Below are positions 1-64,000 of a stretch of DNA of 64,000 nt, piece after piece. This stretch comes from an uncultured Pseudomonadales bacterium. Its GTDB lineage: Bacteria > Pseudomonadota > Gammaproteobacteria > Pseudomonadales > Azotimanducaceae. The notes below the pieces were generated by a model that searched no databases, was not told where the DNA came from, and saw only the letters and a program-made list of their open reading frames with translations. The number at the start of each line of letters is the position of its first letter. The stretch's first letter is position 1. Both the position numbers and the translations under genes were made by a program. The stretch lies in assembly GCA_958296195.1 (NCBI GenBank), contig OY282455.1, positions 186,001 through 250,000 of the forward strand. The letters run 5' to 3'.

Positions 1-216
1 CTGGCTTCGGCGCCGGCCATTCGGTCCCGGGAGGGTCTGGAGGTGGCGGACGCCAAGGTCCTGCATTTCAATGTTCCAGGCAAGCCTTGGATGCCCCTGC
101 GGTTACTCCGTTGGACGCGCGACGCCAAACCGGTCCCCGGCCTGTTATTGTGGTGGGAGGCATGGGCGGACTGCCTGTCCACCCTGCACCTTTCAACAGG
201 TGATTTCTTTAGGTGA
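1..216 (+). CDS. GT8-type glycosyltransferase, C-terminal fragment (runs off the window start)
   Basis: The first bases already lie inside an open frame that ends at the TGA at 214-216. The 71 visible residues contain A-K-V-L-H-F-N followed by K-P-W-M-P. The two complete glycosyltransferases of this window (7526-8506 and 15332-16249) end with the same block, which in GT8 enzymes carries the C-terminal metal-binding His. The W-E-A-W-A-D-C-L segment also matches the right-arm copy. The catalytic DxD part lies upstream of the window, so the biosynthetic cluster probably extends to the left. An oxygenase gene follows after 36 bp on the same strand. Confidence 0.75.
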   Translation: MASAPAIRSREGLEVADAKVLHFNVPGKPWMPLRLLRWTRDAKPVPGLLLWWEAWADCLSTLHLSTGDFFR

Positions 217-252
217 GCGAATGATCGGAATCCAGCCCGTGCAGGCCGCCGC

Positions 253-939
253 ATGATTCAACTTGCAGCCGGCGGCCCAGCCGTTGTCAAGGACAACGAA
301 TGGATGGCGCAGCGGCATGAATTTGCGCACCGCCATTGCGTTGTGTTCAAGGGCTTTGTTGATCAACCCATGTTGAAGCGCATCCCTCGGATGCTGGAAA
401 CGAGCCAGTACTATGGCCGCGAAGACGTTAGAGAGGGCGGGGTGTTCGCCAGGGAAATTACAATGCGGGACGATGAACCACTGGTGACGGCGTTCGTGCT
501 TCTTCTCAATCAGCCTCGGCTGTTCAAGGCAATTGCCCAGTTCACTGGTTCCAAAAGAGAAATTCGAATTTTCGAAGGCCGATGCTACAAGCGTCTTCCG
601 AACAGCAACCACTTTGATTCCTGGCACAACGACCGCGTACCGGGAAGGCTGTATGGACTAAGCATAAACTTGTCGCAAAAACCCGTGGAGGGTGGCGCTT
701 TTCAAATTCGAAACAAAAAAACCGGGGAGATTTTGCGAACGATTCCGCCGAGTCGGTTTGGGGATGCACACCTGTTTCGGGTGCATAGATCTCTTGAGCA
801 CAAAGTTTCCTTGATACGGGGAACCGAGCCAAGGTGTGTTTATGCGGGGTGGTTTTGCGGAGGGCCGGACTACAAGGGCCATCGGGAGATGATCCGAAAA
901 GAGTTGTTTGCTCCTGCTGTCAGCGTCCCGACGCCTTAA
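253..939 (+). CDS. 2OG-Fe(II) oxygenase, left-arm copy
   Basis: This 228-residue protein looks like a small 2-oxoglutarate/Fe(II)-dependent hydroxylase of the prolyl-hydroxylase type. The H-F-D at residues 120-122 (or the nearby H-N-D at 125-127) can supply the first two iron ligands. The R-S-L-E-H stretch near 180-183 can supply the distal His, and arginines near 188-194 the 2OG contact. A close paralogue lies at 26696-27358; both begin M-I-Q-L and end in a C-V-Y-x-G-W-F block. It follows the glycosyltransferase fragment on the same strand and is followed by an IS insertion that separates it from the precursor-like gene at 2640. The substrate is inferred to be the cluster peptide; the sequence does not prove this. 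Confidence 0.8.
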   Translation: MIQLAAGGPAVVKDNEWMAQRHEFAHRHCVVFKGFVDQPMLKRIPRMLETSQYYGREDVREGGVFAREITMRDDEPLVTAFVLLLNQPRLFKAIAQFTGSKREIRIFEGRCYKRLPNSNHFDSWHNDRVPGRLYGLSINLSQKPVEGGAFQIRNKKTGEILRTIPPSRFGDAHLFRVHRSLEHKVSLIRGTEPRCVYAGWFCGGPDYKGHREMIRKELFAPAVSVPTP

Positions 940-1037
940 GCAGTCCACAAACCACCCGAAACGGTGATGTGCCGCCGTTCGGTGTTGAATCGCGCCTTGA
1001 GACCCCAAGGCGCAGTGCTCCCGTCAGCAAAAAATGC

Positions 1038-2554
1038 TGTTAAGAACAAATAAAGTGTCCGCTTTAAGAACACAGGAACTGTCCGGTTTTACTGTCGCCC
1101 GGTTTGACAACCGGAGCGCATTGACATGGGCAAGGCGAGCTTGGCTCAGGAGAAGCGGGACATGGTGTTCGAGGAGGTTTACGGGGTTTGGACGGAGCGT
1201 CGGCTGACGCAGGAGGATGCGGCGGAGCTGTTGGGGGTTTGCCCCCGGACGTTCCGGCGCTGGGCGGAGCGCTACGAGGGGGACGGGATCGACGGTCTTC
1301 GTGACCGGCGGCTGTCGGGGGCGTCGCACCGCGCGGCGCCGGTGGACGAGGTGATGCGGATGGTGGATCGGTACCGGACGCGGCATGAGGGCTGGAGCGT
1401 GAGGCACTTTTACTCCTGGTACCGCCGCGACGGCGGTGAGCGCAGCTATGGCTGGGTGAAGGACAAGCTTCAGCAGGCGGGCGCCGTGCCCAGGTCGAAG
1501 GGCCGGGGCAGGCACCGCAAGCGTCGGGAGCGGGCGCCTTGGCCGGGGATGCTGCTGCATCAGGACGGCAGCAGCCACGAGTGGGTTGAGGGCCGGCGTT
1601 GGGACCTGATCGTGACGATGGACGACGCGACGAGCGAGCACCACTCGATGTTCCTGTGCGAGGAGGAGGGGCTGTGGAGCAGCTTTCGGGGCGTTCGGGA
1701 GACGATCGGGGCCAAGGGCCTGTTCTGCTCGCTTTACACGGACCGGGGCTCGCACTACTGGACGACGCCGGAGGCGGGCGGGAAGGTGGACCGGGAGAAC
1801 CCGACGCAGTTCGGCCGGGCGATGGCCCGTCTGGGGATCGAGATGATCCCGGCCTACTCGCCGGAGGCGCGGGGGCGCTCGGAGCGGGCGTTCGGCACCC
1901 ACCAAGGCCGGCTGCCGAAGGAGTTGGCGCTGGCCGGGGCGACGGACCTGGAGTCCGCCAACCGCTACCTGGCGGAGGTCTGCATGCCGGCCTTCAACGC
2001 GGAGTTCGCGCAGCCGGCGCGGGATTCGGGTTCGGCGTTCGTGCCCTGCCGGGACCCGGCGGCGCTGGACGACGTCCTGTGCGAGGTTCACGAGCGCACC
2101 GTGGGCCGGGACAACTGCGTGAGGTTCGAGGGGCTGGCCCTGCAGTTGCCGGCGGACCGGCATCGGCCCCACTACGCGAAGGTCAGGGTGAAGGTCCGCC
2201 GCCACGCCGACGGCACGCTGTCGGTCTGGCACGGCCCCCGCCGACTGGCCAAGTACGGTCCCAAGGGCGAGCCGGCGGCGGACGGCGAACTGGCCGCCGC
2301 CGCGTAGCGCCATGCCGAACGGTGCGCCCCCGATCCAGCCGCCGCCGGGCTTTGCGCCTCGGACTGCGGTCGCTGCGCTCCCTTCGCCCGAGGCGCAAAG
2401 CCCGACTGAAACCCGAACGGCGCCGGCTTCAAGCGCCGGCCGTCCGGATGCAAACTTGCGCTGCGGGAAGCGCCAAAGCCTTGCCCGCGCCCACCGCAGC
2501 CAAACCGGACAGTTTATTTGTTCTAAAACCGGACACTTCTATTTGTTGCTAACA
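1038..2554 (+). mobile_element. Insertion sequence with one DDE transposase and a 16-17 bp target duplication
   Basis: The element is bounded by imperfect inverted repeats. The left end reads TGTTAAGAACAAATA then AGTGTCC; the right end, reverse-complemented, reads TGTTAGCAACAAATA then AGTGTCC. The 16-bp sequence cgtcagcaaaaaatgc occurs directly outside both ends (1022-1037 and 2555-2570), with one further ambiguous T. That is what a target-site duplication looks like, although it is long for an IS. The element carries the transposase at 1126-2307. The 2308-2554 stretch holds no other gene. It landed just upstream of a TTGACA hexamer that precedes the small precursor gene. A lone copy of its right-end repeat survives at 10304-10328. 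Confidence 0.85.
1126..2307 (+). CDS. IS transposase (ISNCY/IS481-like, rve integrase core)
   Basis: This 393-residue protein starts with a helix-turn-helix region (residues ~20-60, with R-L-T-Q-E-D-A-A-E-L-L-G and T-F-R-R-W). An RNase-H-like integrase core follows. Candidate DDE residues are Asp in L-L-H-Q-D-G-S near 149, Asp in Y-T-D-R-G-S near 206 and Glu in R-G-R-S-E-R-A near 254. A C-terminal beta-rich domain (P-A-D-R-H-R-P-H-Y) is typical of ISNCY-like transposases. It appears intact and sits inside the inverted repeats of the element, so the IS may still be mobile. The exact IS family cannot be fixed without a database comparison. Confidence 0.85.
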   Translation: MGKASLAQEKRDMVFEEVYGVWTERRLTQEDAAELLGVCPRTFRRWAERYEGDGIDGLRDRRLSGASHRAAPVDEVMRMVDRYRTRHEGWSVRHFYSWYRRDGGERSYGWVKDKLQQAGAVPRSKGRGRHRKRRERAPWPGMLLHQDGSSHEWVEGRRWDLIVTMDDATSEHHSMFLCEEEGLWSSFRGVRETIGAKGLFCSLYTDRGSHYWTTPEAGGKVDRENPTQFGRAMARLGIEMIPAYSPEARGRSERAFGTHQGRLPKELALAGATDLESANRYLAEVCMPAFNAEFAQPARDSGSAFVPCRDPAALDDVLCEVHERTVGRDNCVRFEGLALQLPADRHRPHYAKVRVKVRRHADGTLSVWHGPRRLAKYGPKGEPAADGELAAAA

Positions 2555-2570
2555 CGTCAGCAAAAAATGC

Positions 2571-2600
2571 TTGACACGGCGAACAAGGAGTGGGAAAAAT
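2571..2600 (+). promoter_or_regulatory. Likely sigma70-type promoter of the left precursor gene
   Basis: A perfect TTGACA lies at 2571-2576. After 17-18 bp comes an A-rich hexamer (GAAAAA or AAAAAT) as a weak -10. The small precursor gene starts about 40 bp further on. The hexamer starts immediately after the IS target duplication, so the insertion left the promoter in place but replaced everything upstream of it. Confidence 0.45.
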
Positions 2601-2639
2601 GGCGTCAAGCTCAAGATCCATTGAATTTGGAGGCAAGAG

Positions 2640-2828
2640 ATGGAGGCAGGAGATGCCGGATCACCCCCCCCCCCCCCCGGAATAGGTGAGTTGGCGGCTG
2701 AGGGGCCGAAGGAGAAGCGCCCTTGGTCAAAGCCGAGGATTATTCCCTTGCACCGGATGGCGCGAACTAACTCCGGCGCATTTGTGCAGTCGCATGAGAA
2801 CGAGGAACCGTCCTATCGCCCATCCTGA
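2640..2828 (+). CDS. RiPP-type precursor peptide, left arm (lasso-like leader, poly-C switch)
   Basis: This 62-residue ORF begins at ATG 2640 with GGAGG at 2629-2633. It has five prolines from a C15 tract, then a leader with E-K-R-P-W-S-K-P. That motif resembles the aromatic-x-x-Pro-x-hydrophobic recognition motif of lasso leaders. Counting Trp as 0, it has Ser16-Gly17, Glu24, Glu26, Glu27, Pro28, Tyr30-Arg31 and a C-terminal Ser33. Nearly the same fixed positions recur in the right-arm peptides. A second start, ATG 2653 with its own GGAGG at 2642-2646, is in another frame and would take over if the tract gained one C. A G1-E8 or S1-E9 ring is formally possible. A sulfotransferase, oxygenase and asparagine-synthetase-like enzyme follow directly. 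That it is a precursor is inferred from motif and context. Confidence 0.65.
   Translation: MEAGDAGSPPPPPGIGELAAEGPKEKRPWSKPRIIPLHRMARTNSGAFVQSHENEEPSYRPS
2664..2678 (+). repeat. Poly-C tract (15 C) at the start of the left precursor
   Basis: Fifteen consecutive C residues lie 24 nt after ATG 2640 and 11 nt after ATG 2653. With 15 C the first start reads into the precursor frame. With 16 C the second would. With 17 C both hit early stops. Such tracts are typical slipped-strand phase-variation sites; the length may also suffer from sequencing error. Confidence 0.85.
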
Positions 2829-2929
2829 GCTGCTTTCCCTTTGATCCGCTAGATGTGCGGCCTAGATGTTGCCTGTGCTTGGCGTTGCGCGGCAACTTCA
2901 TCAAATTTTGAACTAGGCTGGGCTGTCCT

Positions 2930-3778
2930 ATGCCGGCTTCGGCGGCTGTGACCTGTTATGGGGCCACCCACGATGTGGCGCACAGGGTAACGACACACCT
3001 GTTCCTGATTGCGCCAAACAACAGCGGCAGCACGTTTCTGCGCACCGCGCTGGCGACCAGTCGGCAAACATGGAACCTGCTTGGGGAAGGCCGCACGGCG
3101 CTTGGCTACGGAGGGCCGGACCCTGCGAATGACCGCCGATTGACCGGCTCCAACCGCATCCCAGCGTCCCGGTCGCAATGGCTTGAGGTCTTGTCAGACC
3201 CGGAAGCCTATGACTGGCCGCGCACCTGCAAGGCATGGTACTTCCAGGCGTGGGCGCACGCTCCTCGGGCGTCGGTGTTCGTCACCAACCTGCATCCGTT
3301 CATTGTCGGCGAACTGGCCCGGCACTTCCGCAACGCAAGATTCCTGTTCCTGGTCCGCAACCCCTACGCGCTATGCGAGGGGATTTGCAGGGCGCTGCGC
3401 CGCCGGATGCAGCGCAACCAGCCTGTGGCAGTTGCCGGCGAGCGGCTGGAGACCGCGGCGGCGCTGCATGTGGCGGCAAGCCTGGAGCAGCAGCGGTGCA
3501 ACATGGAGAGCTACGGCGCACAGGGCCTGTGCTTCACCTACGAGACGCTGTGCGCCGAGCCGGAGCGGGTGGCGCAAACCATCCGGGATCTGGTTCCGCA
3601 AATCGACGACCTCAACCTGCGGCAACGCTTGTCGGTCAAGGGCAGGTACAACGCCGTGCTCACTGACATGAACGCTCGGCAAATATCCCGCCTTGATGCC
3701 GGGCAGGTTGCGCTGTGCAACCGGGTGTTCCGACGGCATGGGAACGCATTCGACCATTTCGGCTATGACCTCCTATGA
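2930..3778 (+). CDS. Sulfotransferase family protein (left arm, first)
   Basis: This 282-residue protein carries the PAPS-binding motifs of the sulfotransferase family. The 5'-phosphosulfate loop P-N-N-S-G-S-T-F-L is at about 29-37. The 3'-phosphate motif F-L-F-L-V-R-N-P-Y is at about 138-146. It ends in the H-F-G-Y-D-L-L block shared with the other sulfotransferases of the island. Its TGA stop overlaps the ATG of the next oxygenase gene by 4 nt, so the two are probably translationally coupled. It lies 101 bp behind the precursor gene. The natural acceptor is unknown; the precursor Tyr flanked by acidic residues, or a sugar added by the GT8 enzyme, are plausible targets. Confidence 0.85.
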   Translation: MPASAAVTCYGATHDVAHRVTTHLFLIAPNNSGSTFLRTALATSRQTWNLLGEGRTALGYGGPDPANDRRLTGSNRIPASRSQWLEVLSDPEAYDWPRTCKAWYFQAWAHAPRASVFVTNLHPFIVGELARHFRNARFLFLVRNPYALCEGICRALRRRMQRNQPVAVAGERLETAAALHVAASLEQQRCNMESYGAQGLCFTYETLCAEPERVAQTIRDLVPQIDDLNLRQRLSVKGRYNAVLTDMNARQISRLDAGQVALCNRVFRRHGNAFDHFGYDLL

Positions 3779-4644
3779 CAAGTTCGATTTGGCTGCGCCC
3801 TGAGGTGCGACATGCGCTGCTGGGCACAGGAGGTCTCCATGCTCAGGCTGCTGCGGCCTTGCAGCGACGCACGCTTGACGCCGACGCATTGCGGCAGCTC
3901 GGAGACATCGAGCGGGGGAACGGTCGTTTTACGGCCGCACATCAGACTTATCGGCGCTTGTGTACACTCCGCCCTAGCGACCCTTGCGCCTCTTGGCTAT
4001 GCGCGATCACCGGCGGCCACCGTTTGCCGGCGCCGCCAACGGGCGTTCGGGCGGCGCCGTTCGTGCAGATCCCGAACTTCCTGACCTCCGCAGAGGGAGA
4101 ACACTTGTTGTCCTGGGCGCAGAACGCGCACGGACGCTTCGCACCGGCGAAGGTGGGGCCAAGTGGAAAGCACCGAGTTGACATCTCCGAACGCCGCGGA
4201 TTGGCGGCGCCTCCCAAAGCCTGCAAAGACATTGGCGCATGGCTCGTCCCGAAGGTGCGCGCCGTGCTGCCGACCGTCTCGGCGCGGCTGCGGCTGCAGG
4301 GTTTCGATAACTGCCGGATCGTCCCGGCGGCGGTGGCGTATCTCAACGGGGGCTACGGCCGCCCGCATTGCGATCCGCCACCCCTTGTCGGCAACTGCTA
4401 TTTTCATGCGCAGCCGCGCCGCTTCTCCGGTGGCGACTTGTTGCTCTACGATACGGAAGTCGGGACGGGGGACGTCGATGCCTGCGCGTTCTCGCGGGTC
4501 GAGCCGGCCGCCAACAGCATCGTCTTCCATCCCGGCGCCTATGCGCATGAGATCACTCGCGTGGTCTGCGGGACAGACCGCTTCACGGACGCAAGGTTCG
4601 CCATGACCTGCACAATCTGGCCGAATGGCGGCGCAGGAACGTAG
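3775..4644 (+). CDS. TPR-2OG-Fe(II) oxygenase (left arm)
   Basis: The 289-residue protein has an N-terminal TPR-like helical pair (residues ~20-80, with A-L-R-Q-L-G-D-I-E-R-G-N-G-R). A PKHD-type oxygenase domain follows. Iron ligands are visible as H198-C-D200 and H258 in Y-A-H-E-I-T; R274 in D-A-R-F is the likely 2OG-binding Arg. The R-R-F-S-G-G-D-L-L-L-Y-D block is shared with the right-arm oxygenases. The ATG at 3775 overlaps the preceding stop. In the family these enzymes hydroxylate peptidyl residues; the peptide here is inferred. The A-S-W-L-C-A segment between TPR and catalytic domain is also present in the kinase fusion at 16239-18134. Confidence 0.85.
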   Translation: MTSSIWLRPEVRHALLGTGGLHAQAAAALQRRTLDADALRQLGDIERGNGRFTAAHQTYRRLCTLRPSDPCASWLCAITGGHRLPAPPTGVRAAPFVQIPNFLTSAEGEHLLSWAQNAHGRFAPAKVGPSGKHRVDISERRGLAAPPKACKDIGAWLVPKVRAVLPTVSARLRLQGFDNCRIVPAAVAYLNGGYGRPHCDPPPLVGNCYFHAQPRRFSGGDLLLYDTEVGTGDVDACAFSRVEPAANSIVFHPGAYAHEITRVVCGTDRFTDARFAMTCTIWPNGGAGT

Positions 4645-4698
4645 CGGCGCCCGCCGGCCGCAGGTTTGCTGCAAATCCATTGGGATGGAGAGGCCGAC

Positions 4699-6606
4699 AT
4701 GACGTCAATCATCTGCGGCTGTCTCGGCGGTGCGGCGGCCGGAGAAGCGGTGGCGGCCATGTTCGCGGTGCATGCCGGCGATGGTCGAGCAGACGAGGCG
4801 CACTGGACGGACGGAGCGGTCGCCCTTGGCGTACGCAGCACCTCCGTGCCCGATTCGTCGTTGCGCATGCATCAGGAGAGCGGAGTCGCCGTCGCTGCGG
4901 CCGCTCGCCTTGACGACCGCGAGGGGTTATGTGACCTGCTGAACATCCGCCATGCCGAGCGGCCCGGCCTCGCCGACGCCGATCTTGTCCTCCGCGCCTA
5001 CATGCGCTGGGGCCGGCTCTGTCCGGAACGGCTGCTTGGCGACTTCGCCTTCGCCGTGTGGGACAGTCGGCGGCGCACGCTGTTCTGCGCCCGCGACCCC
5101 ATCGGCGTCCGGCCGTTCTACTACGCACGGATGCCGACGGTCTTTGTTTTCGGCGGCACCGTCGATGCGGTAGTCGCCGCACCCGGTGTCCCCGATGCGC
5201 TTGATGAGGTAGGCGTGGCGGCTTTTCTAACGCGCAGCGCCATGTTGGGGACAAGGGGGATAAACCGCACCCGGACATTGTTCAAGGCGGTGCGCAAGCT
5301 GCCGCCCGGCCATGCGCTCACCGTCAAGGTGGGGACCGAGGACGCATCGGCTGTGCTTGGGCGCATTCGAACGAAACTGGAGCGGCACTGGCGCCCGGAG
5401 CAGGCGCCCTTAGCGCGGCCCGCTGCGGATGAAGACTACGCGGAGCAGTTTCTGGAGCTCTACGAGCGAGCGGTGCGGGACCGCCTGCACGGCCCGGATC
5501 CGGTGGGTGTGCATCTGAGTGGAGGCTTGGACTCGTCGAGCATCGCGGCGCTCGCCGCCCGTGCATTGCGGCGCGAGGGCCGCCCGCCGCCGCTTGCCTT
5601 CAGCTGGCTGCCAGTGCCGGGCCGCACACCTCCCGATGAGCGCCATGCGTCAGAGTACGACCTCATCCACGACCTCTGCGCCCGCGAAGGGCTGCAAGTA
5701 CACCACAGGTCACCCAGCCCGGAAGACGTTGCCGCTGTCCTTCAGCGTGACGGAGCCTATCCAGGTGTGCAGATCCATCTCAACGAGGAGGCCGTGCAAC
5801 GTTGCGCTGCGGCCCAAGGGGTACGGGTGCTGCTGTCGGGCTGGGGCGGGGATGAAGGCATTTCGTTCAACGGCCGTGGATACAACGCATATTTGCTCTT
5901 GAGCGGGCGGTGGCGGACGCTCCACGCCATCTGCCGAGCGCAAGGTGGAAGCCCGCTCAGGTTTTTGGCGGATGTGCTGGCCCCGTTGCTGCATCCACGC
6001 CTGCCATTCCATCTGCTGCGTCGCCGTCCTTTGTGGGGGCCGCGTTCGCACCGGGCGCTTGAGCGTCGGCGCTGGCTCATCAACCCGGCGTTCGCACGGC
6101 GGGTAAGGCCCCCGCCGCATCGATTTTTTCGCCAAGTGAGCTTAAGGCGCACACAGTTGCGGATTATGCAGGATGGGAGGCTGGACGACCGCATTGAGGG
6201 CTGGGCGGCGAGCGGTTTGCGCCACGGCGTCGAATACCGCTATCCGCTGCTGGACCGCCGGGTGCTGGAGTTTGCGCTGGGCCTGCCGCCGGATCAGTAT
6301 CGGCGAGGACCTTGGGGCCGTTGGCTGATGCGTTATGCGTTGTCCCTGCCCGGCGGCGCCGTCCTGCCGGATGGGATCTGCTGGAATCGGAGCAAAGACG
6401 ACCCGATCAGGTACGAATCGTTGATGGATTCCTTTGCCGAGTCGCTGCCCATCGTTCGACGGCGGATTGAGGCGCTGGCCGGGATGCCGTCACGCGCCCG
6501 GTACGTTGACCTGCCGCGCCTCCTCGCCCGCCTGGACGCGGACCGCTTCCGGTCCAAGCGTCACTTTGCCGCCATCAGCAATGCCCTGATGCTGCTCGAC
6601 TTCTAA
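4699..6606 (+). CDS. Asparagine-synthetase-like enzyme, lasso-cyclase type (left arm)
   Basis: I start this protein at ATG 4699 (M-T-S-I-I-C-G), giving 635 residues; an upstream ATG at 4666 is less likely because the paralogue begins M-S-A-I-C-G. The N-terminal class-II amidotransferase-like domain (1-~200) has the conserved R-L-D-D-R-E, L-L-G-D-F-A-F-A-V-W-D and A-R-D-P-I-G-V-R-P blocks. It lacks the nucleophilic Cys at position 2. The synthetase domain has the PP-loop S-G-G-L-D-S-S at about 274-280. This fits the macrolactam-forming C proteins of lasso clusters, which adenylate an Asp or Glu side chain. Amidation is an alternative. It sits between an oxygenase and a sulfotransferase gene. 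Confidence 0.8.
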   Translation: MTSIICGCLGGAAAGEAVAAMFAVHAGDGRADEAHWTDGAVALGVRSTSVPDSSLRMHQESGVAVAAAARLDDREGLCDLLNIRHAERPGLADADLVLRAYMRWGRLCPERLLGDFAFAVWDSRRRTLFCARDPIGVRPFYYARMPTVFVFGGTVDAVVAAPGVPDALDEVGVAAFLTRSAMLGTRGINRTRTLFKAVRKLPPGHALTVKVGTEDASAVLGRIRTKLERHWRPEQAPLARPAADEDYAEQFLELYERAVRDRLHGPDPVGVHLSGGLDSSSIAALAARALRREGRPPPLAFSWLPVPGRTPPDERHASEYDLIHDLCAREGLQVHHRSPSPEDVAAVLQRDGAYPGVQIHLNEEAVQRCAAAQGVRVLLSGWGGDEGISFNGRGYNAYLLLSGRWRTLHAICRAQGGSPLRFLADVLAPLLHPRLPFHLLRRRPLWGPRSHRALERRRWLINPAFARRVRPPPHRFFRQVSLRRTQLRIMQDGRLDDRIEGWAASGLRHGVEYRYPLLDRRVLEFALGLPPDQYRRGPWGRWLMRYALSLPGGAVLPDGICWNRSKDDPIRYESLMDSFAESLPIVRRRIEALAGMPSRARYVDLPRLLARLDADRFRSKRHFAAISNALMLLDF

Positions 6607-6608
6607 AG

Positions 6609-7529
6609 ATGGTGGCCGCAATGCGCACCATGCAATCGCATCTCGCCGGTCGGAGCTTCGCTGTCATCGGCGACAACGCCCTGCACTATGGCGCTACCTG
6701 CGACGTGGCGCAGGCCGTGACGACCCATCTGTTCGGAATCTGTCCGAACAACAGCGGCTCCACCTTCCTGCAAAAGGCGCTGGCGACCTGCCGCGCCACC
6801 TGGAACCTCCCCGTGGAGGGTCAGCGCATGACGGGTTTCGTTGGGCCGGTCAACTTTCAGCCGCTCGACCCCGGCGACCCGCCGCCCGGCCTTTTCTGGG
6901 CCGCCGGGCGCCGCTGGCTCGAGCGGTTCGCGGACCCTGCGGCGTACAACTGGAGGCGCTCCCGCGTTGCGTGGTATTTCCAAGCCTACGCCCGTGACCC
7001 TGCGGCATCGGTTTTCTACACCAAGTCGCCACCGCATCTGGTGATCGTGGATGAGCTCGTGCGGCACTTCCGCAACGCGAAGTTCCTGTTCATGGTGCGC
7101 AACCCCTACGCGGTTTGCGAGGGCATCTTGCGGTGCTACCGGCGCTACCGACCCCACGAGCTTGCGGCTTTGGCGGCCCTCTTTCCGGAACGAACCTTGG
7201 ATGAGCTTGCCGCCACTCATGCCGTCACTTGTTTGGCGTGGCAACGCCGCAATGTCGAAAAGCACGGCCACCGCGGGACGTTCTTCACCTACGAGACAAT
7301 GTGCGCCGAGCCGGAGCGGGTGGCGTATGCTGTGCGCACCTTGGTGCCGGAAATCGACGATCTGAACCTTCGGCAACAGTTGCCGGTGAAGGGTCGCTAT
7401 TGCGAGACGCTCAATGACATGAACGCTCGGCAGATCGCCCGCCTTGACGCCCGGCGGATCGTGGCGTTCTCGCACGTCTTCCGACGGCATCGAGACGTGC
7501 TCGACCACTTCGGATACGACCTCCTGTGA
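6609..7529 (+). CDS. Sulfotransferase family protein (left arm, second)
   Basis: The 306-residue protein repeats the family signatures. The phosphosulfate loop P-N-N-S-G-S-T-F-L is at about 46-54, followed by F-L-F-M-V-R-N-P-Y-A-V-C-E-G. The last 60 residues (V-K-G-R-Y to F-G-Y-D-L-L) are very like those of the first sulfotransferase. It starts 2 bp after the asparagine-synthetase-like gene, and its TGA overlaps the GTG of the glycosyltransferase. A second start at ATG 6621 is possible. Two related sulfotransferases in one arm suggest two acceptor sites, or recent duplication. Confidence 0.85.
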   Translation: MVAAMRTMQSHLAGRSFAVIGDNALHYGATCDVAQAVTTHLFGICPNNSGSTFLQKALATCRATWNLPVEGQRMTGFVGPVNFQPLDPGDPPPGLFWAAGRRWLERFADPAAYNWRRSRVAWYFQAYARDPAASVFYTKSPPHLVIVDELVRHFRNAKFLFMVRNPYAVCEGILRCYRRYRPHELAALAALFPERTLDELAATHAVTCLAWQRRNVEKHGHRGTFFTYETMCAEPERVAYAVRTLVPEIDDLNLRQQLPVKGRYCETLNDMNARQIARLDARRIVAFSHVFRRHRDVLDHFGYDLL

Positions 7530-8506
7530 CCGCGAACGTCTGCCTGGTCACCGCCGTTACGGATGACTTTTTGCCTGGCGCCATCGCCATGCTGGGCTCG
7601 TTTCGAAGTCATCATCCCGGATTCGACGGTGATGTGATCGTCCTTCACGATGGCCTGACCGAAGAGTCGTGCGCGGTGCTCGAAGCGGTGGCGCCGCTTG
7701 TGCGGTTCCAGCCGGTCGCGCCGGAACTGCTCGACCGAGTGGCGCATCTCAAGGCGGCTTACCCAAGCCGACCCATTCTCCCGCCCATGTTCCATGCGCT
7801 GGACGCGTTTCGCCTGGACGGCTATCGCAAGGTGCTGTACTACGACAGCGACATGCTGTTCCTCGCGCCGGTTGACGAACTGTTCGACACCGACGAAGCG
7901 CTGCTGTGCTGCGGCGACCGACAGTTCGTCCTGAACCGGCAGCGCGACCCCGACACCGGTCTCGCGCTGCAAGGGCGCACGGATCGACCGGTCTTGGAGC
8001 GTCCCTTCAACTGCGGCTTCATGCTCATTGACGGCGCCTGCGCCGGTCCGCGAGTGTATGCGGATTTGCTGGCGCTGATGGTGCCGGAGGTGTGGCGCAA
8101 CTTGAATATCCGGCTTACGGATCAACCCATCGTAAACCGTTGCTTCGCGGGCCGTCAGACGCTGACGAGCTGGACTTACAACTATTTCGTGCCCGAGGCG
8201 GCGGAGGTGCGGGAGCGCACCGGCCTCAACGCCGAGCTTGCAAAGGTGCTGCATTTCAAGGGGCCAGTGAAGCCTTGGACGCCGGATGCGATGCTGCGCT
8301 GGGCGCATGGTGGCGCCGAACTCACGTATCGAACGCCAGCCAAGCTCTTCAAGCTCTGGTACGAGGCTTACTTGGAAGTCTTGGAGAAACTGCATCTGCG
8401 GATGGCGTATCCGGCGCTAGCGAAAGGGCCGAAACCACCAAGCCGCGTCCAACAGCTTGCAGAGCCTTCTCAACTAGACCGATATGAGATCGGTGGTCGG
8501 GATTGA
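7526..8506 (+). CDS. GT8-like glycosyltransferase (left arm)
   Basis: The 326-residue protein has the fold signature of GT8 glycosyltransferases. It begins with V-C-L-V-T-A-V-T-D-D-F. The metal-binding D-S-D is at 107-109 in K-V-L-Y-Y-D-S-D-M-L-F. The C-terminal K-V-L-H-F-K-G block holds the second metal ligand. It starts at GTG 7526, overlapping the sulfotransferase stop by 4 nt. It is paralogous to 15332-16249 and to the fragment at 1-216. It probably transfers a hexose or related sugar from a nucleotide sugar; the acceptor could be a hydroxylated or Ser/Tyr residue of the precursor. It closes the left-arm operon. Confidence 0.85.
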   Translation: MTANVCLVTAVTDDFLPGAIAMLGSFRSHHPGFDGDVIVLHDGLTEESCAVLEAVAPLVRFQPVAPELLDRVAHLKAAYPSRPILPPMFHALDAFRLDGYRKVLYYDSDMLFLAPVDELFDTDEALLCCGDRQFVLNRQRDPDTGLALQGRTDRPVLERPFNCGFMLIDGACAGPRVYADLLALMVPEVWRNLNIRLTDQPIVNRCFAGRQTLTSWTYNYFVPEAAEVRERTGLNAELAKVLHFKGPVKPWTPDAMLRWAHGGAELTYRTPAKLFKLWYEAYLEVLEKLHLRMAYPALAKGPKPPSRVQQLAEPSQLDRYEIGGRD

Positions 8507-8622
8507 GGAGTTTGCGGACGGCGCGATCGCTTGCATTCAAGCGAGCAGCTAGAACGACCTTGGTGGCCGGCTTCAGGCTCGAAAGCTAAGGGCCGGAGGC
8601 GCAATTGGGCTATGATGCGGCC

Positions 8623-10191
8623 ATGAGCATCCCCCACAACGGCGCCGCCAAGCGCCGGCTGCCCATTGGCATCCAGACCTTCCGCCTGATCCGGGAGGAG
8701 GGCTGCTACTACGTGGACAAGACCGCCCACATCCAGCGGTTGGTGGACGCTGGTCGGCACTACTTCCTGTCCCGCCCGCGGCGCTTCGGCAAGAGCCTGC
8801 TGCTGGACACCATCAAGGAGCTGTTCGAGGGCGGCGAGGAGCTGTTCCGGGGGCTGGCGGTTCACGACCGATGGGATTGGAGCGTCCAACACCCGGTGCT
8901 GCGGCTGGACTTCGGCAGAGGATCCTTCGATGAGCCGGGGTTGGCCGCCAAGGAGGCGTTGGCGCAGCTCGACGCCATCGAAAGGCGCACCGGCGTCGAA
9001 GGCCGCTACGACACCGCACCGGCCCGCTTCGGGCATCTGATCGAATCGCTGCGTGAACGTTCCGGGCGGCGGGTGGTCGTTCTGGTGGATGAGTACGACA
9101 AGCCGATCCTGGACGCGCTGGAGGCGCCGGAGGTGGCCCGCGCCAACCGCAACTTCCTGCGCGGGCTGTACTCCGTCATCAAGTCCTGCGACGCGCACGT
9201 CAAGTTCACCTTCCTCACCGGCGTCAGCAAGTTCTCCAAGGTAAGCCTCTTCTCCGGCCTGAACAACCTCCAGGACATCACCTTGGACCCGCGCTACTCC
9301 GCCATCTGCGGCTACACGGAGCAGGACTTGGAAGAAGTGTTCGCGCCGGAGCTTCCCGGCTTGGACCGCGCCGAGGTGCGCCGCTGGTACAACGGCTACA
9401 GCTGGCTTGGCGCGGAGAAGGTGTACAACCCCTTCGACATCCTGCTGCTGTTCGACAGCCGCCGCTTCAAGGCGCACTGGTTCGAGACCGGCTCGCCGAA
9501 GTTCCTGATCGACACCCTGCTCCGGCGCGGCGTCCCCACCCCGGACCTGGAGGGCATGGTTGGCACGGAGGCGCTGCTGTCAGCCTTCGACGTCGATGAG
9601 ATGGCCGTCGAGGCGCTGCTGTTCCAGACCGGCTACCTGACCATCGTGGATGAGGAGGATCGCGGCGGCCGCATCCGCTACCGGCTGGGCTACCCCAACC
9701 AGGAGGTGCGCCAAAGCCTGAACGAGCGCCTGCTGGTGGCCCTGCTGCCGGACGCCGCCAGGCGGCGGGCCGACGACGCCCCGCTCCGCGAACTGCTGGC
9801 CGCCAACGACTTTGAGGGTCTGGAGGCATTCCTCCGCTCCCTGTTCGCCGGCGTCCCCCACCAGTGGCACGTCAACAACAACATTCAGGACTACGAGGGC
9901 TACTACGCCAGCGTGGTGTACTCCTGCTTCGCCGCCCACGGCTTCGACCTCATCCCGGAGGACAGTTCCAGCACGGGCCGTGCGGACATGGTGGTGCGCT
10001 TTGACGGCGGAGTTTACGTTTTCGAGTTCAAGTCGGTGAAGAGGGGTTCAGGGCGGGCGCTGGCCCAAATCAAGGAAAAAGGCTACGCCAACAAGTACCG
10101 GCGCCTGGGCCGGCCGGTGCATCTGGTCGGCGTGGAGTTCAGCCGGGAGGACCGCAACATCGCCGCCTTCGAGGTGGCGCGGGCCGCGTAG
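8623..10191 (+). CDS. AAA-ATPase-like/PD-(D/E)XK nuclease-domain protein, copy 1 (DUF1703 type)
   Basis: This 522-residue protein has an N-terminal AAA-like ATPase (Y-Y-V-D-K-T, then R-P-R-R-F-G-K-S-L-L as Walker A and V-V-V-L-V-D-E-Y-D as Walker B). A C-terminal PD-(D/E)XK-like domain is marked by Y-V-F-E-F-K-S-V. The second copy at 27592-29160 has exactly the same length. I chose ATG 8623 because it corresponds to the start of copy 2. A TATGAT hexamer ends 6 bp before the ATG, suggesting a leaderless transcript. Cellular role is not established; such proteins spread widely in symbiont and anaerobe genomes. Copy 1 appears to be the transposed copy, since a truncated MAPEG start follows it. 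Confidence 0.85.
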   Translation: MSIPHNGAAKRRLPIGIQTFRLIREEGCYYVDKTAHIQRLVDAGRHYFLSRPRRFGKSLLLDTIKELFEGGEELFRGLAVHDRWDWSVQHPVLRLDFGRGSFDEPGLAAKEALAQLDAIERRTGVEGRYDTAPARFGHLIESLRERSGRRVVVLVDEYDKPILDALEAPEVARANRNFLRGLYSVIKSCDAHVKFTFLTGVSKFSKVSLFSGLNNLQDITLDPRYSAICGYTEQDLEEVFAPELPGLDRAEVRRWYNGYSWLGAEKVYNPFDILLLFDSRRFKAHWFETGSPKFLIDTLLRRGVPTPDLEGMVGTEALLSAFDVDEMAVEALLFQTGYLTIVDEEDRGGRIRYRLGYPNQEVRQSLNERLLVALLPDAARRRADDAPLRELLAANDFEGLEAFLRSLFAGVPHQWHVNNNIQDYEGYYASVVYSCFAAHGFDLIPEDSSSTGRADMVVRFDGGVYVFEFKSVKRGSGRALAQIKEKGYANKYRRLGRPVHLVGVEFSREDRNIAAFEVARAA

Positions 10192-10199
10192 GAACAAAG

Positions 10200-10262
10200 G
10201 TGATCGCCCGGACCGCCCGCTTGTTGGTCGGCGCCTTTCCGCCCTACGAGTCCGCTTTGTCC
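10200..10262 (+). pseudogene. 5' relic of the MAPEG gene, carried with ATPase copy 1
   Basis: After the stop of ATPase copy 1, the sequence gaac-a-a/g-aggtgatc and about 60 following bases parallel the region after copy 2. There they begin the intact MAPEG gene (29169). The encoded V-I-A-R-T-A-R-L-L-V-G-A corresponds to V-I-T-Q-I-V-C-L-L-I-G-A. Similarity stops around 10262, shortly before an IS-end relic. This marks the edge of the duplicated segment. Confidence 0.6.
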
Positions 10263-10303
10263 GTCCCACTCCGTTCCGGCAGCAAAACCGGGCAAAGGCA
10301 AAC

Positions 10304-10328
10304 CCGGACATTCAATTTGTTCTCAACA
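10304..10328 (+). repeat. Solo IS inverted-repeat relic
   Basis: The 25-bp sequence CCGGACATTCAATTTGTTCT plus CAACA closely matches the right end of the IS at 1038-2554 (CCGGACACTTCTATTTGTTG plus CTAACA). No transposase is adjacent, so this is a leftover end, probably from the event that brought the ATPase copy here. Confidence 0.6.
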
Positions 10329-10405
10329 GGTTTTGGACAGTGGCCTTGTATAAAGACCCAAAGCAAGGCAATCTACGGAAAGGGAAGCTAAACAGCATAA
10401 ACGTC

Positions 10406-10639
10406 ATGAACGAGTCAATTATTACGTCAAGGGGTCAAACTACGCTGCCGAAGGCGGTCCGCGCCGCCTTGGGCGTGGGTGCGGGCGAGCGAATTCGCTA
10501 TGTCGTTCTGGACAACGAAGTCCACATCCTTCCAGTTCGGCCGCTCAAGTCCCTGTTTGGCGCCTTGCGGCACGATGGCCCGCCCGTGCCTCTTGAAGAC
10601 ATGGAGCGGGCCATCGCCGAAGGTGCCCGCGACCTGTGA
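10406..10639 (+). CDS. AbrB/VapB-type antitoxin
   Basis: I place the start at ATG 10406 (M-N-E-S-I-I-T-S-R-G-Q), giving 77 residues. The N-terminus I-T-S-R-G-Q-T-T-L-P-K-A-V-R-A-A-L-G-V is the swapped-hairpin DNA-binding motif of the AbrB/MazE family. The C-terminal part (L-E-D-M-E-R-A-I-A-E-G-A) is the typical toxin-binding tail. Its TGA overlaps the toxin start by 4 nt. Such pairs autorepress their own promoter. Confidence 0.85.
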   Translation: MNESIITSRGQTTLPKAVRAALGVGAGERIRYVVLDNEVHILPVRPLKSLFGALRHDGPPVPLEDMERAIAEGARDL

Positions 10640-11052
10640 TCGCGCTCGACACCAACGTTCTGGTTCGCTACCTAGTTCGCGACCATGCGGAACAGGCGGA
10701 GGCGGCGCGCAGTGTTTTGGATGCCCTCACCGCGGAAAACCCAGGGTTCGTCTGCCGGGAGGTGTTGGTGGAACTCGTATGGGTGCTGGAACGCTCCTAC
10801 CGGATTCCACGCATTGAGATATCGGGCCAACTACTCAATCTGGTGGGCGCGGACGCGCTGGTGGTGGAGTCCGCAGCCGATGTGGCCCGTGCCGCGCTGA
10901 CCTACCGTGAAGGGTTGGCGGATTTCTCGGATGCGATGATCCTCGCCGCGGCGCGGCGGGCAGCCGCTCACCCACTCTACACTTTCGACCGACGCGCCGC
11001 CGCCCAAGAGGGGGTGCGGCTATTGCAGGCTTCCTCCTTGCCCAAGGGCTGA
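10636..11052 (+). CDS. vapC: VapC-type PIN-domain toxin
   Basis: The 138-residue protein starts at GTG 10636 and shows the PIN-domain pattern. It has I-A-L-D-T-N-V-L-V-R-Y at the N-terminus, a central Glu in E-V-L-V-E-L-V-W and acidic residues in F-S-D-A-M-I-L-A-A-A. PIN toxins of VapC type are Mg-dependent ribonucleases acting on tRNA or rRNA. It forms a coupled pair with the AbrB-type antitoxin. It probably stabilises this rearranged region. Confidence 0.85.
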   Translation: MIALDTNVLVRYLVRDHAEQAEAARSVLDALTAENPGFVCREVLVELVWVLERSYRIPRIEISGQLLNLVGADALVVESAADVARAALTYREGLADFSDAMILAAARRAAAHPLYTFDRRAAAQEGVRLLQASSLPKG

Positions 11053-11119
11053 TCGGTCGCGGAGCGGTCCGGTGCATACTTGGCCTTTGTGATGAGGTCC
11101 CCATGACCGAACCAGCGTG

Positions 11120-12223
11120 ATGGAACTGCGCCAAGTTGAAGGGCTGCCGCCCGGTTTGCTGGACGCCGAGGCGCACCAGTTGGCGGAGCTGCTGGGCGGA
11201 CCAACCTTGCTGCGCCTCAAAGGTGCGAGCTCCGGTCCTCTTAGCTGCGGGGAAGTGGATGCGAGGCAGCGTCCATTGGCTGCTGGGTTGCGGGAAAATC
11301 CATCACCCACGGCGGGGCTGCATGAGGTGGATCTCGCGCCCCTGTTCGTCAGCGTGTTGCTGCACGGCAACGAAACCAGCGGCTGGGACGGGCTGCGGCG
11401 GTTCCTCCGCCTCCAGCCCGCCCTGCAATGCGACCTCCTGATTTTCATCGGCAACGTCGAAGCCGCCGCCGTCGGCCTGCGCAAGCTGCCGGGGCAGGCG
11501 GACTTCAACCGCATCTGGCGCCCGGCAACGGGAGTCGCCGCGGAATTGCTGGCCGGCATCGGCGCACAGCCGTTGCTGGCGGCGGTCGATTTCCACAACA
11601 ACACCGGCCAGACTCCCCACTACGCCGTGCTCACCGACCTAAGCCAAGGCAGCCTTGGCCTTGCCCGCTTGTTTGCGGACATCGGCGTTTACTTGGAGAG
11701 GCCGGACTCCGTGCTGACCCGGGCCTTTGCCGGCCGGTCGCCCTGCATCGCCCTCGAGTTGGGTCCGGTGGGAGACCCGCAGGCCGCGGAGCGCGCAACG
11801 GGTTTCCTTGCCGCCTTGCTCAACCTCGATGAACCGCCGCAGGGCGCCGGGGATTTACGCCTTTACCGAGCCTTGGCCCGGGTGCATCCGCCGAAGGACG
11901 CGGCCTTCGGCTTCGCCGAGACGGCCGAAGAGGACTTGGACTTGGTGCTCCACGGAGACCTGCAGGCAAGCAATTTCCAGCCGCTGCCGGCCGGCACGGC
12001 CTTCGGCGTCGCCCGCAACGGCGCCTGTTTGCGAGTGCTGGACAACAAACGCCGAGACGTGACGGAGCGCTTCCTGGAAATTCGGGATGGGCGAATTCTA
12101 ACCACCAGAACCCTGATCCCCGCCATGTACACCGCGGACGCCGACATGGTCCGCCAAGACTGCCTGTGCTACCTAATGGCGCCTGCCGACAGCCTGCGGG
12201 CTCGCCCGCCGTCAGCAGCGTAG
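11120..12223 (+). CDS. Succinylglutamate desuccinylase/aspartoacylase-like (M14 family) protein
   Basis: The protein of about 367 residues carries the zinc motif H-G-N-E near residue 83-86 and V-D-F-H-N-N-T-G near 160. Both are typical of the AstE/aspartoacylase branch of the M14 metallocarboxypeptidases. The upstream half is unlike AstE and no arginine-succinyltransferase genes are nearby, so arginine catabolism is not supported. A role in trimming or deacylating a peptide or amide is possible given its place between the two biosynthetic arms, but that is only positional inference. Its 3' end overlaps the convergent DUF4143 gene by 12 bp. Confidence 0.7.
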   Translation: MELRQVEGLPPGLLDAEAHQLAELLGGPTLLRLKGASSGPLSCGEVDARQRPLAAGLRENPSPTAGLHEVDLAPLFVSVLLHGNETSGWDGLRRFLRLQPALQCDLLIFIGNVEAAAVGLRKLPGQADFNRIWRPATGVAAELLAGIGAQPLLAAVDFHNNTGQTPHYAVLTDLSQGSLGLARLFADIGVYLERPDSVLTRAFAGRSPCIALELGPVGDPQAAERATGFLAALLNLDEPPQGAGDLRLYRALARVHPPKDAAFGFAETAEEDLDLVLHGDLQASNFQPLPAGTAFGVARNGACLRVLDNKRRDVTERFLEIRDGRILTTRTLIPAMYTADADMVRQDCLCYLMAPADSLRARPPSAA

Positions 12224-13357
12224 TATCCGGTCGAGATTTCTCAATGCGTCGGCAATCGGCCAAACCTCTATGCCGTCAATGTGGAGGGTCGTGGTGCCGC
12301 CATAGAAGATGAAGCGCTGCGCCGGGGGGTAATCCTTCTTGAATTCCCGCAGCGCCCTTGTGTGCTTTGGTTGGACTTGCGTTGACCGCTTTACTTCTAT
12401 TGCCAGCAGGCCGAGCGGCCCGTAGAGAACGAAATCGACTTCCAGGTTGTTCCGCGTTCTCCAGAAAAAAAACTGGTAGCCATAGTCGTGGTAGTCGTTG
12501 ACCGCCCGCAACTCCTGCAGCACCAACGTCTCCAAAGATGGGCCGTCCAGCTCCGCCTCGGAGTCCAGAGGCCCCATCGGTCGGATGGCTCGAAACACGC
12601 CCACGTCAAAAAAGTAGAACTTCTTCTGCGCTATGAGCTTGCGTTTCGCTTTGCGGGAGAACACCGGCAGCCGCACGGCTATAAGCAAGTCCTTCAAGAT
12701 GGAGAAGTAGTTCTCCGCAACCGCTCTTTCTATTTGGGCCTCTCGCGCCACGGCGCTGATGTTGACCGCGTTTCCTTGGGAAAAACTCGCAACTTCCAGA
12801 AAACGGGAGAAATGGCCGATGCTGCGGGTCAGGCTCTCTTGCATGACCTCCTCCCGCAAGTAGGTCTGCACATAATCCTGCAGGTATTTCCGGGGGTTGT
12901 TTTCGCTGAATCGGGCTGGGAGATGGCCGAAGCGCAACGAGTCGTTCAGGTTGAAGGCTTCTTCCTGCTCACCGACGGTTAGGGGATGCATGTGGTAGGT
13001 CAGGGCGCGGCCGGCCAATAGGTTGACCCCTCTTCGCCTTAGTGTTCTGGCGCTGGACCCGGTCAGAACGAAGTTCAGCTTGTCGGCTTCGATCAGGTCG
13101 TGGACCTCATTGAGCAAGGCGGGAATGCGTTGAACTTCGTCAATCACCACCCAGTCTTGATAACCAGGAGGAATAAGCTGCCTGATGTGCCCAGGGTTTG
13201 CGGATAGGCGATTGTAGAATTCGGATTGCAGTAAGTTGATGAACAGCACGTCGGGAAGATGGTGCTTCAACCAAGTGGTCTTGCCAGTTCCCCTAGGGCC
13301 GAACAGGAAAAAACTTCTAGGCGACGCCAAGGGTCTGTTGAGCAACCGCCTAAACAT
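12212..13357 (-). CDS. AAA-family ATPase with DUF4143 domain
   Basis: I start at ATG 13357 (M-F-R-R-L-L-N-R-P-L), giving 381 residues. Walker A is G-P-R-G-T-G-K-T-T and Walker B is W-V-V-I-D-E-V-Q. The sensor region V-L-T-G-S-S-A-R and the C-terminal nuclease-like stretch (E-V-D-F-V-L-Y-G then A-I-E-V-K-R) define the AAA_14/DUF4143 family. These genes are common in mobile regions; the cellular role is unsettled. The upstream stretch to 13556 is somewhat AT-richer and probably holds its promoter. Confidence 0.85.
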   Translation of the reverse strand: MFRRLLNRPLASPRSFFLFGPRGTGKTTWLKHHLPDVLFINLLQSEFYNRLSANPGHIRQLIPPGYQDWVVIDEVQRIPALLNEVHDLIEADKLNFVLTGSSARTLRRRGVNLLAGRALTYHMHPLTVGEQEEAFNLNDSLRFGHLPARFSENNPRKYLQDYVQTYLREEVMQESLTRSIGHFSRFLEVASFSQGNAVNISAVAREAQIERAVAENYFSILKDLLIAVRLPVFSRKAKRKLIAQKKFYFFDVGVFRAIRPMGPLDSEAELDGPSLETLVLQELRAVNDYHDYGYQFFFWRTRNNLEVDFVLYGPLGLLAIEVKRSTQVQPKHTRALREFKKDYPPAQRFIFYGGTTTLHIDGIEVWPIADALRNLDRILRC

Positions 13358-13556
13358 GGGTCTCCCTCCCACCACGATGGGGCGATTATAAAGGGTAGCT
13401 GGAAAATTTCAGGAAAAATCAAGTTGCAAAGTGAAAAAATGCCGGAATATTTTAGTTGGCCCACACAGGAATGGTTTCCCCAACGTCCCAATGCACTCTC
13501 GGTGCGGCTACGCCAGCACCGACGGCGGCATGGGTTTCCCCATCGGCAACCGGCGC

Positions 13557-15335
13557 CTAGGCCGTCTGCCCCATGAGGCCGTAGCCGAAGTAGTTCAAGT
13601 CTTCCCGCCGGGTGGAGAACATCCGGTTGAACGCGGCGACCTGGGCGGCGTCAAGGCGGTCGATGTGCTGCGCGTTCAGGTCGGTCAGCACTGCGTCGTA
13701 TTCCTTGACGGCGAGGCGGCGGCGTAGGTTCAGGTCGTCCAGCGCCGGAACCAGTGCGCGGATTTTCTCCTCCGTGCCCGCCGGGTCGGCGCACATCGCT
13801 TCGTAGGTGAACAAGACGCCGCGCTCCCCATGCGTTTCCATGTTGCGGCGCTGCCAGCGCAGGCAGTTGGCGACATGGGTGGCCGCCGCTTCCTCCAAAC
13901 CGCCATCCGGCGCCTTGAACCGTTCCTGATCGCCGCTCAGGAAACCCTGCCGGTAGCGGCGGCAAATGCCCTCGCACACCGCGTAGGGGTTGCGCACCAC
14001 GAACAGGAAGCGGGCGTCCGGGAAGTGCCGGAGCAACTCTTCCACATAAAGCAGAAACGGCGGCGACTTGGTGACGAACACCGTCGCCGCCGGGTCCCGG
14101 GCGTAGGCCGCCGCGTACCACGCCTCCCGGGTGCGCGGCCAGTCGTAGGCGTCCGGGTTGCGCAGGGCGTCCATCCAGCCCTGTCGGCTCGCCCAGATCC
14201 AACGCGCGGCCGGCTCGCCCGGCACCGGCGTCCACACCGTCGGCGGGCCGACGAATCCCGGCGTTCCCTGGCCCTCTCGCTCCAGGTTCCAGGTGCTCCG
14301 GCAGGTGGCCAGCGCCTCTTTCAGGAACGTCGAGCCGCTGTTGTTCGGGCAAACGATGAACAGATGCGTCTTGACCTGGCGCCGCAGCTTGCGGACCGCC
14401 CCCTGGTTGCCGCGGATGCGGGTGCGCCGGCCGGTCGTCATCAACGAGTAGCCGAAGTGCTCCAGAACCTCGCGGTGTTTCTCGAACACCTGGTTGGCCG
14501 CGGCAATCTGCGCCGGCGTCAAACGGGCGATTTGCCGTGCGTTCATGTTGGTGAGCGTTTCGTGGTACACGCCCTTGACGCGCAAGCTCTGCCGCAGCTT
14601 CAGATCGTCGATTTCCGGCGCCAGCGAGCGAATCTGCCGTTCAACCCGCTGCGGCTGGTCGCACATCGCCTCGTAGGTGAAAAACGTGCCGAGCTGCGCA
14701 TGGGCTTCGAGATTGCGCCGCTGCTGTTCCAGACAGAATGCGACATGCTCCGCGGCCGCTTCGAACAGGCGCCGGCCCGGGGGCACCGGCTGATCCTGCC
14801 GATAGCGCCAAATCCCCTCGCACACGGCGTAGGGGTTGCGCACCATGAACAGGAACCTTGCGTTGCGGAAGTGCCGATTCAGCGTTTCGACGTGCAGCAG
14901 GAAAGGCGGCGCCTTGGTGGTGAAGACGGTTGCCTCGGGGTCCCGGGCGTCGGCCTGAAAATACCAAGCGTAACGGTTGCGCGGCCAATCGTAGGCGTTG
15001 CCGTCCGCGAGAGCCTTCCGCCAGCGCGAGTCCGCACCCCACAGGAGCCGACCGTGCATTCTGGTGTTCGGCCCGACGAAGCCAAACATGAACTGGCCCT
15101 CCACCATCAGGTTCCAGGTGCGGCGGCTGGTCGCCAAGGCGTTCTTCAGGAAGGTCGAGCCGCTGTTGTTGGCACAGATGATGAACAGGTTGGTGGTGAT
15201 CCGGCTATCGAGATCCCGGCCAGCCCCGAAGTACACGTCCTTCACGCCCCTTTCCCTTGACGCGGCCCGTCGCCAACTTTGAGCAATCGGCGTCGGCGGT
15301 TGGGGGGCGGGCGTGGCGGCGGTTTCCGCGCTCAT
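13557..15335 (-). CDS. Fused double sulfotransferase (right arm)
   Basis: The start is ATG 15335, overlapping the TGA of the glycosyltransferase, and gives 592 residues with two complete sulfotransferase domains. Domain 1 has A-N-N-S-G-S-T-F-L at about 55-63 and M-V-R-N-P-Y-A near 164-170. Domain 2 has P-N-N-S-G-S-T-F-L at about 330-338 and V-V-R-N-P-Y-A further on. At the junction domain 1 ends H-F-G-Y-S-L and is followed directly by Met299 (codon at 14439-14441). In the left arm the same place is a stop overlapping the next start. So two formerly coupled genes seem to have fused in frame. Internal initiation at Met299 remains possible. Confidence 0.85.
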   Translation of the reverse strand: MSAETAATPAPQPPTPIAQSWRRAASRERGVKDVYFGAGRDLDSRITTNLFIICANNSGSTFLKNALATSRRTWNLMVEGQFMFGFVGPNTRMHGRLLWGADSRWRKALADGNAYDWPRNRYAWYFQADARDPEATVFTTKAPPFLLHVETLNRHFRNARFLFMVRNPYAVCEGIWRYRQDQPVPPGRRLFEAAAEHVAFCLEQQRRNLEAHAQLGTFFTYEAMCDQPQRVERQIRSLAPEIDDLKLRQSLRVKGVYHETLTNMNARQIARLTPAQIAAANQVFEKHREVLEHFGYSLMTTGRRTRIRGNQGAVRKLRRQVKTHLFIVCPNNSGSTFLKEALATCRSTWNLEREGQGTPGFVGPPTVWTPVPGEPAARWIWASRQGWMDALRNPDAYDWPRTREAWYAAAYARDPAATVFVTKSPPFLLYVEELLRHFPDARFLFVVRNPYAVCEGICRRYRQGFLSGDQERFKAPDGGLEEAAATHVANCLRWQRRNMETHGERGVLFTYEAMCADPAGTEEKIRALVPALDDLNLRRRLAVKEYDAVLTDLNAQHIDRLDAAQVAAFNRMFSTRREDLNYFGYGLMGQTA

Positions 15336-16249
15336 TCCGCCATCGGGACCAGCCGCGGCGCATGCAAGCGCAGTTGGCTGTCGGCCAGACAGTCCATCCA
15401 AGCGTCGTACCAGAGCTTGAACGCCGCGACTGGGATGGGGCCATGTTCCCATGCGAGCAAGGCGTCCGGCATCCAAGGCTTCACCGTATAGTTGAAGTGC
15501 AGCACCTTCGCATCCGTGGCGGTCAGGCCCTCCCGGTCTCGTATCTGGGCGGCGCTGTGCAGCAGGAAGTTGTATGTCGAGCTGATGATCGTCTGCCGCC
15601 CGGCCAGGTAGCGGTTCTGAAGGAACTGCTTGGTGTGGAACATGTTCGGGTCGGGCCATGTCTCCGGCGTCAGCATGGCTAGCAGCTCCGCGTAGCTGCC
15701 TTCGCCCAGGAGGGTGGCGTCGATGAGCAGAAAACCGTCGTTGAAGGTCTGGGCGAAGGCGTTGGCGGGGTCGTCGGTGGCCATGAACGTCGCCTTGTCC
15801 CGGTACTTGCCCCGCAGGGACGCGTAGTCGCCGCAGCAGAGCAGGGCGTCTTCGGCGTGGAACAATTCGCTGACCGGCTGCCGGAACAGCAAGTCGCCGT
15901 CGCAGAACAGCACCTTGCGGTAGCCAACCAGACGGAACGCTTCGAATGCGTAGAAGTGCGACACCACACGGCGGAGCCACGACCACGACTCCGCCACACG
16001 CATCGAGCGGCGCCGCAGCTCGGGCGACACCTGCACGAACCGCACCCTGTCGAACGACAGGCGCAACAGGTCGCGGGCCTTTTCCGGAAGATCGTCGTGG
16101 ATGACGGCGACGTCGCCGTTGAATTCGGGGTGCGTCTTCAGGAAGGAGCCGATGGCGACCAGGGTTCCAGGCAGGAAATTCTCCGTCGTCACGGTGGCCA
16201 GGCAAACGCCGCGGCCATCCTCGCCCCCGGTGGCGCCTTCAGCAGCCAT
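15332..16249 (-). CDS. GT8-like glycosyltransferase (right arm)
   Basis: The 305-residue protein has the GT8 pattern: V-C-L-A-T-V-T-T-E-N-F near the N-terminus, D-G-D at about 117-119 in K-V-L-F-C-D-G-D-L-L-F, and A-K-V-L-H-F-N-Y at the C-terminal metal site. Its 5' end overlaps the kinase fusion gene by 11 bp and its 3' end overlaps the double sulfotransferase start by 4 bp. The three genes therefore form one tightly packed operon. It resembles the fragment at 1-216 more than the left-arm enzyme in its last 60 residues. The acceptor is unknown. Confidence 0.85.
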   Translation of the reverse strand: MAAEGATGGEDGRGVCLATVTTENFLPGTLVAIGSFLKTHPEFNGDVAVIHDDLPEKARDLLRLSFDRVRFVQVSPELRRRSMRVAESWSWLRRVVSHFYAFEAFRLVGYRKVLFCDGDLLFRQPVSELFHAEDALLCCGDYASLRGKYRDKATFMATDDPANAFAQTFNDGFLLIDATLLGEGSYAELLAMLTPETWPDPNMFHTKQFLQNRYLAGRQTIISSTYNFLLHSAAQIRDREGLTATDAKVLHFNYTVKPWMPDALLAWEHGPIPVAAFKLWYDAWMDCLADSQLRLHAPRLVPMAE

Positions 16250-18134
16250 CGACGGGGCGCGTCAACACATAGCCGGTCACCGAGAAGCGTCCGGCGCCGA
16301 AGTCGTCGGGGTCGCCCTCCACCAGCGTGACCTCGTGGACGCAGCGGCTGGGGAACAGGACGATGCTGTTGTCCAACGGCTCGATGCGAGTGAAGGTGTT
16401 CGCCACCTCGCCGTCGTGCAGCAGCAGATCCCCTCCCCTGAAGGGCTTGGGCTGGCGATGCAGGTAGTACAAGCAGTTGATCCGCCGCACTTCGTATTCT
16501 CCCATCGCTTGGCGCCCGTCGCTGTGGGCGGCGAAGAATCCCCCGGCAGGATACACGCTCGCCCGCACCTCGAAGTGGCGTTCTCCAAGATCGGCCATCC
16601 CCAACCTCGGCAGCGCGTTGGCCACGAGCCGGCGCAGCCTCGGCTCGAAACCAGGCTGCACCTCGTCGACAATCCGGGCGTTGGCCACAAAGGAATGTCG
16701 CGCACTCTCATTGATGTATCCGGAGTCGACCCCCGCCAGCCCGCTGAAGTGCTCCCGGCCGGCCAGCAGCAGGGCCAGCAGCGCCTGGTGCTCGTCGGGG
16801 GGCAGGAAGTTGCGCACCCGCACGAAGGGCGCCGGCCAAACGGCCTGCGCCGGCGGAGGCTCCGGCAGGTCCGCGCCGCCCAGGACGGCGCACAGCCAGG
16901 ACGCCTTCGGGTGCCCGGGGCGCAGCTCGGCGACGCGGCGGCAGGCGTCGAGGGCGGCCTCCAGGCGCCCCTCGCCCCGATGCAGGTCGCCCAGCCGCAG
17001 CAGCGCCTCCGGGTCGTCCGGGCGGGCGGCGAGCCGGCGCCGCAGCGCCGCCTCGGCCTGTTCGAACAGGCCACCCCTGCTCTGAAGTGCGCCGGTCACC
17101 GCCCGCCGCCGCGCAACAGCCTTTTCCGGTGCGCTTTCCCAAAGGCTCCTCTCCGTGGCGGGGGTTTCCGGCGGCGGCAGCGGCGGCCGGTGCGCCCCGG
17201 CCTCCGACCGCAGATGCGCCGCAATGCGCTCCGCCAGCGCCTGGAGCTGGAACGACCGGGCCGGACGCCTGACGTGAAAGACCGACACCTGCGCCGCCAT
17301 CCGATCGATGGTGCGAAAGTGCTCCTCTTGCCGCCCAAGGTCGTGCAGAAACCGCTTCCGGTAGGTGTGCAGCAGCAGCGCCTCGCGAGCCTGGGCCCAA
17401 GAAGCCGGCTGGATTTCGATGCCGGCCCGGTCGTGCGGCTCCAGCACGTAGACGGCCCGCACGGCCAGCGGCTCGGCACGCAGCCGCGCCGCCGGCAGCA
17501 GATGCTTTTCGCTCTCCCCCTGCACTTTCCCAAGCGTCCGCGGCGGCTGGCCCAAGGCCTCCAGGGAGTCGGCCCGCAATCGTGTGCAGGTGGAGGCGGG
17601 CAACGCCAGGAAGCGACCGTCGGCGTTCGCCTCGATGCCGGTGAGGCCGTCGCTCAGCAGGGCGCAGCCGCGCTCGGCCAGCGCACCGACCAGGGATGAC
17701 TTGCCGGCGCCTTTGAAGCCCACGAACAGCGCCGCGCCGATTTCGGTCTCGACCGCGCCGGCGTGGAGGGTGGTCAGGCCGCGTTGCTGCAGCAGCGCGG
17801 CGAACGGCGAGCCGAGCAGGAACGCCCCCATGTCCCGTTCGTCGTCGCCCAGCGGTTCGACCAGAACGTTGCATCCGTCCGTGACCAGATAGCGGGCCAC
17901 GTCGTCCACCGTCATCAGAAAGGCGCCCGGCGCGGCCTCCCATCGGCGGTGCTTCCCGATGGGGTTCGGGAGCTGCGCCGGCGTCGCGCCGATGCGCACG
18001 GTGACGTCCGCGCCCGTCCGCTTCTCCGCGCCCCCGCGCTCCGCCGCCGAACGCCCTTCGTCCAGGGGCGGCGCGGAACGAAAAGGCAGCGCGAGGGCGG
18101 AGCGGATGCGCAGCCCGTAGGCGGTGTAGTCCAT
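16239..18134 (-). CDS. HprK-like kinase fused to a TPR-2OG-Fe(II) oxygenase
   Basis: From ATG 18134 the protein has 631 residues. Residues 1-~320 match the HprK-related kinases of lasso clusters: an N-terminal Y-G-L-R-I-R-S-A-L, L-H-A-G-A-V before the Walker A G-F-K-G-A-G-K-S-S (about 139-147), L-L-S-D-G as a degenerate DD motif, and H-T-Y-R-K-R-F-L later. A Pro-rich linker and a TPR pair (~340-410) follow. The last ~200 residues are an oxygenase with H537-S-D539, H600 and R616. In the paeninodin family the free-standing kinase phosphorylates the C-terminal Ser of the peptide; the precursors here also end in Ser. I know no established kinase-hydroxylase fusion of this kind. It follows the precursor triplication on the same strand. 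Confidence 0.8.
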   Translation of the reverse strand: MDYTAYGLRIRSALALPFRSAPPLDEGRSAAERGGAEKRTGADVTVRIGATPAQLPNPIGKHRRWEAAPGAFLMTVDDVARYLVTDGCNVLVEPLGDDERDMGAFLLGSPFAALLQQRGLTTLHAGAVETEIGAALFVGFKGAGKSSLVGALAERGCALLSDGLTGIEANADGRFLALPASTCTRLRADSLEALGQPPRTLGKVQGESEKHLLPAARLRAEPLAVRAVYVLEPHDRAGIEIQPASWAQAREALLLHTYRKRFLHDLGRQEEHFRTIDRMAAQVSVFHVRRPARSFQLQALAERIAAHLRSEAGAHRPPLPPPETPATERSLWESAPEKAVARRRAVTGALQSRGGLFEQAEAALRRRLAARPDDPEALLRLGDLHRGEGRLEAALDACRRVAELRPGHPKASWLCAVLGGADLPEPPPAQAVWPAPFVRVRNFLPPDEHQALLALLLAGREHFSGLAGVDSGYINESARHSFVANARIVDEVQPGFEPRLRRLVANALPRLGMADLGERHFEVRASVYPAGGFFAAHSDGRQAMGEYEVRRINCLYYLHRQPKPFRGGDLLLHDGEVANTFTRIEPLDNSIVLFPSRCVHEVTLVEGDPDDFGAGRFSVTGYVLTRPVDGC

Positions 18135-18201
18135 CTGCAATTGGTCCGTTCAGGCTTGGGCGCCTCGTCCAACGGACGGCGCACCCTCACAACTGGGCTG
18201 C

Positions 18202-18281
18202 TTGTTCCGGCCCCACTCCTGTGCATAATTATTTGTCCAATGCCACGCAACGCATCCTACCCGGTCTGCGCCGCCGCGGCC
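18202..18281 (+). pseudogene. Promoter plus 5' end of a TPR-oxygenase gene (relic)
   Basis: TTGTTC (18202-18207), a 16-bp spacer, CATAAT (18224-18229) and an ATG at 18240 encoding M-P-R-N-A closely match the intact-looking counterpart at 26458-26507. Similarity ends after about 14 codons. The frame then runs antisense into the last precursor copy. This is a truncated gene start left by recombination, on the strand opposite to the right-arm operon. Confidence 0.6.
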
Positions 18282-18391
18282 TTCACCTACGGATGTCGCC
18301 CCCCGGTCCGGCACACGGAGACGGGCGGGCGATTGGCGCCGCCCTCCGCAGCGCCAGGCCGCCATCGGGTTCCGCACCAACTGCCATGGCC

Positions 18392-18576
18392 TCAGGAAAC
18401 AATATCCCGGTATTTCGGGTCTTCAGGTGAGCCGGGGGCGGCCTTAGGGCCGCTGCCGGCTATGTTGGCGTAGGTCATTTTGCGCACGGTGGGTTTGCTC
18501 CAGGCGCGCTTGACCTTGGCGGACGGGCGCTGGTCATCCGTTTCTCGGGGGGGGGGGGGGGGGTCTCATGCTGCAT
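18392..18576 (-). pseudogene. Precursor peptide copy 1, phase OFF
   Basis: The sequence equals copies 2 and 3 except that the tract has 17 C. From ATG 18576 the frame leaves the precursor reading after the prolines and stops near 18475. From ATG 18569 it is also out of frame. In the precursor frame a TGA lies just before the tract, so no start can rescue it. The coding part for leader and core is otherwise undamaged, so a change of one or two C would restore it. I record it as a phase-OFF gene rather than a decayed one. Confidence 0.7.
18547..18563 (-). repeat. Poly-C tract of precursor copy 1 (17)
   Basis: There are 17 C on the - strand, 2 mod 3, which gives the OFF state for both start codons. 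Confidence 0.85.
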
Positions 18577-18694
18577 CTCCTGACTCCGGTTGTCGTAAAG
18601 GATTTGGGAAGTCCAACCATACTGATTGGCGGTTCGCCATGCAATAGGTCCACCAGACCGCCACGATACGGCGCCAGCTACCCGCATCGCCAGG

Positions 18695-19126
18695 CTATTC
18701 CACCTGTTCGCTGGCGCCTTGCGTTTCCGTGTGCGGGTCCGGGCGGAACGGCGCAACGCCTGCCTTGTGAATCCAGCCGTTCACAGTGAAGCGCCCATCC
18801 TGGAATGCATCGGAGCGGCAGGTTACAGGGAGTATCTCGTGGTAGCAACCGCTGGGGAAGAAAACGATGGTGTTGCCGACAGGCTCTATGCGCGAACAGA
18901 CGGCGCGGCGAAAGCTCCCTGATTCCGGACAGGTGTCATACAGCAGCAGGTCGCCGCCGTCGAATCGCCTAGGTTCTTGATGGAAATAGTAAGCGTAGCT
19001 GATCTCTCGAGTGGCGAGCGGCGAGTCGGCTGAATCGGTCGAATCGTCGGAATGCGGCCCGAAGAATCCACCAGTGAGATGCGCCGTCACTTCCACCTCG
19101 ATGAAACGCTTGCCCGGTTCTCCATT
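18695..19126 (-). pseudogene. Truncated TPR-oxygenase, catalytic half (unit 1)
   Basis: This is the 3' part of the oxygenase at 20205-21164, cut at the codons for G-E-P-G-K-R-F by the tandem duplication. It keeps H-S-D, the distal His in C-Y-H-E-I and the Arg in G-R-F-T-V. The entire iron site is therefore present, but the TPR half is missing. A GTG near 19096 could start a 133-residue catalytic fragment. Without evidence of translation I call it a duplication remnant. Confidence 0.75.
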
Positions 19127-19147
19127 TCCGCACCAACTGCCATGGCC

Positions 19148-19321
19148 TCAGGAAACAATATCCCGGTATTTCGGGTCTTCAGGTGAGCCGGGGGCGGCCT
19201 TAGGGCCGCTGCCGGCTATGTTGGCGTAGGTCATTTTGCGCACGGTGGGTTTGCTCCAGGCGCGCTTGACCTTGGCGGACGGGCGCTGGTCATCCGTTTC
19301 TCGGGGGGGGGGGGGTCTCAT
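19148..19321 (-). CDS. RiPP-type precursor peptide copy 2 (ON through the second start)
   Basis: With 13 C the frame is open from ATG 19321 (M-R-P-P-P-P-R-E-T), giving 57 residues. AGGAG lies 7 bp upstream of this ATG. The leader has V-K-R-A-W-S-K-P-T-V. Counting Trp as 0, Ser16-Gly17, Glu26-Asp27, Pro28 and Tyr30-Arg31 coincide with the left-arm peptide in an ungapped alignment, and the peptide ends in Ser35. No acidic residue falls at ring positions 7-9 after Gly17, so a classical lasso ring is not evident; Gly17 to Glu26 would be a ten-residue macrolactam. It lies between a truncated oxygenase and the next repeat unit. Function as a precursor is inferred. Confidence 0.65.
   Translation of the reverse strand: MRPPPPRETDDQRPSAKVKRAWSKPTVRKMTYANIAGSGPKAAPGSPEDPKYRDIVS
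19303..19315 (-). repeat. Poly-C tract of precursor copy 2 (13)
   Basis: There are 13 C on the - strand, 1 mod 3, which puts ATG 19321 in the precursor frame. Confidence 0.85.
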
Positions 19322-19446
19322 GCTGCATCTCCTGACTCCGGTTGTCGTAAAGGATTTGGGAAGTCCAACCATACTGATTGGCGGTTCGCCATGCAATAGG
19401 TCCACCAGACCGCCACGATACGGCGCCAGCTACCCGCATCGCCAGG

Positions 19447-19878
19447 CTATTCCACCTGTTCGCTGGCGCCTTGCGTTTCCGTGTGCGGGTCCGGGCGGAA
19501 CGGCGCAACGCCTGCCTTGTGAATCCAGCCGTTCACAGTGAAGCGCCCATCCTGGAATGCATCGGAGCGGCAGGTTACAGGGAGTATCTCGTGGTAGCAA
19601 CCGCTGGGGAAGAAAACGATGGTGTTGCCGACAGGCTCTATGCGCGAACAGACGGCGCGGCGAAAGCTCCCTGATTCCGGACAGGTGTCATACAGCAGCA
19701 GGTCGCCGCCGTCGAATCGCCTAGGTTCTTGATGGAAATAGTAAGCGTAGCTGATCTCTCGAGTGGCGAGCGGCGAGTCGGCTGAATCGGTCGAATCGTC
19801 GGAATGCGGCCCGAAGAATCCACCAGTGAGATGCGCCGTCACTTCCACCTCGATGAAACGCTTGCCCGGTTCTCCATT
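19447..19878 (-). pseudogene. Truncated TPR-oxygenase, catalytic half (unit 2)
   Basis: This appears identical to the fragment at 18695-19126. It has the same breakpoint, joined to the bases after the stop of precursor copy 3. The iron-binding residues are intact; the TPR half is absent. Confidence 0.75.
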
Positions 19879-19899
19879 TCCGCACCAACTGCCATGGCC

Positions 19900-20079
19900 T
19901 CAGGAAACAATATCCCGGTATTTCGGGTCTTCAGGTGAGCCGGGGGCGGCCTTAGGGCCGCTGCCGGCTATGTTGGCGTAGGTCATTTTGCGCACGGTGG
20001 GTTTGCTCCAGGCGCGCTTGACCTTGGCGGACGGGCGCTGGTCATCCGTTTCTCGGGGGGGGGGGGGGGGGGGTCTCAT
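19900..20079 (-). CDS. RiPP-type precursor peptide copy 3 (ON through the second start)
   Basis: With 19 C the frame is open from ATG 20079, giving 59 residues with six prolines and otherwise the same peptide as copy 2. The gene lies about 120 bp behind the stop of the intact TPR-oxygenase. It is therefore the copy in the original position; copies 2 and 1 are its downstream duplicates. Upstream of the start, TTGCAT and TATGGT hexamers separated by 17 bp could serve as its own promoter, repeated in every unit. The poly-Pro segment varies with the tract and is probably not functional as such. Confidence 0.65.
   Translation of the reverse strand: MRPPPPPPRETDDQRPSAKVKRAWSKPTVRKMTYANIAGSGPKAAPGSPEDPKYRDIVS
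20055..20073 (-). repeat. Poly-C tract of precursor copy 3 (19)
   Basis: There are 19 C on the - strand, 1 mod 3, which puts ATG 20079 in the precursor frame. This is the longest tract in the window. Confidence 0.85.
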
Positions 20080-20204
20080 GCTGCATCTCCTGACTCCGGT
20101 TGTCGTAAAGGATTTGGGAAGTCCAACCATACTGATTGGCGGTTCGCCATGCAATAGGTCCACCAGACCGCCACGATACGGCGCCAGCTACCCGCATCGC
20201 CAGG

Positions 20205-21164
20205 CTATTCCACCTGTTCGCTGGCGCCTTGCGTTTCCGTGTGCGGGTCCGGGCGGAACGGCGCAACGCCTGCCTTGTGAATCCAGCCGTTCACAGTGAA
20301 GCGCCCATCCTGGAATGCATCGGAGCGGCAGGTTACAGGGAGTATCTCGTGGTAGCAACCGCTGGGGAAGAAAACGATGGTGTTGCCGACAGGCTCTATG
20401 CGCGAACAGACGGCGCGGCGAAAGCTCCCTGATTCCGGACAGGTGTCATACAGCAGCAGGTCGCCGCCGTCGAATCGCCTAGGTTCTTGATGGAAATAGT
20501 AAGCGTAGCTGATCTCTCGAGTGGCGAGCGGCGAGTCGGCTGAATCGGTCGAATCGTCGGAATGCGGCCCGAAGAATCCACCAGTGAGATGCGCCGTCAC
20601 TTCCACCTCGATGAAACGCTTGCCCGGTTCTCCATTATGGAAGTGCGCAGCGAGGCGCGGCAGCAGGCACTGCAGCTTCGGGACGAACCAACGACGAATC
20701 TCCCGAATGACCGACCTGTCCGCGAGCAGCGCGTTGCGCAGTTCACGGCGCAACTGCCGTTTTTTTTTATCGGGGTAAATCCTGGCTGGAACAAAGGTCT
20801 TGGGGTCGGCATGCGTCACCGCGAGGAGGCGCTCCTGCTGCGCCGCGTTGAGGAAGTTCTCTATGCGGATGAACGGCGAGGGCCGAACGCCCTCGGGCGC
20901 AGGCCATGGCAACCGCTCGCCGCTTGCCACAGCGACCAGCCAGTTCGTCATCGCATCGCATCGCAGGTGCTGCAGTACACGATAGGTTTTCAGCGCCGCG
21001 CCGAATTCGCCCCGCCGGCGCTGCAAGTCGCCAAGCCCGCGCAGGGCCCGTGCGTCGTGCGGATTCTCGGCCAGTTTGCTCCGGAGCGCTGCTTCGGCCT
21101 GGTTCAGCAGGTCCGGGCTGATGAGCGCGCACGTTATGGCGGTTGACCTTGCAAGCTCAGACAT
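20205..21164 (-). CDS. TPR-2OG-Fe(II) oxygenase (right arm)
   Basis: From ATG 21164 (M-S-E-L-A-R-S) the protein has 319 residues. A TPR pair occupies about 20-75 (N-Q-A-E-A-A-L-R-S-K-L, A-L-R-G-L-G-D-L). The PKHD-type catalytic domain has H201-S-D203, H272 in C-Y-H-E-I-L and R288 in G-R-F-T-V-N. It resembles the left-arm enzyme at 3775-4644 in domain order and in the R-R-F-D-G-G-D-L-L-L-Y-D block. Its start overlaps the preceding gene by 8 bp. The 3' half was co-duplicated with the precursor gene. Hydroxylation of the precursor is a reasonable inference; residue and position are unknown. Confidence 0.85.
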   Translation of the reverse strand: MSELARSTAITCALISPDLLNQAEAALRSKLAENPHDARALRGLGDLQRRRGEFGAALKTYRVLQHLRCDAMTNWLVAVASGERLPWPAPEGVRPSPFIRIENFLNAAQQERLLAVTHADPKTFVPARIYPDKKKRQLRRELRNALLADRSVIREIRRWFVPKLQCLLPRLAAHFHNGEPGKRFIEVEVTAHLTGGFFGPHSDDSTDSADSPLATREISYAYYFHQEPRRFDGGDLLLYDTCPESGSFRRAVCSRIEPVGNTIVFFPSGCYHEILPVTCRSDAFQDGRFTVNGWIHKAGVAPFRPDPHTETQGASEQVE

Positions 21165-22095
21165 TTTGCATCCCCTCAACGCGGCGGGCGCTCCGAGGCG
21201 TTTGCGCGTGGCCCAACAGCACCCTGCCGCGGCCGCAAGGCGCTGCCCATGCGAGCTGGCGTCGCTCTTGCGCCGGGAACGCGATGCCGTCGCCCGGCGC
21301 CAGGGCCACCGGATCCTGTGCATTGAAGGTAAGTGTGAGCTTGCCATCGAGCGGCACCAGCAACAGGGCGTCGTCGTCCTCCGCCTCGGTTTGCATCGTT
21401 TGCGCAAGGCGGTCGCAGAGGGCCAGTTCCAGCGATGCGCTCGGGGGCACCGCAAGCCGCGCCAGCTCCGAACAACGTTCCAGCAGATCGGCCTCGACAG
21501 CCAGGCGACCTTTCGTGCCTTTGCGCAACTTGGCGCTGGCTTTTTGATCAAGGAACGCTCGCCACAGTACCGCCGGCGCCCGCCAATGCAGCAGCAGCTG
21601 AATCGCTTGCGTACCCAGGAATGCATCACGCCAGTGGCGCCGCCACCGGCCGTCGAAGATCAGTGCCGTGCCAGGCTGGCTGGCCCACTCGAACACGCTC
21701 CCATCCGGCTGCCGCATGCTTACGGGCCACGCATCCACGCCGTCAAGAACGACGGGAATGCTCATCGTGATGTCCAGCGGCGACCGATCGATGTGCCTGT
21801 CCATACGGGCGCAGGGATCGAACCGCCACAAGAAAGAGTTGACGAAAACACAGGTCGGCCGGCTTAGCAACGCACCCATTCGCGCTGCCATCCCTTGGCC
21901 AAGAAACTGGCCTACCGGCGGGTCGAAAAAGTGGGCTGTGCGGGTGTCGACGCCGGCGCTTAGCAGCTCGCCAAAGAGCGTCATATCCTGCTTCACGCAG
22001 GTGCGCAGAAAGTCCAACGAGAGGTTGAAGTCCTTGAGATCCGCGGCCCAAGGAAGTTCCCGCGGCTTGGCCCGAGTTCGGACGTTCAAAGTCAT
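21157..22095 (-). CDS. Putative 2OG-Fe(II)-type oxygenase of unknown subfamily
   Basis: I do not recognise a close family for this 312-residue protein. Residues R-M-D-R-H101-I-D103-R-S and, about 50 residues on, F-D-G-R-W-R-R-H154-W-R156 have the order and spacing of a double-stranded beta-helix iron site. The final third (L-L-V-P-L-D-G-K-L-T-L, then L-A-P-G-D-G-I-A-F-P) reads like a second, cupin-like barrel. It is translated just ahead of, and overlaps, the TPR-oxygenase. No left-arm counterpart is visible in the window. Its position makes it a tailoring enzyme candidate. Confidence 0.5.
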   Translation of the reverse strand: MTLNVRTRAKPRELPWAADLKDFNLSLDFLRTCVKQDMTLFGELLSAGVDTRTAHFFDPPVGQFLGQGMAARMGALLSRPTCVFVNSFLWRFDPCARMDRHIDRSPLDITMSIPVVLDGVDAWPVSMRQPDGSVFEWASQPGTALIFDGRWRRHWRDAFLGTQAIQLLLHWRAPAVLWRAFLDQKASAKLRKGTKGRLAVEADLLERCSELARLAVPPSASLELALCDRLAQTMQTEAEDDDALLLVPLDGKLTLTFNAQDPVALAPGDGIAFPAQERRQLAWAAPCGRGRVLLGHAQTPRSARRVEGMQNV

Positions 22096-22099
22096 GCCT

Positions 22100-22274
22100 C
22101 GGATACCCCGTAGCTGCGCGAAGCCGGCGCCGAAGTCGGTGGGGTCGCACTCCAGCAGCGTAACCTCGTGGACGCAGCGGCCGGGGAACGGGACGATGCT
22201 GTTGTCCTGCGGCTCGACGCGGCACTCCCCAAGGACCGGTCGTCCGTTTCTCGGGAGGGGGTCTCATGCTGCAT
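22100..22274 (-). pseudogene. Precursor 5' end joined to an oxygenase 3' end (recombination relic)
   Basis: The first ~45 bp equal the start of the right-arm precursors (M-Q-H-E-T, then R-E-T-D-D), with the C tract interrupted as CCCCCTCCC. The sequence then switches to a stretch which, in another frame, reads R-V-E-P-Q-D-N-S-I-V-P-F-P and C-V-H-E-V-T-L-L. That corresponds to the C-terminus of the kinase-oxygenase fusion. Precursor leader, core and most of the kinase gene are lost. It shows that a precursor once lay ahead of a kinase-oxygenase gene here as well. Confidence 0.7.
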
Positions 22275-22382
22275 CTCCTGACTCCAGTTGCCGCAAACGG
22301 TTCGGGAAGTCCAACGTTATTTCATTGGCGGCTCGCCATGCAACTAGGGTTGAGGCGCCGGCGAAGGGCTGTAATGCGGCCA

Positions 22383-22588
22383 TGAGCGTCCCCGACAACG
22401 GCGCCGCCTGCCTGTTTCGGATTCACGAGTCGCTTGAGCACCGGGCGCTTCCGGTGGAGGGAACGGCTCCAAGGTGCGTTTACGGGGGGTGGTTCCGCGC
22501 TGGGGGCACCGACTATCGGGAGACGCTGCGGCAGCGACTGCATCCTCTTGAGGATCAAACTGGTTTGCCGCCGCAGCCTTCCGGCTGA
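22383..22588 (+). pseudogene. Chimera of ATPase 5' end and oxygenase 3' end
   Basis: The upstream region and first codons (M-S-V-P-D-N-G) are those of the DUF1703-type ATPases. After about 8 codons the reading continues as C-L-F-R-I-H-E-S-L-E-H-R, the C-terminal part of the M-I-Q-L oxygenase at 26696-27358. The frame stays open for 68 residues, but the product lacks the iron ligands and any ATPase motif. It is adjacent to the asparagine-synthetase-like gene in tail-to-tail orientation, exactly as the oxygenase at 27358 is to the relic at 27362. Confidence 0.7.
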
Positions 22589-24438
22589 ATTTGGAAATCC
22601 AGGAACTGCAGGGCGTTATGAATGGGCGCAAGCTGCGGGTCCGCCCGAAATCGATCCGCGTCCAGGCGTTCAAGCAGGCGCGGCATGTCGATGTATCGGG
22701 CCCGAGGTGGCGCGGCGCGGGCGGCGAGCTCGCGGCGCACCGTCGGCAGCGCTTCGGCGAAGGCGTCGATCATGGCCTCCACCCGGGCCGGGTCGGCTTT
22801 GACCTGATTCCAGCAGACTTCAGGGGGGAGCACCGGGTCGAACGTGTGGCGCATCAGCCAGCGGCCCCTCTGTCCGTGCCGGAACTGCTCGGGCGGCAGC
22901 CCCAGGACGAACTCCAGCAGCCGGCGGTCCAGCAGCGGATAGTGGTACTCGATGCCCCGGGCGGCGCCGCTCGCCGCCCAGCCCTCCAGGCGTTCGCTCA
23001 AATGCCCACCGCGCAGCCGCCGCAACTGCGCGCGCCGCGCACCGACCTCTCGAAAAGTCCCCAGGCGCAAGGGCTTCACCTCCCGCCGGAACGCGGGCGC
23101 GATGAGCCAGCGCCGACGATCCGGCTCCTTGCCCCGCCACCATCGTCTGACGGCCCGATGCAGGTGCGGATGCGCCAGCAGCAGCGCAACTTGGGCCATA
23201 TACATGAGCGGACGATCCCTGCGCGAGCGCACATCGGCGAGCAACCTGAGCCAGCGCCCGGTGAGCAGCAGTTGCTCGGGATAGCCCTGAAAGCCGTTGA
23301 ACGACACGCCTTCGTCCCCGCCCCAACCCGACAGCAGCGTGCGTACGCCCAGCTCCTCGGCGCGGCGCTGCACCGCCTCCTCGTTGAGGTGGACCTGCAC
23401 GCCCGGCAAGGCCCCGTCGCGGCGCAGCATGGCGAACATGTCGTCGGGACTCGGTGCGCAGTGGTGGATGCGCAGTTCCTCCCGCCGGGCCACGGCGTCA
23501 ACAAGGGTGTACTCCGGCGCATGCTCCGCGTTGGGCGCCCCGCCGCCGAGGTCCGGCAGCCATGTAAAGGCGGGCGGCGCCGAACGCCCCTGGCGGCGCA
23601 ACTCCCGGGCCGCCAGCGCCGCGACCCCGGATGAGTCCAGCCCGCCGCTCAAATGCACCCCCACCGGGCCGGTGCCGCGCAGGCGGTCCCGCACCGCCTT
23701 GGCGCACAGCTCCAGGCACTCCTCCGCGTAGGCGTCGTCGGAGGCCGGCCGAACCTTCGGCGCGTTTTCCGGGCGCCAATGGCGCTCGATCCGAAGGCGG
23801 CCCTCCCCGGTTGCGGTCAGCGCATGGCCCGGCGGCAGCTTGCGCACCGCCGCGAAGAAGGTGCGCGTGGTCGGGCCACAGTTGATGCGGGTCAGGTGCG
23901 CCGCCACGAACGCCTCGTCGAGTTGGCCGGAAACGCCGGGCGCGGCCAGCACGGCCGGCACCGCGCTGGCGAAGACGAAGCGCTCCCCAGTCTGGGCGTA
24001 ATAGAAAGGCCTGGCGCCGATGTGGTCCCGGGCGCAAAACAGGGTGCGCTGGCGCGCGTCCCACAAGGCGAAGGCGTAGTCGCCGAGCAGGCGGTTCGGG
24101 CAGTCCCGCCCCCAGCGCCGGTAGGCGCGCAGAATGAGTTCGCCGTCGGCAACGCCGGCTTCGCGGCAGCCTAGTGCGCCGCGGAGCGACTCCCGGTCGT
24201 CAAGCCGCGCGTCCGCGGCCAGCGTGAGGCCGGCCTCGCGGCAGCGGTGCAGCTGCACCGCCCCGGGCCGCTGCGCCGGGGCTGGCTTTTCCGGGAAGGG
24301 GTGCCGCCGCCCGAGGCTGACCGGCCCATCGCTCCATTCCGCACGGTCCGCCCCGTAGTCAGCGAGGGCGTCCAGCATGGCACCCGCATCCGAGCCCAAT
24401 CCCGGCCGGCGGCAGAGCATTCCGCAGATTGCGCTCAT
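22555..24438 (-). CDS. Asparagine-synthetase-like enzyme, lasso-cyclase type (right arm)
   Basis: The 627-residue protein starts at ATG 24438 (M-S-A-I-C-G-M-L) and parallels the left-arm enzyme throughout. It has R-L-D-D-R-E and L-L-G-D-Y-A-F-A-L-W-D in the amidotransferase-like domain, then the PP-loop H-L-S-G-G-L-D-S-S near residue 262 and S-G-W-G-G-D-E-G-V-S-F-N later. Cys sits at position 5, not 2, so glutamine hydrolysis is doubtful and direct ring closure or another acyl-adenylate reaction is more likely. The gap downstream contains only relics before the next oxygenase gene. Its last 200 bp are duplicated as a relic at 27362-27570. Confidence 0.8.
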   Translation of the reverse strand: MSAICGMLCRRPGLGSDAGAMLDALADYGADRAEWSDGPVSLGRRHPFPEKPAPAQRPGAVQLHRCREAGLTLAADARLDDRESLRGALGCREAGVADGELILRAYRRWGRDCPNRLLGDYAFALWDARQRTLFCARDHIGARPFYYAQTGERFVFASAVPAVLAAPGVSGQLDEAFVAAHLTRINCGPTTRTFFAAVRKLPPGHALTATGEGRLRIERHWRPENAPKVRPASDDAYAEECLELCAKAVRDRLRGTGPVGVHLSGGLDSSGVAALAARELRRQGRSAPPAFTWLPDLGGGAPNAEHAPEYTLVDAVARREELRIHHCAPSPDDMFAMLRRDGALPGVQVHLNEEAVQRRAEELGVRTLLSGWGGDEGVSFNGFQGYPEQLLLTGRWLRLLADVRSRRDRPLMYMAQVALLLAHPHLHRAVRRWWRGKEPDRRRWLIAPAFRREVKPLRLGTFREVGARRAQLRRLRGGHLSERLEGWAASGAARGIEYHYPLLDRRLLEFVLGLPPEQFRHGQRGRWLMRHTFDPVLPPEVCWNQVKADPARVEAMIDAFAEALPTVRRELAARAAPPRARYIDMPRLLERLDADRFRADPQLAPIHNALQFLDFQIQPEGCGGKPV

Positions 24439-24441
24439 TCA

Positions 24442-24615
24442 TCACCCTTGCTCAGCAACCCAGCCCAAGCCCCCTGATCCCCGCTTAAGAAATCGTTGAA
24501 GCGCTTTGAATCTAGGGGGGATTAGGAGGTTGCTACCAGCCCGTCTTGACCAAGCGCCGAAGCCGAAGCCAGCGCCAAAGCCGCCGCAAGCCGCAAGTAG
24601 TGGCCGAACATACAT
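24442..24615 (-). CDS. Small Gly/Phe-rich ORF directly upstream of the cyclase-like gene (uncertain)
   Basis: A 57-codon frame from ATG 24615 ends with TGA one base before the ATG of the asparagine-synthetase-like gene. It contains C-G-G-F-G-A-G-F-G-F-G-A-W, an unusual low-complexity run. There is no convincing Shine-Dalgarno site, no W-S-K-P leader motif and no paralogue in the left arm. It could be a second peptide substrate or simply leader RNA. The rest of 24439-24803 shows nothing else I can support. Confidence 0.25.
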   Translation of the reverse strand: MYVRPLLAACGGFGAGFGFGAWSRRAGSNLLIPPRFKALQRFLKRGSGGLGWVAEQG

Positions 24616-24803
24616 CTTGACGGTTCGACACGCAAGTGAAACTGGGTGAAAACGTTGGCGGCGAACGGAACCGTGCGGCCACAAATAAGTCAAGCGGCCG
24701 GTTTCGTTGCGGCGGACATGGGCAAGACTTCGGCACGTCCGCAACGGCAGTTTGCGTCCCGATGCCCCCGTATGGGGCAGAGGCGGTTTGGGCCGCAGTC
24801 AAT

Positions 24804-26444
24804 TCCAATACCGAAATGAGCCTGAACGAAGGGCGATGTTCGGTGCCTTGGGCCGAGTCGGGAATTGGTTGAGATGGTGGGCGATGATGCCGAAGGCGCT
24901 TTCGGATGGCAAGTCTTCGGAGGGCCGTGCGACAGCCGAGGAAGGGCTTGGAGGCGGTCTGGCGGTTCGCCGGGTTGATTGGGCCGCATAGCGTTTTCCA
25001 TGGTCTTTCCACGGGCGCGATCCCCCAAGCATGAAAGCGGCGGTGGGAAGGCCGTGGGAAACGCGGGGTCGGTCGTTTCGAGGCGGGTCGGGCGGAGCGT
25101 CGTCACGCCGCGCTCGGCCATGCGGCGCCGACGGCTCGGAACAGCTTGTCGCGCTCGCGGTTGACGAGGCGGGCGGATTCGAGGTCGCTCATGGCGCTTG
25201 CCTCGGCGTCGAGCGCTGCGAAGGAGAGGCCGGGCTTGAGGAGGCGCTCGGCGCCCTCGATGGACTTGAGCCGTTCGTGGGGCGTGGCGACGTCGTCGTC
25301 GCGGTAGGCCTTGCGGACCCTGCCGTTCCCGTCGGCGACCGGCGTGGCGAACAGGCAGGGGCGGTGGAAGTTGAGGTGGGGGGAGAGCACGGCGCTGGCG
25401 AACTGGTGAACCAGCGGCGCGAAGCGGGCGGGAATGTGGGCGTGGCCGAGATGGCGGCGCACGACGCTGGCGTTCTTGCTCTCGACCAAGGCGTTGTCGT
25501 TGGAGCGGCGCGGACGCGAGCGGGTGAACTCGGCGCGCAGCTTCTCCAGCAGGGCGGCGACCCTGCGGTTGACGTACTCGGAGCCGTTGTCGGCGTGGAA
25601 CCCCTTGATCACAAAGGGGAAAAGGTCCAGGAGGCCCGCCAGCACGGGGATCATGAAGCGTTCCGAGATGGCCTCGACCGCGCCCACGAACTCGTACTGC
25701 GTGACCTCGTCGACCAGGTTGATCTCGTAGACGCCCTTGCGTCCGTCGAGGTCGCCCTGGTGAACGGAGTCCACCCGCACGAAGCCGGGCCTTCCCTCGG
25801 GACGCGGCTTGCGGCGCTCGCCGATGGGCGCCGCGGACGGCTTCGTGCGTGTGCGGACGACGCGCTGGCGCTGGTAGGCGTTCGACTTGCGCAGGTTGTA
25901 AAGATGACTGGTCGAGATGCCGGCCAAACGCTCGAAGCGGGCGTCGCCGAACACCTCGAACTCCCGCCGCATCACCGCCCGCGTCGCCTGCCCGCAGACC
26001 TGCCCCAGCGTCCCGTCCACCTCCGCCAGCAGCGCCGCGTCCACCGCCGTGTAGCGCCGGACGAACGGCCTCGCCGGTGCGCCGCCGCGCCGGTCCTCGA
26101 CCCGCCCCGTCCTCGCGTGCTGGCGAACCAGCCGCGTCAACTGCGCCCGCGACAGCCCGGTGGCCTTGCGCAGGAACCGCCTCACCAACCCCTTGTCGGC
26201 CTTGCCCAGAGTCCCGTACTCGAACTTCACGAGCATGCGCCGCACGAAGTCGTTCCGCGAGCTCCGGTCCGACCCGACGAAGTCCAAACCCCCGCTGCCC
26301 TCCACGAAGGCGCGAACCTGCTCCAAGCTCTCCAGCCGCTCGGTGGCCATTGTCACGATCATCCTCCGATGATCCCGGATCGGCCCCCTTCAGGCTCATT
26401 TCTCGTTGGAATCGCTTTCCCGCTTCAGGCTCACTTCTCATTGG
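24804..26444 (-). mobile_element. Insertion sequence with IS481/integrase-type transposase
   Basis: The left end at 24804 reads TCCAATACCGAAATGAGCCT. On the right, two repeats read on the - strand as TCCAACGAGAAATGAGCCTG (ending near 26410) and TCCAATGAGAAGTGAGCCTG (ending near 26444). Either could be the true end. Only one gene, the transposase at 25103-26362, lies inside. The 24804-25102 stretch carries no other gene. Confidence 0.7.
25103..26362 (-). CDS. IS transposase, DDE integrase-core type
   Basis: The 419-residue protein has an N-terminal helix-turn-helix region (L-S-R-A-Q-L-T-R-L-V-R-Q, ~75) and an rve core. The catalytic triad reads as Asp in V-R-V-D-S-V-H-Q-G-D, Asp in F-H-A-D-N-G-S-E-Y and Glu in N-A-L-V-E-S-K-N. 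A start at ATG 26347 (M-A-T-E-R-L-E-S) is equally possible. The frame is intact. It belongs to a different family from the element at 1038-2554. It separates the right-arm operon from the second M-I-Q-L oxygenase. Confidence 0.85.
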   Translation of the reverse strand: MIVTMATERLESLEQVRAFVEGSGGLDFVGSDRSSRNDFVRRMLVKFEYGTLGKADKGLVRRFLRKATGLSRAQLTRLVRQHARTGRVEDRRGGAPARPFVRRYTAVDAALLAEVDGTLGQVCGQATRAVMRREFEVFGDARFERLAGISTSHLYNLRKSNAYQRQRVVRTRTKPSAAPIGERRKPRPEGRPGFVRVDSVHQGDLDGRKGVYEINLVDEVTQYEFVGAVEAISERFMIPVLAGLLDLFPFVIKGFHADNGSEYVNRRVAALLEKLRAEFTRSRPRRSNDNALVESKNASVVRRHLGHAHIPARFAPLVHQFASAVLSPHLNFHRPCLFATPVADGNGRVRKAYRDDDVATPHERLKSIEGAERLLKPGLSFAALDAEASAMSDLESARLVNRERDKLFRAVGAAWPSAA

Positions 26445-26457
26445 ACAAGACGGCCGC

Positions 26458-26485
26458 TTGTTCCCGCCCCACTCCTGTGCATAAT
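26458..26485 (+). promoter_or_regulatory. Conserved promoter of the TPR fragment/oxygenase pair
   Basis: TTGTTC (26458-26463), a 16-bp spacer and CATAAT (26480-26485) lie 8 bp before ATG 26493. The whole segment including the first codons is repeated at 18202-18242, so it was mobile as a unit. Confidence 0.5.
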
Positions 26486-26492
26486 CGGTTCG

Positions 26493-26699
26493 ATGCCACG
26501 CAACGCACCCAACCCGATCTGCGTCGGCGCGGCGCAAAAGCTGCTGCGGGCGGGGCAGCTTATCAACCGAGTGTACGCCGCCCTACGGCGGCGGCTTGCC
26601 GAGGATCCTCAAGATGCCGGGGCGCTGCTGCGCCTCGGCGACCTCTTCACGGCTGCGCGACTCTCCGTGTCCGCGGCGTTCTGGCCGGAGGTCGCATGA
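26493..26699 (+). pseudogene. N-terminal TPR fragment of a TPR-oxygenase
   Basis: The 68-residue frame starts M-P-R-N-A-P-N-P and has the TPR helices A-A-L-R-R-R-L-A-E-D-P-Q-D-A-G-A-L-L-R-L-G-D-L, as in the kinase fusion. It then breaks off without a catalytic domain. Its TGA overlaps the ATG of the following complete oxygenase, so the remnant may still be translated and couple the next gene. I read it as the 5' half of a gene whose catalytic half was replaced. Confidence 0.55.
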
Positions 26700-27358
26700 T
26701 TCAGCTCAGTACCGATGGCCCGCGCATCGTCAAGGACGGCGGGTGGGCGGCGCAGCGGCGGGAGTTCGCGCAACGCCATTGCGTCGTGTTCAAGGGTTTT
26801 GTGGATGAAGGCGTTCTGGGGCGCGTCCCCCGGATGCTGGAGGCCGGCCAGTTCCACACCCGCGAACACGCCGACAAGAAAGGCCGTGTGTTCTCCAGGG
26901 AACTCGAAATGCGGCCCGCGGAGCCGCTGTTGGCAATGTTTTTCCTGCTGCTCAGCCAGCCCCGGTTGTTCGACGCGATCGCCGAGTTCACCGGTTCTGA
27001 AAAGGCCATTCAACAGTTCGACGGCCGCTGCTTCAAGCAGGCTCCAAGCAGCGGGCACTTTGATAGTTGGCACCAAGACGCCGTTCGGGAGAGGCTGTAC
27101 GGGCTGACCATCAACCTATCCTCCAAGCCCTTCCGCGGCGGCGGCTTTCAAATTCGAAGCATGAGGACCAAGGAGGTTTTGCGAACGGTGGCGGCGAGTC
27201 GATTCGGCGACGCCTGCCTGTTTCGGATTCACGAGTCGCTTGAGCACCGGGCGCTTCCGGTGGAGGGAACGGCTCCAAGGTGCGTTTACGGGGGGTGGTT
27301 TCGTGAAGGCCCCAGCTATCGGGAGGCGCTGCGGGAGAGGGTGCGTCCTCTTGAGTGA
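26696..27358 (+). CDS. 2OG-Fe(II) oxygenase, second copy of the M-I-Q-L type
   Basis: From ATG 26696 the protein has 220 residues and is a close paralogue of the protein at 253-939. It shares H-C-V-V-F-K-G-F-V-D near the N-terminus, S-G-H-F-D-S-W-H-Q-D at about 119-128 with the HxD ligands, and F-R-I-H-E-S-L-E-H with the distal His. The ATG overlaps the stop of the TPR fragment (ATGA). Downstream the opposite strand carries the tail of a former asparagine-synthetase-like gene. No other tailoring gene is on this strand here, so it looks like an outlying piece of the cluster. Confidence 0.8.
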   Translation: MIQLSTDGPRIVKDGGWAAQRREFAQRHCVVFKGFVDEGVLGRVPRMLEAGQFHTREHADKKGRVFSRELEMRPAEPLLAMFFLLLSQPRLFDAIAEFTGSEKAIQQFDGRCFKQAPSSGHFDSWHQDAVRERLYGLTINLSSKPFRGGGFQIRSMRTKEVLRTVAASRFGDACLFRIHESLEHRALPVEGTAPRCVYGGWFREGPSYREALRERVRPLE

Positions 27359-27361
27359 TCA

Positions 27362-27570
27362 AGCCGGTTGGCCGCCGCAGCCTTCCGGCTGATCCGAAGG
27401 TCTCTGGAAGTCCAGGAACTGCAGGGCGTTGAGAACGGGCGCAAACTGCGGGTCCGCCCGAAATCGATCCACGTCCAGGCGTTCAAGCAAGCGCGGCATG
27501 TCGATGTATCAGGCCCGGGACGGCGGCGCGGCGCGGGCGGCGAGTTCGCGGCGCACCGTCGGCAGCGCTG
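27362..27570 (-). pseudogene. 3' relic of the asparagine-synthetase-like gene
   Basis: About 200 bp correspond to 22560-22760, the last ~70 codons of the right-arm enzyme (N-A-L-Q-F-L-D-F and Y-I-D-M-P-R-L-L-E-R-L), in the same orientation. The rest of the gene is absent because the sequence switches to the ATPase upstream region near 27570. It forms a duplicated junction together with the preceding oxygenase 3' end. Confidence 0.75.
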
Positions 27571-27579
27571 GCGAAGGGC

Positions 27580-27591
27580 TATAATGCGGCC
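27580..27591 (+). promoter_or_regulatory. TATAAT box placed for leaderless transcription of the ATPase gene
   Basis: A perfect TATAAT at 27580-27585 ends 6 bp before ATG 27592, so transcription would start at or next to the ATG. No clear -35 or Shine-Dalgarno sequence is visible. The same layout precedes copy 1 (TATGAT) and the chimera at 22383 (TGTAAT). Confidence 0.5.
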
Positions 27592-29160
27592 ATGAGCGTA
27601 CCCGACAACGGCACCGCCAAGCGCCGGCTGCCCATCGGCATCCAGACCTTCCGCCTGATCCGGGAGGAGGGCTGCTACTACGTGGACAAGACCGCCCACA
27701 TTCAGCGGTTGGTGGACGCCGGCCGGCATTACTTCCTGTCCCGCCCGCGGCGCTTCGGCAAGAGCCTGCTGCTGGACACCATCAAGGAGCTGTTCGAGGG
27801 CGGCGAGGAGCTGTTCCGGGGGCTGGCGGTTCACGACCGGTGGGACTGGAGCGTCCAACACCCGGTGCTGCGGCTGGACTTCGGCAGGGGATCCTTCGAT
27901 GAGCCGGGGTTGGCCGCCAAGGAGGCGTTGGCGCAGCTCGACGCCATCGAAAGGCGCACCGGCGTCGAAGGCCGCTACGACACCGCACCGGCCCGCTTCG
28001 GGCATCTGATCGAATCGCTGCGTGAACGTTCCGGGCGGCGGGTGGCGGTCTTGGTCGATGAGTACGACAAGCCGATCCTGGACGCGTTGGGAACGCCGGA
28101 GGTGGCGCGCGCCAACCGCAGCTTCCTGCGCGGCCTGTACTCCGTCATCAAGTCCTGCGACGCGCACATCAAGTTCACTTTGCTGACGGGAGTGAGCAAG
28201 TTCGCAAAAGTCAGCATCTTCTCCGGCCTGAACAACCTCACCGACATCACTCTGGACCCGCGCTACTCCACCGTCTGCGGCTACACGGAGCAGGACTTGG
28301 ATGAAGTGTTCGCGCCGGAGCTTCCCGGCTTGGACCGGGATGAGATACGCCGCTGGTACAACGGCTACAGCTGGCTTGGCGCGGAGAAGGTGTACAACCC
28401 CTTCGACATCCTGCTGCTGTTCGACAGCCGCCGCTTCAAGGCGCACTGGTTCGAGACCGGCTCGCCGAAGTTCCTGATCGACACGCTGCTGCGGCGCGGC
28501 GTCCCCACCCCGGACCTGGAGGGCATGGTTGGCACGGAGGCGCTGCTGTCGGCCTTCGACATTGACGAGATGTCCGTCGAGGCGCTGCTGTTCCAGACCG
28601 GCTACCTGACCATCACCGGCGAGGACGCGGAGAACGGCTTGTCCCAATACCGGCTGGGCTACCCGAACCGCGAGGTGCGGCAAAGCCTGAACGAGCGCCT
28701 GCTCGTGGCACTGCTGCCAGACGCCGCGAGGCGGCTGGCGCAGAAGACGTCGCTGCGCCGGCTGCTGGCGGACAACGACTTCGCCGGCCTGGAGGCCCTG
28801 CTGCGGGCCGTCTTCGCCGGCGTTCCCCACCAATGGCACACCCGGAACAACATCCGGGACTACGAGGGCTACTACGCCAGCGTGGTCTATTCGTACTTCG
28901 CGTCGCAGGGCCTGGACTTGGTTGCAGAGGAGAGCGCCAGCGGCGGCCGCGCGGACATGGTGGTGCGCTCTGAAAGCGGCGTTTACGTTTTCGAGTTCAA
29001 GTCGGTGGAGAGGGCTTCGGGGCGGGCGCTGGCCCAAATCAAGGAGAAGGGCTACGCCGACAAGTACCGGCGCCTGGGCCGGCCGGTGCATCTGGTCGGC
29101 GTGGAGTTCAGCCGGGAGGACCGCAACATCGCGGCCTTCGAGGTGGCGCGGGCCGCGTAG
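27592..29160 (+). CDS. AAA-ATPase-like/PD-(D/E)XK nuclease-domain protein, copy 2 (DUF1703 type)
   Basis: This 522-residue protein is nearly identical to copy 1 over the first two thirds and diverges more between about residues 340 and 480. It has the same Walker A (R-F-G-K-S-L-L), Walker B (V-L-V-D-E-Y-D) and nuclease-like Y-V-F-E-F-K-S-V. It is followed after 8 bp by an intact MAPEG gene, while copy 1 is followed by a truncated one. This is therefore the parental locus. The function of the family is not settled; ATP-dependent DNA or RNA processing is usually presumed. Confidence 0.85.
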   Translation: MSVPDNGTAKRRLPIGIQTFRLIREEGCYYVDKTAHIQRLVDAGRHYFLSRPRRFGKSLLLDTIKELFEGGEELFRGLAVHDRWDWSVQHPVLRLDFGRGSFDEPGLAAKEALAQLDAIERRTGVEGRYDTAPARFGHLIESLRERSGRRVAVLVDEYDKPILDALGTPEVARANRSFLRGLYSVIKSCDAHIKFTLLTGVSKFAKVSIFSGLNNLTDITLDPRYSTVCGYTEQDLDEVFAPELPGLDRDEIRRWYNGYSWLGAEKVYNPFDILLLFDSRRFKAHWFETGSPKFLIDTLLRRGVPTPDLEGMVGTEALLSAFDIDEMSVEALLFQTGYLTITGEDAENGLSQYRLGYPNREVRQSLNERLLVALLPDAARRLAQKTSLRRLLADNDFAGLEALLRAVFAGVPHQWHTRNNIRDYEGYYASVVYSYFASQGLDLVAEESASGGRADMVVRSESGVYVFEFKSVERASGRALAQIKEKGYADKYRRLGRPVHLVGVEFSREDRNIAAFEVARAA

Positions 29161-29168
29161 GAACGAGG

Positions 29169-29567
29169 GTGATCACCCAGATTGTCTGCCTGCTGATCGG
29201 CGCCCTTTTGCCCTATCTGTGGGTGGGGGTGACTGCCCGCTACCGCAAACGGCAGTTCGGCGACATCGGCCTTAGCGAACCCCGGGCGCAGGCCCGGCAA
29301 CTCAGCGGCGCCGGCGCCCGCGCTTGGGGCGCGCAGATGAACGCCTGGGAGGCGTTGCTGGTCTTCGCCGCCGCCAACGGCGCGGCCTTGGCGGCCGGCG
29401 TGGAGCCAACCGGGGATTGGGCGCTGGCGGCGCCGCTGTGGGTGGCGGCGCGCGTCCTGCACGGGGCCTTCTACGTTGCCGGGCAAGCGGGGCTGCGGTT
29501 GCTGGCCTTCCTCACGGGCTTGGCCATGAGCCTGTGGATTTTCTGGTTGGCGCTGGCCGTGGCCTGA
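29169..29567 (+). CDS. MAPEG-family membrane protein
   Basis: The 132-residue protein has four hydrophobic segments (about 2-20, 60-78, 84-100 and 108-130). After the first comes R-A-Q-A-R-Q-L-S-G-A-G-A-R-A-W-G-A-Q-M-N-A, typical of bacterial MAPEG proteins. The eukaryotic family includes membrane glutathione transferases; the bacterial role is unclear. The start (GTG or ATC-near region at 29169) lies 8 bp behind the ATPase gene. A truncated copy of its 5' end is at 10200. Confidence 0.8.
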   Translation: MITQIVCLLIGALLPYLWVGVTARYRKRQFGDIGLSEPRAQARQLSGAGARAWGAQMNAWEALLVFAAANGAALAAGVEPTGDWALAAPLWVAARVLHGAFYVAGQAGLRLLAFLTGLAMSLWIFWLALAVA

Positions 29568-29611
29568 GTCGGGCTGCGCGGCGACATGATGTGCAGGAGG
29601 GGAGCAAGCCG

Positions 29612-30400
29612 ATGTCCATTGCAACCAATCTCTTTGACCTGACCGGCAAGGTGGCGCTGCTGACCGGAGCGTCCAAGGGCATGGGCCGCGCCATGGCCGA
29701 AGGGTTGGCGGAGCATGGTGCCAAGGTGGTCATCTCCAGCCGCAAGCTGGACCAGTGCGAGAAGGCGGTGGCGGAGATCTGCGCCAAAGCCAAGGGCAGC
29801 GGTGGCAGGGCCATCGCCGTCGCCTGCAACATCGGCTACAAGGAGCAGCTTGAACGGCTGGTGCAAACCACCCATGAGCGCCTCGGCGCCATAGACGTGC
29901 TGGTCTGCAACGCCGGGGTCAACCCCTTCTACGGCGCCTTGGCGGACATTCCGGACTCCGCCTTCGACAAGATCATGAACACCAACGTCAAGTCCAACCA
30001 CTGGCTGTGCCAGATGGTGGCGCCGGACATGGTCGCCAAGGGCGGCGGCGCCATCATGGTGACCTCCAGCACCGGCGCCTTCGCCGGCTCCGAGGTGCTG
30101 GGCGCCTACAACATATCCAAGCTGGCGGACATCGCCTTGGTACGCAACTTGGCCTTGGAGTTGGGGCCAAAGGGGGTGCGGGTGAACGCCATCTGCCCCG
30201 GCCTCATCAAGACCGACTTCGCCCGCGCTCTGTGGGACAACGAAGAAGCCGTCAAGCGGGTGAACGAACAGACGCCGCTGCGCCGCCTCGGCGAGCCGGA
30301 GGACCTCAAGGGCCTAGCGGTGTTTCTGGCCTCCGACGCCAGCGCCTACATCACCGGCCAAGCGCTGACGGTGTGCGGCGGCGCCTACATGTGGCGCTAA
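29612..30400 (+). CDS. SDR-family oxidoreductase
   Basis: From ATG 29612, behind a GGAGGGG-type ribosome site, the protein has 262 residues. It has the Rossmann motif T-G-A-S-K-G-M-G, N-A-G at about 93-95, the catalytic Ser in V-T-S-S-T-G and Y-N-I-S-K as the Tyr-x-x-x-Lys pair. The C-terminus G-E-P-E-D-L-K-G-L-A-V-F-L-A-S-D fits classical SDRs of the FabG-like branch. The substrate is not predictable. Its stop overlaps the convergent GST gene. Confidence 0.9.
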   Translation: MSIATNLFDLTGKVALLTGASKGMGRAMAEGLAEHGAKVVISSRKLDQCEKAVAEICAKAKGSGGRAIAVACNIGYKEQLERLVQTTHERLGAIDVLVCNAGVNPFYGALADIPDSAFDKIMNTNVKSNHWLCQMVAPDMVAKGGGAIMVTSSTGAFAGSEVLGAYNISKLADIALVRNLALELGPKGVRVNAICPGLIKTDFARALWDNEEAVKRVNEQTPLRRLGEPEDLKGLAVFLASDASAYITGQALTVCGGAYMWR

Positions 30401-31191
30401 CCCGCATATCGCACCAAGGCCCGCACTTCGTCCCAAACCTCCTCGCCGTTGGCGCGGAACATGGCCGCCAAGGGCGGAGGAATCCAGTCCGCCACGGCGG
30501 TGCGGTAGGTCGGCAAGCCTTGGGCTCTGGCGAACCAGTCCGCCACCTTCGGGCGGGCTTCAAGCAGCGGCGTCATGGCCAAGGCGTCCAGCCGCAGCAC
30601 ATAGGGCAGCACTCCGGCGTCCGCTAGGCTGAAAGTTCGCCCGCCCAGCCATGCGCCTTTGGCCAAGGCGGCTGCAAGCCGGTCGAGCAGGTCGATCAGC
30701 ATCGCCAAGGCGCCGGCGAATTCGGGGGCCTTTACCCCATGCTCCACGACACTGCGGCGAACCGCCCTTCTGGCCGGGTCCGGTATGGCGTTGGTGTTCG
30801 CTTCGCGCACCTCCTCCGGTTGCTGCAGCAGCGCCTTGCGCGGGCCGATGGCGAAGGTGACCACGCCGGTGGCGGGATGCACCTTCTCGTCCAGCCACTT
30901 GGTCCACAGACGCACGGCATGGCGCCCAGCCGCATCGTCCGGCAGCATGGGGACCTCCGGAAAGGCGTCCTCCAAGTATTCGTTGATCAAGCTGGATTCG
31001 ATGAACACCGCACCGTCGCGCACCAAGGTGGGCACCACATGGTTGGGGTTGAGCTTGACGTAGTCCGGGTCATGCTGCCCGCCGCCAAGCAAGTCGATTT
31101 CGTGGGACTCGAACTCCAGGTTCTTGTGCGCCAGCACCAAGCGCACTTTCTGCGAGCAGGTCGATGCGGCATTGTGGTAAAGCTCCAGCAT
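30397..31191 (-). CDS. Glutathione S-transferase family protein
   Basis: The 264-residue protein has an N-terminal thioredoxin-like domain (L-Y-H-N-A-A-S-T-C-S-Q-K-V-R, then N-P-N-H-V-V-P-T-L and E-S-S-L-I-N-E-Y-L). An all-helical C-terminal domain includes F-S-L-A-D-A-G-V-L-P-Y. The V-P-T-L cis-Pro and E-S-S glutathione contacts are present. It is convergent with and overlaps the SDR gene. Likely a cytosolic detoxifying or dehalogenase-type GST. Confidence 0.88.
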   Translation of the reverse strand: MLELYHNAASTCSQKVRLVLAHKNLEFESHEIDLLGGGQHDPDYVKLNPNHVVPTLVRDGAVFIESSLINEYLEDAFPEVPMLPDDAAGRHAVRLWTKWLDEKVHPATGVVTFAIGPRKALLQQPEEVREANTNAIPDPARRAVRRSVVEHGVKAPEFAGALAMLIDLLDRLAAALAKGAWLGGRTFSLADAGVLPYVLRLDALAMTPLLEARPKVADWFARAQGLPTYRTAVADWIPPPLAAMFRANGEEVWDEVRALVRYAG

Positions 31192-31205
31192 GGGGTGGGT
31201 TCCTC

Positions 31206-31427
31206 CTAGCGGTTTCTGATGGCGGCGGCGCTGGAATAGACGGAGACGGAAAACGGCACGAAGAAGGTGAGCACCGCCTTGGCGACGAGGGTACCATTGA
31301 GGTTCCCCGCCAGCAACGCATCCCCATGATTGATCGCCACTAGGATGCAGCCCACCACAAGGGCCACCTTCGTCGCCCGCAGCAGGACGCTGCGATTGAA
31401 AAAAACGGACCTAAGCATCCCGTCCAT
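31206..31427 (-). CDS. NrtS-like small membrane protein
   Basis: From ATG 31427 the protein has 73 residues and two transmembrane segments (about 16-33 and 44-64). It carries A-L-V-V-G-C-I-L-V-A-I-N-H-G-D and a C-terminal V-P-F-S-V-S-V-Y-S-S, as in the small nitrate/nitrite transporter family NrtS. No other nitrogen genes are near. Confidence 0.65.
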   Translation of the reverse strand: MDGMLRSVFFNRSVLLRATKVALVVGCILVAINHGDALLAGNLNGTLVAKAVLTFFVPFSVSVYSSAAAIRNR

Positions 31428-31646
31428 TCGTTGACCTGAGAATGCGGACCTTAGCCGCTGTCTAAATCTTGGGCAAGGTCGCCGCGGGGCCGTGACCTCC
31501 GATCGCTCCGCTTCCTCCATGCACGGCCCCGCCGCCCCCGGCTGCTTCCAGCGGCCCGCCCAGCCTCCTGAAAACCAGCTCCATCAGGCCAGCTCCAAAG
31601 GAGCAGGGACATTTCCATTTTGGTTTGACGGGTCGCCACATTGCCC

Positions 31647-32561
31647 TTAATAGAATTTTTCCTCTCCTGGCGGTCGGGTTTTGAAGCGTCGGTGCAGCCA
31701 AAGGTACTGCTCTGGGTGTTTGCGCACGGCGGCTTCAATGGCTCGATTGACGGCGGCGGCGTCCTCATGTTCATTGCCGCAAGGAAAACCGGGCGGCCCC
31801 GGCGCAAATTTCAGGGTCCAGGTTCTGGTTGCGTAGTCACGCTGCTGGGTGAGCATCAGCACCGGCGTTTGGTTGGCGGCGGCCAGTCGCGCGGGGGCGG
31901 TGATGGTGGCGGCCTCGACGCTGAAGAAGGGCGCGAACACGGAGTGTCTGGGGCCGTAGTCCTGGTCGGGGGCGTACCAAAGGGCGCGGCCGGCCTTGAG
32001 GGAGCGCAACGCGCCGCGCACGTCCTTGCGCTCCAGCAGGGCGTTGAAGCAGCGCCGCCGCCCCTGAACCTGCAAACGCTCCCACACCGGATTGCGGTTT
32101 CTGCGGTACAGCGCGTCCACGGAGCCGAGGCTGCATAGCGATGGAGCGCAGATGTCCAAGGCGGCGAAATGGCCGCCAAGCAGCAACACCCCGCGCCCTT
32201 GGGCCGAAGCGTCCTGAAAGAGATGGCCCCCCTCCACGCGCACCCGTTTGCGCAGGTCTCGGCCCGGATTTAGCCAAACCACGCAAAGCTCAAGAACTCC
32301 CAGCGCTACGGATTCAAACACTTCTCCCGCCAACGCCTGCACTGCGTCAAGCGGCAGATCGGGAAAACACAGCCTCAGGTTCGTCTCCGTGATCCGCCGC
32401 CGCCGACCGCCGCTGTGGAACACCAGACGGCCAAGCTGCTTGCCGAGCGGGAAAAGCAACGCCAAGGGCAGCCGAGCGATCAACCACCCGATCCCAACTA
32501 GACACCAAGCGCCCCAAACCTTGGGAGAGGCGATGTGCGGCGGGGGGAGACGATGCGGCAT
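31647..32561 (-). CDS. LpxL/HtrB-type lipid A acyltransferase
   Basis: The 304-residue protein has an N-terminal membrane anchor (about 20-45). The acyltransferase H-x4-D motif is in G-G-H-F-A-A-L-D. Downstream blocks Y-R-R-N-R-N-P and Y-A-P-D-Q-D-Y-G are typical of late acyltransferases acting on Kdo2-lipid IVA at the inner membrane. The second acyl group and specificity cannot be read. It stands alone on the - strand. An LPS-making envelope supports a Gram-negative origin. Confidence 0.85.
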   Translation of the reverse strand: MPHRLPPPHIASPKVWGAWCLVGIGWLIARLPLALLFPLGKQLGRLVFHSGGRRRRITETNLRLCFPDLPLDAVQALAGEVFESVALGVLELCVVWLNPGRDLRKRVRVEGGHLFQDASAQGRGVLLLGGHFAALDICAPSLCSLGSVDALYRRNRNPVWERLQVQGRRRCFNALLERKDVRGALRSLKAGRALWYAPDQDYGPRHSVFAPFFSVEAATITAPARLAAANQTPVLMLTQQRDYATRTWTLKFAPGPPGFPCGNEHEDAAAVNRAIEAAVRKHPEQYLWLHRRFKTRPPGEEKFY

Positions 32562-32716
32562 GGGCCTCCAAGGCCAAGGGCGGGACGCTGCCTGGGAGTG
32601 TAACCCTTACTTTTTGACTGCGCCCTTGATTGCGTATTGCGCCGTGCGGCGGTGTCTCAGTTTGAATCACCAAAAAGCCAGCAGTGCGCTTAGCGCCAGC
32701 CATTTTCGATAATGGG

Positions 32717-33898
32717 CTATTCCGGTGCCTTTACGGCAATGCCCCGCGCCCATACCGCGGCTGGTTCCGCCAAGGCGGAAAGATCGGTCAAGGGGTTGCC
32801 ATGCACCAGAATCAAGTCCGCGGCCAGGCCGGGCTGCAAGCGGCCGGTTATCTTGTCTATGCCTAGGGCGTCGGCCGCCGCGCTGGTGGCGGAGCGCAGG
32901 GCTTGGGCCGGCGTTAGGCCGGCAATCTGCGCAAAAACCGGCAGCGCCAGCGGTAGCTGGTGGTGATACACGCCGGGAATGCCGGCGTCCGTGGAGGCGA
33001 TCAACGGCACTTTGCGGGCCAGCATGTCGCTGAAGGCGCCTTGGATGCGGCCCAAGGTCTTTGTTTCGGGATTGTCCAAAAAGCGCTGCCAGCCGCGGCT
33101 GATGGTGGGGGAAACCCAAGTTCCCCGCGCCGCTACGGTCGCCGCCACTTCCGGGCGGTAGTCGCTGGCCCAACCGTCCTTTCCCACCCAGGAGCAATGC
33201 TCGATGGTGCGCACACCCGCTTCGGCGGCGATGCGGATGCCCTCCGTGCCGTGGCAGTGAGCGGCCACGGACAAGCCGTGGTCTTCAGCCAATCCGACGA
33301 TTTGGGTGAGTGTGGGCAGGTCGAACTGCGGGTTCAGGGGCTTGCTGCTAGCGGTCATGACCCCGCCGGTGGCCATCACCTTGATGAGATCCACCTTGCG
33401 GGCCACCTGCCGCCGCAGCACCGCCTCCGCCTGCAGCGCATCCGCCGCCTCGCCACCCCAGAAGTGGCAGTGGCCGCCGACGCTGGTGATCGGCTGGCCG
33501 GCGCATAGCAGTCTCGGCCCAAGCAGTTCCCCGGCGTTTATGCGATCGCGGATGTTCAGTTCCAGCCAGGCACCGCCGCCCAAGTCTCGCCCGGTGGTGA
33601 TGCCGGCCCGCAGCATCGCCTCCGCCCGCTCCGCCATCTGCGGCAATCGGTCCTCTCCAGCCTGCTTCTCCGGCGCCTTCCGATGGTCCGGGTTCAGTTC
33701 CAAATGCACATGAGCGTCGATCAGCCCAGGAACGGCGGTCAACCCGCCGCAGTCCATGCTGCGCCCCCGATGCCCGGCGGCCAGTTCAGCGCCATCCCCA
33801 ACCGCTGCAATGCACCCGCCCGAAAGGCGCAGCGCATCCGCCGGGGAGAGGTCCTCCCCATTCCAGATGCGTAGGTTGGTGAGCAAGGTGGCGGTCAT
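32717..33898 (-). CDS. Amidohydrolase, imidazolonepropionase-like
   Basis: The 393-residue protein starts with L-L-T-N-L-R-I-W-N-G. It has the metal motif D-A-H-V-H near 63-67, a lysine in V-D-L-I-K-V-M-A-T-G-G, His in A-A-H-C-H-G and T-I-E-H-C-S, and Asp in A-S-T-D-A-G. This is the full binuclear amidohydrolase set with a carboxylated Lys candidate. No signal peptide is evident, so it is cytoplasmic. The C-terminus G-L-A-A-D-L-I-L-V-H-G-N-P is standard. Prolidase-like or cyclic amide substrates are usual for this group. Confidence 0.85.
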   Translation of the reverse strand: MTATLLTNLRIWNGEDLSPADALRLSGGCIAAVGDGAELAAGHRGRSMDCGGLTAVPGLIDAHVHLELNPDHRKAPEKQAGEDRLPQMAERAEAMLRAGITTGRDLGGGAWLELNIRDRINAGELLGPRLLCAGQPITSVGGHCHFWGGEAADALQAEAVLRRQVARKVDLIKVMATGGVMTASSKPLNPQFDLPTLTQIVGLAEDHGLSVAAHCHGTEGIRIAAEAGVRTIEHCSWVGKDGWASDYRPEVAATVAARGTWVSPTISRGWQRFLDNPETKTLGRIQGAFSDMLARKVPLIASTDAGIPGVYHHQLPLALPVFAQIAGLTPAQALRSATSAAADALGIDKITGRLQPGLAADLILVHGNPLTDLSALAEPAAVWARGIAVKAPE

Positions 33899-34035
33899 GG
33901 GTGCGGCAGCCTAACGGCTGGGGTCCCCCTCCGCAAATGGATGCACTTGCCCGCGGCAAGATGCACTGGTGGACAGCCGCTCGCGCGGACCTGTGATCAG
34001 AATCGGCGAAGCGCACTTATGTCCTAAAAGACATA

Positions 34036-34107
34036 ATAAGTCATATATATTCACTCATAAAATTGTATAAGTCATGTAATTGACACTTTATTATAAACAA
34101 TTATTAT
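34036..34107 (+). promoter_or_regulatory. AT-rich promoter and probable operator repeats of the HTH regulator
   Basis: TTGACA (34080-34085), 16 bp and TATTAT (34102-34107) form a strong promoter. Two exact ATAAGTCAT copies (34036-34044 and 34067-34075) lie just upstream, 31 bp apart, about three helical turns. The regulator has two HTH domains and may bind both. AGGAGG at 34131-34136 precedes the ATG by 7 bp. Confidence 0.6.
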
Positions 34108-34143
34108 GTATTATGACGAACATCAACAGCAGGAGGCGTTGCC

Positions 34144-35385
34144 ATGCAACCCATTGACCCCCAACGGCTACAGCAATTGCGCAACAGCAAGGGGCTGTCT
34201 CGACAAGCCCTTGCGCGTGAGGCCAAAGTGTCAGAACGGCAAATTGCCCGCATTGAATCCTCGTCGGGTGGCGCAAAACAGGTGCATAGCAGCACGATGA
34301 ACCGATTGGTTGACGCCTTAGGCGTGTCGGTCGCGGTTCTTGCTGGTGGTGAACCGCTGCCTGGTGCGAACGCCGGGGGTGTGCCGAAAGATGCCTTGGT
34401 CGGTCCACAAAGGTTGAAGGCACTGCGTAAGGGAAAACGGATGTCCCGCAAGAAACTGGCGGAACGATCCAGAGTGTCGGAGCGACAGATCGCCCGCATC
34501 GAGTCCTCAGCAACAAGAGTTCGTGGCACCACGCTTGCGCGTCTAGCCAAAGCGCTTGGTGAAGATATGGAGACGCTCGTTGGCGAGGAACCTGTCAGCC
34601 CGAAACCGCCGGCAGCGCCGCCCACCCAGTGGGGATTCCGGGTTAGCCCGCAACTGAACCTCGCCTACGACTTGGTTCGCCACTGCTACGGCCCTAGCCG
34701 CAGGGAGCTCATTGAGCTGGCACCGCTCCTGTTCACACTCTTGGCCGAGGGCAGCCTTGCTTGGCGCAGGCAGTGCCTTGAGCAGGTGGGGGAAGCCATG
34801 GATCGCCTAAGTGATCTTGGCAAGAAAAGCCAACTGTACTTTGCCAACTTCCCGCATTATTTGTTGAAAGAAGGGTGCGCAACTGAAAAGAGGTCGATTG
34901 CAGCGATCGACCTTCGTGGTGACACAGTCCGATTCGAAGACAGTGGCGTCGATTTTTTTTCAGAAGACGACCTATATGCAGTCACCCCCTTCGCGGATTA
35001 TCTCTGCAAGCTAGCGAACGATTTGGAAATTTCCGGCAAGGTTGACTTTTTTCCGGAAAGGACTTCGGATATCGCGGTGGGAGAGTTCTATATGCTCTGG
35101 GGCACTGAGCCCTATCAGGTTTGCCGGGAGAAGTTGGAGCAAATCGCCGGAGGGTCGGAGAGCGCTAGCTCGGCCTTGGCGCAAGGCGATGTTCGGCTAT
35201 CCGACATTCCCAAGGAGTTGATGCCATCCGATGCCAAAGATAAGCGAGTGGCTAAGCGAGTGGCTTGGCTCGAAGAAAGGGGGGCCGAAGGAACGAAGCG
35301 CAAGGTTAAGGAAATTATAGATGCGTTCTCTACGCCCACGCCAACGGACACCGGAACTCAAGAAGGGGACGAGCACCATGATTAG
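34144..35385 (+). CDS. Tandem XRE-type helix-turn-helix regulator
   Basis: The 413-residue protein has two XRE domains. The first, about 8-65, contains L-R-N-S-K-G-L-S-R-Q-A-L and S-E-R-Q-I-A-R-I-E-S. The second, about 88-145, contains S-R-K-K-L-A-E-R-S and the same S-E-R-Q-I-A-R-I-E-S. The remaining 250 residues (D-L-V-R-H-C-Y-G-P-S-R-R-E-L onward) have no family I know. They may sense a signal. It is preceded by an AT-rich promoter with twin repeats and overlaps a small gene by 8 bp. Codon use and AT content point to horizontal origin. Confidence 0.8.
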   Translation: MQPIDPQRLQQLRNSKGLSRQALAREAKVSERQIARIESSSGGAKQVHSSTMNRLVDALGVSVAVLAGGEPLPGANAGGVPKDALVGPQRLKALRKGKRMSRKKLAERSRVSERQIARIESSATRVRGTTLARLAKALGEDMETLVGEEPVSPKPPAAPPTQWGFRVSPQLNLAYDLVRHCYGPSRRELIELAPLLFTLLAEGSLAWRRQCLEQVGEAMDRLSDLGKKSQLYFANFPHYLLKEGCATEKRSIAAIDLRGDTVRFEDSGVDFFSEDDLYAVTPFADYLCKLANDLEISGKVDFFPERTSDIAVGEFYMLWGTEPYQVCREKLEQIAGGSESASSALAQGDVRLSDIPKELMPSDAKDKRVAKRVAWLEERGAEGTKRKVKEIIDAFSTPTPTDTGTQEGDEHHD

Positions 35386-35593
35386 GGTCACCGACCACGC
35401 GGTGTTGCGCTATCTGCAAAGGGTGGACGGCGTGGATGTGGAGGGTGTTCGCCAGCGCATCGCCGAGTCACTAGACAAGTCGTGGACCAACGACTTGGTT
35501 GATTTCGCAGGCAACACGCCCTTCAAAATCAAGGCCCCCGACCTGACCTGCTGCGTCAGGTCCGGCACAGTGACCACCTGCTACCCGAAGTAA
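35378..35593 (+). CDS. Small protein coupled to the HTH regulator
   Basis: From ATG 35378 the product has 71 residues beginning M-I-R-V-T-D-H-A-V-L-R-Y-L-Q-R-V and ending with a basic, Cys-containing tail. Similar short proteins occur in phage-like regions, but I cannot assign a function. It overlaps the regulator gene by 8 bp, so the two are probably co-translated and may form a pair. Confidence 0.6.
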   Translation: MIRVTDHAVLRYLQRVDGVDVEGVRQRIAESLDKSWTNDLVDFAGNTPFKIKAPDLTCCVRSGTVTTCYPK

Positions 35594-35901
35594 GGGCGGC
35601 AACCCGGCTGTGGGTCGCCAGCTAGCGCAGGCCGCTGCCTGCCAGTGATACTTGGCCCTCGCCTAGCAGTTAGGGTCAAAGGCCACGGGTGACGGAAACT
35701 AGGTTGCGGGTTGGGTACCGGCGAGCGATCTAGGCCCGCTCGGCTTGGGGCCTACCAGAAGCCAGACAAATGGAGCGCCGCGGACACTCGTGTGGGGTGC
35801 TGTCATGGCAAAGCGATTGCCTAGCGGTGCCAAAGGGTGCATAATTCTAGACCACCTTGAGTGTTCATGCCCTTTTTTGTGCGACCACTTGGAGTGCGGC
35901 A
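35594..35901 (+). promoter_or_regulatory. Intergenic region with promoter of the ATPase operon
   Basis: No gene is seen here. TTGCCT (35817-35822), 17 bp and CATAAT (35840-35845) make a good promoter. Between it and the ATG at 35902 lie two near-identical direct repeats, gaccaccttgagtg (35850-35863) and gaccacttggagtg (35883-35896), 33 bp apart. The second includes the ribosome site, so a bound factor there would block translation. Confidence 0.5.
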
Positions 35902-37260
35902 ATGCAGCGCCTCGTAATCGAGAATCTTGGCAAGCTCGACCATGCCGAAATCCGCTTAGGCGGGTTAACCGTGTTCGCGGGGCCAAACAACACTGGCAAG
36001 AGCTTCGTGTCCAAGCTCCTATATTCCATTTTCAACGCGATGAGCGCGAATCCCGCTCAGGCGAGGCTACAACGCTGGCTCGCGCCAATTCGAGATTCAG
36101 TAAGAATGCTTGCCACCAGTGAACATCCTTCGGCACCTGATATATCCAAGATACTCTCCGAAATGGAAGACCTGATTGTCTCTTTACCTAGTGAAGCTGA
36201 ATTGGCTGATAGCACAATTTTTTCGCTCCGGGGCAAAACGACCAGACTGCAACAGTTGTTGGGGAATAGCCAAAACGCTGTTACTGAAGAGTTCCGTCAA
36301 GAAGGTGAACCAGATTTTGGGCATGTTGCAGTCGAAGATATAAACAAATCGTTTAACCTACTGGGAGAGCTCCATAGTTTCGAAGACGCTTGGAATTTCG
36401 TAGTATCGGAATTGGAATACGGCATAACTCGAAATCTAGTTAAGAACTTCCAGATACCAAATATCGCGCATCTTAAGAGTAGCTATGATGCGGCTCTCTA
36501 CGTCAGTCTAAGCAACACTTGGCAAGTGGTTATGTCGGATGGAAAAATCAAGTTGGAAATAGACCAATCTTCTCTAAGAACGTTGGTCGGTCTGTCCAAT
36601 ACTATCTATTTGGAGTCTCCGATTTATTGGAAATTGTCGAATGCACTCAAGGAAGTACAATTCATTCCAACCATGCTCAACGGAAGTCGTGAACGAGAGA
36701 GGCTGACCGCCGTTCCAGGCTATTTCTATGATTTGGCCGCGGAATTGAGGTTCGAGTACACTGGCGACGTCGCGTTCCCGGAAGTTTTTGAGTGGCTCAT
36801 CGGTCATGATGCGATTAACGGAAAAATATCCGTATCCAGGAGCGGTGATATGTCATTTGAGCAAAAGGGGCGCAGCTTTCCGTTGCAAACAACCGCCACT
36901 GGCGTCGCCAACCTAGGCATCCTTGCTCTTCTTATTGAGCGCAAAATCATTGATCACGGCACGGTCCTTTTCATAGACGAGCCGGAAGCCCACCTACACC
37001 CGGCTTGGCAGGTTATAATGGCGGAGGCACTGTTTCGCCTTGCTAAGGCGGGCGTCAAGGTGGTGGTTGCCACGCATAGCCTGGATATTCTGAAATGGTT
37101 GGAGGTTTGGGTCAAAAAACACCCCGAAGACGAAAAGATCGTCGCCCTCAACCAATTTCCCGTTTTGAATGGCGATGATGAAGCTTTCGATGAAAAAATG
37201 GCCAAGATCAAGGGGGATTTGACCAAACCCTTCTTTGACCTTTACCTAGATGGTGTGTGA
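35902..37260 (+). CDS. OLD/AAA_15-like ATPase of a candidate two-gene defence module
   Basis: From ATG 35902 (M-Q-R-L-V-I-E-N-L-G-K) the protein has 452 residues. It has the ABC-type ATPase features of AAA_15/AAA_21 proteins: Walker A G-P-N-N-T-G-K-S near 28-35, a long helical insertion, then F-I-D-E-P-E-A-H-L-H-P-A-W-Q as Walker B and V-V-V-A-T-H-S as switch. No TOPRIM domain follows, unlike OLD itself. The stop overlaps the GTG of the next gene by 4 nt. Such ATPases often act with a nuclease partner in phage defence; that is inferred here from arrangement and location next to tRNA genes. GC content is lower than in the surroundings. Confidence 0.75.
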   Translation: MQRLVIENLGKLDHAEIRLGGLTVFAGPNNTGKSFVSKLLYSIFNAMSANPAQARLQRWLAPIRDSVRMLATSEHPSAPDISKILSEMEDLIVSLPSEAELADSTIFSLRGKTTRLQQLLGNSQNAVTEEFRQEGEPDFGHVAVEDINKSFNLLGELHSFEDAWNFVVSELEYGITRNLVKNFQIPNIAHLKSSYDAALYVSLSNTWQVVMSDGKIKLEIDQSSLRTLVGLSNTIYLESPIYWKLSNALKEVQFIPTMLNGSRERERLTAVPGYFYDLAAELRFEYTGDVAFPEVFEWLIGHDAINGKISVSRSGDMSFEQKGRSFPLQTTATGVANLGILALLIERKIIDHGTVLFIDEPEAHLHPAWQVIMAEALFRLAKAGVKVVVATHSLDILKWLEVWVKKHPEDEKIVALNQFPVLNGDDEAFDEKMAKIKGDLTKPFFDLYLDGV

Positions 37261-37850
37261 GCGTGTTTAAGGATTTCTTAGAGAGCATTACCATTGCAGG
37301 GGAACCGCTCGTCCCGCAACGCGAAGCCTACCGCATGGATGGAACTTTTCCTGATCCCGATATGCGAAGAAGAGCAGGGTTAGGGACCTGCAACTGTTGC
37401 GATTACTTCACATTCGGGGCCGACAACGGTGTTATATTAATTGAGGAGACTAGGCTCGGGGACCGAATCAAAGACCTCATGGAGAAGTACAAATATCTAG
37501 ACTGCACCGATCAACGGAACCATGTAACCAGACTCATACTGCAAGAGAACCGATTGAAAGCCTATGGATCACTTCTGGTCTTGTGCCGCCTTTTCTCCAA
37601 GAAAGCCGATGCGGTGGCTGCGTCCATTTCGTCGGATACGAAATACTCGTTTTGGCTTGTCGCCAGCGTCAAGGAGCCGGCGGACGACGTATTCGCGATG
37701 GATTACTTCAAGGACCGGCTAGTTCGTCAACTAAGGGACGTTTTGACCAAGGCCGTCGTGGACTCTGTTGAAGTCGTACCGGCCGAAGCCCTTGCCGCCA
37801 AACTGGCGTCTGCTGGCGGGATGACCGACCAAGGCCCGGGCAGCAGTTAA
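37257..37850 (+). CDS. Unknown partner of the ATPase
   Basis: The 197-residue protein starts at GTG 37257 inside the ATPase stop. I do not recognise the family. It has C-N-C-C-D-Y at about 43-48. The stretch F-G-A-D-N-G-V-I-L-I-E-E-T-R-L could be the core strands of a PD-(D/E)XK-like nuclease, but no lysine sits at the expected place. The tail is helical. Tight coupling makes a functional pair with the ATPase likely. The 260 bp after it up to the tRNA show nothing further. Confidence 0.6.
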   Translation: MSVFKDFLESITIAGEPLVPQREAYRMDGTFPDPDMRRRAGLGTCNCCDYFTFGADNGVILIEETRLGDRIKDLMEKYKYLDCTDQRNHVTRLILQENRLKAYGSLLVLCRLFSKKADAVAASISSDTKYSFWLVASVKEPADDVFAMDYFKDRLVRQLRDVLTKAVVDSVEVVPAEALAAKLASAGGMTDQGPGSS

Positions 37851-38110
37851 GGCCAAAGCTCCCCATCCGCAACCACCCAGCCCAAGATGGCCAAGGGACT
37901 GCACAAACAGCGACGAGTCAGCCAACGGATATTGAGTTGGCCGCTCGTCAAGAAGCTCCAGTAAGGGGCATTCGGAAATGTCGTCCGCCCCCCAAAGCTC
38001 CCGCACGGTGCGCCTCCCGGCCCTCCTCAACGATTTCTTATCAGGGCGCCAGGCACATCGGGTTTGACACCACAGCGCCAGCGGCTAAACTAGCCGACCT
38101 TGCCGATGCT

Positions 38111-38186
38111 GGGTGTTTAGCTCAGTTGGGAGAGCGACGGCCTTACAAGCCGTAGGTCGCAGGTTCGAGCCCTGCAACACCCACCA
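38111..38186 (+). tRNA. tRNA-Val (anticodon TAC)
   Basis: The 76-nt cloverleaf has acceptor GGGTGTT pairing with AACACCC, TTCGAGC in the T loop and an encoded CCA. The anticodon loop CTTACAA gives TAC. Confidence 0.95.
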
Positions 38187-38206
38187 CCTTGCGTTGGCAG
38201 GCATGC

Positions 38207-38283
38207 GGAGCGGTAGTTCAGCTGGTTAGAATATCGGCCTGTCACGCCGGAGGTCGCGGGTTCGAATCCCGTCCGCTCCGCCA
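38207..38283 (+). tRNA. tRNA-Asp (anticodon GTC)
   Basis: The 77-nt cloverleaf has acceptor GGAGCGG pairing with CCGCTCC, anticodon loop CTGTCAC, TTCGAAT in the T loop and an encoded CCA. It closely resembles the enterobacterial tRNA-Asp. It lies 20 bp behind tRNA-Val. Confidence 0.95.
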
Positions 38284-38285
38284 GC

Positions 38286-39167
38286 TTACTTGCCCCAGGC
38301 CGCAATCTCCTCCCGGATGATGCCGACCACCTCGTCGGGAATCTGCATGGGGATGAAATGGGTGACGTCCGGTCGGTGAATCTCGCGGCCTTGGCGGAAC
38401 CTGCCCACCAGACCGGGCCAAGTGGGGGAGGAGGCGAAGTCCATCAGGCCGCGCTCCCCCTCCGGGGCCTTGGCGCGGACGATTAAAACCGGAGCGTCGA
38501 TGGCGGCCACGCTGGCGAGGACGGCCGCATTGGTTCTGGCCGACATGTAAACGGACGCCTCGATTTCCGGTGGGCAGGCCAATTGCAGCCCGCCGTCGGG
38601 CGCCGGCAGCAGGCCGTGCTGGCAGTAGTCCCTGAATGTTTGCCGGTCAAAGACCGGGAAGGCGCTCTTGTTGGCAAGGCGCTCCATCATTTCCTCTACG
38701 GAGGCGAATCGGTTGCGGCGGCGGGTGGCGGGGTGCGCACCTCCCTCAAAGTCGAGCGGCATGGGGATGGCGTAGGCCTCCGGGTCGAAAATGGTGGGGT
38801 CCAACAGCACCATGCGGGCGAAGGCGCCGGTGGCGGCGGCGGCATCGACCAAGGCGTGGGCGCCCATGGAGTGGCCGACGCCGATCAGGTTGGTGAGCTT
38901 GAGGGCGCGAACCAGGCCGGCGATGTCTTCGCCAACCACCTTCCAGTGCTCAACTTTCAGCTTTTCGCTGCGCCCGTGGCCGCGTTGCTCCAAGGCGATG
39001 CTGTGGTAGTCCGCGAACGGCTCGACAATCCGGTCCCATATCCGCCCATGGAAGCCAGTGGCGTGGTTGAACAACAGCGTCGGCTTGGCCGGGTCCGGCT
39101 GGTTGCGCTCAAAGTAGGCCAGTTCCGCGCCGTTGACGCGAATTTTGCGAAGTTGGGGTTCGAACAT
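38286..39167 (-). CDS. Alpha/beta-hydrolase
   Basis: The 293-residue protein shows the alpha/beta-hydrolase fold. It has the oxyanion region F-N-H-A-T-G-F-H-G, Q-R-G-H-G-R-S, the nucleophile elbow G-H-S-M-G near 98-102 and a C-terminal D-V-T-H-F-I-P with the catalytic His. The acid is probably the Asp in L-L-D-P-T or later. No signal peptide. Its stop lies 3 bp from the tRNA-Asp, in convergent orientation. The substrate is unknown. Confidence 0.85.
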   Translation of the reverse strand: MFEPQLRKIRVNGAELAYFERNQPDPAKPTLLFNHATGFHGRIWDRIVEPFADYHSIALEQRGHGRSEKLKVEHWKVVGEDIAGLVRALKLTNLIGVGHSMGAHALVDAAAATGAFARMVLLDPTIFDPEAYAIPMPLDFEGGAHPATRRRNRFASVEEMMERLANKSAFPVFDRQTFRDYCQHGLLPAPDGGLQLACPPEIEASVYMSARTNAAVLASVAAIDAPVLIVRAKAPEGERGLMDFASSPTWPGLVGRFRQGREIHRPDVTHFIPMQIPDEVVGIIREEIAAWGK

Positions 39168-39307
39168 GGGCGGCCGGCTCCTTGAAGGCCGCGAATCTTA
39201 GCAATTTCACCCGCAATCCGCTTGTTGGCCGATGCCTTGCCCGCGCTGGAAGGCAAAATCCGGCGCGATCATCGCGGCCCTTGGCGCCATGTGTGGGCTA
39301 GCGGGCT

Positions 39308-40384
39308 TCACAGGAACTCAAGCGCATCCAGATCCTCTATGGCCGCCGCATTGCGGCGCACCATCTCGGTCATCCAGGCGCGTGCGTGGGGGGTGCTGCT
39401 GTCGAGGGTGCCGCTGACCAGGATGACATAGCCCCAGTTGTACAGCACCGCCAGCCGATAGTCTTGCCAGAAAAGCTCGAAATCGCAGCCCTCAATGCCC
39501 AGTTCGGCCAAGCGCTCAACGTAACGCCGCACCAGCCGCCGCTCATGTGCGCGGCGCACTTCGGTCTGCGTGTTTTGCGCTAAAAAGAACGCTACGTCGT
39601 CAATGCCCCGGGCCAGAAGGGGCCCCTGCCAATCTATGATGACCAAGGGGGCTTGGTCATCGCCGACTCCGAAGAACAGGTTCTCCAGCCGAAAGTCGCC
39701 ATGAATCAGGGTGAGCGGCGGCGTGGCCAACGCCTGTTGCAGGCGGGGCAGCGCCGCCCTGAAGCGCCCCATCGTGTCGGAAATGGACTTGGGGATGACA
39801 TGGCCGAACACCTCTTCGGTCTTCGGCCAGCCATGCTCGGCGCCCAGCAGGTAGTTGTTGGCGTGGGTGCTGCCCTCGATCAGGGGCACCCAAGCAAGGT
39901 CTTGCACCGCGTTCCAGAAGGAGGCGTGCAGCCGCGCAAGCTGTTCCAGGCACAGTTCGGTTTCCTCGACCCCGGCGCCGGCGATTTGATCGCCTAGCCG
40001 ATAGTCCAGCAAGTCCTCCATCAGGAGGATGAAGTTCTGCTCGTCGTCGATCTCGCAGCAGTGGATCTTCGGGGTGCGGGCCAAGCACCGCGGCGCGAGC
40101 TCCTTGAAGAATCGCGCCTCGCGCTCGTAGATCTGGAAGCTCGCCGCAACTGCCCGGTTGGTCTCGTTCACAGCGGGGCTCTTAACGACTAGGGATGCGG
40201 GACCGGGCGGCCCTCCCTCGTATTGCAGATGCAGGCGGCCCAGTGCGCTCATCATTCCCGCGCCTTGCCCGATGGTCTCAAGGCGCGCGCTTGCCACCCT
40301 CGTATAGGCCGCGATGGCCGCGGAATTGCGCAGGGTCTCGGTCAGCCAATCAGGCTCCAGATCCTCTGGCCTCGGTGTGCTCAT
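39308..40384 (-). CDS. Aminoglycoside-phosphotransferase-like (APH) kinase
   Basis: From ATG 40384 the protein has 358 residues. The kinase features are a catalytic loop L-I-H-G-D-F-R-L-E-N-L-F and the metal site V-I-I-D-W-Q-G. It is divergent from the acyl-CoA dehydrogenase gene 200 bp away. Eukaryotic ACAD10/ACAD11 carry an APH-like kinase domain and an acyl-CoA dehydrogenase in one chain. The pair here may act on hydroxy-acyl substrates by phosphorylation and elimination. Antibiotic resistance is less likely. Confidence 0.8.
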   Translation of the reverse strand: MSTPRPEDLEPDWLTETLRNSAAIAAYTRVASARLETIGQGAGMMSALGRLHLQYEGGPPGPASLVVKSPAVNETNRAVAASFQIYEREARFFKELAPRCLARTPKIHCCEIDDEQNFILLMEDLLDYRLGDQIAGAGVEETELCLEQLARLHASFWNAVQDLAWVPLIEGSTHANNYLLGAEHGWPKTEEVFGHVIPKSISDTMGRFRAALPRLQQALATPPLTLIHGDFRLENLFFGVGDDQAPLVIIDWQGPLLARGIDDVAFFLAQNTQTEVRRAHERRLVRRYVERLAELGIEGCDFELFWQDYRLAVLYNWGYVILVSGTLDSSTPHARAWMTEMVRRNAAAIEDLDALEFL

Positions 40385-40587
40385 GGAGGCGTCTCCACCG
40401 ACCCACTTTGCCGCTAGGTTCACACACCCGTTGCATCCGCGCAAGCGCCCAAACAGCGGTGGGGCAATCGCTCGGAACCGGCGCAGGCGGGGAAAGGAAT
40501 GGGATGGAGCAAGGCGCGACTAGGCGGCGCTGGGCCAGCGAGGGTAATATAGTGCGCCATTCAGCCAAGCATTCACGGGGGGAACCG

Positions 40588-41847
40588 ATGTCCGAACAAG
40601 ACGGCCTGAACGCCGACCTCTACGACCTGACCATGTCCGCCGAAGCGGAGCCGCTGCTGGCGGCGGTGCAAAAGCACATCGCCGAAAACGTGGAGCCGAT
40701 CACCGAGGAGTTCTTCGCCTTGGGCGAAGGGCGGGAGGACCGCTGGAGTTGGGCGCCCGGCCAACTGGAGCTGCTGGCGGGGGCCAAGAACAAGGCCAAG
40801 GAATCCGGCCTGTGGAACTTCTTCCTGCCGGACGCGGACACCGGCGAGGGCCTCAAGAATCTGGACTACGCCTACATCGCCGCGGAGCTGGGCAAAAACC
40901 CGCTGGCCTCCGAAACCCTGAACTGCAGCGCCCCGGACACCGGCAACATGGAGGTGCTTGAGCGGGTTGGCACCGCTGAGCAGAAGAAGCAGTGGCTGGA
41001 GCCCCTGCTGAACGGCGAAATTCGGTCCGCCTACGCCATGACGGAGCCGAACCTCGCGTCCTCCGACGCCAAGAACATCGGCACCCGTGCGGTGCTTGAC
41101 GGTGACGCATGGGTCATCAATGGGGAGAAGTACTACATCTCCGGGGCCGGCGACCCACGCTGCAAGATCATGATCTGCATGGTCAAGACCAGCCCGGACG
41201 CGCCGCCGCACAAGCAGCAGTCGCAAATTCTGGTGCCCATGAACGCGCCGGGGGTCAAGATTCTCGGCCCCATGCACGTCTTCGGCCATGACGATGCGCC
41301 CCACGGCCACATGCACCTGAAGCTCGACAACGTGCGGGTACCCAAGGAGAACATCCTGCTCGGCGAGGGCCGCGGCTTCGAGATCTCGCAGGTGCGCCTA
41401 GGCCCCGGCCGCATCCACCACTGCATGCGCTCCATCGGCCAAGCCGAAAAGGCCCTGGACTTAATGGTGCGCCGCGGCCTAAGCCGCCAAGCCTTTGGCC
41501 GGCCTATCGCCCATCTGGGCAAGAACATCGAGGTGATCTCCCGCGCCCGCATCGAAATCGAGGCCATGCGCCTGATGGTGCTGCAGGCGGCCAAGGCCAT
41601 GGATGTGCTCGGCAACCAGGAGGCCAGGGTCTGGGTCCACATGGTCAAGGCGATGGTGCCGGAGCGGGTCTGCCAGATCATCGACCAAGCCATCCAAATC
41701 CACGGCGCCACCGGCGTCTCCCAATGGACGCCCCTAGCCGGCATGTACACCGGCCAACGCACCCTGCGCCTAGCGGACGGCCCCGACGAAGTGCATCACC
41801 TAGTGGTGGGCCGCGCCGAACTGCGCAAGTATGGGGGTTCGGCCTAA
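40588..41847 (+). CDS. Acyl-CoA dehydrogenase
   Basis: From ATG 40588, behind GGGGGAA, the protein has 419 residues. It shows Y-A-M-T-E-P-N-L-A-S-S-D near 150 (FAD/substrate loop), G-E-K-Y-Y-I-S-G-A-G and R-Q-A-F-G-R-P-I. The C-terminal I-H-G-A-T-G-V-S-Q-W belongs to the ACAD10/11-like branch. It is a flavoprotein that oxidises acyl-CoA at the alpha-beta bond. It is divergent from the APH-like kinase. Confidence 0.9.
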   Translation: MSEQDGLNADLYDLTMSAEAEPLLAAVQKHIAENVEPITEEFFALGEGREDRWSWAPGQLELLAGAKNKAKESGLWNFFLPDADTGEGLKNLDYAYIAAELGKNPLASETLNCSAPDTGNMEVLERVGTAEQKKQWLEPLLNGEIRSAYAMTEPNLASSDAKNIGTRAVLDGDAWVINGEKYYISGAGDPRCKIMICMVKTSPDAPPHKQQSQILVPMNAPGVKILGPMHVFGHDDAPHGHMHLKLDNVRVPKENILLGEGRGFEISQVRLGPGRIHHCMRSIGQAEKALDLMVRRGLSRQAFGRPIAHLGKNIEVISRARIEIEAMRLMVLQAAKAMDVLGNQEARVWVHMVKAMVPERVCQIIDQAIQIHGATGVSQWTPLAGMYTGQRTLRLADGPDEVHHLVVGRAELRKYGGSA

Positions 41848-41953
41848 CGTCCAGACCAATAACTGGCGCTGCCCGCCTGCCCAGCGGTTCCACCACCATT
41901 TGCGGACCACCGCTGCGCCGCGGCGTCCCCAAAAGCGGCGGCAGCACACTCGA

Positions 41954-42470
41954 TCAAGTCACCCCAGCCTTCGGAGCAACTTTTAGCGGCGCAAAAAAGG
42001 CCTCCATCCAACGCGGCGCCCGACTCGTTTCCCCAATCTCCTGAATCGCTGCCGGCAACTTGTCCTTGGGCATCGCGGCACGGAAATCCGTAGAAGGCGT
42101 TAGGGCGGCGTTCAAGTCGTTGGGCTCGAACTTGTCCAAAGAGTCCCCGTACTTACGCATTGAAAGGGAAATGATCTCTCTGCCGACGTTTGACCAGAGG
42201 TAAAGAAAGAGATGCTCAAGGTATTGGCCTATCCGCCTCGTACAATACGATGTAGTCCGTCGCCTCAAACACTGGTGCGCATATTTGGGAGCTTTTCGTA
42301 ATGCATGGAACGCACTCACTGCCTTCCTCTATGGCAAATTTCCTTGCGGAAGACGGACGAAGAACAAAGAAATCATTGGCGCCAGTGGCGATGCCCCGAC
42401 TAAATCTCCCAAAAGAGCTAAGAGGGGCGCTTTCTCCTGAGTCCACTGCAAATGCGTGTTTCTGAAACAA
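41954..42470 (-). pseudogene. Decayed DNA methyltransferase, C-terminal parts
   Basis: Two overlapping frames together read as a methyltransferase tail. The first has F-G-R-F-S-R-G-I-A-T-G-A-N-D-F-F-V-L and C-V-P-C-I-T-K-S-S. The second has L-W-S-N-V-G-R-E-I-I-S and K-F-E-P-N-D-L-N. These blocks are familiar from Eco57I-like N6-adenine methylases, but the middle is missing and the frame shifts near 42300. No catalytic N-P-P-Y remains. It is a remnant of a restriction-modification gene. Confidence 0.55.
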
Positions 42471-42982
42471 AGGAAGCCACTAAGGCGGATGCCGTATTGG
42501 TGTATCCAGAAAGTCTGACTCCTAGCTTTCTTTCGAAATCTTTGAACACTGCTTCGCGATTCAGGAATTTCTGAAAGCGCATATACGGGGGGCAGAGCCT
42601 CCCGAAAAGCCCCTGAGCTTCCAATTGGACCACATGACCCTGAGCATGGACGGCAAGGTCTTCAAGGAATTTGACTATGCCGGCGTCGACTTTTCGCTCT
42701 CGTGACAAGCGATTGTCCAACTGGGCCTTCGAGATCCGTGCGTTTGAAGAACCAGGGACCGTCCGGCAAAGGATGGAGCGAGTCGATTTCACCGGCCTCC
42801 GCCGCCAGCCGGAGTGTTCGGGGAGTCAGCTTGAGCAGCGCGGACGCGTTGGCGACGGAGGGCTACGGAAACGCCGCATCTGGCAAACGCTCGATCAATG
42901 GCAACCTCCTGCCCAAACCATGGGTGAAACTCGTAGAGAATCCTGCGTTGGGCGGTACTGTGGGTGCTGGAGAATCGAATTG
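42471..42982. other. Gene-poor remnant region
   Basis: The frames here (for example 42418-42792 on the - strand) lack recognisable domains. They look like further decayed pieces of the methyltransferase locus. I see no intact gene or clear promoter. Confidence 0.4.
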
Positions 42983-43075
42983 CACAATGACTGCCGCCCG
43001 CACACGGCGCTGGGCGGCAGGGCGCCGCGCATGGCCTACGAGGGGCTTTCCAAGCCCTTGGCGCAGGCGGCGTGA
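42983..43075 (+). pseudogene. IS3-type transposase C-terminal remnant
   Basis: The last 30 codons of an otherwise meaningless frame read H-N-D-C-R-P-H-T-A-L-G-G-R-A-P. That is the common C-terminal block of IS3-family transposases (Y-N-x-x-R-P-H-x-A-L). Nothing else of the element is left. Confidence 0.65.
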
Positions 43076-43262
43076 CCGTGCCCTTGACACGGACCGGGAA
43101 AGGGCTAGCATGCCCTAAGACGGAGGGCGACATTCACCCAAGGAGTGGACTCTGTTGCAGCCCTCAACCTGTGACAAGAATCGGACCCACCTCCACCCCT
43201 ATCCACGCACCATCGGCTTGAACCTGAGCAAGACCTTCTAGAGTGCGCCCCGGAGGAAAACC

Positions 43263-44651
43263 ATGAGAGAACGCAAAACTGCATCCCGCCTAGGGCGGAC
43301 CCTCGTTCCCGCCTTGGCGTTGCTCTTGTTCGCCCAACAGCCTTTGGCGGCGGACTTGGTCATTGCCAACGCCCGCCTGATCGACGGCACCGGCGCTCCG
43401 CCCCGAGACGGCGTCAACATCCTGCTGTCCGGCGGCCGTGTGCAGTCCGTCGGCACGGACGAGATTGACGCCAAGGGCGTCAAGGTCATTAACGCCAAGG
43501 GCAGGACTGTCCTGCCAGGCCTGACCGATGCGCATGTGCATTCGTCGATGGAGTTCCCCGTGCCGCCCGAGGAAATGGCCCCCGGCTTCGGCTATCCCGA
43601 CCCCAAGTGGGCGGTTTACAGCGACGACAAGATGCGCGCCTTCATGAAGGGCAACTTCGGCAAGCACATGCTGCGGTACCTGGAAAGCGGCGTCACCACC
43701 ATCATCGACCCCGGCACCCACTTCCCTTGGGGCTTGGAGATGCGGGAAAGCCTGCGTTCCGGCAAGGTCCTGGGGCCGCGCCTTTACATCACCGGGCGGC
43801 TGTTCACGGCGCCGGGCGGGCATCCGGCCTCCACCGTCTGCAACAGCGATCCTTGGTGCGTGCAGTCAATCACCGTGGCCACGGACGACCCGGAAGCGGC
43901 CCGGGAAGGCGTCCGCACCCTAGTCGCCGGCGGCGTGGACGGGGTCAAGATGGTCTATGACGGGCAGCGGGAGGACGGTGCGCCCGGAACCTTCGGTGAT
44001 TCCACTCCCCATCTCAAAAAGGAGGTGATGGAGGCAGTCATCGACGAAGCCCACAAGCAGGGCGTAAAGGCGTTGGCGCACACCTTCGTGATCGCGGACA
44101 CATGGGAGGTTGTGAAGGCCGGCGTTGACGGCTTGGTCCACTTCACCACGATGGCGGATGGCAGCTACCAAACTCCGGATGGTGAATATCTGCCGGCCGT
44201 GCTCAACCGCTTTGACGTGCCCACAACCACCACCATCGGTTTCCTCGGTGCGGAGGAGGAAATGCCGGATGCGCCGCCGGAAATGCAGGAGCAGTGGAAC
44301 GCCATGCTGGCCAGCATCGGGCCAAGCCTGCGGGCCATGGCCGACGCCGGCGTAACCTTGATGTTCGGCACGGACTACTTCGGCCTGGGCATCGACCCGC
44401 ATCCCCGGGACATGCTGCTGAACGAAGCCCGCACCTTGGTCAAGGCCGGCTTCAGCGAGATGGAGGTGATCCAAATGACCACCGGCAACGCAGCCAGGCA
44501 TCCTCTAACGCCGGACGCCACCGGCACCATTGAGCCGGGCAAGTTCGCCGACGTCATCATGCTCGACGGCGACCCGCTGCGGAACATTGACGCCATCTTT
44601 TCCCCACAGGTGGTCATCAAGGCTGGGGAGATCGTCATCGACAAACGCTAA
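43263..44651 (+). CDS. Exported amidohydrolase
   Basis: The 462-residue protein begins with a signal peptide (basic M-R-E-R-K-T-A-S-R, hydrophobic V-P-A-L-A-L-L-L-F-A, cleavage near A-A-D). Then follow L-V-I-A-N-A-R-L-I-D-G-T-G, the metal site D-A-H-V-H, V-D-G-V-K-M-V with the Lys, A-H-T-F, V-H-F-T and G-T-D-Y as Asp. It is a periplasmic imidazolonepropionase/prolidase-like enzyme. GGAGG at 43252 lies 7 bp before the ATG. It is related to, but not a copy of, 32717-33898. Confidence 0.88.
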   Translation: MRERKTASRLGRTLVPALALLLFAQQPLAADLVIANARLIDGTGAPPRDGVNILLSGGRVQSVGTDEIDAKGVKVINAKGRTVLPGLTDAHVHSSMEFPVPPEEMAPGFGYPDPKWAVYSDDKMRAFMKGNFGKHMLRYLESGVTTIIDPGTHFPWGLEMRESLRSGKVLGPRLYITGRLFTAPGGHPASTVCNSDPWCVQSITVATDDPEAAREGVRTLVAGGVDGVKMVYDGQREDGAPGTFGDSTPHLKKEVMEAVIDEAHKQGVKALAHTFVIADTWEVVKAGVDGLVHFTTMADGSYQTPDGEYLPAVLNRFDVPTTTTIGFLGAEEEMPDAPPEMQEQWNAMLASIGPSLRAMADAGVTLMFGTDYFGLGIDPHPRDMLLNEARTLVKAGFSEMEVIQMTTGNAARHPLTPDATGTIEPGKFADVIMLDGDPLRNIDAIFSPQVVIKAGEIVIDKR

Positions 44652-44924
44652 TCCGACGCCCGCGCCGCCGTAATCAGCATCCAGTTTTTGCGAGGCGATG
44701 GTCGGTCGGCGGCTGGTGCGTCCCCCCGCAGTTTCAGACCTGACATGAGGGTTTCCAGCGCGTGGCCATAGCCTATGGCGGCGCAGAGGCATCACCGATT
44801 CAAGTTTGGCGAACACTTTGGCCATTTGGAGCCATTCGGCCAAAGGCACTGGGTTGTCCTTGGGGCTTTTGGATGCTGGGGCACTTGTTAAGCGGTCTGG
44901 AAATCGGTTGGTGTGCGCAACGGC

Positions 44925-45195
44925 CTAGGGTCTGTTAACACTATCTGAGCGGTCTCTGTCGGGTCTGAAACAGCGCCAATCAAGGCGCGAGGAGCGTGGT
45001 TTGGCCGAGTCAAATGAGCGACGAGCAACGCCGAGTGGCGCTGTTTCAGACCCGACCCGAAGGGCCGAGTCCGTTTTTCCGCCGGCTGCGTTGGCGCTCG
45101 CTTACGTGACTCGGCCACGCCGCGCTCGCGCCGCCTTGCCGGACGAAAAAACGGCTCTCGGCAGTGACCGCTCAGATAGTGTTAGCAGGCCCTAG
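44925..45195. mobile_element. MITE-like element, 271 bp
   Basis: Two ends match as 30-bp inverted repeats with two mismatches: CTAGGGTCTGTTAACACTAT then CTGAGCGGTC on the left, CTAGGGCCTGCTAACACTAT then CTGAGCGGTC on the right in reverse complement. CTAG at both edges could be the target duplication. There is no transposase inside. The ends resemble IS5-type termini. Confidence 0.7.
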
Positions 45196-45235
45196 TGGAT
45201 TAAAATAAGCCGCTTTTCGTTGAGGACTATGCAAA

Positions 45236-46108
45236 ATGGCTTATCGATTTGATGGCAAGGTGGCCATCGTCACCGGCGCCGGCGGCGGCTTGGGGCGCTG
45301 CCACGCTCTCGAATTAGCGCGGCGCGGCTGCAAGGTGGTGGTGAACGATCTGGGCGGTGCCGTCGATGGCACCGGCGGCGGTTCGGAGGCCGCCGCCGAG
45401 GTGGTGGCGGAAATCGAGGCCGCCGGAGGCGAAGCCATCGCCAACGGCGGCTCGGTCAGCGACCGGGCCGGGGCGCAGAGCATGGTGGGCGCCGCGGTGG
45501 AGCGCTGGGGGCGGGTCGATATTCTCATCAACAACGCCGGCGTCCTGCGCGACAAGTCCTTCCACAAGATGGAGCTGGACGACTTTCAATTCGTTCTGGA
45601 CGTCCACCTGATGGGCTCGGTCAACGTCACCCGCGCCGCCTGGCCGATCATGCGGGAGCAGAACTACGGGCGCATCGTGGTCACCAGTTCGCCAAGCGGC
45701 CTGTACGGCAACTTTGGCCAAGCCAACTACGGCACCGCCAAGTTGGGCTTGGTGGGACTGATGAACACCCTGAAGATAGAAGGCGCCCGCTACAACATCC
45801 GCACCAACACCATCGCCCCGGTGGCCGCCACCCGCATGACGGAGAATCTGATGCCCAAGGAGGCCCTGGCCAACCTGGCGCCGGAACTGGTCACTCCGGG
45901 GGTGGTCTATCTCTGCACGGAGGATGCCCCCAACGGCGTCGTGCTGCAGGCCCAAGGGGGCAAGTTCTCCATCGCCTGCATTGTCGAAAACGCCGGGGTC
46001 GAACTGGGCGCTGCGGCAACGGCGGATGACATCGGCGCCAACTTCGAGCGGATTGCGGATCTGGCCGGCGCCAAGCCCCGCGGCAACCTCGACCTCGGCG
46101 CGCTGTAG
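45236..46108 (+). CDS. SDR-family dehydrogenase, 17beta-HSD4-like
   Basis: The 290-residue protein has T-G-A-G-G-G-L-G, N-D-L-G-G near 40 as in peroxisomal multifunctional type enzymes, N-N-A-G, V-T-S-S and Y-G-T-A-K. The N-D-L-G-G signature and C-terminal extension fit 3-hydroxyacyl-CoA dehydrogenases of this SDR branch, so a role in side-chain or fatty-acid oxidation is likely. It starts at ATG 45236, 41 bp after the MITE. Confidence 0.88.
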   Translation: MAYRFDGKVAIVTGAGGGLGRCHALELARRGCKVVVNDLGGAVDGTGGGSEAAAEVVAEIEAAGGEAIANGGSVSDRAGAQSMVGAAVERWGRVDILINNAGVLRDKSFHKMELDDFQFVLDVHLMGSVNVTRAAWPIMREQNYGRIVVTSSPSGLYGNFGQANYGTAKLGLVGLMNTLKIEGARYNIRTNTIAPVAATRMTENLMPKEALANLAPELVTPGVVYLCTEDAPNGVVLQAQGGKFSIACIVENAGVELGAAATADDIGANFERIADLAGAKPRGNLDLGAL

Positions 46109-46139
46109 CCAACCGGCACCAAGGCTTAGGCCCGCACCC

Positions 46140-46322
46140 ATGGCGGCGGCAGCGCTGACCTTCGCCCTCACCTTCTTGGTCGCCGGCACCCTATGGCTCA
46201 GCGTGGGGGCGAAGCTCAAACTGAACGAGGACCAGCAGGTCAACAACCTGCTCAACCTCGTCCTGTACTATGTGCTGTGCCTGCCGGTGATCTTCACCAT
46301 CGTCTTCGCGGTGATCGGCTAA
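46140..46322 (+). CDS. Small two-segment membrane protein
   Basis: The 60-residue product starts M-A-A-A-A-L-T-F. It has hydrophobic segments at about 4-22 and 39-58, separated by L-K-L-N-E-D-Q-Q-V-N-N. I do not know the family. It lies between the SDR and the LysR regulator on the same strand. Confidence 0.5.
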   Translation: MAAAALTFALTFLVAGTLWLSVGAKLKLNEDQQVNNLLNLVLYYVLCLPVIFTIVFAVIG

Positions 46323-46329
46323 CCCCTCC

Positions 46330-47259
46330 ATGTCACGGATTGAGCTGCGCCACTTGCGCACCCTAACAGCGTTGCGGGACACCGGCAGCCTAGTGGAAGC
46401 GGCGGAGCGGGTGTTCTTAACCCAGTCGGCGCTCTCCCATCAGTTGAAGGTTATAGAAGCCGCCGTTGGCTGCCCGGTGTTCGTGCGCAAGACCCGGCCG
46501 CTGCGCTTCACCAGCGCCGGGGTGCGTCTGCTGCAATTGGCCGATGAGGTGCTGCCCTTGGTGCGCGGCGCGGAGGCCGACGTCGAGAAACTGGCCGGCG
46601 GCCAAGCCGGGCGCATACTCATCGCCATCGAATGCCACAGCTGCCTGGAATGGCTGCTGCCGGCCATCGGCACCTATCGGGAGGCTTGGCCGCAGGTGGA
46701 GATGGACGTCTCCTCCGGGTTCCACTTTGAGCCGCTGCCGGCGCTGTGCCGGGGGGATCTGGACTTGGTGATCACCGCCGACCCCATAGAAGGCATCGGC
46801 CTCGGCTACCTGCCGCTGTTCGGCTACGAATCGCAACTGGCCGTGGCCAAGGACCACCGGCTGGCGGACAAGGAGTGGATCGAACCGGAGCATCTGGCCG
46901 CTGAAACCCTGATCGCCTACCCAGTGGACCGCGAGCGCCTTGTGGTCTTCACCGGCTTTTTGGACCCGGCTGGGGTGGCGCCGGCGTCCGTGCGCCATGT
47001 CGAGTTGACCGCCATGATGGTGCAGTTGGTGGCCAGCCGCCGGGGCGTGGTCTGCCTGCCCAACTGGGCCCTGCACGAATATCTGCAGCGGGGCAGCGTG
47101 GCGGTGGCCTCCCTTGGCGAGGAAGGCGTTTGGTCAACCCTCTACGCGGCGGTGCGCGAAGACCAGGCGGACGCGCCCTTCATGCAGGGCTTCATCCGCA
47201 CCATCATCGACACCTGCTTCGCCCAGCTGGTGGGCATCGTCACTGCGGAAGCCGGCTGA
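46330..47259 (+). CDS. metR: LysR-family regulator, MetR-like
   Basis: The 309-residue protein has an N-terminal winged HTH (R-H-L-R-T-L-T-A-L-R-D-T-G-S-L-V-E-A-A, then L-T-Q-S-A-L-S-H-Q-L-K). The effector domain carries I-E-C-H-S-C-L-E-W-L-L-P, a hallmark of MetR, which senses homocysteine and activates methionine-pathway genes. No met gene is visible nearby. The start follows the previous stop by 7 bp. Confidence 0.8.
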   Translation: MSRIELRHLRTLTALRDTGSLVEAAERVFLTQSALSHQLKVIEAAVGCPVFVRKTRPLRFTSAGVRLLQLADEVLPLVRGAEADVEKLAGGQAGRILIAIECHSCLEWLLPAIGTYREAWPQVEMDVSSGFHFEPLPALCRGDLDLVITADPIEGIGLGYLPLFGYESQLAVAKDHRLADKEWIEPEHLAAETLIAYPVDRERLVVFTGFLDPAGVAPASVRHVELTAMMVQLVASRRGVVCLPNWALHEYLQRGSVAVASLGEEGVWSTLYAAVREDQADAPFMQGFIRTIIDTCFAQLVGIVTAEAG

Positions 47260-47329
47260 GTTTGCAGCGCAGCCGCGGAAATTCACTCCGCTGGCTCGTT
47301 TTCCCGGTTAGAAACCAATCAGAAACAAA

Positions 47330-48538
47330 CTAGGGCCGCCGCCGCGCCGGCATCAGGGCTACGGCGAAGGCGCTTGGGATCAGCAGGGCGCCTAGACTGA
47401 TCCAAGCCAGGTCGTAGCTGCCGCCAGTGTCCCGCAGATAGCCGGCAAGCCAAGGGCCAGAGGCGGCCAAGGTGGTGAAGGGGCCTAGCATTCCCATCAC
47501 TTGGCCGAAGGTGCGGATGTCGAAGTTTTGGCTGACGATGGCGCCCAGTAGCGGTAAAAAACCGCCGGCGACGAAACCCAGCAGGGCGCAGACCAGCACC
47601 AATATGGGATAGCTCAGCTCCGTCAGCATCGCGCCGAAGGCAACGACCAAGCCGCCCAAGGTCAGGCCAAGCAGAATGCGCAAGTCGCAACGGTCCGCCA
47701 GCGCACCAAAAAAGACCTTGGCGCCGATCATCACCAAGGCCATCACCGACACCAAATAGCCGGCGGCCTCCGCGTCAAATCCCAAGTCGGCGGCGTAGGG
47801 CGCCAAGTTTTGCTGGGCGCCGCCGAAGGCCGCGGCCATGGGGGTGACGAACAACACGGTCAGCCAAAAGACCCGCTGCCGCAGCACGTCCCTTGTGGTC
47901 AAGCCCGATGCGGAAGGTTCGGTGACTGAGACACCTTGCGCCTCTTGGCTCACCTTTTCGCCCCGCCCTTGGTCGCTGTCCACCAGCCACCAAGTCAAAG
48001 GCACGATGGCGACCACCACCAGCAAGGCCAGTAGGTCGTTGGTGGGGCGCCAGCCAAGCTCCGTATGCAGGGCCGTGACCAACAGCGGCACGGTGAATCC
48101 GCCGATGGAGGTGCCGATGGTGACCACGCCCAGAGCCACGCCCCGACGCCGGCTGAACCAGCGGGCCGCCAAGGTTTGCCCGGCGAGAGGACCGGCCAGC
48201 ACCAGCCCCGCCACCACTAGAGTGCCGTAGATCAGGTTCAGGTGCCAAAGTGCTGCGGCTCGCCCGGCCAGCGCCAGCCCAAGGGCTAGGCAAAGAGCGC
48301 CGGCGATGATGAGGCCGCGGATGGACAGGCGGTCCATCGCCCGCCCGGCCAGCGGCGAAAACAGGCCCATGCAGACCTGCATGGTCACATAGACCGTCAT
48401 CACGTCGCTGCGCCCAACGCCGAACTCCACCGACCAAGGCGCCACCCAAAAGGTGAACGAATAGATGCCGATGCCGAAGGTGACGGCCTGAAACAGCATG
48501 GCGACAGCCAGAACGCTCCAGCCGCGGTACCAGAGCAT
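47330..48538 (-). CDS. MFS transporter
   Basis: The 402-residue protein has about twelve hydrophobic segments and a loop L-A-G-R-A-M-D-R-L-S-I-R-G near residue 60-75. It has R-W-F-S-R-R-R-G-V-A-L-G in the first half and the A-D-R-C-D-L-R repeat in the second. This is the monocarboxylate/oxalate-like MFS branch. Substrate not predictable. It is convergent with the MetR-like gene. Confidence 0.85.
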   Translation of the reverse strand: MLWYRGWSVLAVAMLFQAVTFGIGIYSFTFWVAPWSVEFGVGRSDVMTVYVTMQVCMGLFSPLAGRAMDRLSIRGLIIAGALCLALGLALAGRAAALWHLNLIYGTLVVAGLVLAGPLAGQTLAARWFSRRRGVALGVVTIGTSIGGFTVPLLVTALHTELGWRPTNDLLALLVVVAIVPLTWWLVDSDQGRGEKVSQEAQGVSVTEPSASGLTTRDVLRQRVFWLTVLFVTPMAAAFGGAQQNLAPYAADLGFDAEAAGYLVSVMALVMIGAKVFFGALADRCDLRILLGLTLGGLVVAFGAMLTELSYPILVLVCALLGFVAGGFLPLLGAIVSQNFDIRTFGQVMGMLGPFTTLAASGPWLAGYLRDTGGSYDLAWISLGALLIPSAFAVALMPARRRP

Positions 48539-48746
48539 CTCCTGCTCCCCACTTCAATCGGGCGCTAGTGTGCTTTGGATTGCCGGTTCGAGGCAACCAC
48601 CCCTTGAAGCCGGCCTTTTGGCCCAAAGGCCCAAACACCGCCCCAACACCACCCGGCAAATCCCTATTAGGGGATTAGGGGCACAGGTTCTATCAACTTA
48701 AGTATCTATAGTGATACTATGCTGCTCGGCATCGGAACACAAATCC

Positions 48747-48995
48747 ATGACCCAAGAAGAAGCCCTCAATGCGCTCCGCAAGAGCCCGCAGAACGTCAGA
48801 TTCTCGGTGTTGTCCCAAGTGTGCGACGCCTACTTCGGCGAACCGCGTCAGAAGGGCACAAGCCATCGCGTTTACCGTACGCCTTGGCAAGGTGATCCCA
48901 GGGTGAACATCCAAAACGACAGGGGCAAGGCGAAGGCTTATCAGGTCAGGCAGGTGATCAAAGCCGTTGAGAAGCTCGAGGAGCAGGGCGGCTAA
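48747..48995 (+). CDS. HicA-like toxin
   Basis: From ATG 48747 the product has 82 residues. The motif K-G-T-S-H-R-V-Y-R contains the His used by HicA-type double-stranded-RNA-binding ribonucleases. The helix V-R-Q-V-I-K-A-V-E-K-L closes the fold. It is followed 72 bp later by a HicB-like gene, the usual toxin-first order. Confidence 0.75.
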   Translation: MTQEEALNALRKSPQNVRFSVLSQVCDAYFGEPRQKGTSHRVYRTPWQGDPRVNIQNDRGKAKAYQVRQVIKAVEKLEEQGG

Positions 48996-49067
48996 CCTTT
49001 TCGTTTGCTAGCAAACGATTGAACGGCGAGTAGCGTCCCGCAGCCGAAACCCCAAGGAGGCATGAAC

Positions 49068-49388
49068 ATGGCTGACCACTACACATACCGCATCACTTGG
49101 TCGGCGGAGGACCGGGAGCACTTGGGCCTGTGCGCGGAGTTCCCGTCCCTAAGCTGGCTTGCGCCGACCCCGGCGCGGGCGCTGACCGGCATCCAAAAGC
49201 TGGTGGGTCAAGTGGTCGAGGACATGCGCGCCAACGGCGAGCCAGTGCCGGCGCCGTTGGCGGACCGCACCTACAGCGGCAAGTTCATGGTGCGGGTGCC
49301 GCCGCAGACGCACCGGGCGCTGGCCATCAAGGCGGCGGAGGAACGCGTGAGCCTGAACCGGCTGGCAAGCGCCCGGCTGGCGGAGTGA
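49068..49388 (+). CDS. HicB-like antitoxin
   Basis: The protein of about 106 residues starts at ATG 49068 (or 49062). It has a partly degraded RNase-H-like N-terminal domain (Y-R-I-T-W-S-A-E-D, L-C-A-E-F-P-S-L-S-W). A C-terminal ribbon-helix-helix follows (G-K-F-M-V-R-V-P-P-Q-T-H-R-A-L). Together with the upstream gene it forms a HicAB-type pair. AAGGAGG precedes the start. Confidence 0.8.
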   Translation: MADHYTYRITWSAEDREHLGLCAEFPSLSWLAPTPARALTGIQKLVGQVVEDMRANGEPVPAPLADRTYSGKFMVRVPPQTHRALAIKAAEERVSLNRLASARLAE

Positions 49389-49472
49389 CCGGACAAGGGA
49401 ATGAGTGGAGTTGCACGGCGCTGAATGCTTGCGCCGTGATAGAATTGCTTTTTTCCATGCGCCGCTTTTTTC

Positions 49473-52070
<2,598 letters not shown>

Positions 52071-52271
52071 CGGTCGCTTTTTCTTGCATGACCTGCGCGG
52101 CGCCACTGCGGTCAACAACGCCGCCACTGACGTCGTGGAGCGGTCGTCAACTTCGCCCTGCAATCCGCTTTTTTGAAGAGGGACTGAACAGATGCGCGAA
52201 CTGCTAGGCCGGAGCCCAAGCGCCCGTCGGATTGCCATATCGGTTTGCCGACGGGCGGCGGAGGCGCCGGC

Positions 52272-53354
52272 GTGAAGGAAAGAGCCTTCAACTTCTCCCC
52301 AGGGCCGGCGGCCTTGCCTGTGGAAGTGCTGGCCAAGGCGCGGGACGAACTGCTCAACTACCGGGGCGCCGGCATGTCCGTGATGGAGATGAGCCATCGC
52401 AGCCGGGAGTTCATGGACATGGCCGAGGCCGCCGAAGCGGACCTGCGCACCTTGCTGAACATGCCGGAGGAATACCAGGTGCTGTTCCTGCAAGGCGGCG
52501 CCACCACTCAGTTCTCCGCCGTGCCCCTGAACCTGCTCGGCGGCAAGACCAAGGCGGACTACGTACACACCGGCCACTGGTCGGCCAAGGCCATCAAGGA
52601 GGCGCGCAGCTTCTGCGACGTCAACGTGGCGGCCAGCGGCGAGGCATCCGGCTGCAACCACATACCGCCGCGAAGCGAATGGCGAGTGCGCGAGGACGCC
52701 GCCTATCTGCACATTTGCGGCAACGAGACCATCGGCGGTGTGCAGTTCCATGACTATCCCGACCTAGGCGCTCCCTTGGCGGCGGACCTGTCCTCGGATT
52801 TTCTCTCCCGCCCTTTGGAGGTGGGCCGTTTCGGTCTGATCTACGCCGGAGCGCAGAAGAACTTCGGCCCCGCCGGCCTGACCTTGGTGATCGTGCGGGA
52901 GGATTTGCTTGGCCGGGCGGCGCCGACCACGCCCACTCCCATAAACTATGAGGCGCAGCTCCGCGCCGACTCCATGTCCAACACGCCGCCCACGTTTGCC
53001 TGGTACATGGCCGGGCTGGTCTTCAAGTGGCTGCTCCGGCAGGGTGGGCTCGAGGCGATGGCGGCGCACAACGAAGCCAAGGCCACCATGCTGTACAACG
53101 CCGTCGACGGCAGTAACTTCTACCATTCCTCGGTGGCCGTCACTGACCGATCCTTGATGAACGTCCCCTTCACCCTGTCGGACCCGAGCTTGGACGGCGC
53201 CTTTCTGGAAGGCGCCAAGGCTCGCGGCCTGCTCAACCTGAAGGGACACCGCAGCGTCGGCGGCATGAGGGCCAGCCTGTACAACGCCGTCCCGCAGGAG
53301 GCGGTGACCGCCTTGGTGACGTACATGGCCGAATTCGAGCGGGAGCGGGCCTAG
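52272..53354 (+). CDS. serC: Phosphoserine aminotransferase
   Basis: From GTG 52272 (V-K-E-R-A-F-N-F-S-P-G-P-A-A-L-P) the protein has 360 residues, the usual SerC length. It carries G-G-A-T-T-Q-F near 75, H-I-C-G-N-E-T-I-G-G and the PLP lysine in Y-A-G-A-Q-K-N-F-G-P-A-G. It makes phosphoserine from 3-phosphohydroxypyruvate and also serves PLP synthesis. The 200 bp between gyrA and serC hold no gene. Confidence 0.97.
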   Translation: MKERAFNFSPGPAALPVEVLAKARDELLNYRGAGMSVMEMSHRSREFMDMAEAAEADLRTLLNMPEEYQVLFLQGGATTQFSAVPLNLLGGKTKADYVHTGHWSAKAIKEARSFCDVNVAASGEASGCNHIPPRSEWRVREDAAYLHICGNETIGGVQFHDYPDLGAPLAADLSSDFLSRPLEVGRFGLIYAGAQKNFGPAGLTLVIVREDLLGRAAPTTPTPINYEAQLRADSMSNTPPTFAWYMAGLVFKWLLRQGGLEAMAAHNEAKATMLYNAVDGSNFYHSSVAVTDRSLMNVPFTLSDPSLDGAFLEGAKARGLLNLKGHRSVGGMRASLYNAVPQEAVTALVTYMAEFERERA

Positions 53355-53422
53355 AGGCGCATTGGCCGGCAGCTTCCAGCACCAACGGCGCGGCGCAAGC
53401 GGCAGGTTAAACTAAGCCCATC

Positions 53423-54532
53423 ATGAGCAAGGATGACGCCGCACTCGCCCCCATCCGCAAGCGCATCGACGAGGTGGACGCCGAACTGCAACGGTTGCTG
53501 AACGAGCGGGCCGCCCTAGCCTTGGAGGTGGGCCGCATCAAGCAGGCGCAGCCCGGCGATGCGCCGCCAGTCTTCTACCGCCCGGAACGGGAGGCGCAGG
53601 TGCTGGCCGTCCTGAAGGCGCGCAACCAAGGCCCCTTGCCCGACGAAGCCGTCGCCCGCCTGTTCCGCGAGATCATCTCCTGCTGCCTTTCCTTGGAGCA
53701 GCCCCTAAGCATCGCCTACCTAGGGCCGGCCGGCACCTACACGGAAATGGCGGCGCTGGCGCAATTCGGCCACTTCGCCCACACCCGGCCCCTGCCGGCC
53801 ATCGATGAGGTGTTCCGGGAGGTGGAGAGCGGCGGCGCCCACTTCGGCGTCGTGCCGGTGGAGAACTCCACCGAGGGAATGGTCAACCACACCCTGGACT
53901 GCTTCATGGAGTTTCCCCGGCAGGTCAAGATCTGCGCCGAAGTGGAACTGCCCATCCACCACGCCCTCATCCTGCACCCAGACAACCGCGGCGGCCCCGA
54001 AGCGGTGGCGAAGATCCTCTCCCACGCCCAGTCCCTAGCGCAGTGCCGGGTCTGGCTGGACAGCCACTATCCGGGCGTCAAGCGCCTGGCGGTGGCCAGC
54101 AACGCCGAGGCGGCGCTGCAGGTTTCCCAAGACCCCAGCCTAGCCGCAGTGGCGGGGGAGACGGCGGCGGAGCGCTACGGCCTGAAGGTGGCCGCCTGCC
54201 GCATTGAGGACCACCCGGACAACAAGACCCGCTTTCTGGTGCTGGGCCGACAGGACGTCGGTCCCTGCGGGCAGGACAAAACCTCGATTCTGGTCTCCAC
54301 CAAGAACGAGCCGGGGGCGCTGTTCCGGGTGCTGGAGCCCTTCCATCGGCACAACATCTCCCTAAGCCGCATCGAGACCCGTCCGGCCCGCTCCGGGGAC
54401 TGGTCCTACGTCTTCTTCATCGACTTCGACGGCCACGGCCAAGACTCCTTGGTGCGCCAAGCCCTGCAGGAGGTGGCGGCGGTGGCCCTGGAGGTGCGCT
54501 CCCTCGGCTCCTACCCCCGCTCCTTGGTCTAG
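53423..54532 (+). CDS. pheA: Chorismate mutase/prephenate dehydratase (P-protein)
   Basis: The 369-residue protein has a chorismate mutase domain (1-~90, R-K-R-I-D-E-V-D-A-E-L-Q-R-L-L-N-E-R). The prephenate dehydratase domain starts Y-L-G-P-A-G-T-Y-T-E and contains the N-K-T-R-F motif. A C-terminal ACT domain has G-A-L-F-R-V-L and the E-T-R-P Phe-binding motif. It commits chorismate to phenylalanine and is normally feedback-inhibited. In the common gammaproteobacterial order hisC follows; here it is 9 kb away. Confidence 0.97.
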   Translation: MSKDDAALAPIRKRIDEVDAELQRLLNERAALALEVGRIKQAQPGDAPPVFYRPEREAQVLAVLKARNQGPLPDEAVARLFREIISCCLSLEQPLSIAYLGPAGTYTEMAALAQFGHFAHTRPLPAIDEVFREVESGGAHFGVVPVENSTEGMVNHTLDCFMEFPRQVKICAEVELPIHHALILHPDNRGGPEAVAKILSHAQSLAQCRVWLDSHYPGVKRLAVASNAEAALQVSQDPSLAAVAGETAAERYGLKVAACRIEDHPDNKTRFLVLGRQDVGPCGQDKTSILVSTKNEPGALFRVLEPFHRHNISLSRIETRPARSGDWSYVFFIDFDGHGQDSLVRQALQEVAAVALEVRSLGSYPRSLV

Positions 54533-54618
54533 GTCGAGGCATAGGGGATTTCCCCGATAGCCTTTCCCAAGCCTGTGCCGATAAATTGGCTGGCACGTTC
54601 CCCGACGGAGAGGCAAAA

Positions 54619-56994
54619 ATGAACGCTCCACCACGAAACTCGGCCCCCTCTAGGCTGTCAAGCTGCACGACTTTCGCCTTGGCGCTTGGGTTAACCCTAG
54701 CTGCGCCGACGGCCGCTGAAGAAGTCGCTGAGACCGATGGCGAGTACGTTCCTATTGAAGAAGTCTTGGTGACGGCCACAAAAAGAACTGAATCCCTGCA
54801 AACCGTCGGCCTCAGCCTAACCGCATTGAGCGGCGACGAGTTGCAGGCGCGCGGCGCCGCCGACTTTGAGGACTACGCCGTCGCCATTCCCAACTTGGCC
54901 TTTGGCGCCACCGATGACGGCATCCTAGCCAACCGCACCATCTCCGTGCGCGGCATTGAGGGCCTGAACACCACCAGCTTCTACATCGACGACGTGCCCT
55001 TGGACGAATCCGTGGATCCGCTGGTGCTGGACGTGGAGCGCATCGAGGTGCTGCGCGGCCCCCAAGGCACACTCTACGGCGCTCGGGGGCTGGGTGGCAC
55101 CATTCGGGTCATCACCAAGCGACCGGAGTTCGATGGCACCTTCGGGCGGCTGAATCTGGCCACTTCCCACACCAAGCACGGGGACCTCAACTATGAATTC
55201 GACGGCGCCTTCAACCTGCCCCTTGCCGACAATGCGGCCATTCGCCTGCTCGGCTACTATCAGCGCGAAGCGGGCATTTTCGATCTGGTGGTCGGCCCGG
55301 CGACGGCGCCGGGGGTCGCGGCGGCGGCCGGTGCGCCAGGCGCAATCACCGGGGATCCAGCGGAGGAGGAGAGCAACGTTGATGACAAGACCACTTACGG
55401 TGCCCAGTTGGCCTTTCGCTGGGTGCCCACCGATGTTTTCACGGTAGATGCCCGAGCGCTTTACCAAAAGACCGATCTGGACGGGTTTCCACTGGCCGAC
55501 CTAGCCTTCGCCGCCGCCCCGGAACCCTTCAAGCTGAGGGCTGGGGACCTCACCCAAAACCGGCTGTTCAATGTGCGGGAGGGCGGCGAGGACGAATGGG
55601 CGCAATTCAGCCTGACCCTTGGCTATGAAGCCGAATTCGGTGCCTTCACTTCCTCCACCGGCTACTTCACCCGCGACACCTTTGAATATGAGGACAGCAG
55701 CGAATTCATCTCCTTCACCCTGTTGGGGGGGATTTTGCCATCCTTCGGTTTGCCCACCGCTCCGGCGCCGGTGCCTTCGCCCATCTTCCAGACGCTTGAA
55801 TTCGACACCTTTATGCAGGAGGTGCGGTTCGTCTCCAGCTTTGACGGCCCCTTGCAGATGATCGCCGGCGCCTTTTACCAAGACACGGACGACGATGAGG
55901 CGTTTCAGCCGGAAAACATCGCCACCGGCTTCGGCGCCGCCTTCGATGGGTTCCTGGGTCTGCCGCCTGGCACCAGCAGCGATCTGATCTTCACCTCCGA
56001 CACCATTCGCACGGTTGAGGAAATCGGTCTGTTTGGCGAATTTTCCTATGATCTGACGGACCGCTTCACCGCCACCATCGGGCTTAGATACTTCGACACC
56101 GAAGTGTTTTACGATGACTACAACGCCGGATTCGCCGCCGGCGGCGTGATCGACCTGCCGCCGGCAACCCAAAAGGAAAACGGCGTCAACCTGAAGTTCC
56201 TCGTGGAGTACCAACAGAGCGACAGCCTGTTCCTGTTTGCGTCCGCCGCGGAGGGCTTCCGCATTGGCGGCGTCAACCGCGAGCTCTCCGATGCGCTTGG
56301 CTGCGAAACCCAATTGAACGCCTTGGGGCTGAGCAAAGCCGACGGGAGAACCTACGACTCGGACAAACTTTGGAGCTACGAACTCGGCGCCAAGCTCGGC
56401 ACCGCAGATCAACGCTACACCTTCAACGCCTCCGCGTTCTACGTCGATTTCGACGAGCTGCAGCAGCGGGTGCTGCTCACCTGCGGCTTTGACCTGAACA
56501 TCAACGGCGGCGCCGCCCGTAGCCTCGGGTTTGAGGCGGAGTTCAACGCGCAGCCGGTGGATGGCTTGCGGATGCAGCTAGCCGCCGGATACACGGACGC
56601 CGAGTTCACCGAAACTGTCCCCGGCGGCGTCAACGACGGCGACCCCCTGCAACAGGTTCCAGAGTGGACCTTCTCCGCCACCTTGGACTACGAGCGGCCG
56701 GCGTTCGGGGACTTCAATTGGTTTGTGCGCGGCGACTTCGCCCATGTCGGCAGCTCCATCAGCACGGTCGTCGATAGCGGCAACCCCCGCATCCGACCGA
56801 GCTTCAACATCCTGAACGCCCGCATCGGCCTGCGCTCGCTGAACTACAGGGTAGCCCTGTTCATGGACAATCTGTTCAACGAGGAAGCCGTTTATTCGGA
56901 CAACCGCACTCTCGCGGCAGAGGCCGCCGGGAGGCCCCGCATCGTCCGCAATCGGCCGGCCACGGTTGGCTTGAGCCTAGGCTACGACTTCTAG
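54619..56994 (+). CDS. TonB-dependent outer-membrane receptor
   Basis: From ATG 54619 the protein has 791 residues. A signal peptide (to about A-A-E-E) is followed by a TonB-box-like E-E-V-L-V-T-A-T-K-R. A plug domain comes next (S-V-R-G-I-E-G-L-N-T-T, V-E-V-L-R-G-P-Q-G-T-L-Y-G-A). The C-terminal barrel ends in aromatic Phe (L-S-L-G-Y-D-F). It imports an unidentified ligand; neither siderophore nor cobalamin genes are adjacent. It breaks the pheA-hisC linkage. Confidence 0.93.
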   Translation: MNAPPRNSAPSRLSSCTTFALALGLTLAAPTAAEEVAETDGEYVPIEEVLVTATKRTESLQTVGLSLTALSGDELQARGAADFEDYAVAIPNLAFGATDDGILANRTISVRGIEGLNTTSFYIDDVPLDESVDPLVLDVERIEVLRGPQGTLYGARGLGGTIRVITKRPEFDGTFGRLNLATSHTKHGDLNYEFDGAFNLPLADNAAIRLLGYYQREAGIFDLVVGPATAPGVAAAAGAPGAITGDPAEEESNVDDKTTYGAQLAFRWVPTDVFTVDARALYQKTDLDGFPLADLAFAAAPEPFKLRAGDLTQNRLFNVREGGEDEWAQFSLTLGYEAEFGAFTSSTGYFTRDTFEYEDSSEFISFTLLGGILPSFGLPTAPAPVPSPIFQTLEFDTFMQEVRFVSSFDGPLQMIAGAFYQDTDDDEAFQPENIATGFGAAFDGFLGLPPGTSSDLIFTSDTIRTVEEIGLFGEFSYDLTDRFTATIGLRYFDTEVFYDDYNAGFAAGGVIDLPPATQKENGVNLKFLVEYQQSDSLFLFASAAEGFRIGGVNRELSDALGCETQLNALGLSKADGRTYDSDKLWSYELGAKLGTADQRYTFNASAFYVDFDELQQRVLLTCGFDLNINGGAARSLGFEAEFNAQPVDGLRMQLAAGYTDAEFTETVPGGVNDGDPLQQVPEWTFSATLDYERPAFGDFNWFVRGDFAHVGSSISTVVDSGNPRIRPSFNILNARIGLRSLNYRVALFMDNLFNEEAVYSDNRTLAAEAAGRPRIVRNRPATVGLSLGYDF

Positions 56995-57032
56995 TTCCAG
57001 CGCCCCGAGCACAGCAGCCGGCACTACGGTAG

Positions 57033-57827
57033 ATGGTGACAGCGGCGGATGGCGCCGCCCTCCATGTGGAGGAGCACGGCAGCGGCAGGCCGGTGGTTCT
57101 GATCCATGGGGTGCTGATGTCCAGCCGCTTCTTCGCTCCGCAAGTGGAGCGGCTTGCTCCGCATTGCCGCCTCATCCTGTTTGACCTTCCCGGCCACGGC
57201 CAATCGGAGGCCCGCCCCGCCGGGCACACCGTGGCCGCCTACGCCGAGGCTCTGCATCGGTTGATGGAGGCGCTGGATTTGCGGGATGCGGTTTTGGTGG
57301 GCTGGTCCATGGGCGCTTTCGTCATGTGGGACTACCTGCACAACCACGGCCGGCAGCGAACGGAGCGCTGCGTCGTAGTGGATGAGTTGGCCAGCGATTT
57401 CAAGTGGCCCGACTATCCCCACGGCGCCCTTGACCTGCCGCGCCTGTGCAACCTGATGGCGCAGATCCAGAGCGACTATGCGAGCGTAGCGGAGGCCCTG
57501 GTGGACGCCATGTTCGCCACGTCGCCGCAAGGTGCGGAGCGCACACGGCTGAAGAGCGAAATCCTGCGCGTCAGCCCAGCCAACGCCAGCGCCATCTTCT
57601 TTGATCAAACCATGCGCGACTTCCGCACTGTGCTGCCCAGCCTGACCGCGCCTTGCCTAGTGGCCGCCGGCGCGGATGAAAAGCTGGTGACCCTAGCCGG
57701 CGCCAAGGACTTGGCGGCGCGCCTGCCGGATGCCCGTTTGCAGGTGTTCGACAACAGCGGCCACTGTCCCTTTCTAGAGGAGCCGGACGCCTTCGCCGCC
57801 GCCATCCGCCGCTTCGCCGCCCTGTAG
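57033..57827 (+). CDS. Alpha/beta-hydrolase
   Basis: The 264-residue protein has V-L-I-H-G-V-L-M-S, D-L-P-G-H-G-Q-S, the nucleophile G-W-S-M-G near 90-94 and N-S-G-H-C-P-F-L-E-E with catalytic His. This layout resembles BioH/RutD-like and other non-heme peroxidase-like hydrolases. It starts 38 bp behind the receptor gene and may share its transcript. Copies of its last codons appear in the repeats downstream. Confidence 0.88.
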   Translation: MVTAADGAALHVEEHGSGRPVVLIHGVLMSSRFFAPQVERLAPHCRLILFDLPGHGQSEARPAGHTVAAYAEALHRLMEALDLRDAVLVGWSMGAFVMWDYLHNHGRQRTERCVVVDELASDFKWPDYPHGALDLPRLCNLMAQIQSDYASVAEALVDAMFATSPQGAERTRLKSEILRVSPANASAIFFDQTMRDFRTVLPSLTAPCLVAAGADEKLVTLAGAKDLAARLPDARLQVFDNSGHCPFLEEPDAFAAAIRRFAAL

Positions 57828-58230
57828 CCCGGATATTGCTCCAGGGTGTGCGGGGGGCGCTCACCCGACGGCGCTTTATGGAGGAGCCGGACACCTTCGC
57901 CGCCCTGTAGCCCGGATATTGCACCAAGGTGTGCGGGGCACTCACCCGACGGCGCTTCCAAGCGGGCTGGTCCTTCAAGGGTCGGGGCGCTTTTCGCCGC
58001 CCTGTAGCTCGGATATTGCACCAAGGCGTGCGGGGCGCTCACCCGACGGCGCTTCCAAGCGGGCTGGTCCTCCAAGGGTCGGGGCGCTTTTCGCCGCCCT
58101 GTAGCTCGGATATCGCACCAAGGCGTGCGGGGCGCTCACCCGACGGCGCTTCCAAGCGGGCTGGCCCTCCAAGGGTCGGGGCGCTTACCGTGAGCTTTAA
58201 CACGCGCCGTCGGGTGAGCGCCCCGCACAC
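57815..58230. repeat. Tandem and inverted REP-like repeats after the hydrolase gene
   Basis: The block ccctgtag-cccggatattg, tgcggggcgctcacccgacg and gcgctt recurs at about 57820, 57904, 58002 and 58098, with spacing of roughly 84-98 bp. Longer copies include caagcgggctggtcctccaa. An inverted copy (cgccgtcgggtgagcgcccc) closes the array near 58205. It may act as transcript end or as a recombination site. Confidence 0.75.
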
Positions 58231-58358
58231 TTCAAGCTGGTCGGCAGCGAATGGGCCAACACATTTTGCAACGCGGAATCATCCTGCAATTTGAACAAAA
58301 CCGAGTGGATAACGATGATTTTCAGCAAATGAATCGGCGGCTTGGTGCGATTTGCGGG

Positions 58359-59483
58359 CTAAAAGGAAAGCTGCCTTATCAGTTCGGTGCGGTTGCACAC
58401 TTGGGTTTTCTTATAGATGTGGGTCATGTGGTGCTCCACGGTTTTGACGCTGATGCCCAGTTCCCCGGCCATCTGCAAGGTGGTCAGGCCGCGGCACACC
58501 TGATGGACGATGTCACGCTCCCGGGGCGTTAGGGCGAAGGCGCTCAGGCGAGACTCCGCTATCAACTCCGCGTCCGGCGCCAGAAAGATCACGAGGACCA
58601 ACGGCGGCTGCCCGTCAGCCTGGAGCAAATCCACCCGAATGCGCCCGGTTCCATGCAGGTTGTCGAAGGTCTTCAGCACGTCGTCCGTGCTGTGGTCCTT
58701 GACGCGCTGCAGCAGAACATTGCGCACATAGCCGCAAATCTCAGGCGGGAGGTGGCGTTCAACGGAAGCCGCCGCCTCATCCACCATGACCAGGTCGCTG
58801 GACCCCAACCCCAGGTTTTTCATGGCGTCGCCGGCCGAGTCGATCACATGGAAGTTTTGGTCCAGCACCAAGTAGTGGCGCACGGACCCCTGCGCCATCA
58901 ATTTTCTGGCTACTGCCCGCAAGCGCAGGCTGCTGTTGACTAGCTGCCGCAAGCGCAAGCCGTAGGCGATCTGGGCGGCGAACAACCGCGCCTTGATGCG
59001 ATCTCGCTCCGAGTAGTGCGGCATCGTGCGGCTGCGGTGAAAGCCGAACAGGCCCAGAGTGCCTTGCCGGTCGCCGACGCCGAAAATCATGCTGCTGTGG
59101 ATGTTCTGAGGCCGCAGGAAGTCTTGGTAGTATTCGGAGGCGACGTAGCTGCGCTCGCTGTCAATTTCCTGATCCGTGGAAACGATCAGCTTGCGCCCAA
59201 GGGCGGCGCGCCGCCTTAAGCCGTTGAAGCAGGGGTCAACGGCGAGGTAATGCCTTTCGTAGCGGCGGACAGCCCCAGCATCCACCTTGAAGCCAAACCC
59301 GTCCCACAAGGGCGAACCGCCCAGATCGTCGCCCATGCTGTAGAACACGGCGCTCTTGGAGCCGAACAGATCGGTCATCCGTTGGAAAAGGACAGCTGGA
59401 AACTGCGATTCCGCGGCGCATTCCTGAGCCAAGCCGGATATCTCCAAAATGCTGTCCACATCCTCTGCGGATAAATTGGGCAT
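58359..59483 (-). CDS. LuxR-family transcriptional regulator
   Basis: The 374-residue protein has a GAF-like N-terminal region (F-Q-R-M-T-D-L-F-G-S-K-S). A C-terminal LuxR HTH reads L-T-P-R-E-R-D-I-V-H-Q-V-C-R-G and I-S-V-K-T-V-E-H-H-M-T-H-I-Y-K-K-T. It lacks the N-terminal acyl-homoserine-lactone signature I would expect in quorum sensors. The regulated genes are unknown. Confidence 0.85.
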   Translation of the reverse strand: MPNLSAEDVDSILEISGLAQECAAESQFPAVLFQRMTDLFGSKSAVFYSMGDDLGGSPLWDGFGFKVDAGAVRRYERHYLAVDPCFNGLRRRAALGRKLIVSTDQEIDSERSYVASEYYQDFLRPQNIHSSMIFGVGDRQGTLGLFGFHRSRTMPHYSERDRIKARLFAAQIAYGLRLRQLVNSSLRLRAVARKLMAQGSVRHYLVLDQNFHVIDSAGDAMKNLGLGSSDLVMVDEAAASVERHLPPEICGYVRNVLLQRVKDHSTDDVLKTFDNLHGTGRIRVDLLQADGQPPLVLVIFLAPDAELIAESRLSAFALTPRERDIVHQVCRGLTTLQMAGELGISVKTVEHHMTHIYKKTQVCNRTELIRQLSF

Positions 59484-59586
59484 CGCTCCAAACCGCTCAT
59501 TTGGCCACCAACAACCAGCGCAAAATACGCCACCGACCCCATGGCGTCAAACGGCGCCGGAGGGTCCTAGGCCGCCGGCATTCCAG

Positions 59587-60048
59587 TCAACCGACAAAGG
59601 GCAGCACCGCCCCGGCCTTGAGCTCCTTCAGCACGACGTTGGAGCGCACATGCAGCACACCCGGCAGCTTCAGCAGAAAAGCCTCCAAAAAGCGGTCGTA
59701 TGCATCGACGTCCTTGGTCACCACTCTGAGGTGATAGTCGGCCTCGCCGCTGGTGGCGTAGCATTCCTGCACTTCCGGCCTTTCCTGCACCCGCCGAATG
59801 AAGGCCTGCACGTTTTCCGCCTCATGTCGCTGTAGGGATATCTGCACCAGAGCGCAGAATCCAAACCCGGCCTGACGACGATCCACCACGGCTGCGTAGC
59901 CGGTGATGACCCCAGCTTGCTCGAGGGCCTGCATTCGCCGCCAAGACGAGGAGGCGGAAAGGCCGATGGCCTCCCCTAGTTCGGCGACGGTGGCGCGACC
60001 ATGCCTTTGCAGATGGGTGATCAACTTTCGGTCGGCTTTTTCCAGCAT
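59587..60048 (-). CDS. Lrp/AsnC-family regulator
   Basis: From ATG 60048 (M-L-E-K-A-D-R-K-L-I) the protein has 153 residues. It has the HTH G-E-A-I-G-L-S-A-S-S-S-W-R-R-M and an RAM domain with the effector loop. It is divergent from the indolepyruvate oxidoreductase gene 104 bp away, so it probably controls that gene in response to an amino acid. The intervening bases are AT-rich (gaaaatttttccgattatga). Confidence 0.9.
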   Translation of the reverse strand: MLEKADRKLITHLQRHGRATVAELGEAIGLSASSSWRRMQALEQAGVITGYAAVVDRRQAGFGFCALVQISLQRHEAENVQAFIRRVQERPEVQECYATSGEADYHLRVVTKDVDAYDRFLEAFLLKLPGVLHVRSNVVLKELKAGAVLPFVG

Positions 60049-60152
60049 GATTTTTCCCAATAAGCGAAAGCGCGGAAAATTTTTCCGATTATGAACTATT
60101 TTTTGCAAAAATAGAGAGCACTTTGCGCCTCGGGTTTGTCATGCTTTTTGGC

Positions 60153-63100
60153 ATGGCTCTTGACGACTATCGGCTTGCGGACCGCTACCTCCGCGCCAGC
60201 GGGCGCCTGTTCCTAACCGGCACCCAGGCCTTGGTGCGCCTGCCGCTGCTGCAGCGGCAGCTAGATCAAGCAGCCGGTCTGAACACCGCCGGCTTCATCA
60301 GCGGCTACCGAGGCTCGCCCCTTGGCGGCTATGACCAGGAGTTGTGGCGGGCGCAAGCGCTGCTCGACCGCCACGGGATCAAGTTCCTGCCGGCGGTCAA
60401 CGAAGATCTGGCGGCAACTGCGGTGCTCGGCACCCAACAGGTGGAGTCGGACCCGCAACGCACCGTGGCCGGCGTGTTCAGCATTTGGTACGGCAAAGGC
60501 CCTGGCCTCGACCGCGCCGGCGACGCCTTGCGGCACGGCAACGCCTACGGCAGCTCTCCGCATGGGGGGGTGTTGGTGGTGGCCGGGGACGACCACGGAG
60601 CGGTCTCCTCGTCCATGCCCCATCAATCGGACGTCGCCTTCTTGACGCACTTCATGCCGCACTTGAACCCGGCGGATGTCACCGAATACCTTTCCTTCGG
60701 ACTATACGGCTTCGCCCTGTCCCGCTTTGCCGGGTGCTGGGTCGGCTTCAAGGCGATTTCGGAGACGGTGGAGTCGTCCCGCTCCCTGGAGTTGCCGCCA
60801 CCGCCCAAATTCAAGGTTCCCCAAGACTTCCAGCCACCGCCCGACGGCCTCCACTACCGGTGGCCGGACCTGCCGGGGCCGCACATAGAAGAGCGGCTGC
60901 TGGCCAAGAAGTCGGCCGCCTTAGCGTTTGCCAACGCCAACCCCATCGACCGCAAGATATTCGACATCCCCAACGCTCGGTTCGGCATCGTCACCACAGG
61001 CAAGGCTCATCTGGACCTGATGGAGGCGCTGCGGCTGCTCGGCATCGACCGCGGCGAAGCGCGGCGCATCGGCCTGGATGTTTACAAAGTGGGCATGGTC
61101 TGGCCCCTTGCCCAGGAAGGGGCGCTGGATTTCGTGCGCGGCAAGCGCGAAGTGCTGGTGGTGGAGGAAAAGCGGGGCATCATCGAAAGCGAACTGAAGG
61201 AGTGCTTCTACGACACCCCGGGCCGCAAGCCGCAGCGCATGGTGGGCAAGGCGGATGAGTTCGGCAACGCCTTGATTCCTTGGGTGGGGGAATTGACACC
61301 CCTGCAGTTGGCACCCATCGTCGCCGCCCGCATGGACGCCGCCTTGCCCGGCCTCGACCTCAGCGCCAGAGCCCAAGCCCTGCAAAAAAGGCCGCTGCCG
61401 GCGCTGCCCAGCTTCGGCGCCCAGCGTACACCCTACTTTTGTTCCGGATGCCCACATAGCACTTCCACCAAGGTGCCGGAAGGCTCCCGCGCACTGTCCG
61501 GCGTCGGCTGCCACTTCATGGCGACCTGGATGGACCGCAACACCGAATCGATCATTCAAATGGGCGGTGAAGGCGTCAACTGGGTGGCGAGGTCCCTGTT
61601 CAATGGCGGCGGCCACATTTTCCAAAACCTCGGCGACGGCACCTTCTACCACTCCGGCTCCTTGGCGGTGCGCCAAGCGGTGGCCGCCGGGGTCAACATC
61701 ACCTACAAGATTCTGTTCAACGACGCCGTGGGCATGACCGGCGGCCAACCCGTGGATGGCCCGCTCAGCGTCCAGAGGGTTGCCCACTCGGTGCGCGCCG
61801 AGGGCGTACAGCGCATCGCCTTGGTGTCCGACGACATCGACAAATTCTCCTTGCGGGAGTTTCCGCCGGGCACAACCCTCCATGACCGGGCCGAACTGGA
61901 CGGCGTACAGCGTGAATTGCGCACCCTGCCGGGCGTGACCGTGCTGATTTACGAGCAGACCTGCGCTGCGGAAAAACGGCGGCGGCGCAAACGCGGCCAA
62001 CTGCCGGACCCGAACCGCTATGTGGAGATCAACGATCTGGTGTGCGAGGGCTGCGGCGACTGCTCCGTGGAGTCGAACTGCCTTTCGGTGGCGCCGAAGG
62101 AAACCTGGCTGGGGCGCAAACGGCGAATCGACCAAAATTCCTGCAACAAGGACTACAGCTGCCTGAACGGGTTTTGCCCGGCTTTCATCACCGTGGAAGG
62201 GAGGCGCCGCCGACCGACACCGGACCACGCCGCGATCAAGGCGCGGGCGCAAAGGCTGCCGCCGCCAAAATTGCCGGAGCTCAACGGTCCGTACAACCTG
62301 TTGATCGTCGGCGTCGGCGGCACCGGCGTGGTTACCGTCAGCCAACTGGTGGCGATGGCGGCGCACTTGGAAGGCAAGGGCGCCAGCGTTCTCGACTTCA
62401 CGGGCTTCGCGCAAAAATTCGGCCCGGTGCTGAGCCATGTCCGGTTGGGGCCGGAACCGGGCTGCATCAATCAAGTGCGCATCGAGCCCGGCTTTGCCGA
62501 CGCCCTGATCGCCTGCGACCTCGTCGCCGCCTCATCGCCGACGGCGTCGGCCACCTACACTAAGACCCACACCCGAGCGGTGCTGAACCAAGCGGAGATG
62601 CAAACCGGGGAATTCGTGCTGCATCGGGACGCCTCCCTGTTCAGCGGGGAGCGCAGCGTCGCCATCGGCAAGGCCGTTGCCGAGCTTGACGCCTTGGCGG
62701 CCAGCGAAATTGCCGAGAGGTTCTTCAACGACAGCCTCTACGCCAATGTCCTGCTGCTCGGCTTCGCCTGGCAGAAGGGTCTAGTGCCGATCTCTTGGCA
62801 GGCCATTGACCGCGCCTTCGCATTGAACGGCGTCCGCGTGGCGGAAAACCGCGCCGCCTTCGCGCTCGGGCGCATCGCCGCGGTAGATGCGGAGTTCGTG
62901 GCCGACAGAGAGGCGACCGCCGCCTCGCCCGATTTGGAAACCCGACGGGTGGGGCATCTCCAGCAATACCAAAACGCCGCCTATGCCGAACGCTATCGTC
63001 AGTTCGTTGACAAGGTGCGGCGGCGGGAGGCGGCGCTGGGCGGCGGAGCAAACAAAGGCGAACTCGCCAAGGCCGTGGCGGCCAGCTACTTCAAGCTGCT

Positions 63101-63581
63101 GGCCTACAAGGATGAATACGAAGTGGCCCGGCTGCACGTCGATCCGGGTTTGCATCGCTCCTTGGCGGACCGCTTTGAGGCCGGTTACCGCATCGTCCAC
63201 CATCTGGCGCCCCCCTTTCTAAGCAAGGCCAAGGATGCGAGGGGCCGCCCGCGCAAGCGGCGTTTCGGGCCCTGGGTGCGCAGCGTTTTCAAGGTCTTGG
63301 CCAAACTCCGAGCGTTGCGCGGCACCGCCTTTGATCCGTTTGGCTACAGCGCCGACAGACGCTTGGAGCGAGCGCTAATTAGGGAATTCGAGGATGCGGT
63401 GCAACGGATGCTGACCCTGTTGTCGAACGACAATCTCGCCTCGGCCATACGGCTGGCCCGGCTGCCGCTGGAGGTGCGCGGGTTCGGGCCGGTCAAGCAG
63501 GAGGCGGCGCAGCGCACTCGCGCCGCACTGCAGGCGGGGCTTGATCGCTTAGAGGGCCAGACCAGCGCAGCCTTGCATTGA
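60153..63581 (+). CDS. Indolepyruvate ferredoxin oxidoreductase, fused single chain
   Basis: From ATG 60153 the protein has 1142 residues and combines the parts of archaeal IorA and IorB. It has a pyrimidine-binding region (G-Y-R-G-S-P-L-G-G-Y), a TPP domain (G-M-T-G-G-Q-P-V-D-G), a [4Fe-4S] motif C-E-G-C-G-D-C and a gamma domain (G-V-G-G-T-G-V-V-T-V-S-Q). It oxidises aryl-pyruvates from aromatic amino acids to acyl-CoA. The Lrp-type neighbour fits amino acid control. Confidence 0.93.
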   Translation: MALDDYRLADRYLRASGRLFLTGTQALVRLPLLQRQLDQAAGLNTAGFISGYRGSPLGGYDQELWRAQALLDRHGIKFLPAVNEDLAATAVLGTQQVESDPQRTVAGVFSIWYGKGPGLDRAGDALRHGNAYGSSPHGGVLVVAGDDHGAVSSSMPHQSDVAFLTHFMPHLNPADVTEYLSFGLYGFALSRFAGCWVGFKAISETVESSRSLELPPPPKFKVPQDFQPPPDGLHYRWPDLPGPHIEERLLAKKSAALAFANANPIDRKIFDIPNARFGIVTTGKAHLDLMEALRLLGIDRGEARRIGLDVYKVGMVWPLAQEGALDFVRGKREVLVVEEKRGIIESELKECFYDTPGRKPQRMVGKADEFGNALIPWVGELTPLQLAPIVAARMDAALPGLDLSARAQALQKRPLPALPSFGAQRTPYFCSGCPHSTSTKVPEGSRALSGVGCHFMATWMDRNTESIIQMGGEGVNWVARSLFNGGGHIFQNLGDGTFYHSGSLAVRQAVAAGVNITYKILFNDAVGMTGGQPVDGPLSVQRVAHSVRAEGVQRIALVSDDIDKFSLREFPPGTTLHDRAELDGVQRELRTLPGVTVLIYEQTCAAEKRRRRKRGQLPDPNRYVEINDLVCEGCGDCSVESNCLSVAPKETWLGRKRRIDQNSCNKDYSCLNGFCPAFITVEGRRRRPTPDHAAIKARAQRLPPPKLPELNGPYNLLIVGVGGTGVVTVSQLVAMAAHLEGKGASVLDFTGFAQKFGPVLSHVRLGPEPGCINQVRIEPGFADALIACDLVAASSPTASATYTKTHTRAVLNQAEMQTGEFVLHRDASLFSGERSVAIGKAVAELDALAASEIAERFFNDSLYANVLLLGFAWQKGLVPISWQAIDRAFALNGVRVAENRAAFALGRIAAVDAEFVADREATAASPDLETRRVGHLQQYQNAAYAERYRQFVDKVRRREAALGGGANKGELAKAVAASYFKLLAYKDEYEVARLHVDPGLHRSLADRFEAGYRIVHHLAPPFLSKAKDARGRPRKRRFGPWVRSVFKVLAKLRALRGTAFDPFGYSADRRLERALIREFEDAVQRMLTLLSNDNLASAIRLARLPLEVRGFGPVKQEAAQRTRAALQAGLDRLEGQTSAALH

Positions 63582-63646
63582 CCTGCCCACGGCAAATGCG
63601 TGTAATCCTTCCCCGCCACCCAAGAACCCAGCGCTAGACTACGAGC

Positions 63647-64000
63647 ATGGCCAAAACAACATCCGTGAACGGCAGCATCGCCGGCCTGCAGCCCTACCGC
63701 CCGGGGCGCAGCATTGACGAGGTGGCTCGGGAGCTGGGTCTAACCGACATGGTGAAGTTGGCCAGCAACGAAAACCCCCGGGGGCCGGCGGCGGCGGTGC
63801 GGGAGCGCATCCGTGACGGCATTGCCGACCTGGCGCGCTACCCGGACAGCAACGGCCACGACCTGAAGGCGGCCTTGGCGGCGCAGCACGGCATCGCGCC
63901 GGAGCGCATCACCCTAGGCAACGGCTCCAACGACGTGCTGGAGCTGGCCGCCAAGGCGGTGCTGGAGCCGGACTGCGAGGCCATCATGTCCGCCCACGGC
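63647..64000 (+). CDS. hisC: Histidinol-phosphate aminotransferase, N-terminal part (runs off the window end)
   Basis: The 118 visible residues show I-A-G-L-Q-P-Y-R-P-G-R, L-A-S-N-E-N-P-R-G-P and Y-P-D-S-N-G, then L-G-N-G-S-N-D-V-L-E-L. All are conserved in HisC. It is a PLP enzyme of histidine synthesis that also serves phenylalanine and tyrosine in the aromatic operon. The start is ATG 63647. The active-site Lys lies beyond the window. Confidence 0.93.
   Translation, partial: MAKTTSVNGSIAGLQPYRPGRSIDEVARELGLTDMVKLASNENPRGPAAAVRERIRDGIADLARYPDSNGHDLKAALAAQHGIAPERITLGNGSNDVLELAAKAVLEPDCEAIMSAHG

Follow-up and report, generated by a model that had tools for sequence, protein, structure and literature searches.

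Precursor and enzyme genes at the locus

The 64-kb stretch of DNA analyzed here (the window, to which all positions refer) contained two groups of genes in which precursor-like open reading frames (ORFs) with the motif W-S-K-P were located near genes for sulfotransferases, GT8 glycosyltransferases, hydroxylases, and lasso-type cyclases. A weak match to an HprK-like kinase was also present among the precursor-associated enzymes. The features were as follows.

253..939, + strand: 2OG-Fe(II) oxygenase (PF13640, 2.4e-07, above cut-off); beyond the region initially annotated
2640..2828, + strand: left precursor, 62 amino acids; its ATG at 2640 is in frame
2664..2678, + strand: C15 run in the left precursor
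2930..3778, + strand: sulfotransferase (PF13469, Sulfotransfer_3, 1.3e-09)
3775..4644, + strand: TPR-type 2OG hydroxylase (H-x-D...H by alignment with other hydroxylases)
4666..6606, + strand: lasso-type cyclase, or C protein (PF00733, Asn_synthase, 2.2e-31; NF033535, 6.9e-91, below cut-off)
6609..7529, + strand: sulfotransferase (Sulfotransfer_3); predicted fold nearest tyrosylprotein sulfotransferases
7526..8506, + strand: GT8 glycosyltransferase (PF01501, 1.7e-14)
13557..15335, - strand: sulfotransferase of double length, with both domains in a single frame (two PF13469 stretches; the domains align)
15332..16249, - strand: GT8 glycosyltransferase (PF01501, 4.9e-18)
16239..18140, - strand: HprK-like kinase domain (TIGR04352, weak) followed by TPR and 2OG hydroxylase (PF13640, 2OG-FeII_Oxy_3, 5.2e-14) in a single ORF
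18392..18569, - strand: third right-hand precursor copy, containing a C17 run; its own ATG is out of frame
18547..18563, - strand: C17 run (G on the + strand) in the third right-hand copy
18695..19126, - strand: duplicate of the 3' part of the hydroxylase gene, within the tandem unit
19148..19321, - strand: second right-hand precursor copy, in frame
19303..19315, - strand: C13 run (G13 on the + strand) in the second right-hand copy
19447..19878, - strand: second duplicate of the 3' part of this gene
19900..20079, - strand: first right-hand precursor copy, in frame
20055..20073, - strand: C19 run (G19 on the + strand) in the first right-hand copy
20205..21158, - strand: TPR-type 2OG hydroxylase gene from which the duplicated 3' parts derive (PF13640, 2.3e-14); the ORF as listed extends to 21629
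21157..22095, - strand: probable oxygenase, called by eye in the absence of a firm Pfam match; one end is cupin-like
22555..24438, - strand: lasso-type cyclase, or C protein (PF00733, 9.3e-34; NF033535, 1e-99, below cut-off)
26696..27358, + strand: 2OG-Fe(II) oxygenase (PF13640, 1.5e-07, above cut-off); beyond the region initially annotated

The enzyme classes that the initial annotation had assigned to both arms were recovered with Pfam, which gave sulfotransferases, Asn_synthase, GT8, and TPR-2OG hydroxylases at the ORFs concerned. Its picture of a two-armed island was apt locally, but similar genes continued leftward past the window edge. Two of the ORFs had a single Pfam match each, below cut-off in both cases: TPR for the ORF at 3775 and AraC_binding_2 for the ORF at 21157-22095. 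The two Sulfotransfer_3 stretches of the double sulfotransferase were located in the listed ORF 13557-16205. The cyclase at 4666..6606 had a normal N terminus from the first Met at 4699, and relatives of the oxygenase at 253..939 adjoined B1 in the L198 clusters. Genes for B1 and B2 were absent from the 64-kb window.

The precursor peptides were found where they had been placed, at 2640-2828 (+), 19148-19321 (-), and 19900-20079 (-), and the proposed gapless match between the left and right peptides held at each position. Counting Trp as 0, the peptides shared K-R at -3/-2, W-S-K-P at 0-3, an aliphatic residue at 5, S16-G17, E26, an acidic residue at 27, P28, Y30-R31, and a final Ser. The two right-hand peptides were copies that differed solely in proline count, and they were not independent evidence for this reason. 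The third copy (18392-18569) had been overlooked because it was out of frame. The three tandem right-hand copies had 739 identical bases between their runs, yet the run lengths differed. In the left precursor gene, a second ATG was located 13 bases downstream, out of frame. The two precursors searched (P0001 and P0002) gave no match in NCBIfam (E<=0.1) or in Pfam (E<=0.001).

A precursor family dispersed in the genome

The initial annotation had proposed searching the genome for further small ORFs of this kind, and a profile built from 14 ORFs matched 24 places at E<=0.01. The ORFs were chosen by the pattern W-x-K-P, so the invariance of W, K, and P was in part due to selection and was not independent evidence; the later profile search was independent of this pattern. 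Outside the window, 11 regions contained run-bearing precursors. In two of these (L072 and L079), no tailoring-enzyme match was found within 10 kb. Six cassettes outside the window had the order precursor, GT8, sulfotransferase, with one pair split by frameshifts.

Several features suggested that the small ORFs are coding, specifically the retention of E and Y in distant members and the variation of third bases at invariant Pro and Tyr codons. The 17 ORFs downstream of poly-C runs were open, and E and Y were kept in every aligned row, including the rows of out-of-frame members. The conserved Tyr was located near the precursor end in an acidic context, and the terminal residue was Ser in 46 of 56 precursors. 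A candidate core-start Gly followed by an acidic residue 7-9 residues on was present in 41 of 56 unique precursors (maximum of 28 in 500 shuffles); a spacing of 10 was observed in part of the remainder. We also considered dN/dS as a coding test and rejected it as support: close pairs showed no purifying selection, with pN/pS values near 1 (leader, 0.96; core, 1.06; 12 pairs).

Poly-C runs and reading frames

The initial annotation made no mention of poly-C runs. The four runs listed above (15, 17, 13, and 19 bases) were the only C or G runs of >=8 in the window, and each was located just behind a precursor start codon. Overlapping C8 matches numbered 36 in the window, compared to a mean of 8.0 and a maximum of 17 in 100 shuffles. 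In the whole genome, 18 of 43 poly-C runs (>=10) were located in 17 members of the one precursor family, where 0.03 was expected. This enrichment of about 560-fold was repeated in a relative from another genus, which had 16 of 43 runs in precursors. The run contexts of draft relatives (L134-L153) were left uncounted, as they were partly at contig ends or beside N stretches, and the coding-strand C orientation of all runs followed from the test design and was not counted as evidence.

In each of the 17 members, a run of 11-33 C was located no more than about 30 bases from a candidate start codon. Based on candidate ATGs, 8 were in frame and 9 were out of frame in the assembly, although start codons were ambiguous in several precursor genes. 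These 17 genes carried a simple repeat placed to shift the reading frame, as in phase-variable contingency loci, and length variation was seen between duplicate copies inside one genome assembly. The poly-C runs and mixed frames pointed to phase variation. In 8 of the 17 genes, an in-frame ATG, GTG, or TTG was present between the run and the Trp (ATG in two), so being out of frame may not mean being silent. Runs were also present near tailoring genes: a 24-base run directly preceded the start codon of one GT8 gene, and runs were located upstream of two kinase genes. On a more tentative reading, tailoring enzymes may be switched as well.

Switching was read from assembled genomes, where the stated length of a homopolymer is prone to error, and no sequencing method copes easily with homopolymers of 11-33. 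It could be argued that assembly or consensus errors account for the run lengths and that every gene is in frame in the cell, especially as both the GT8 and the sulfotransferase copy in one duplicate region (L078) contained frameshifts. We consider this very improbable, since such errors cannot place long runs identically in each of 17 genes and then do so once more in other assemblies, and long runs would be slippery even if their lengths were wrong.

It is also conceivable, but unlikely in our judgment, that the precursors are real and the runs neutral, with a lineage that tolerates poly-C, extra leader prolines that are harmless, and out-of-frame copies that are dead or start later. Poly-C runs do not track the precursor family: 25 of the 43 genomic runs were outside it, and several relatives had more than 50 poly-C runs yet no precursor match. 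Homologues in other genomes often managed without a run, and the start codons after the runs and the pN/pS values near 1 fit neutrality too. Against this stand the precursor enrichment and its recurrence in another genus, as well as the open downstream ORFs with their retained E and Y. Codon usage also bears on the question, as invariant Pro codons were mostly CCG (39 of 59), whereas the runs were unbroken CCC. This difference fits a run that is kept or young, and not a selected poly-proline.

Occurrence in other genomes

The precursor family was present in 5 of 206 family genomes, its own included (E<=0.01; at most 32 candidates scored per genome, which makes absences weak). None of eight genomes of the same genus had a precursor match, again with limited candidates scored per genome and weak absences, and among 369 genomes of the class, the source itself was the one match (at most 18 candidates scored each, absences likewise weak). 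At sulfotransferase loci in other records, 24 of 35 had a precursor ORF nearby (E<=0.001; some loci overlap). Based on these loci and the 24 genomic profile matches, the precursor ORFs were more than chance. The initial annotation would have been contradicted if no other genome had the small ORFs beside these enzymes; in fact, the same small ORFs adjoined the same enzymes in other genomes.

Lasso-type machinery and tailoring enzymes

One gene in the genome (C1:1215807-1216178) matched the lasso-type B2 leader protease (Transglut_core3) above the cut-off of NF033537. This single B2 gene was far from the window and from most precursors, but it was located beside a run-bearing precursor at L075, where an NTP_transf_5 gene also adjoined it. 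Among 10 genomes searched, B2 was found in 6, including all five with the precursor family; one genome (G204) had two B2 genes, and one (G003) had one B2 gene and no precursor match. Five genomic matches to the PqqD-like B1 (PF05402) were above cut-off, and the best model for a 60% identical B1 relative in G205 was lasso_PqqD_Bac (65 bits; cut-off, 80). In the case of the cyclases, the best NCBIfam model was NF033535 (lasso isopeptide cyclase), with 335 and 306 bits against a curated cut-off of 525. Near full-length genes of the cyclase type numbered at least ten in the genome. A solved-structure search with the cyclase matched Asn-synthetase-type chains and no lasso cyclase.

The B2 match above cut-off, the PqqD-type B1, and the cyclases nearest to lasso models (below cut-off) supported the earlier proposal of lasso-like RiPP precursors with extra tailoring. 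The enzymes might instead modify the precursors into a product that is not a threaded lasso, such as a linear peptide carrying sulfate and phosphate groups or a branched macrolactam, with B2 and the L198 clusters serving other substrates. The single, distant B2, the lack of B1 in the window, the spacing of 10 in part of the family, and the sub-cut-off cyclases would fit such a product. We nevertheless regard it as the less probable outcome by some distance, given the Gly-acid spacing of 7-9 in most precursors, the presence of B2 in all five family-bearing genomes, and its position at L075.

The predicted fold of the sulfotransferase was closest to tyrosylprotein sulfotransferases, with a ranking that varied by method: the polyketide sulfotransferase CurM was first by Foldseek E-value. 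A solved-structure search with the sulfotransferase profile found STF9, CurM, and a polyketide-synthase domain alone, and no tyrosylprotein sulfotransferase. The acceptor could be a GT8-added sugar instead of Tyr, an idea that deserves serious, if minority, consideration in light of the precursor-GT8-sulfotransferase order in the six cassettes. The conserved Tyr in its acidic context and the fold ranking favor Tyr, though neither shows the acceptor.

The suggestion that a kinase acts on the C-terminal Ser was consistent with the frequent terminal Ser and with the HprK likeness of the ORF at 16239. This likeness was weak, however, with a TIGR04352 match (1.9e-07) far below the cut-off of the model.

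A model for switched, decorated peptides

Taken together, the results make it probable that a dispersed, genome-wide family of precursors, probably phase variable, yields lasso-type (macrolactam) peptides. The family, the runs and their placement, the mixed frames, the lasso-type enzymes, and the recurrence elsewhere can be read directly in the sequence; we infer slippage in living cells, all of the chemistry, the pairing of modifiers with residues, the lasso topology, and the function. The small ORFs would be leader-bearing precursors of lasso-type peptides, and poly-C slippage would shift their frame, giving leader and core when in frame and an early stop when out of frame. The PqqD-type B1 would bind in-frame precursors via the leader motif K-x-W-x-K-P, B2 would cleave the leader, in trans to most precursors, and the Asn-synthetase-like cyclase would close a ring from Gly1 to a Glu or Asp usually 7-9 residues on. 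Tailoring would be local, with sulfation most likely on the conserved Tyr, further modification by GT8 and 2OG hydroxylases, and phosphorylation of the terminal Ser where the HprK-like kinase is present. As a result, the cell would make only some of its many decorated peptides at a time, and the selection would shift.

The interpretation given in the initial annotation was partly supported, but the dispersed family, the poly-C runs, and the mixed frames had been overlooked, and these features are larger than those first seen. More tentatively, we propose a combinatorial system in which about 20 dispersed precursors, most independently switched by poly-C, share one common B2 and receive cassette-specific sulfation, glycosylation, hydroxylation, and phosphorylation, such that the decorated set differs per cell. 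These sets would perhaps be aimed at a host, phages, or kin.

In the literature consulted, which consisted mainly of openly accessible journal articles, no description was found of phase variation in the precursors of lasso peptides or of other modified RiPPs. If our model is correct, a lasso-type RiPP repertoire is diversified by stochastic switching and not by regulation, one B2 serves many precursors in trans, and the system offers a testable case of bet-hedging with natural products and a source of candidate sulfated, phosphorylated lasso-type peptides. Gene callers would miss such precursors because the assembly has half of them in the wrong frame.

Comparison with known systems

Lasso leaders have an aromatic-x-x-Pro motif. 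The family described here shares this motif with lasso peptides, along with a B2 above cut-off, a PqqD-type B1, an Asn-synthetase-like cyclase, and, in 41 of 56 precursors, a Gly and an acid at a candidate ring spacing of 7-9. It differs in having one clear B2 for about 20 dispersed precursors, homopolymer runs in the precursors, and at least ten cyclase-type genes, and it is known so far from its genes. The sulfotransferase has about 15% identity to tyrosylprotein sulfotransferases, and CurM precedes them by Foldseek E-value.

In paeninodin-type clusters, an HPr-kinase homologue acts on the C-terminal Ser. Such clusters, polyphosphorylated lasso clusters, and pseudomycoidin (kinase plus nucleotidyltransferase) resemble the present system in the weak HprK-like kinase, the terminal Ser, and the NTP_transf_5 gene beside B2. 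Here, in contrast, the kinase may form part of one protein with a TPR-2OG hydroxylase, sulfotransferases and GT8 enzymes occur in several copies, and the system is dispersed. Some Firmicutes lasso clusters are reported to contain a putative sulfotransferase gene, and in canucin-type hydroxylation an Fe/2OG enzyme acts on the linear lasso precursor (PMC8498205). The 2OG hydroxylases beside precursors are shared with the canucin type, whereas those found here bear TPRs and occur several per region.

Homopolymer phase variation is exemplified by the bacteriocin-like nap island in Neisseria gonorrhoeae, which has G/C runs inside coding sequence and alleles both in and out of frame (PMC11798529). 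These features are common to both systems. The Nap peptides are outside any lasso-type enzyme system, whereas here the runs are borne by a family of 17 precursors within a single genome.

Precursor ORFs and their poly-C runs

The initial annotation placed one small peptide gene in the left arm and two in the right arm, and an ORF was found at each of these places. The right-hand peptides were copies in tandem, a third copy was out of frame, and the repeat unit also contained the 3' end of the adjoining hydroxylase gene. The precursor ORFs were as follows.

2640-2828 (+), left peptide
18392-18569 (-), right-hand peptide, third copy, out of frame
19148-19321 (-), right-hand peptide
19900-20079 (-), right-hand peptide

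The window had only four C/G runs of at least 8 bases (lengths of 15, 17, 13, and 19), and they were inside the four precursor ORFs near the starts. Because the 739 bases between the runs of the right-hand copies were identical, the runs were the differing part.

The window is a piece of a single 4,311,735-base contig, on which we found 43 poly-C runs of at least 10 bases. Eighteen of these runs were inside 17 ORFs of the precursor family (one ORF had two), compared to 0.03 expected for ORFs about 190 bases long; the remaining 25 were outside the family. Based on the candidate ATG before the run, 8 of the 17 run-bearing precursors were in frame and 9 were out of frame, with an ambiguous start in several, and 8 of the 17 had an in-frame ATG, GTG, or TTG between the run and the Trp. 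The ORFs form a leader-like family with runs behind the starts and mixed frames. A profile built from 14 of the 17 ORFs matched at least 26 places in the genome at E≤1 and at least 24 at E≤0.01 (among the 150 scored of 183 candidates). The matches at E≤0.01 comprised all 17 run-bearing ORFs and 7 run-free ones, and three of the run-free ORFs had an internal stop. No NCBIfam or Pfam family matched the precursors, which counts against our reading.

Run length changed rapidly between duplicates. In a 2.5-kb duplicate that was 99.5% identical, the runs were 25 bases (locus L071) and 33 bases (locus L078), and the L078 copy had frameshifts in the GT8 and sulfotransferase genes. Slippage of the runs in cells, as the assemblies suggest, would switch the precursors on and off. 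In close precursor pairs, pN/pS was near 1, which counts against our reading.

Runs were also located beside other genes. A 24-base G run (L031, centered at G000:C1:177489) was four bases upstream of a GT8 gene's ATG (L083, 10522-11394), and this tailoring enzyme may be phase variable as well. Runs of C20 and C22 (L052 and L053; region L198, 6156-6175 and 12107-12128) were about 85 to 95 bases upstream of HprK-like genes. At L142 and L145 (genera g2 and g3), other genes in the family's genomes had poly-C runs right after or shortly behind the ATG, and run-based switching may be wider than the precursor family. A run of 45 C was present at position 487 of L182 (record OY282353.1).

Tailoring enzymes and lasso-type core enzymes

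Pfam matches agreed with the initial annotation that both arms contained sulfotransferases, GT8 enzymes, Asn-synthetase-like proteins, and 2OG oxygenases, and added two more 2OG oxygenases outside the coordinates of that annotation. Across the genome, the sulfotransferases of this family comprised 13 near full-length genes, one split copy, and three fragments. Outside the window, six cassettes had a precursor, then a GT8, and then a sulfotransferase gene, all in one direction (one pair was frameshifted). No such tailoring enzyme was within 10 kb of the run-bearing precursors of L072 and L079.

The best model for the cyclases was the lasso isopeptide cyclase, with scores under its curated cut-off; Asn synthase matches in the genome were 1 high scoring, 10 near full-length and lower scoring, and 6 fragments. 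Neither B1, the PqqD-type protein, nor B2, the leader protease, was found within the window. The genome's one B2 gene (L075) scored above the cut-off and adjoined an NTP_transf_5 protein as well as a cassette in which a run-bearing precursor was accompanied by GT8, sulfotransferase, and HprK-like kinase genes; the five B2 regions of the relatives again had a nucleotidyltransferase next to B2. The B1 model, like that of the cyclases, scored under its curated cut-off, and both shortfalls count against our reading. Five PqqD matches were present, including one immediately upstream of a cyclase (L081), another at C1:681577, and two in the paired clusters of L198. These two tandem lasso-type clusters had B1, an oxygenase, a cyclase, a W-x-x-P small ORF, and a TPR-hydroxylase, with some parts truncated looking.

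The precursors would be recognized by B1 and cleaved by B2 in trans, and a ring would form by linking Gly to Glu/Asp. The predicted modifications are sulfation of Tyr, phosphorylation of Ser, hydroxylation, and glycosylation, and the peptides may have some biological role.

A large TolB/amidohydrolase-type protein (L075, 14644-17907) gave a weak match (68.6 bits against a cut-off of 400) to the lasso isopeptidase model and shared its region with B2 and a TonB receptor. Transposase-like genes (HTH and rve matches) flanked the island at 1126-2307 and 25103-26362, and a near-identical copy (97%) of an island-end gene was beside the L079 precursor. Between the arms (10340-11052), two small overlapping ORFs resembled, by eye, an AbrB-type antitoxin and a PIN toxin. 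Possibly mobile AAA-ATPase-like/PD-(D/E)XK genes (PF09820, PF08011) recurrently adjoined cassettes; their similarity was 87 to 89% for the window and L083, 73% for L201, and 94% for another genus.

Window, 8605-10191
Window, 27592-29160
L083, 12798-14354
L201, 9719-11281
L275, 4416-6002

Distribution in other genomes

The initial annotation's reading depended on other genomes having the small ORFs beside these enzymes, and a sulfotransferase scan of named genomes yielded 35 loci, 24 of which had a precursor match (E≤0.001). The precursors are associated with lasso-type and tailoring enzymes, and the family recurs in another genus. One of the 24 loci (L189) is in a record titled Gemmatimonadetes. 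Ten of the 24 had a precursor with a run of at least 8 bases; since homologues without a run occur, the run is not essential.

Precursors were found in at least 5 of 206 same-family genomes (own included) and at least 3 of 37 genera, absences being weak evidence. The same applies to the 8 same-genus genomes, with none among the candidates scored, and to a class-wide sample, in which the candidates scored per genome gave a match in 1 of 369 genomes, the own one. In relative G189, 16 of 43 runs were inside 15 precursor ORFs (counted by run, 9 were in frame and 7 were not); the numbers were 2 of 14 in G188 and 1 of 6 in G205. Some run-rich relatives, for example G181 (114 runs) and G191 (192 runs), had no precursor match among the candidates scored, which counts against our reading.

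Comparison with known systems

Our searches of an open-access library turned up no description of phase-variable lasso precursors. Phase variation of bacteriocin-like peptides is described for Neisseria in PMC11798529. For lasso peptides, the review PMC8498205 describes kinases that act on a C-terminal Ser, a nucleotidyltransferase that puts a hexose on the phosphate, and hydroxylation of a linear precursor by a 2OG enzyme, and it notes that some clusters carry a gene for a putative sulfotransferase. Judged from sequence, the known part appears to be lasso-type chemistry, here combined with unusual tailoring enzymes; the new part would be the switching of many precursors.
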